IMG/VR virus record: IMGVR_UViG_3300050121_000302
Span: 1 to 21,584 of that record
DNA length: 21,584 bases
Strand: one strand, 5' to 3'
Source: a virus
A program made the position numbers and the translations under genes. Shown piece after piece: positions 1 through 21,584 of the stretch (position 1 is its first letter; each line of letters opens with the position of its first letter). Under the pieces are notes generated by a model that did not search any database, had not been told where the DNA came from, and saw only the letters and a program-made list of their open reading frames with translations.

Positions 1-516
1 CTTCAGCTTCAGCGCGAATTCCGTATGTACGGCGTCGGGTCGACCGTGTTCGCACCGGCGCTGAAGCGCTTCCTCGAGAAGCATTACCGTGGGGCGAAGA
101 TCCGGTTCGTCGGAGATCCTAAGGGGAGGGACCGCGGGCAGGCTACGGAAAACTCGTCATATGACATTTTCGAATCCTACGGGATGAACGTCACGCCGGC
201 TCCATGCCCTAATAATGAACTGACCATGCGCATCGAGGCTGTGGCCTATGCGCTGATGACGATGCGCATTCTGGTCTCGGCCGACTGCATGACGCTGCGC
301 GCGGCGCTGGCCGGCAAGTACGCGCTGAAAAAGCTCGACATGGGTGACAGCGAGCCGATCAAGGACAAATATTCGGATATCGCCGACTGCCTGCAATATT
401 TTTGTTTGTTCGTGGGGGAGGGGCGGCGGATGCTTGGTCTTGAATCGGTGAGGACCAAAGGCGCGGTGCGTGTTTCGGCCAAGGCCGGCAAGATCGGGCG
501 ATGCAAGGTGAGCTGA
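1..516 (+). CDS. Terminase large subunit, C-terminal part (5' end outside window)
   Basis: This is the C-terminal end of the phage DNA-packaging motor protein, which cuts concatemeric DNA and pumps it into the prohead. The frame is open from base 1, so the gene is truncated by the window edge and its ATPase domain is not visible. What remains looks like the RNase H-fold nuclease domain. A GDPKGRDRGQ segment at visible residues 38-47 resembles the DPxGxxR stretch of large terminases. The late KDKYSDIADCLQY segment has the acidic Asp-Ile-Ala-Asp pattern expected near the third metal ligand. The stop overlaps the next start (TGATG). A terminase directly upstream of the portal differs from T7, where it lies at the far right end of the genome. 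The family call rests on motif recall and position; no search was run. Confidence 0.85.
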   Translation, partial: LQLQREFRMYGVGSTVFAPALKRFLEKHYRGAKIRFVGDPKGRDRGQATENSSYDIFESYGMNVTPAPCPNNELTMRIEAVAYALMTMRILVSADCMTLRAALAGKYALKKLDMGDSEPIKDKYSDIADCLQYFCLFVGEGRRMLGLESVRTKGAVRVSAKAGKIGRCKVS

Positions 517-923
517 TGCTGATCCGCCGCGAACCTGAAGAGATCACAACCTGGCTCCTTGCCTTCACAACGTGGATCCCTAACCGCTGGTCGCGGTGGC
601 TGATCCCTGGCAAGTTCAAGCATGTTTCAATGTTCGCATGGTCGCCGGCGGCGCGTGTCTGGCTAATCGTCGATCCGTCCTATGGACAAACCAAGATCAC
701 GGTTTTGCCCGATGGGCAAGACGCGCTCGATCGCATCGCGCGCTTCACCGATGGGTGCGCGGTGCTCAAGATCGACGCGAAGGAACCTAAGCCAGTTTTC
801 CGACTCCGGCCATTGCTCTGCACTACGGTGGCCCGGCATTTGATCGGTCTGCCTACGGGTGCGCTTTGGCCGGATGCCCTTTGGCGTGACTGCATCGCGG
901 CCGGAGCGGTCCGGATAGAATGA
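516..923 (+). CDS. Small phage protein of unknown function next to terminase
   Basis: A 135-residue protein that I do not recognise by name. I chose ATG 516, which overlaps the terminase stop as TGATG and has a GGTGAG ribosome site just upstream. An in-frame ATG at 501 would lie inside the terminase gene. The protein is Trp-rich (TTWLLAF, NRWSRWL, ALWPDALWRDC) and has an alternating beta-strand pattern around KHVSMF and VWLIVDP, then a Cys-led helix, LLCTTVARHLIGL. A His-containing strand followed later by a Cys-headed helix would fit a circularly permuted papain/NlpC-like fold, but this is a weak guess. Its place between terminase and portal genes suggests a packaging or head-related accessory role. 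Confidence 0.7.
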   Translation: MLIRREPEEITTWLLAFTTWIPNRWSRWLIPGKFKHVSMFAWSPAARVWLIVDPSYGQTKITVLPDGQDALDRIARFTDGCAVLKIDAKEPKPVFRLRPLLCTTVARHLIGLPTGALWPDALWRDCIAAGAVRIE

Positions 924-961
924 CGAAAGGCGAAGGGGCGAAAGCCGCTCCCTACCTAGCA

Positions 962-970
962 GTGCGTTGA
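962..970 (+). promoter_or_regulatory. GTGCGTTGA element, copy 1 (before head module)
   Basis: First of five exact copies of the nonamer GTGCGTTGA. It lies in the 97-base gap 924-1020, the longest intergenic gap in the window, 50 nt before the start at 1021. The flanking pattern is YR before the core, shared with the other copies; here the base after the core is T rather than G. A -35-like TTGATC (967-972) with a poor -10 (GATTGT, 990-995) can be drawn, but the other copies have no matching -10, so a plain sigma-70 promoter is not convincing. The role as a late promoter or leader element is inferred from repetition and position. Confidence 0.6.
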
Positions 971-1020
971 TCGCGTAGCCCCTAGGAAAGATTGTCTCTC
1001 CAACGGAGCGACGATCATCC

Positions 1021-1257
1021 ATGCAGAGCAAGCCACAGGCGCCGCAACCTGACCCTGCGCTGACTGCGCAAACGCAGGCAGCTCAACAGCAACAGGTTCA
1101 ACAGATTCAGCAAGGGCTCTCTTCGCAGAGCCTCGATCTGTTGCGCCAGTTCGGGCAGTCCAGCGCGGCCAAAGCGTCGGGCATTGTAACCCCGTTCTCG
1201 GGCGCTGCCGGCGGATTTGCTACACCGATGGTGTCACCAGGTGGCTCGCTTAAATGA
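1021..1257 (+). CDS. Small Gln/Ala-rich phage protein before portal
   Basis: A 78-residue protein of unknown function. The N-terminal half is very rich in Gln, Ala and Pro (AAQQQQVQQIQQ at about residues 21-32) and probably helical. The C-terminal half is Gly/Ser/Ala-rich with no hydrophobic segment. A GGAG at 1005-1008 is the likely ribosome site, although its spacing of 12 is long. The stop overlaps the portal start (ATGA at 1254-1257), so translation is probably coupled. T7 also encodes small virion-assembly proteins just before its connector gene (6.7 and 7.3). This gene occupies that place, but I cannot show homology. Confidence 0.72.
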   Translation: MQSKPQAPQPDPALTAQTQAAQQQQVQQIQQGLSSQSLDLLRQFGQSSAAKASGIVTPFSGAAGGFATPMVSPGGSLK

Positions 1258-2918
1258 GCGCCGAGATCAGCCTAAAGCCGGCCGTCACAGATTTTAAAGA
1301 GATCTCTGAGGAGGCGTGCGATCGTCTGCATGAATGCCGCCGGCAGAAATTGCAGTTTGAGCGCCAGCTCCGCGAAGGCTATTTTTTCGCCGCGCCCAAT
1401 CGCGCTCGCAATGTGTTGTCGTCTGTCCCGACTTCAGAGACCAGGCCGCGCGACGAATCCGAATTGAACACGTCTTTCGTTTTTGAGCTGACGGCGGATT
1501 TCCCGACCGTCATGATGAATACCTTCATGCCTGAAGCGCAGCCGTGGGCCGTGCGCAAGGCCGGAATGCTGGTCCCCGCCGCATCGCGGCCAGCGGTCGA
1601 CAAGCAAGCCCAGGATGATGACAAGATCATTTTCCAGGCCATTGCCGCCTCGAACTTTTATCAGGCGTGCGCAATGGCATTCCGGCCCGATCTTGCGCTT
1701 GGCACAACTGCCCTTTGGATTGATGTTGGCAAATCCGGCAAGCCAATCAAATGCCAAGCTGTCCCAATCCGCGAGCTTGAGATCAACCTTGGGCCTGAAG
1801 GCGATGTCGACGATCGCTTCATTGTGCGGTGGACGCGCAACCGTCATGTTAAGAAGCTCACCAAGGGGATCGATCTTCCCCAAAAGTACGTCGATATTTG
1901 CAAGAAAGATCCTAATGCCAAGACGTGCATAATCTGGGGCTATTGGCGCGATTGGGATCAAGACGCTACGGAGACCTGGCATCACGTCGTCATGATCGAC
2001 AAGGAAGTCATTAAGCATGTGAAACTTGCGGGGCAAGGCTCATGCCCATTAGTCGTCTCGCGGTTTAATGCTTGTCCCGAGTGGGCCTGGGGCGAAGGCC
2101 CATTGATCCAGGCGCTTCCTGACATTCGGACCTATGATGGGATTAAAGACGCCAAGCTAAAAAACTTGGATCTCAGCATCAACCCGCCGATCGCGTGGCC
2201 CGACGATTCAATGATGAACGTCGAAGAGGGCATTGAGACCGGGATGGCCTATGCGGTGCGGCCCGGCTCCGAAGGCGCGATCAAGAACATTTATGAGCCA
2301 AACCCGCCAGATTCGGCAATCTACGATATGCAGGACATGCAACAGACATTGCGTCGGTTGTTCTTCCTGGATTGGCCGCAACAGTCCGGCGACACGCCTC
2401 CGACCGCTACGCAATGGCTCGATGAAATGACCATGGCGCAGCGGCGAATTGGCACGCCTGGGATCGGCTTTTGGGTGGAGCATTGCGGTGGCTCCTTCAT
2501 GCGGTTCGCCTATCTGCTGACGAAAGCCGGTCTCATCAAGCCGGCGGAAATCGATGGCAAGGGTATTGCGCTCGAGGCCTACAATCCAGCGCAGAAAGCT
2601 GCTGAGCAACAAGATGTGGCGCAGTTCACGCGGTTTGCGCAGATCGGTGGCGCCGTAGCACCCGAAGAGTTCAAGATCTACACGGATGGCAAGGCGACGC
2701 TCGACAACCTCGCGAAGAAACTTGGCGTCACGGAAATGTGGGCTGTGCGCCCGCAAGACCAAATCGCCGGGGCCATCGCGCAGATCCAGAAATTGCAGCA
2801 AGGGACGGCTCCGACCGCGCCGGCCGTTGGCGGTGCGCCTGGGGGGCCGCCCGCGCCGCCGGACCTCGGCGGCGCCGCTCCTGCGCCAACTCAGGTCCAA
2901 ATCAGGGGCAGGCTGTGA
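1254..2918 (+). CDS. Portal protein (T7 gp8-like head-tail connector)
   Basis: A 554-residue portal, close in length to the T7 connector (536 residues). Twelve copies form the ring at one vertex through which DNA is packaged and ejected and onto which the tail assembles. Family-like stretches include ELTADFPTVMMNTFMP, the WGEGPLIQALPDIR region around residues 280-293, where the clip and stem usually begin, and the later FFLDWPQ and WLDEMTMAQRR helices. The last 40 or so residues are a low-complexity Pro/Gly/Ala tail (APAVGGAPGGPPAPPD), probably disordered. The start overlaps the previous stop and the stop overlaps the next start (GTGA), placing it within one translationally coupled head operon. 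Confidence 0.9.
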   Translation: MSAEISLKPAVTDFKEISEEACDRLHECRRQKLQFERQLREGYFFAAPNRARNVLSSVPTSETRPRDESELNTSFVFELTADFPTVMMNTFMPEAQPWAVRKAGMLVPAASRPAVDKQAQDDDKIIFQAIAASNFYQACAMAFRPDLALGTTALWIDVGKSGKPIKCQAVPIRELEINLGPEGDVDDRFIVRWTRNRHVKKLTKGIDLPQKYVDICKKDPNAKTCIIWGYWRDWDQDATETWHHVVMIDKEVIKHVKLAGQGSCPLVVSRFNACPEWAWGEGPLIQALPDIRTYDGIKDAKLKNLDLSINPPIAWPDDSMMNVEEGIETGMAYAVRPGSEGAIKNIYEPNPPDSAIYDMQDMQQTLRRLFFLDWPQQSGDTPPTATQWLDEMTMAQRRIGTPGIGFWVEHCGGSFMRFAYLLTKAGLIKPAEIDGKGIALEAYNPAQKAAEQQDVAQFTRFAQIGGAVAPEEFKIYTDGKATLDNLAKKLGVTEMWAVRPQDQIAGAIAQIQKLQQGTAPTAPAVGGAPGGPPAPPDLGGAAPAPTQVQIRGRL

Positions 2919-3277
2919 AGGTTTTCAGCGCTGAAGAAGTGATCGCGCAGATCGCAATTCTCGGTAAACGCGAAGAGGCAATTTTCCTTCGCGATTGGTT
3001 ACGTCGTGAGGTCTCTTTGGTCTCTAGCGCGTCGGTTGAGTACGGTGCGTTGAGCCATCGTGAAGGGCGACGCAGTTTGGCAGCACAGATTTTAAACTTG
3101 CTGGAAGCCGAACTGAATGGACCCGATGACCAACGCCCCGCTAATCGCTCCGGAAGGATCGCCGCTAGTAAATCAAGTGGCGCCTGTCGTGTCCCCGTCG
3201 ATCCCATCGACGGATACGGGGACGGACCAAAACCCGAGCGCACAAAACGCCAGCGTAAGGCCCGAGTGGCTTCCTGA
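2915..3277 (+). CDS. Small helical protein overlapping the scaffold gene
   Basis: A 120-residue frame starting at GTG 2915, which overlaps the portal stop and has AGGGG at 2904-2908 with a spacing of 6. The first 68 or so residues (KVFSAEEVIAQ through AAQILNLLEAELN) look like a genuine compact helical protein. The rest, from about 3117, runs in a second frame over the first 161 bases of the scaffold gene and is basic and low in complexity (ERTKRQRKARVAS). The overlap is unusually long for this compact genome. Either the tail is tolerated read-on of a protein that once stopped near 3120, or the scaffold starts later than assigned. I do not recognise a named family; the position suggests a head-assembly accessory. 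Confidence 0.6.
   Translation: MKVFSAEEVIAQIAILGKREEAIFLRDWLRREVSLVSSASVEYGALSHREGRRSLAAQILNLLEAELNGPDDQRPANRSGRIAASKSSGACRVPVDPIDGYGDGPKPERTKRQRKARVAS
3045..3053 (+). promoter_or_regulatory. GTGCGTTGA element, copy 2 (before scaffold)
   Basis: This exact copy lies inside the small coding region that begins at 2915 and reads on the same strand, 63 nt before the scaffold start at 3117. The following bases are GCC, as in copy 5. T7 carries a late promoter (phi9) at the equivalent place before its scaffold gene. Since this copy is within coding sequence it is the least certain of the five, but the spacing to the next gene fits the rest. Confidence 0.5.
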
Positions 3278-3911
3278 GAAGTTTTGGGATGCGACGAAGA
3301 ACGAGGCCAAGGCCGACGACTTCAAATCGCATCTGAGCAAGCTCGAAGAGATCGGCGCCGCTGACGAAGCGCGCCGCGTCGGCCTTCCCGCAAAGCCCGA
3401 AGAATACAAAGCCACCTTGCCGGCAGATCTCGGCTTGCCGCCAGAATTCGCGATCAATGAACAAGATTCGCGTCTTCTAGAATTGCGCAAGATCGCCCAC
3501 GAAGACGGTCTCTCACAAAAGACGTTTGATCGCTTGGTTCGTCTCGACGCCATGCGTACGGCCAGCGAAGTCACCCGCGATGCTGACGTGCTGAAGCAAG
3601 GGCTCGATGTCCGCAACAAAGTACTCGGCGAAAATGGCGCGGCTCGCGTCGAAGAGCTGAGCAAATGGATCGAGGCGCGTGTTCCCGACGCGAAGATCAA
3701 TGAGCACGTCAAGAGCAACGTGATCCGGCCTGAAATGGTCCAATTCCTTGAGGGTGTCCGCAAAGAGCTGATCGGCCAGGGAGGGCAGCCGTTTGTGCAG
3801 TCCGGACGCGAGGCGCCGCGCGCCGATGGCCGCCCCGAAAACTTCACGTCGCTCCGTCCACACGATCAAATCCTCATCAACCGTCAGCTCGCGGCCGGGG
3901 GCCGTAAATAG
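3117..3911 (+). CDS. Capsid assembly scaffolding protein (T7 gp9-like)
   Basis: A 264-residue protein immediately before the major capsid gene. Scaffolds guide prohead assembly and leave before or during packaging. The N-terminus (residues 1-45) is Pro/Ser/Ala-rich and likely disordered. Then comes PEWLPEKFWD at residues 49-58, a segment typical of phage scaffold proteins, and a long charged, helix-prone body without cysteine. The C-terminus, from about LRPHDQILINRQLA, is a short basic helix of the kind scaffolds use to hold capsid protein. Start choice: ATG 3117, although ATG 3126 in the same frame is possible. The first 161 bases overlap the preceding frame. Confidence 0.8.
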   Translation: MDPMTNAPLIAPEGSPLVNQVAPVVSPSIPSTDTGTDQNPSAQNASVRPEWLPEKFWDATKNEAKADDFKSHLSKLEEIGAADEARRVGLPAKPEEYKATLPADLGLPPEFAINEQDSRLLELRKIAHEDGLSQKTFDRLVRLDAMRTASEVTRDADVLKQGLDVRNKVLGENGAARVEELSKWIEARVPDAKINEHVKSNVIRPEMVQFLEGVRKELIGQGGQPFVQSGREAPRADGRPENFTSLRPHDQILINRQLAAGGRK

Positions 3912-3922
3912 GAGATTGAACG

Positions 3923-4867
3923 ATGTCCTCCCCGCTTCTCAATCCGGTTATGACCCTTGTCGAATATTACAAGGGCATGGAAGAAAGCAACACCAACCGC
4001 CCCTACATCGAAATGTTCGCGAAGTCGTCGGACGTGATGCAGGCGATTCCGTTCGCGACTATGACGGGCGCGATTTACACTGGCTTCCGCCAGTCGGGTC
4101 TCCCGCAGAGCCTAGCCTTCCGCGGCATTAACGGGCCGTCGACCTCGGGCGCAGGCACGATCTCGCCTTACCAAGAGGCGTCCTATGTGATCGACCATGA
4201 CATTCCGCTCGATGTGGCGATCATCCGCCGCGCTGGCGACCGTCGCCGCGCCATGGAAGAGACCAATGGAATCGCCCGCGCTGGTGAACTGTGGATACAA
4301 ACCTTCCTGAAGGGCGATAATTCTATCACTCCGACCGCCTTCAATGGTCTGCTCGACAACTCCGCGCTGGTCACCGGCGCCCCAGTTGTCGGCGGCGCTC
4401 CGCTGTCTCTCTTTGCCCTTGATCAGGCGATCTGGAACACGAAGGGCTGCACCCACATTATCGCCGATTGGTCGCTTATGCCGCGCTTTATTCAGGCCGC
4501 GCGTAATACGCAGATTTCGGGTTTCGTCATTCAGTCCTGGCCCGACGTTGGCGCGCCGAAAATGACCTATGCGAATCGCCCAATCCTGTTCGGCTACGAA
4601 AAGGATCTGCACCCGACCATCCTTCCGTTCACGGAAGTTGCGCCGGCTGGCGGCGCTGCGGTCACGTCCTCGGTGTACACGGTGAACTTCTCCGAACAGG
4701 GCGTCCATGGCATCCAGCTTATTCCGCTGGAAGTCCGCGACATGGGCCTTCTGCCGGACGGTATCACCTATAACACTCATATCTCCTGGGATGTGGGTCT
4801 AGTCGATGATCATCAATTCAGCTTCACCCGCCTTGCGGGCATCACGAGCAAGGCGTTCACGGCGTAA
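3923..4867 (+). CDS. Major capsid protein
   Basis: A 314-residue protein with AGGAG 8 bases before ATG 3923, a strong ribosome site that fits the most abundant virion product. It follows the scaffold directly. The N-terminal arm (NPVMTLVEYYKGM, then PYIEMFAKSSDVMQAIPF) and later beta-rich segments (PILFGYEKDLHPTILPF, SVYTVNFSEQGVHGIQLI) fit an HK97-fold capsid subunit. The start resembles the capsid proteins of podoviruses that carry a separate cement protein more than it resembles T7 gp10. The assignment rests on position, length, ribosome site strength and general sequence style. There is one cysteine. The stop codon lies in the loop of a 6-bp hairpin (4858-4873). Confidence 0.85.
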   Translation: MSSPLLNPVMTLVEYYKGMEESNTNRPYIEMFAKSSDVMQAIPFATMTGAIYTGFRQSGLPQSLAFRGINGPSTSGAGTISPYQEASYVIDHDIPLDVAIIRRAGDRRRAMEETNGIARAGELWIQTFLKGDNSITPTAFNGLLDNSALVTGAPVVGGAPLSLFALDQAIWNTKGCTHIIADWSLMPRFIQAARNTQISGFVIQSWPDVGAPKMTYANRPILFGYEKDLHPTILPFTEVAPAGGAAVTSSVYTVNFSEQGVHGIQLIPLEVRDMGLLPDGITYNTHISWDVGLVDDHQFSFTRLAGITSKAFTA

Positions 4868-4873
4868 GCCGTG
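4858..4873 (+). other. Hairpin spanning the major capsid stop codon
   Basis: A perfect 6-bp stem, CACGGC with GCCGTG, closes a GTAA tetraloop of the GNRA type. The TAA stop codon (4865-4867) is in the loop. Two further G-U pairs can extend the stem. No T-run follows, so it is not a standard intrinsic terminator. It could stabilise the capsid mRNA 3' side or reduce read-on into the next gene. The structure is seen; its role is inferred. Confidence 0.4.
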
Positions 4874-4915
4874 GGAGCCTAAGCCGGGAAAGTCTAAAGC
4901 CCGAGAGGAACGGAA

Positions 4916-5401
4916 ATGTCTTATCCCTATGATCTAAAAACGGTGATGTCCGATGCCGCCGCAGCCTATGTGGTATCTGGCATCGGACAGGTTGGCGGCG
5001 CGAACGCGATCCTCGATATGGGTGGTCCTCAAACCCGCCCCGATCTTGGTCTCGTTGGCGGCCTCGCCCGCATCAATGCGACTGTCGTTATCGACGTTCT
5101 CGCGATCGCGGTGGCTGTCGGCGATCAGTATATTATCGCCGTCATGGGCTCGAACAGCCCGAACGGTGCGAACCCGGTCAACCTGGGCTCCCTGATCCTC
5201 GGCGCTGGCGCTCAGATCCCGAACGGAACGGCTGGCAGCGCGGAGACTGGCGCGGGTTCTGACAGCTCGCCTGGTCGTTTCGAGTTGCTATTTGCCTCTG
5301 AACAAGATGGCATCAACTATGAATTCGTCTACCTCTTTAACAAGATCCTCGCTGGCTCGATCCAGTATCGCGCCTCGATGTCTATCCTTCCCAACGAATA
5401 A
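4916..5401 (+). CDS. Probable capsid cement/decoration protein (Bbp16-like)
   Basis: A 161-residue protein after the capsid gene, with GAGAGGA upstream of ATG 4916. It has no cysteine and is rich in Gly, Ala, Ile and Val in short beta segments: AILDMGG, ARINATVVIDVLAI, DQYIIAVMGSN and RFELLFAS, ending in IQYRASMSILPNE. This pattern resembles the small jelly-roll cement proteins that follow the major capsid protein in Bordetella phage BPP-1 (Bbp16) and its relatives, which lock capsomers together on the outside of the shell. The call rests on remembered pattern and gene order. It could instead be another head decoration protein. The gene ends in tandem stops (TAATAA) followed by a hairpin. Confidence 0.6.
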   Translation: MSYPYDLKTVMSDAAAAYVVSGIGQVGGANAILDMGGPQTRPDLGLVGGLARINATVVIDVLAIAVAVGDQYIIAVMGSNSPNGANPVNLGSLILGAGAQIPNGTAGSAETGAGSDSSPGRFELLFASEQDGINYEFVYLFNKILAGSIQYRASMSILPNE

Positions 5402-5404
5402 TAA

Positions 5405-5424
5405 GGCGGCCCCTCGGGGCCGTC
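5405..5424 (+). terminator. Hairpin after cement gene, possible weak terminator
   Basis: GGCGGCCC pairs with GGGCCGTC (one G-U pair) across a CTCG loop, two bases after the tandem stops. The tract that follows is TCTCC rather than a run of T, so termination, if any, would be inefficient. It may serve mainly as a 3' stabilising stem. It lies between the abundant head proteins and the next small gene. Confidence 0.4.
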
Positions 5425-5459
5425 TCCTGGCCCTTTAGACCGTCTCGAGGAACTGACCG

Positions 5460-5723
5460 ATGGTTGAGAAAGTCACCGCCTATTACACCGCGCTGGGTGC
5501 GACCGAGACGGAAAAGTATTTTATGTTCCGGATCGACTACAACGACGCCAAAAAGGCCTTCCCGGCTGAGTGGTCGCTTGATGCCCCGAAAAAGGGAACG
5601 GTCGTCGTCGACAAGATTCCCGACGCCGGCCTTGCACCTTCGCCGGGCGTTAATCCCGCTCCGATCGTAGCGACCTCTCCTTCCATGGGGCTAATACCCC
5701 AGGCCGCCAAGGTCGCTGAATAA
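5460..5723 (+). CDS. Hypothetical small protein between head and tail modules
   Basis: An 87-residue protein with GAGG at 5447-5450 as a likely ribosome site for ATG 5460. The first half looks folded: an N-terminal TAYYTALGATETEKYFMFR segment, then an acidic KAFPAEW turn. The second half is Pro/Ala-rich and probably flexible. No signal peptide, membrane segment or recognised motif is visible. It lies between the probable cement gene and a strong terminator, so it belongs to the head transcript. A small structural or joining role is possible but not shown. Confidence 0.65.
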   Translation: MVEKVTAYYTALGATETEKYFMFRIDYNDAKKAFPAEWSLDAPKKGTVVVDKIPDAGLAPSPGVNPAPIVATSPSMGLIPQAAKVAE

Positions 5724-5748
5724 AGTCGACGCTGCTTTGAGTAGCACT

Positions 5749-5779
5749 CCCCGCGTCGCGCAAGTGGCGCGGGGTTTTT
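5749..5779 (+). terminator. Strong intrinsic terminator between head and tail modules
   Basis: An 11-bp stem (5749-5759 with 5764-5774, including two G-U pairs) closes a GCAA tetraloop, and five T follow at 5775-5779. The outer six pairs are all G-C. This is a textbook rho-independent terminator. It lies directly before the gp11-like gene, the same relative place as the T7 late terminator between genes 10 and 11. It would lower tail-gene transcription relative to the head genes. Confidence 0.85.
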
Positions 5780-5795
5780 CGTGAAAGGACCGGTG

Positions 5796-6455
5796 ATGGA
5801 AAATTATGACAAGCTGACCATCATCAATGACGCACTGCTAGCGACCGGAAACCGAACTGTCGTTTCTGACAATGGCTCGGCGGAATGGATCGCCAGCTCG
5901 CGCTTTTATGACCGCTGCTTGCCTGTCCTGCTCTATGAGCATAATTGGCCGTTTCAGACCGCGACCGTTGGGCTCGCGCGCAAAGGCTCGTCGGCATATC
6001 CTGGCTATTTGGATATCTATGCCAAGCCGCAAGACTGCCTGCACCTTGAGAATGTATGGCGGACCGATTTCGGGATTTTGATCCCTCAGTTTTCTGGCTT
6101 CAATGAAGACGGTATGCAGACCAGGCCGCCAGCACTTGATTACAAAATCATCGGTGACCAAATTCATTGTTGCGCACCGGAAGGCGCCACCGCGCTCTAT
6201 GTGCAATATCCGAATACGCCCAAAGCATGGCCTCCCGGCTTTGTTGAGACGCTTACGCGTCGGATCGAATCGTTCCTCTACCAAGGGCTGAACGAAGACT
6301 CGACCAGCGCTAAGGCAGTTGGAAGCGTGGCTGAAGATGAGCTTTCGAAGGCTCGGGCGAAGATCGATTCCGAAAGTCCGCGCCGCGTCGCGTTTCGCTC
6401 GCGCATTCAAGAGCGGCGCCGCACGCCTCGTGATGGATGGTGGTGGGGTCCGTAA
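5796..6455 (+). CDS. Tail adaptor / tubular protein A (T7 gp11-like)
   Basis: A 219-residue protein. ATG 5796 is chosen over an upstream in-frame GTG because AAAGGA lies 6 bases before it. Twelve such subunits join the portal to the nozzle in T7-type tails. Family-like features are the N-terminal YDKLTIINDALLATGN helix, SRFYDRCLPVLLYEHNWPF with the conserved Trp-Pro, then LARKG and a YPGYLDIYAKPQDCL strand region. The C-terminus has a helical RIESFLYQGLNEDS segment and a basic, Arg-rich end. T7 gp11 is 196 residues, so the length fits. The stop overlaps the next start by one base (TAATG), which suggests coupled translation with the nozzle. Confidence 0.87.
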   Translation: MENYDKLTIINDALLATGNRTVVSDNGSAEWIASSRFYDRCLPVLLYEHNWPFQTATVGLARKGSSAYPGYLDIYAKPQDCLHLENVWRTDFGILIPQFSGFNEDGMQTRPPALDYKIIGDQIHCCAPEGATALYVQYPNTPKAWPPGFVETLTRRIESFLYQGLNEDSTSAKAVGSVAEDELSKARAKIDSESPRRVAFRSRIQERRRTPRDGWWWGP

Positions 6456-8662
6456 TGGCGCAAAAGATCATCACCTCTCAAACGGACTTCTCGGGCGGCG
6501 AGCCGGACGCGAACGCAAAGCGGCGCGAAGACGCCAAGCAAGTCAAGACTGGCTGCCGGCAAATGTCGAACTGGCGCCAGCTCAATACAGGGTCGCTCAA
6601 TCCCAGGCCCGGCCGCACTGCTGTTTCGCTCGCTCTTGGCACGCGTTCTGAACGCTTCCGGATGGTCCCTACGCAAGAACTGATCATCACATTTTTGACC
6701 GGCGCTATATCGATCGCTGATCTATCCGGAAATGTGCTCGCCTCGAATGCCAGTGCTGCTTATCTTTGGACCAATGCGACCGTGGCCAATATCTCCTGGG
6801 TGGTTGCAGTCGATCGCGTGGTCGTCTGCTTCCCTGGGATGCAGCCACAGCTGATATTGTTTGCTCAGACATCAAATTCATTTAGCTTTGCCCCGTTTGC
6901 CTTCAAGATTATTGGGTTCCAAAGGCAGCAGCCATTTTTCAGGTTTTCAGTCCCAGGCGCGACGATGGCATACAGCTCGCCAAATGGCGCAACAACGCTG
7001 AGCTGCTCAGTACCTTATTTTACAAATGCGATGATCGGATCATTCCTTTCGATACTTGGCCAGCAATGCCTTATCACCGCAGTTGGTTCAACTACTCCTG
7101 TAACTCATGCAACAGCGGTTGTAGATGGGGCGCTTCCCGAGGGCCTATTCATTCAAGGCGTCAACCAATCCGAGCTTTTCGCCGTTGGCCAATTAGCAAC
7201 AACTGGAGATAGCCAGTTTACGATAGAGATTAATTCATCTAGCGGCGAGAACGGGGGATCTGTTGGCGGTATCCTCACGAACGTGGTCAATGCCAATGTT
7301 GTCGGTGGACCATACACAGTAGGGCTTGTTTCACAGCTGGGGCCATCTAACACGGCGACGATCGGCATTGAAACGTCGAACTTGTTCACAGTGCAGTGGC
7401 AAGAAGAGTTCATGAGCAATTTCCGCGGGTGGCCATCTGCGTGCTTTTTTGATCGCGACCGCCTCGGGTTCTGCAATTTCCCGCAAATGCCTGAAGCTAT
7501 CCTTTGGGGGGCAGTCGATCTGCTCGACGTGTTTTGGATCGATTCCGGCGCTGCTTCTCAAACGACGGCCGCCGGCGTCGCGCCAAGCGCGGCCATCCTG
7601 GAGTTCATTTCGGGCAAGCCGCACGTTCAAAACGTCGTCGGGTGGACCGGCGACGAATTCGTTTTCACAGATCATGGCGTCTTCAGTATCCCGATCAACA
7701 CTGGCGGCAACCCGCTTCAGCCCGGCTCCGTCCAGTTTAGCCAGATCTCTGACGACAGCGCGTGCTCGATCCGGCCGGCGGTGACGCGTGACGTGCTAGT
7801 GTTCGTGAATGCGGGATTTACGAAGGTTGGGGCGGTAGTGCGGACCGGCAATTTCACGACGCCCTATGTGACAGACGACGTGACCGGCTTTTACACGCAC
7901 TTGATCAAATCTCCGGTATGGATCGCGGTCGCGCAAGGCGATGGGAACTACCCCGAGCGATATATCTATGTGCTCAACGGCGACGGCACTTTGGCGGTTG
8001 GACGCTACGGCAACGATAAGCAGCTTGCCGGCTGGGTTCCCTGGTCATCGGCCGGGGCGGTGCAATGGATTTCGGTCCTTGGTACAACGGTGCTCTATAA
8101 CACGCTGTACGGGTCTCAGGCTGTGATTGAACTTGAAAACTCAGACTTTTTCCTCGATCAGGCAGTGAACATCAATTCGCCGCCGCCGGCCATGCTGGCG
8201 GGTGGGAATGGCCCTTTCATCGCCTTCGCTAATAAGACGGTGCGAATGATGGACGGCGCAATCGATCATGGCGATCGCCCTGTGAGCGCGACGGGGTTCC
8301 TGATCCCGAACGTCGATGACGACATGTCGCTCTCGACACTGGTTGGCGGAGTTCCGTTTACGTCGATCCTAGAGCCCTTCGTTGAGCAAGCCCAGGCTGG
8401 GGGCGACGCTATGCAGCGCCAGCGCCGGCGGCGGCTCTCGCGCGTCATTGCGACCGTATTCAATTCATCCGGATTTCAGTTCGGCGGTGAAGAGATCCCG
8501 CCTAACAATTTTGATGAAGACGCCACAGCGCAGCCGATCTTGCGCGAGACGACTTACCGCTGTCGGCCGCTCGGCCGTGACTTTGATCCCCGCTTCATCA
8601 TCATCAAAGATACGCCTGGCCCACTGACGATCATCGAAGTAGCTCTCGAAGTGACGGTGTAA
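6455..8662 (+). CDS. Tail nozzle / tubular protein B (T7 gp12-like)
   Basis: A 735-residue protein starting at ATG 6455, overlapping the gp11-like stop; an in-frame ATG at 6437 lies within that gene. T7 gp12 (794 residues) forms the hexameric nozzle at the tail tip. The N-terminus matches that family's style: SQTDFSGGEPDAN, then MSNWRQLNTGSLNPRPGR, as in proteins that open with a Gly-Gly-rich arm followed by a beta domain. The later WPSACFFDRDRLGFCNFP and RPAVTRDVLVFVNAG segments are typical of the propeller-like body. A central stretch (bases about 6840-7400) is clearly lower in GC than its flanks and may be an exchanged or inserted domain. Confidence 0.85.
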   Translation: MAQKIITSQTDFSGGEPDANAKRREDAKQVKTGCRQMSNWRQLNTGSLNPRPGRTAVSLALGTRSERFRMVPTQELIITFLTGAISIADLSGNVLASNASAAYLWTNATVANISWVVAVDRVVVCFPGMQPQLILFAQTSNSFSFAPFAFKIIGFQRQQPFFRFSVPGATMAYSSPNGATTLSCSVPYFTNAMIGSFLSILGQQCLITAVGSTTPVTHATAVVDGALPEGLFIQGVNQSELFAVGQLATTGDSQFTIEINSSSGENGGSVGGILTNVVNANVVGGPYTVGLVSQLGPSNTATIGIETSNLFTVQWQEEFMSNFRGWPSACFFDRDRLGFCNFPQMPEAILWGAVDLLDVFWIDSGAASQTTAAGVAPSAAILEFISGKPHVQNVVGWTGDEFVFTDHGVFSIPINTGGNPLQPGSVQFSQISDDSACSIRPAVTRDVLVFVNAGFTKVGAVVRTGNFTTPYVTDDVTGFYTHLIKSPVWIAVAQGDGNYPERYIYVLNGDGTLAVGRYGNDKQLAGWVPWSSAGAVQWISVLGTTVLYNTLYGSQAVIELENSDFFLDQAVNINSPPPAMLAGGNGPFIAFANKTVRMMDGAIDHGDRPVSATGFLIPNVDDDMSLSTLVGGVPFTSILEPFVEQAQAGGDAMQRQRRRRLSRVIATVFNSSGFQFGGEEIPPNNFDEDATAQPILRETTYRCRPLGRDFDPRFIIIKDTPGPLTIIEVALEVTV

Positions 8663-8664
8663 TC

Positions 8665-9126
8665 ATGGCTGCTGCAGCAGCAGGCCCAGCCGGAGCCGCC
8701 CTTTCTCTCGCCTCGACTGGCCTCAGCGTCTTCGGCGCGATTCAGCAAGGCAACGCGAACGCCCAGGGCGCCGAGTATCAGGCGCAGCTAGCGGAGCGCG
8801 CCTCGCAATATGGGCAGATCAAGGCGGCGCAGACTTCAACTTTTATGCAGCGCAACCTTTCGACCACGCTCGACAATATTCAGGCCGTGCGTGCGTCTGG
8901 GAACATCGAGGGAAATAGTCCAACGGGCGAGGCGATCAGGAGCAACGTCAACACGACTGGACAGCAACAGATCACGCAAAAGGTCCAGAACATCGACGCG
9001 CAGTCGCAGCAAGATCAGGACGCCGCAGCCTTTTACACGCAAAGCGCCAACAATGCTCTGACGGGCGGTCTCCTGAGCGCGCTCGGTAAGGGCGCTAGCG
9101 GCCTCGCGGGGCTTATTCCAAAGTAG
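8665..9126 (+). CDS. Internal virion protein, T7 gp14-like ejection protein
   Basis: A 153-residue protein rich in Ala, Gln, Ser and Gly, with no cysteine. An Ala-rich hydrophobic N-terminal part (ALSLASTGLSVFGAIQQG) is followed by a long helical, Gln-rich core (GAEYQAQLAERASQY, FMQRNLSTTLDNIQAVRASG) and a Gly/Leu C-terminus. This is the usual look of gp14-type proteins (T7 gp14, 196 residues), which are ejected first and form the outer-membrane part of the DNA channel. The position right after the nozzle gene and before two very large proteins supports the call. Its start is two bases after the nozzle stop, so translation is likely coupled. Confidence 0.8.
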   Translation: MAAAAAGPAGAALSLASTGLSVFGAIQQGNANAQGAEYQAQLAERASQYGQIKAAQTSTFMQRNLSTTLDNIQAVRASGNIEGNSPTGEAIRSNVNTTGQQQITQKVQNIDAQSQQDQDAAAFYTQSANNALTGGLLSALGKGASGLAGLIPK

Positions 9127-9135
9127 GGTTTTCCA

Positions 9136-12100
9136 ATGGCGCTCGTAAATATCCCGCAGCAGGGCGGCATTACAGCCGAAGATCCCACCTCGCGGGTTTC
9201 CGGTGGTGACGTGGCGCGCTCGGCCGATTATGTCGCGCAGGGTGCGGAACAGCTCGGACAGGGGCTTGAGCAAGTCGCGGTCCCGCTCGCGCAACAAGCC
9301 GGCGAGCAAGCCGCGGCGCAGTCCGTAAGCCGGGACGCAAACGGCAATATTCAGATGCAGACGCCGCAGACGAGTTTCATCCTTGGCCGCGCTGGCGAGG
9401 CCTATCAACATGCGGTTTTGTCGGGGACGGTCGCTCTCGGGCAGTCTCAGACGACGCAAGATCTCAATCAAATGCGCGTCGACCATAGCAGCGATCCGGC
9501 CGCTTTCAAGACGGCTGCGAATGGCTATCTGGATGATTTACGTTCAAGGTTCGGGGATGGCGCCCTTGGCAATACGCTTATTGCTAGCGCGACAGATCTG
9601 GCGACGCAGCACTATGACGGCTTGGTCAACTCCAAGGCCACCTCGGACGTTTCCGACGCCAAGTCCAGTATCCAGGCGCAGATCACTGCATCGCAGAATG
9701 ACCTCGGCCAGCTCGCGCGGCAGGGCGGGACAAATACGCCCGAGTTCGGCCTCAAGGCCGCGCAGCTCCATTCCTACTATGACGCCCTAGAGGCGAATCC
9801 GCTTTTCCAAATGCCCAAAGCGGTCGTCGACAATATGCGGACGGCATCAACTCTCCAGCTCCAGGGTGAGGGGATCGTCGGCCACATGGATGCGGCCTTC
9901 TCGTCGGATGGCGTGCTAGGCGCGGAAAAGCAGCTCCATGATGGCATCGACAAGATGTCTGGCGTCAGCGATGCGCAGCGGTCGCAGCTCGTCGCCCAAG
10001 GCGAAGCACGCATCCAATATCTACAAGGGCAGAACGCGACTGAGGTTGCGGCAAACAAGCAGAATTACATCCAGATGGATGCTGCGGCGAAGTCTGGGGC
10101 GAAGATCCCCGATGACGCCTATGAGGCAGCAATAAAGAAGTCGACCGATCTTGGCGACTCCACGACAGCCACGCAGATCCGCGCCCTCCATCAAGTCTAT
10201 GGCTTCCATGCTGTGACGAACAGCCTCGCGCCGTCACAGAGCGCGGCGGCGCAAGGCGTTGGCGGCAGCGGCGCGAGCTCGCCCTCGCTCGATCAGGTTC
10301 AAGGCGCGATCCACACCCAGGAATCGGGTGGCCGCGCGACCTCGGCGACGAGCGTCGACGGCGCGCAAGGCGGCTGGCAAGTCACGCCGGCGACCTTCGC
10401 CCAATATTCGAACCCTAGCGAAAGCATCAACAACCCGGCCGACAATGAAACGGTCGGGCGCCGCATCCTGAAAGACTATTACAATCGGTACAATGGCGAC
10501 GCCGCGCGCGTGGCCGTGGCCTATTTCTCGGGGCCCGGAAACGTCGCGCCGGCGGGCAGCGCCACGCCCTATATCCACGATGCAGCGGATGGTAACGGCA
10601 AGACAACCTCAAGCTATGTCGCCGATGTGACTGGCAGGCTCGGGGGTGGTGCGCCGCCGGCCAGCGTCAACGGCGTTCCCTTCACAAAGGACCAGCTCGC
10701 GGCCAACCCGTTCTTGCTCTCGACGTGGGTTCAGAAGATCGCTCGCGATCAGGGCAATCAGGAAACCATGGCGACTACCCTCGGCACATCGATCGAGAAG
10801 TCGCTTCAGAACGGGATCGTCCCCACGCCGACGGTCATCGCGAACTATGCACAGCTCACGGAAGGCAACGCCAAATTCGCCGATCAGCGGCAAAGCATCA
10901 TGTCGACGGTTGAGGGCCAGGGTCACGCCGATGTGGCGATGGCCAGCGGCGGACAGCCCTACATGGATCAGGTGAAGGCGGCGGCGCAAGGCGGCTCGAT
11001 CTATCAAGGCCAGATCGCCATGCACGCGCAGCAATTCTTTGACCAAGGTCAAAAGGCGCTCCAGAGCGACCCCGGCGGGACGGCTGCGGCGAAGCATTGG
11101 GTTCCGCAGGCTCCAGCACCGCTTGATTTCAGCCAGCCTGATTCGATCGCTTCCGGCATCGCCGCCCGTTCCCAGGTGGTCCAGGCGATCGGTACGCGTC
11201 AGCCTGGCGCGCCGCAATCGGTTGTCTTCCCGAACGAAAAGGACCAGGTGCAAACAGGCCTCGCCATGGGTTCGCCGCAAGCATCGAGTGCGTTCCTGCA
11301 AAGCGTCGGGCAGCTCCCGCCCGCCCAAATGCAGGCGACGCTCAACACGCCGGAAGTGAAAAACGGCATTCTCGGCATGGCGAAGTCCGGCGATTCGGGG
11401 AAGATGACTTCGGCCTATTCATTCATGGATCAGGTGCAGCGGCAAAACCCCATGACGTTCGATGGCACTTTCGGCAAGGAAGCGCTCGGGGATCTGCGCG
11501 CCTGGCAGGACAAGATCAGCTTCGATCTGCCGGCAAAGATCGCTCAAGACGCGATGAAAGCCGACGATCCCGGTACGATCAAGGCTAAAGAGGCTTTGCG
11601 CGACCAAGCGGACGAAAGCCTTAAGAACGTGACCGGCAAGGATGTGGTCAACAAGTTCGCGGGGACAGTGCAGCGCTGGAACCCGTTCGGTTCGGACTAT
11701 TCGCCAGTGGGTGAGGCTCCCGCGCAGATCGTCGGCGCGCTCCGCAGCGATTACGTGAACGCTTACCGCGACCAGTTCGCGAAAACGTCCGACGCCGGCG
11801 CGTCCGACAAATACGCCATGGAGCGGGTCGGCCAGAAGTGGGGCATGTCTGACGCCAACGGTGGCCGGGTCATGGCGTTTCCGCCTGAGCGCAGTCCCGC
11901 CTACCCGCAGGTGAATGGGTCACAAGACTGGATCAAAGACCAGATCGCTGACCATGTTCATCAATCGATCGTCCAGAGCACGCAAGATCCCGAAACCCAA
12001 AAGGCGATGCAGCACGCGGCCTATGGGCTTGTGCCAGATCAGCAAACGGAAGCGGAAATGAGCGCCGGGAAGCCGCCGGGGTATAACGTCGTGGTGCAGG

Positions 12101-12264
12101 GGAATGACGGCCGGATGCATGCCCTGATGTTGCCCAATGGCAAATTCGATCGCTTCTACGGCGATCCGGTGAAGGCGCAAGCCAAGGCGGCGCAAGACTT
12201 CGCCGCGCAACGCCAGACCGCCCAAGACATCAGCTCAATTCCGGCCGGAACAGGATCGCTTTAA
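9136..12264 (+). CDS. Internal virion protein at gp15 position with lytic transglycosylase domain
   Basis: A 1042-residue ejection protein without any cysteine. Residues about 384-475 look like a goose-type/SLT lytic transglycosylase domain: HTQESGG holds the probable catalytic Glu396, GGWQVTPATFAQY corresponds to the usual G-x-x-Q motif, and AVAYFSGPGNV to the usual AYNAGPG motif. The domain would cut peptidoglycan while DNA enters. The rest is Gln/Ala/Ser-rich and helical, as in T7 gp15. In T7 the transglycosylase sits at the N-terminus of gp16, so here it has moved to the neighbouring protein, which is larger than T7 gp15 (747 residues). The stop overlaps the next start by one base. Confidence 0.85.
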   Translation: MALVNIPQQGGITAEDPTSRVSGGDVARSADYVAQGAEQLGQGLEQVAVPLAQQAGEQAAAQSVSRDANGNIQMQTPQTSFILGRAGEAYQHAVLSGTVALGQSQTTQDLNQMRVDHSSDPAAFKTAANGYLDDLRSRFGDGALGNTLIASATDLATQHYDGLVNSKATSDVSDAKSSIQAQITASQNDLGQLARQGGTNTPEFGLKAAQLHSYYDALEANPLFQMPKAVVDNMRTASTLQLQGEGIVGHMDAAFSSDGVLGAEKQLHDGIDKMSGVSDAQRSQLVAQGEARIQYLQGQNATEVAANKQNYIQMDAAAKSGAKIPDDAYEAAIKKSTDLGDSTTATQIRALHQVYGFHAVTNSLAPSQSAAAQGVGGSGASSPSLDQVQGAIHTQESGGRATSATSVDGAQGGWQVTPATFAQYSNPSESINNPADNETVGRRILKDYYNRYNGDAARVAVAYFSGPGNVAPAGSATPYIHDAADGNGKTTSSYVADVTGRLGGGAPPASVNGVPFTKDQLAANPFLLSTWVQKIARDQGNQETMATTLGTSIEKSLQNGIVPTPTVIANYAQLTEGNAKFADQRQSIMSTVEGQGHADVAMASGGQPYMDQVKAAAQGGSIYQGQIAMHAQQFFDQGQKALQSDPGGTAAAKHWVPQAPAPLDFSQPDSIASGIAARSQVVQAIGTRQPGAPQSVVFPNEKDQVQTGLAMGSPQASSAFLQSVGQLPPAQMQATLNTPEVKNGILGMAKSGDSGKMTSAYSFMDQVQRQNPMTFDGTFGKEALGDLRAWQDKISFDLPAKIAQDAMKADDPGTIKAKEALRDQADESLKNVTGKDVVNKFAGTVQRWNPFGSDYSPVGEAPAQIVGALRSDYVNAYRDQFAKTSDAGASDKYAMERVGQKWGMSDANGGRVMAFPPERSPAYPQVNGSQDWIKDQIADHVHQSIVQSTQDPETQKAMQHAAYGLVPDQQTEAEMSAGKPPGYNVVVQGNDGRMHALMLPNGKFDRFYGDPVKAQAKAAQDFAAQRQTAQDISSIPAGTGSL

Positions 12265-15200
12265 TGCCAGACATTGACCCAAGCCAAGCGCCGGACGCTG
12301 CGCCTGCTCTCCCGCCGTCGACGCTTCCGGCGCCGCGCGTTCCGAGCGGTGCGCCCGCGCCCGATCCATTCCAGCAAGGGCCTGCCACCGCTGACACAAT
12401 CAGCGCCGCCTTCCGGCAGGACAACCCGATTTCTTCGGTGCTCGATTCAATCGGCCAGATGCCTGGCAACGAGTATGATCCGACGCATAACCCGCTCGAT
12501 ACGCTGAAGGGGACGCCGCATGAGGGCGACGATCTTAGCATCTATGCCGGGTCGCCAAACGAGGGTTACACGCGGGCGCTGATGGCTCGGCTGGATCGGC
12601 AACGAACTGATCAGGAAACGCTCGCGCAGTCCGGCCACGCTGGCACGGTCGCTTCGCTCGCGGCCGGCATCCTCGATCCAACGCTGGCGATCCCGATCCT
12701 TGGCGAAGCGCATGAGGCCGGCGCTCTGGCGAACATCGGGCGCATGGCAGCGCTCGGAACGGCGCAAGGCGTCGCCTCCGAAGGGCTGATGCAGGAATCA
12801 CAAGTCGGCCGCACCTGGCAGGAAAGCGCCGGGAATATCGCCTCCGACACGATCATGATGGGCGTCCTCGGCGGCGCAATAGGCGCGCTGTCCAAGGGCG
12901 AGCGCGGGGCGATGGCGGGGGCGTTGGATGAAGTGCGACCGCGCGTCGACGGCACGACGGGAGAAATGGCTCCTCAGAACCCGATTGTACAGCGCAAGAT
13001 GGCGGATGGAAGCCTTGAGCCTGACGACCCCTTTGCCGATCGGCGGAAATCGGATGCGGAGGAAGAGGCCGCAACACGTCCAAGGATCGCCCTTCGCGAC
13101 CTATTGCAAAGCGGCAGTAGTGATGCAGCGTCGCCATTCATGCTACCGGATGGAAAGATAATCGCGACGGGCAATGACCATATGTCGGTTGCCGGGCCTC
13201 TCGAGGCGCGTGCGGCGAACTTCGTCCGGTTTCACTATTTCCCAGATTCCCTGAATGTGTCGATCGTCGACGGGCAGACGCCAACGCCCAAGCAGCTTTC
13301 TACGCTCGGGCAATTGATGGCTGCGAAAAACACCGATGGCGCGCGGCAAGGTATTATCGAGCTGAATGATTCGGCTGGCAATTCCCTGCAAAGCAAGACC
13401 GTCACTTCGCCTGAAGATCTGATTGACACCATTAAGGGATGGGGCGAACGGGGGAACCCGGCTCCAATCAACCGCCCGATCGGCCCGCAATCAACCTTGA
13501 TGCAGGCGGCCGGCGCGGCGGGGGCGGACACTCGCGAGCTAAACCCGATCGGCGCTTTGGGCCTCGAAAAAATTCCCGTCAGCCCGAACATGCGGATTTA
13601 TACGGGCGATAGCGCATCGGCGAAACAGGCCCTGCGCGATCTAGCGGAAACCGCGATCCGGTTCGAGCCCGATCAAGTCGCTCCGAATGGGCAGCCTCTC
13701 GAAAGCATCGTGCGCGTCCAGAAAAACCAATCGACGGTCGCGCTGCACGATGCTCTGGAAAGCAATTGGCTGGATCACTATTACGGATCGGACACGCATC
13801 CTAATGGGGCGACCGCTGCGCTTGGCCGGGAGGGCATCGGCGCTCCAACTACGGCAGACAAGCTGTCCTATTCTGACTTCAAAGATGCGGTCTACAACGC
13901 TGGAATCAGCGGCGATGTGCATCAAATCCCCGAAGTTCAAAAGGCGATGCAAGAGCTTCGCGCGCAAGTCATGGACCCGATCAAGGAGCTTGCGCAGAAC
14001 ACGAAGGGCCCGGACGGAAACCCGATGCTCTCCGAAGAGCTGGGTCCGCCAAAGGGCGCGCAAAGCTTTATGCCGATGATGCCCAAGAGAGACGCGATCA
14101 TTGCCAACTGGAACAAAACCAGAGGCATGTTTTCCGATTACATGGAAAGCGAGCAAACCGAAAAGGCCGCGGCGCAAGACCGCCTGAGCCAATTGCAGGA
14201 GCGCCACGAAGCGCTTGGCTCTCAGATCGGAAAGCTCGATGGCCGGCTAGACACGGCCACGGCGGCGCAACAGCAAACCGGGACGCGCCTTGATGAGCGC
14301 GGCATGGAAGCCCGCACGACGGAAGCGCGCGCCGGGACGCTACAGGACCGCGCAGGCGAAATCCGCTCGGGCATTAGCGAGCTAGAGGAGTTTGTCGGCA
14401 ACATGCGCGGGCAGCTCCGCGACCCCGCCTCGCAAGAGCGCCTCGATGACCTTGAGGGGCAGATCAGCCAGCTCCGCAAGCAATCCTCGCCGATGAGTGA
14501 GGCAGCTCTGAAGCAGACTGAACGGGAAGAAGTCAAGTCGGCTTTGACGGGCGATTTGCGGAAAGCGGCGGAAATCTTCGTCGGCAAGCGCAAGTCTCCC
14601 GTCGAGCCCGACATGCTGAAGTGGATGGCGAAGGAAGGCGGAATCGTCGACACGGGCGGCGATGTTAAGGCGATCCTTGGCGGCGGCGGGCCAAAGGGGA
14701 TCCTTGCTGACACGCGTCAGACGGCCCTTAGCGGGATGCATGATGTCGCGCGAACGGCCGACGATTGGGGAGAGCGCTTCTATGAAATGGCTCCATGGGC
14801 TTTTCCTGAAGGGCGCCCGAGCCCGAATGACGTTCGCGACATTATCGAGCAAGCTGCTCGCGGTCATGCTCCGGATTGGTTTCATGAGGTCCAGGGCAAC
14901 GGGGAGCGCGCCCTCAACAACCTTACTGACGAATTGGGGACGGTGGCAAATGAGCTGGGGGCCGATCCTAAGTCGCTCCGTGAAGTCGCCGAAATGCTCA
15001 ACGGTATGCGTGGGCGCGATCCGCTTATGCTGCAAAGGCTGCGGGATCGAGTTGATGCCGGGCATGATCTCGTAGGGGCGCAAGCCGATCTAGCGTCGCG
15101 CCAGCAAGGGCGGCAGGATCTTCGCGACCTGATCTCGCGCGCGATCGAGGATCGGGGCACGCAAGAGGGCGCGCTCAGCCGGGAAGGGGCCCGAGCCTCC

Positions 15201-17270
15201 GAAGCTCAGTCGGCCGCAAACCGGAACCAAGGGCGCGTTGGCCTGCTCTCCGATCGCCTGACGCGCCAGCAAACGATGCAAGATCTCCTCGAGGCCGCTC
15301 GCCAGAATGCGGAAGATGAGCGCATTTCGATCCGCGGAAAAATTGAAGATGAGATCCGCGCCTGGAAGGGCGACACAACGGCCGATGCCGTCTCAGTGCT
15401 GAAAGCTCGGGATGAAGCAGAGCGGGTTCGCGGCCTGAAGCAATCTGCCGGTGTCTATGAGGGCAAGGGCGAGCGCCTTACTTCAGCGGATAGCCCTGTC
15501 GACCGCGCTGTGCGTCAAATTATTAATTCGCATCAAGACCTGTCCAGGCCCGAGCTGGAAAGCCGTGCTGACGAATGGATCAACCGCTGGATCGGTTCGC
15601 CCGATGGCCGCTTGCCCTATGACGCCGGGAGCGGCGGCCCGAACATTGGATATACCGGCAGCGAAGGCCAGCAAGTGCGTGGCTCGCTGAACCAACGCAC
15701 GATGACTATCCCGGTGAAGCAACTCGCCGCGGCCGGCCTGATCCACACCGATGTAGAGCATGCTGTCGGCTCGATGATTCGGACGCTCGTCCCCGATATT
15801 CAGCTTACGGCGCGGTTCGGCGACGTGGACATGACGAACGCTTTTCGCAAGATCCGCGAAGAATATCAGGCCAAGATCGGCCCTGATACGACTGCGAAGG
15901 AAGCCGCCAAGATCATCGTGGCGCGGGATCGGGATCTGACTGACCTAGCGGCGGTGCGCGACCGGTTCCGCGGTGTCTATGGCTGGGACCCGAGCCCGCA
16001 GGCGCGCAAGTTCGGAAACGTGATCCGCGACGCTCAAAACCTCTCGGCGCTGTCATCGCTTGGAACGTCTGTGATCAACCGCTTGACCGATCTCGGGGCG
16101 AACGCCACCTTCCGCTATGCGTTTCAGGATGTCTTTAGCGATGTCTGGAAGCCGCTGTTTAGCGCCATGGCTGGCGATCCTGAGATCGCAAAGATCGCCA
16201 AGGCTCAATCCCGCGACATGGGCGTGGGCGTCGATGGCCTGCTGGGCCACATGCGCCAAAATCTCCATGACGTGAACGATCTGCATTCGCCCGGCAACCG
16301 CTTCTCGCGCGGCTTGGCGTGGGCAACGGACAAATCCATGCTGATCAATCTGCATGGTCCGTGGACGGATTGGATGAAGGCGATGAGCTGGAACGTCGCG
16401 CAAGGCGAGTTCGGCCGCGTCTCCAAGCGCATTGCTGACGCTCTCGATAAGGGCATTGATCCATCTGCGAAGGATCTAGCGCGCATGGCTGACGCCAACA
16501 TTTCGCCGCAGATGGCTAGCCGGATCTCGCAACAGTATGAGGCAAATCACACGCTGGTCAAAGGCGCGAAGTTCGCCAACACGTCGGATTGGACGGACAA
16601 AGAGGCCAAGACTGCGTTCGAAGCGGCGATGTCGCGTGAGGCAAATATCAACGTCGTCACGTCGGGGATCGGCGATAAGCCGCTATGGATGAGTTCTAAG
16701 ATCGGCGGCTTGATGGGGCAGTTTAAGGGCTTCGTGGCTGGCGCGCATGAAAAGATTTTGATCTCGAACATACAGCAGCGCGACGGGCGCGCGCTCCAGG
16801 GCGCGCTTGTTTCGATCGCCATGGGCATGATGTCGTATCGTATGTATGCGCTGGCTTCCGGGCAAGACGTGAGCCAAAACCCTGCCGATTGGGTCAAGGA
16901 GGGGATCACGCGCTCGGCGATGCCCGGCTGGCTGAATGAAGCAAATCAGCTCGCCTCCAAGGGGACGGGTGGTATGGTCGACTACGGCCGCCTGTTCGGC
17001 GCGACGATGCCTAATTCCCGGCGCCGGGATAACTCCCTGCTGTCAGACATCATGGGGCCGACCTACTCGCGCGTCGAGCAACTTACTGGCGCAGCCAGCC
17101 ATATCGTCTCGGGGAAGGCGTCGTCGGCCGACATTCATCAAGCCCGCATGGCGTTGCCGCTGCAAAATCTGATGGGCTTTCGGCGGCTGCTCGATGAGGT
17201 CGAGGATGGCGCGGCGAACGTGCTCGGCATGAAGCCGCGCCAGCGCAACGGTCCGCAGTGGCTTCCATAG
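12264..17270 (+). CDS. Giant internal virion protein (T7 gp16-like ejection protein)
   Basis: A 1668-residue protein, longer than T7 gp16 (1318) and cysteine-free. It begins with a Pro/Ala-rich tail. Residues about 130-215 are Gly/Ala hydrophobic and could insert in membrane. Residues about 283-400 form a distinct alpha/beta-looking segment (FMLPDGKIIATGNDH, then FVRFHYFPDS, TPTPKQLSTLGQLM) that I cannot name. Charged coiled-coil-like helices lie at about 625-755 and 935-1035. The C-terminal 300 or so residues include QFKGFVAGAHEKILIS and a hydrophobic VSIAMGMMSYRMYAL stretch. Position as third and largest ejection gene supports the role of inner-membrane/periplasmic channel for DNA entry. 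The stop codon TAG gives the first base of a GTGCGTTGA element. Confidence 0.83.
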   Translation: MPDIDPSQAPDAAPALPPSTLPAPRVPSGAPAPDPFQQGPATADTISAAFRQDNPISSVLDSIGQMPGNEYDPTHNPLDTLKGTPHEGDDLSIYAGSPNEGYTRALMARLDRQRTDQETLAQSGHAGTVASLAAGILDPTLAIPILGEAHEAGALANIGRMAALGTAQGVASEGLMQESQVGRTWQESAGNIASDTIMMGVLGGAIGALSKGERGAMAGALDEVRPRVDGTTGEMAPQNPIVQRKMADGSLEPDDPFADRRKSDAEEEAATRPRIALRDLLQSGSSDAASPFMLPDGKIIATGNDHMSVAGPLEARAANFVRFHYFPDSLNVSIVDGQTPTPKQLSTLGQLMAAKNTDGARQGIIELNDSAGNSLQSKTVTSPEDLIDTIKGWGERGNPAPINRPIGPQSTLMQAAGAAGADTRELNPIGALGLEKIPVSPNMRIYTGDSASAKQALRDLAETAIRFEPDQVAPNGQPLESIVRVQKNQSTVALHDALESNWLDHYYGSDTHPNGATAALGREGIGAPTTADKLSYSDFKDAVYNAGISGDVHQIPEVQKAMQELRAQVMDPIKELAQNTKGPDGNPMLSEELGPPKGAQSFMPMMPKRDAIIANWNKTRGMFSDYMESEQTEKAAAQDRLSQLQERHEALGSQIGKLDGRLDTATAAQQQTGTRLDERGMEARTTEARAGTLQDRAGEIRSGISELEEFVGNMRGQLRDPASQERLDDLEGQISQLRKQSSPMSEAALKQTEREEVKSALTGDLRKAAEIFVGKRKSPVEPDMLKWMAKEGGIVDTGGDVKAILGGGGPKGILADTRQTALSGMHDVARTADDWGERFYEMAPWAFPEGRPSPNDVRDIIEQAARGHAPDWFHEVQGNGERALNNLTDELGTVANELGADPKSLREVAEMLNGMRGRDPLMLQRLRDRVDAGHDLVGAQADLASRQQGRQDLRDLISRAIEDRGTQEGALSREGARASEAQSAANRNQGRVGLLSDRLTRQQTMQDLLEAARQNAEDERISIRGKIEDEIRAWKGDTTADAVSVLKARDEAERVRGLKQSAGVYEGKGERLTSADSPVDRAVRQIINSHQDLSRPELESRADEWINRWIGSPDGRLPYDAGSGGPNIGYTGSEGQQVRGSLNQRTMTIPVKQLAAAGLIHTDVEHAVGSMIRTLVPDIQLTARFGDVDMTNAFRKIREEYQAKIGPDTTAKEAAKIIVARDRDLTDLAAVRDRFRGVYGWDPSPQARKFGNVIRDAQNLSALSSLGTSVINRLTDLGANATFRYAFQDVFSDVWKPLFSAMAGDPEIAKIAKAQSRDMGVGVDGLLGHMRQNLHDVNDLHSPGNRFSRGLAWATDKSMLINLHGPWTDWMKAMSWNVAQGEFGRVSKRIADALDKGIDPSAKDLARMADANISPQMASRISQQYEANHTLVKGAKFANTSDWTDKEAKTAFEAAMSREANINVVTSGIGDKPLWMSSKIGGLMGQFKGFVAGAHEKILISNIQQRDGRALQGALVSIAMGMMSYRMYALASGQDVSQNPADWVKEGITRSAMPGWLNEANQLASKGTGGMVDYGRLFGATMPNSRRRDNSLLSDIMGPTYSRVEQLTGAASHIVSGKASSADIHQARMALPLQNLMGFRRLLDEVEDGAANVLGMKPRQRNGPQWLP

Positions 17271-17278
17271 TGCGTTGA
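17270..17278 (+). promoter_or_regulatory. GTGCGTTGA element, copy 3 (before fibre region)
   Basis: An exact copy that starts on the last base of the gp16-like stop codon, in the 66-base gap before the gene at 17337, with 58 nt to that start. The same 58-nt distance is seen for copy 4. The next bases are GCGGCG. A small AGAG/CTCT stem lies downstream, but it is weak. Confidence 0.6.
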
Positions 17279-17336
17279 GCGGCGTCAGAATTAGAGGAAA
17301 TCTCTCGTCAAGATAGCAACTTTGGCGAGGACGACG

Positions 17337-17870
17337 ATGATCGGTTTATCTCTCAATTGGCGCGACGTCGCCGTCCTTTTTGTGCTCGCCGCATCTCCGG
17401 TTATGGCGCAGGGTGTACCGCAGACGGTCCCGGTACAGGACGGATGGACAGCGCACCAGTCGCAGTATCTCGATCTGAGCGGATCTGGCAACGGCCCATT
17501 TATTCCGCTCATCGCCTGCATCAGCGCCAACGGCGCAGTAGGCTGTGGCGGCAGCTCGGCGCTGGGGAACCAGACTAAGGCAGCATCTCAGTCCGTGACA
17601 TCGGCTGGCGGCGCGGTGCTCACGACCACTCAAACTGCTGTCCCGACGACCGTTATATCTATCGCGCCCGTGGATGCGAACAAGGTCCATCGCATCGTGC
17701 AGAATTGCTCGAATGCGGGCGGCGCCAACTTGGCGATCGGCGTTTCGGCGGTGACGATGGCAACAGGCTACATGCTAGTTCCCGGCGCGAGCGTGGATAT
17801 GAGCACATTCACCGGTCAGATTTTCGCAATCGGTTCCGCAGCTGGGACCGCCTGCTATCTGGCGAACTGA
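17337..17870 (+). CDS. Signal-peptide-bearing beta-rich protein, possible fibre accessory
   Basis: A 177-residue protein. ATG 17337 is supported by GAGG at 17327-17330; an upstream in-frame TTG lacks a ribosome site. The first 24 residues look like a Sec signal peptide: a hydrophobic VAVLFVLAASP core after Arg9, with likely cleavage after VMA. An internal ATG at 17403 would give a protein without it but has no visible ribosome site. The mature part is Gly/Ser/Thr/Val-rich with four cysteines. It ends in a domain of the style HRIVQNCSN, then NLAIGVS, GYMLVPGASVDM and IFAIGSAAGTACYLA, common at the ends of phage tail-associated proteins. It may be a fibre or virion surface accessory; an exported lysis or surface-modifying role is the alternative. 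Confidence 0.7.
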   Translation: MIGLSLNWRDVAVLFVLAASPVMAQGVPQTVPVQDGWTAHQSQYLDLSGSGNGPFIPLIACISANGAVGCGGSSALGNQTKAASQSVTSAGGAVLTTTQTAVPTTVISIAPVDANKVHRIVQNCSNAGGANLAIGVSAVTMATGYMLVPGASVDMSTFTGQIFAIGSAAGTACYLAN

Positions 17871-17883
17871 TCTCGGCGCCGTA

Positions 17884-17892
17884 GTGCGTTGA
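17884..17892 (+). promoter_or_regulatory. GTGCGTTGA element, copy 4 (before tail fibre)
   Basis: An exact copy in the 80-base gap 17871-17950, 58 nt before the tail fibre start. The base before it is A and the next bases are GG. It stands just upstream of a strong hairpin (17907-17941). T7 has its phi17 promoter at the equivalent place before the fibre gene. Confidence 0.6.
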
Positions 17893-17906
17893 GGCGGCGG
17901 GTTCCG

Positions 17907-17941
17907 GCGCGCAAACAAAGAGTATCGAAGCTCTTGCGCGC
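17907..17941 (+). promoter_or_regulatory. Leader hairpin immediately before the tail fibre ribosome site
   Basis: GCGCGCA (17907-17913) plus AGAG (17919-17922) pair with CTCT (17931-17934) and TGCGCGC (17935-17941). This gives 11 pairs with a 5-nt bulge and an 8-nt loop. It ends two bases before GGGG (17943-17946), the likely ribosome site, and ten bases before ATG 17951. It could be an RNA processing or stability element or a translation control. No T-run follows, so it is not a standard terminator. Confidence 0.5.
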
Positions 17942-17950
17942 TGGGGTGCT

Positions 17951-19816
17951 ATGTCGAATTTCCGCTCTATGCTGGCCCTCGTGGCGCTCCTGGCATCATC
18001 AGCTGCCATCGCCGCGCCGCCGCCGCCAATCCCGCCGCTCGCCGACGCCGATCGCATTGAGACGTTTAACATCACGTCATCGACGCCATTGATCCAAGTC
18101 GGCTTCCCGGTCTTTGGCGATTGCACGGACATCGCCGTCCAGGTCAATGGCGTCACCTTGCCATTGCTACCAGGTGGCCTCTGGAACTGCGCCTCGGAGA
18201 GCGGGATGCAGATCAGCCTGCTACCGCTCCCGATCACAGATATGGTGGTCAACTTCACGCCAGCGCTCACGACAGGCGCTCTGACCATCAGTGGCTCATG
18301 GCATCCGCGCGATCTCGTGCAGCCCACGGCGCCCGGCATCAACCGGCGCGAATTTAACCAAACCGTCTCGACGCTGATCGCCAGCAATCGCGAGCTCTTT
18401 CAGGATATCAACGGCATTCTGTCCGGTACCGTGGCGTTGGGCAATGGAATTGTTCTGCCTGGGGTCATTGGACAGATAGCCACCTATACGGGGCCGGGTA
18501 ATACGGTAGGCCCGGCTGCGAATGCCCTTGTTCCAGGGACGCTGGGGGTTGGCGGCGGTGCCTCGCTGAACAGCATTACGATGACGGCGGAGCCTAACCA
18601 AATTTTCTCGTGGGCGGGGGCTCCCACGGCAGCCGGCGACTTACGGCAGTTGCCGGGCTCGCTTGCGACAACGCCGGAGATCGGACAGGTCTCTATCATT
18701 AATGCGATGGCTGGCGGCGGTAATCCGACTGCTTTCTTCAAGATGAACCAGGGCTATGTTTGTACGACCGAACCTGGATCTGCAAGCTGTTGGAATATCA
18801 ACCCCGTCATTGACCTGCAATTCGCCTCCGGTCTCGTCGGCGGGGTCGGCGTCGAAGCAGATGTCATCAATTTAAACCATGATTACCTGTCTCCGTCTGA
18901 TAATCCCCTTGCCGTCGCATATTACGCCACTGGCGCGCCAACGAACCAGTTTTATTCGGATGCGGCTTTTATCGTCACGGGTAGTGGCCCCACATGGACA
19001 GACGGTATTCAGGGGTCTCAATTCAGCCACGCTGCTGCTACGGTGACCTTTACGCTCGCGAGCCCCGGCATCGTCAACCAGACGGCGCACGGTTACATTG
19101 CGGGGCAGGCTGTCGTTTTCACGACGACGGGCGCGCTCCCTACAGGGCTGACGGCGGGGCTGCGGTTCTATGTGGTCGCGGCCGGACTTGGAACTAACGC
19201 CTTTGAGGTGTCCGCGACGCCGGGCGGGGCTGCGGTAGCCTTTACCGGCTCGCAATCCGGCGTGCAGACCTCGGCTGGCGCTAACGTATTCATGCGGTCG
19301 TTCATAAACGACACGTCAAATAGCCCAGTCTCGTTTCTCATCTCTGGAACGCATGACATTCTCTTTAATGGCGCGGGCGCCACTTGCGTTCAGTTCTGCA
19401 TCGTAACGCCCAATTTTACTGTTGATGGACAGGGCGACGTAGCAGGGTTTGTCATCACAGCGCACAATAGCTTCGCGCTGAACAATCCGTTGTTCAACGC
19501 CAACACGCCATCGGTCGCCAGCGGGTTCGGAACTGGCGGAGCCGTGGCCCCGAACAACAATGGAACAGCGACCTTCCGCATCATCATAGGCACCGGCGGA
19601 ACGGCCAGCGGCGGCATAGTTACGATGCCTCAGGTCACGAATGGCTGGAGCTGTCAGGCCACTGACATCACGACCAATTCGGTGACCGTCTTCGCTACAA
19701 AGCAGCTCGGACCTGGGACGCCGACGAGTGTCACTCTTGGAAATCTGAACACATCTGGCGCTGCGGCTGCGTGGGTTGCTGGCGACGTTCTTGTCGTGAA
19801 CTGCGACGCATATTGA
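17951..19816 (+). CDS. Tail fibre / receptor-binding protein with N-terminal signal peptide
   Basis: A 621-residue protein. Residues 1-21 look like a Sec signal peptide (hydrophobic MLALVALLASSAAIA, likely cleaved before APPPP). No usable start lies just after it, so the leader seems to be part of the gene. Residues about 33-150 resemble the T7 gp17 N-terminal tail-attachment domain: a strand DADRIETFNI, later HPRDLVQ, then helix NRREFNQTVSTLIASNRELFQDI. Around residues 365-440 is a beta module, NQTAHGYIAGQAVVF with LPTGLTAG and FEVSATPGG, common in phage tail proteins. The C-terminal 100 or so residues (GFGTGG, NGWSCQA, AAAWVAGDVL, NCDAY) look like a compact tip domain. The eight cysteines are unusual for a cytoplasmically assembled fibre. 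Confidence 0.78.
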   Translation: MSNFRSMLALVALLASSAAIAAPPPPIPPLADADRIETFNITSSTPLIQVGFPVFGDCTDIAVQVNGVTLPLLPGGLWNCASESGMQISLLPLPITDMVVNFTPALTTGALTISGSWHPRDLVQPTAPGINRREFNQTVSTLIASNRELFQDINGILSGTVALGNGIVLPGVIGQIATYTGPGNTVGPAANALVPGTLGVGGGASLNSITMTAEPNQIFSWAGAPTAAGDLRQLPGSLATTPEIGQVSIINAMAGGGNPTAFFKMNQGYVCTTEPGSASCWNINPVIDLQFASGLVGGVGVEADVINLNHDYLSPSDNPLAVAYYATGAPTNQFYSDAAFIVTGSGPTWTDGIQGSQFSHAAATVTFTLASPGIVNQTAHGYIAGQAVVFTTTGALPTGLTAGLRFYVVAAGLGTNAFEVSATPGGAAVAFTGSQSGVQTSAGANVFMRSFINDTSNSPVSFLISGTHDILFNGAGATCVQFCIVTPNFTVDGQGDVAGFVITAHNSFALNNPLFNANTPSVASGFGTGGAVAPNNNGTATFRIIIGTGGTASGGIVTMPQVTNGWSCQATDITTNSVTVFATKQLGPGTPTSVTLGNLNTSGAAAAWVAGDVLVVNCDAY

Positions 19817-19823
19817 GGGCAAC

Positions 19824-20111
19824 ATGAAAAACTGGCTTGTACTTGGAATCTTTATCTTGGCTTCGTCTTCCGCTCGCGCCGACGATGTGGAAGAGAGTTT
19901 TGTGATCTGCCAACAGCACCTTACCCCAGCGGACGGTCAAGGCATTAATCATAAGACCTATCGGGCGGGCTGGGAGCATTGCTCCATCATCGCCGTCGAG
20001 ATGAGCAAGCGTGATCAAGAAATCAGACGCGCCGCAGAGGCGAACGATCCCGATCTCAAGCGGACCAGAGAATTGTCCCGGAAGCTTCTTCCGGGGCCGC
20101 TGAAGCCATAG
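19824..20111 (+). CDS. Small exported protein of unknown function
   Basis: A 95-residue protein with GAGGG just before ATG 19824. A clear signal peptide covers about residues 1-19 (KNWLVLGIFILASSSARA), leaving a mature protein of about 75 residues. That part has two cysteines (VICQQHL, EHCSII), which could form one disulfide, and a charged C-terminal helix (EMSKRDQEIRRAAEAND). I do not recognise a family. It follows the fibre gene by 7 bases and precedes another signal-peptide gene, so a periplasmic role in lysis, superinfection or fibre maturation is conceivable, but nothing shows which. Confidence 0.65.
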   Translation: MKNWLVLGIFILASSSARADDVEESFVICQQHLTPADGQGINHKTYRAGWEHCSIIAVEMSKRDQEIRRAAEANDPDLKRTRELSRKLLPGPLKP

Positions 20112-20122
20112 GAGGCATAGCC

Positions 20123-20419
20123 ATGAAATGCACCGCCCATACAGTCGCACTCCTCGCATGCCTCATGCTGGCCTCGGCGCCCGCGCTGGCGCAATCTGAC
20201 TCCCCGCCCAATGATCCCGCTCCGGCGCCAGCGACCGACGTTCCTGCTCCGCGTCCTGTGGCTGATCCAAATGCCCCGATCACCCTGACTCTTTCCGAGA
20301 TCCAAATTGTGGTCGATTCGGCGATCGCTAAGGATCGGGCGGAATTTGCCGTGCAGCGCGCGCAATCAACCTATCGCAAGATTCAGGAGCAAGCTGTTCA
20401 CAAAGCCGCTTCCCCTTGA
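20123..20419 (+). CDS. Small exported Pro-rich protein, possible lysis accessory
   Basis: A 98-residue protein with a full AGGAGG at 20110-20115, spaced 7 from ATG 20123, one of the best ribosome sites in the window. A signal peptide covers about residues 1-23, with cleavage expected after ALA. The mature protein begins with a 30-residue Pro/Ala/Asp-rich stretch and ends with a helix (EIQIVVDSAIAKDRAEFAVQR). Outer-membrane spanins are often short and Pro-rich and lie beside endolysins, so a spanin-like role is possible. However, the Cys in LLAC at residue 13 is a poor lipobox with a short hydrophobic run before it, and no partner i-spanin is seen. Confidence 0.65.
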   Translation: MKCTAHTVALLACLMLASAPALAQSDSPPNDPAPAPATDVPAPRPVADPNAPITLTLSEIQIVVDSAIAKDRAEFAVQRAQSTYRKIQEQAVHKAASP

Positions 20420-20431
20420 CCTATCCACGCG

Positions 20432-20440
20432 GTGCGTTGA
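20432..20440 (+). promoter_or_regulatory. GTGCGTTGA element, copy 5 (before endolysin)
   Basis: An exact copy in the 68-base gap 20420-20487, 47 nt before the endolysin TTG start, followed by GCC as in copy 2. It would let the endolysin and the gene after it be transcribed or regulated apart from the fibre transcript. Confidence 0.6.
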
Positions 20441-20462
20441 GCCTCAAGGCCGCATAAGCGAT

Positions 20463-20491
20463 TCAAGGGATGCAAGAGGAGCATCCCTTGA
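20463..20491 (+). promoter_or_regulatory. Hairpin enclosing the endolysin ribosome site and start codon
   Basis: A perfect inverted repeat: TCAAGGGATGC (20463-20473) pairs with GCATCCCTTGA (20481-20491), 11 bp, across a 7-nt loop, AAGAGGA (20474-20480). The loop is the Shine-Dalgarno sequence, and the TTG start codon (20488-20490) is in the 3' arm. In the folded RNA the start would be hidden, so endolysin translation is probably held low or regulated. No T-run follows. Confidence 0.75.
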
Positions 20492-21021
20492 TCGATCGCG
20501 AAGCCTTCTTTGATCACGTCCGGAAATCTCCCTTTGGCGGAAAGCTGACGGTCTTTCAGGTCGACGGGATGACGCGCATCCTTGACGAGTGGGATCGCCG
20601 CGCCCTGACCGATTGGCGCTGGTGTTCGTACATGCTGGCCACGGTTTTCCATGAGACGGCGCGCACGATGCAGCCGATCAAGGAATACGGCTCCGACGCC
20701 TATCTGCGCTCAAAACCCTATTACCCATTCATCGGCGAGGGCTTGGTTCAGGTCACCTGGAAAGCCAACTATGCCAAGTTCGGCGCCGTCCATCCCGGCG
20801 ATCTCCTGCAATGGCCGCTCGCCCTCCGCGCGCTGTTCGACGGGATGATTGAGGGCGAGTTCACCGGTCTCAAACTCTCCGACTTCTTCAACGGTCGCAA
20901 GCTGGCCCTTTGGGTTTCAGCGCGCAAAATCATCAACGGCGAAGACGACGCGGCGCTGATCGCCGGATACGCCAAGTCCTTCCTCGCCGCGATTGTGTCG
21001 GCACAAGGAGCAAAAGCATGA
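20488..21021 (+). CDS. Endolysin, GH19 chitinase-like muramidase
   Basis: This 177-residue enzyme should degrade peptidoglycan to release progeny phage. I prefer TTG 20488: AGAGGAG lies 6 bases upstream, and the protein then opens with IDREAFFDHVRKSPFGGKL, the usual opening of phage GH19 endolysins. An in-frame ATG at 20470 has no well-spaced ribosome site. The GH19 core shows as QVDGMTRILDEW, then MLATVFHETARTMQPIKEYG, with Glu56 of HETA as the likely catalytic acid and Glu66 as a candidate second acid, then GEGLVQVTWKANYAKFG. There is no signal peptide or membrane segment, so a holin or other export route is needed, but none is recognised. It overlaps the next start (ATGA). Confidence 0.88.
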   Translation: MIDREAFFDHVRKSPFGGKLTVFQVDGMTRILDEWDRRALTDWRWCSYMLATVFHETARTMQPIKEYGSDAYLRSKPYYPFIGEGLVQVTWKANYAKFGAVHPGDLLQWPLALRALFDGMIEGEFTGLKLSDFFNGRKLALWVSARKIINGEDDAALIAGYAKSFLAAIVSAQGAKA

Positions 21022-21584
21022 AGAAACTCATCCTCGCCGGCGCGGCTCTGGCGCTTCTCGCTGCTCCGGCCTTCGCCGCCAGCAAGGTTCGGATGCCGCC
21101 GCCTGTGCAACTGCCGTTTGATCCACTTGGATTGAATGGGGACGCTAGTGCTGCTCCCTCGAAACTTCCGATTGCGCTTCCGATTGATCCGCTAGGGCTG
21201 AACAAGACTGGCCTGCAAACGCCAGATCAGATCGTCGATAAAGTGCGCGCGTGGGCGACTTCGGATGGCGTCGCTGATCTCGCGGCGGCAATCACGATGG
21301 CGAAAGCTGCAAATAACGGTGTCACACTTCCTTGCTGGACGGCGATTCAGGCGTTTGTACTTCAGGTCCAAGCGCTTCCTCCAGCAGACCAGTTGCCCCC
21401 TCTTCATATCGCCGTAGATCTTGAAGTTGCAACCGATCTCTTGGTCGCTCTTCAACCAAATTCGCCCGTCATCACCGGCTGCTCAGCACTCGCCAATTTC
21501 CAGAAAATTGCTGCGGTCAATATGGTCTCGGGCATTGTTACCGGGGCTCTATCTCTCGCAAAACTTGCGCCGGTCATTCCATGA
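21018..21584 (+). CDS. Exported protein of unknown function with DPLGLN repeat
   Basis: A 188-residue protein starting at ATG 21018, overlapping the endolysin stop, with AAGGAG at 21005-21010. The signal peptide is clear: Lys2-Lys3, a Leu/Ala core, and AFA cleavage after residue 20. The mature N-terminus holds two copies of a short motif, LPFDPLGLN and LPIDPLGLN, about 20 residues apart and using different codons. The remainder is Ala/Leu/Val-rich and helical with two cysteines (LPCWTA, ITGCSA). A mildly hydrophobic C-terminal segment ends in LAKLAPVIP. I recognise no family. Coupling to the endolysin suggests a lysis-linked or periplasmic role. The gene ends exactly at the window end. Confidence 0.68.
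   Translation: MKKLILAGAALALLAAPAFAASKVRMPPPVQLPFDPLGLNGDASAAPSKLPIALPIDPLGLNKTGLQTPDQIVDKVRAWATSDGVADLAAAITMAKAANNGVTLPCWTAIQAFVLQVQALPPADQLPPLHIAVDLEVATDLLVALQPNSPVITGCSALANFQKIAAVNMVSGIVTGALSLAKLAPVIP

Follow-up and report, generated by a model that had tools for sequence, protein, structure and literature searches.

A conserved two-part element before the late genes of T7-virion-like phages of Alphaproteobacteria as a probable family of activator-dependent late promoters

The repeated box and the late genes of the window

The window, i.e., the whole analyzed stretch of 21,584 nucleotides, is a virus fragment which carries genes for a terminase (part of it), portal, scaffold, capsid, tail tubular, internal virion, fibre and endolysin proteins. 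The 9-mer GTGCGTTGA was found in this window in five exact copies, all of them on the coding strand and upstream of late genes (Table 1), and not once on the opposite strand, which confirms by recount what had been described from a first reading of the sequence. The distances from the box to the next start codon (50, 63, 58, 58 and 47 nt) were the same when remeasured. The last of them requires the endolysin to start with TTG 20488, and would be 29 nt if ATG 20470 were the start; the TTG, which has the Shine-Dalgarno sequence AAGAGGAG upstream of it, was preferred. The earlier statement that four of the copies are intergenic had to be corrected, as the copy at 17270 shares the final base of the preceding stop codon, while the copy at 3045 is located inside a small conserved open reading frame (approximately 2915-3120) before the scaffold gene.

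Table 1. Boxes, -10-like hexamers and genes located in the window.
Feature	Position	Strand	Remarks
Box GTGCGTTGA	962..970	+	exact match; precedes head operon leader gene (ATG 1021)
-10-like hexamer GATTGT	990..995	+	fixed offset; predicted +1 = 1002 (A)
First head operon gene, conserved small protein (cluster 5)	1021..1257	+	
Head-tail adaptor (portal)	1254..2918	+	phrog_332, E=2e-48
Box GTGCGTTGA	3045..3053	+	exact match; before scaffold gene (ATG 3117), within small upstream ORF
-10-like hexamer CAGTTT	3073..3078	+	fixed offset; predicted +1 = 3085 (A)
Scaffold	3117..3911	+	assigned by position; conserved in all large relatives
Major capsid protein	3923..4867	+	phrog_212, E=5e-30
Box GTGCGTTGA	17270..17278	+	exact match; before gene at 17337-17870
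-10-like hexamer AAATCT	17298..17303	+	fixed offset; predicted +1 = 17310 (A)
Box GTGCGTTGA	17884..17892	+	exact match; before fibre-like gene at 17951-19816
-10-like hexamer CAAACA	17912..17917	+	A-11 present, T-7 absent; predicted +1 = 17924 (A)
Box GTGCGTTGA	20432..20440	+	exact match; before endolysin gene
-10-like hexamer GATTCA	20460..20465	+	A-11 present, T-7 absent; predicted +1 = 20472 (G)
Endolysin	20488..21021	+	phrog_181, E=4e-23

Markov models predict 0.03-0.05 copies of GTGCGTTGA per strand. Under such models some 9-mer usually reaches at least five copies in a GC-rich sequence of 21.6 kb, so that the count of five is by itself weak evidence. All five copies, though, fall within the zone 28-110 nt ahead of start codons, which totals 1476 nt (Poisson 3e-14, uncorrected), and GTGCGTTGA ranks top among all 8- and 9-mers in this pre-start zone of the window. 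Unlike the raw count, this placement is exceptional, and so is the recurrence of the box in related phages.

Conservation, the second element and predicted transcription starts

Relatives, among them prophages of Microvirga, Bradyrhizobium, Ruegeria and further Alphaproteobacteria, were collected through searches with the capsid, portal and tail proteins. A search with the 1668-aa internal virion protein yielded no matches. The earlier note had proposed to look for the motif before orthologous genes of such relatives, and it is indeed present there in dozens of alphaproteobacterial phages and prophages, where it precedes the head operon leader, the scaffold, the tail tubular A and the fibre or lysis genes at a load of about 5-7 sites per genome. 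Mwe-JY08, deposited as a Microcystis phage, contains six exact copies of GTGCGTTGA, all of them on the coding strand. For the site at 962, orthologous sites are exact in G005, G008, G009, G016 and G019-G022 and variant in G002, G003, G004, G012 and G014, and most relatives have the box at the corresponding place upstream of the scaffold gene (the 3045 site). In a de novo ranking of pre-gene words the box, or one variant in its place, came out top in most relatives analyzed. At independent loci, meaning loci not used to define anything, GTGCGTTG was counted 105 times on the coding and seven times on the opposite strand, while 279 anagram 8-mers used as control had a median strand ratio of 0.93; these site counts are not fully independent, since related phages share ancestry.

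The earlier note had stated that no consistent -10 box follows the repeated element, which turned out to be wrong. A degenerate cAnnnT box follows with its first base exactly 28 nt from that of the 9-mer, both in the window and across the relatives, leaving a 17-bp spacer as in a -35/-10 pair. When the five hexamers of the window are aligned on the 9-mer, A occupies position 2 in all five and T position 6 in three, the T at -7 being absent at the other two sites. Among 49 non-redundant training sites aligned in the same way, the only further strongly conserved positions were index 29 (A in 36/49) and index 33 (T in 37/49), counted as offsets from the 9-mer start, and no conservation was seen upstream of the box. 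The same two indices were again the only strong positions in an independent set of 104 sites, 47 of which contain the A...T pair at offset 29 (expected: 3.6%), with at most 12 at every other offset. Conservation caused by the small open reading frame before the scaffold gene was considered and rejected, as it holds for one site class only and the signal persists once the coding sites upstream of the scaffold are removed (29/82 against an anagram background of 3.6%; binomial 2e-21). The residues encoded at this box follow the changes of the box (Leu to Ser or Val) and not the reverse. The simplest reading of the A...T pair is that it represents A-11 and T-7 of a -10 element at a 17-bp spacer, which is the geometry of sigma70-type promoters. 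The exact pair is missing from about half of the independent sites, some of which may have a spacer of 16 or 18 bp or be chance words.

Within a given phage the box changes in concert, as relatives without GTGCGTTGA hold one genome-wide variant at the same positions. This variant is GTGCGTCG in G002 and mostly in G003, GTGCGGTG in G004, the Microvirga prophage, L086 and L100, and GGGCGTTG in G012/G013. An unguided 8-mer search at the -10 offset further unveiled GTGCATTG in two Ruegeria prophages (8 vs 0 by strand, five with a -10), and this word also lies before the scaffold gene in four other prophages of Rhodobacterales. Several variants lose the TTG of the sigma70 -35 element in whole phages (to TCG or GTG), with the spacing to the -10 kept. 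The concerted variation, together with the loss of TTG in some variants, indicates that the box has a dedicated reader.

With the transcription start placed 7 nt past the last T of the -10 element, +1 is predicted at index 40. It is exactly at this index that ATG is most common (18/82 independent and 10/77 training sites), and a Shine-Dalgarno-like sequence accompanies only 2/42 sites with ATG at index 38-42 compared to 36/81 sites with farther starts (Fisher 3e-6). As many start codons sit at the predicted +1 without a Shine-Dalgarno sequence, these late mRNAs of the relatives look like leaderless transcripts. Leaderless mRNAs are already known from Alphaproteobacteria: Sinorhizobium meliloti has 171 of them, all with an AUG start (PMC3616915). 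All five genes of the window belong to the leadered class, with an A at index 40 before four of them. Two further candidate features were dropped. With +1 at index 40, the leader hairpins before the ATG that were seen by eye at several sites would to a large part precede the predicted transcript. The minimal open reading frame GTG-CGT-TGA, regarded as a regulatory minigene, is destroyed by the box variants and has no Shine-Dalgarno sequence before it.

Possible readers of the box

The elements described above very probably constitute a real and conserved family of late promoters, and it appears quite likely that these promoters depend on an activator and are served by the host RNA polymerase. 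In the proposed mechanism the -35 element would be replaced, at about -40 to -33, by the core box GTGCGTTG[A/C], which would be combined with a degenerate cAnnnT -10 element at sigma70-family spacing, transcription starting 7 nt after its last T. Such a promoter should be silent for the host RNA polymerase by itself, because its -10 element is poor and its box can lose the TTG. A phage activator, most likely a small XRE/HTH protein, would bind the box and contact the host sigma factor or RNA polymerase, by which the dispersed late operons (head operon, scaffold, tail, fibre and lysis) would be switched on together; in the relatives, the start codon would at many sites coincide with +1. We give this full model, in which a phage HTH activator on the box recruits a host holoenzyme that reads the -10 element, a probability of roughly 0.7; that the promoters are active, that the HTH protein binds the box and activates them, and that this happens late are inferred from sequence patterns. 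The earlier note had left the choice between a promoter class for a phage RNA polymerase or activator and a shared mRNA leader. The promoter class stands and an activator is favored, while the phage polymerase is not supported and a pure leader element is disfavored.

Besides terminase and virion genes, only one family is present in every large relative (12/12), namely an HTH protein of 130-190 aa, whose gene is located just before the terminase genes or the late region. Of 30 further records, 23 contain the gene as well, and every Rhodobacterales host that was checked has it within or beside the prophage region. The 21.6 kb fragment itself does not contain it. The protein has a basic helical tail in addition to an XRE-like domain, which matches PF01381 with E=1e-4 and thus narrowly misses the curated cut-off. 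A structural model based on an alignment of nine relatives had a mean pLDDT of 83 (62 for an alignment-free model), and its N-terminal domain has the HTH_3 fold that marks XRE/HTH proteins, matching HipB and controller (C) proteins of restriction-modification systems in Foldseek with a probability of 1.0 (E about 5e-3); C.BclI, C.AhdI and C.Esp1396I are among the nearest solved sequences. The recognition helix does not co-vary cleanly with the box: phages with GTGCGGTG share SQ...GYxxK[IL]E, yet JY08 and G016 have similar residues and contain GTGCGTTG. Position, universality and fold make this protein the best candidate for the activator, and we consider it somewhat more probable than the opposite that it is the late activator. 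The box could also be read by another regulator, including a TerS-like protein or a host factor.

That host sigma70 (or a heat-shock sigma factor) reads these promoters alone, with TTGA in the box as an ordinary -35 and GTGCG as incidental or as an UP-like extension, is improbable. TTGA, the 17-bp spacer and A-11/T-7 do fit the geometry of sigma70, and in a related alphaproteobacterium sigma70 promoters have a poorly conserved -10 element (PMC3616915). However, GTGC is as invariant as TTG, and a TTGAC-like -35, as expected for an activator-free host promoter, is not retained across the phage groups, whole groups of which have replaced TTG at unchanged spacing. In addition, the pattern is concentrated in the prophage rather than in the chromosome. 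In the Microvirga genome (6.9 Mb), 7/12 two-part matches cluster on a single strand in the approximately 35 kb that surround the prophage; the corresponding counts are 3/7 in Bradyrhizobium sp. Arg816 and only 1/11 in Bradyrhizobium sp. 141. The two-part pattern thus belongs to the phages and not to the host.

A divergent phage-encoded sigma factor reading both boxes is likewise unlikely. It would fit two elements at a fixed spacing and box variants that are phage-specific, but only the upstream box varies while the -10 element retains A-11/T-7 of sigma70, and the universal HTH protein is too small to hold sigma regions 2 and 4. A sigma-like gene, which the earlier note had suggested to look for, was not supported either, as in 19 relatives the matches to region 4 of sigma70 were inconsistent and all below the family cut-off.

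An RNA element in shared mRNA leaders, or a Q/put-like antitermination site, would agree with a box located 30-70 nt before the starts and with the hairpins visible near some of them, and yet it is very unlikely: the distance from box to gene varies while that from box to -10 is constant, antitermination usually involves one or few sites compared to about 5-7 per genome here, and a pure leader element is disfavored because the box and its fixed partner precede start codons placed at the predicted +1. T7-like promoters served by a single-subunit phage RNA polymerase would suit the late operons and T7-like virion genes but are hardly credible given the two-part architecture at -10 spacing and the lack of PF00940 in all 19 large relatives (0/19; T7 as positive control: E=1e-109), a search which covers the relatives, the genome of the window itself being a fragment.

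Relation to known systems

The likeness to late (class III) promoters of T7 that had been noted earlier holds for the repeated coding-strand elements before T7-like virion operons of one genome, but not for the polymerase or the site. T7 uses 23-bp sites for its own RNA polymerase, while here no such polymerase and two short boxes at -35/-10 spacing are found; in place of a contiguous conserved site of about 20 bp at the start point, there are 8-9 bp followed by A/T 20 nt later. In T4 middle promoters (MotA box) and in promoters activated by lambda CII, the site of a phage activator replaces or overlaps the -35 element and is combined with a -10 for host sigma70. The position proposed here for the activator site, over -35 with a sigma70-type -10, is the same, and the box at -40 to -33 is phage-specific, varying in concert within a phage. 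The box sequence, the XRE-type candidate activator, the use for late genes and the many leaderless starts are different.

Some controller (C) proteins of restriction-modification systems activate from near -35, and they share the XRE/HTH fold with the candidate. C boxes are symmetric or repeated, though, whereas the box described here is a single asymmetric 8-9-mer, and the candidate protein has an extra basic helical tail. The setting resembles that of GafY/GafZ, phage-derived regulators of the virion genes of the Caulobacter gene transfer agent, of which GafY contacts RpoD and recruits the holoenzyme to these genes (PMC11150451). Unlike the many small promoters with a box at -40 seen here, that alphaproteobacterial system has one main promoter with a GafY site at about -120 together with IHF, and antitermination by GafZ (PMC11150451). 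By the tests made, the family is not a member of the MotA, CII, C-protein or GafY/GafZ systems; it is new as a family and known in kind, and no description of GTGCGTTGA in a phage context was found in the open literature searched. The chances are about even that it represents an undescribed late-transcription system of T7-virion-like temperate phages across Hyphomicrobiales and Rhodobacterales, in which an asymmetric box in place of the -35 element is read by a monomer-like XRE activator and drifts along with it, and in which tail genes are systematically leaderless, with the AUG as transcription start.

The pattern offers a sequence rule by which late promoters, transcription starts and operons can be located in a widespread group of phages with essentially no transcription data, a large and little-studied set of viruses of soil and marine alphaproteobacteria, and it names one regulator, the HTH protein, as candidate. 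The concerted variation of the box over many phages provides a natural data set on how a regulator evolves jointly with its dispersed sites. Given the class of sites with the start codon at +1, these phages are predicted to rely on leaderless translation for their tail genes.

Rhodobacterales prophages and the host of L029

Six Rhodobacterales prophages (L073-L076, L079, L084) carry GTGCATTG upstream of the scaffold gene, and a homologue of the HTH protein, the candidate late activator, is encoded inside or adjoining each prophage. With these prophages the predicted system reaches another bacterial order. The related phage L029 (PP395640.1) was deposited as a Microcystis phage. As its genes, which include a GapR-like gene, an S24 repressor and an integrase, and its closest relatives are alphaproteobacterial, this host label is doubtful.

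Sequence context of the box

The predicted promoter before the scaffold gene sits within the coding sequence of a small ORF, in which Leu is replaced by Ser or Val where the box of relatives differs. Many relatives have a box with the start codon at the predicted +1 upstream of their tail tubular A gene, whereas that of the window has no box upstream. Opposite-strand box-like words occurred once each in L029 (12492, -) and in two related genomes, G020 (4717, -) and G021 (11899, -). All three point away from the TerS/late region and lack a clear -10 hexamer at the usual distance.

Features upstream of two late genes in the window
Feature	Position	Strand	Details	Location
Small conserved ORF	about 2915-3120		GALSHREGRRSLAAQI...	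5' of scaffold gene
Strong intrinsic terminator	5749-5774	+	11-bp stem, TTTTT	directly 5' of tail tubular A gene

Endolysin start

Judged from the sequence, with AAGAGGAG upstream of the TTG, endolysin translation probably starts at TTG 20488 and not at ATG 20470. A stem-loop (CAAGGGATGC...GCATCCCTTG) spans this part of the window (20470-20500).
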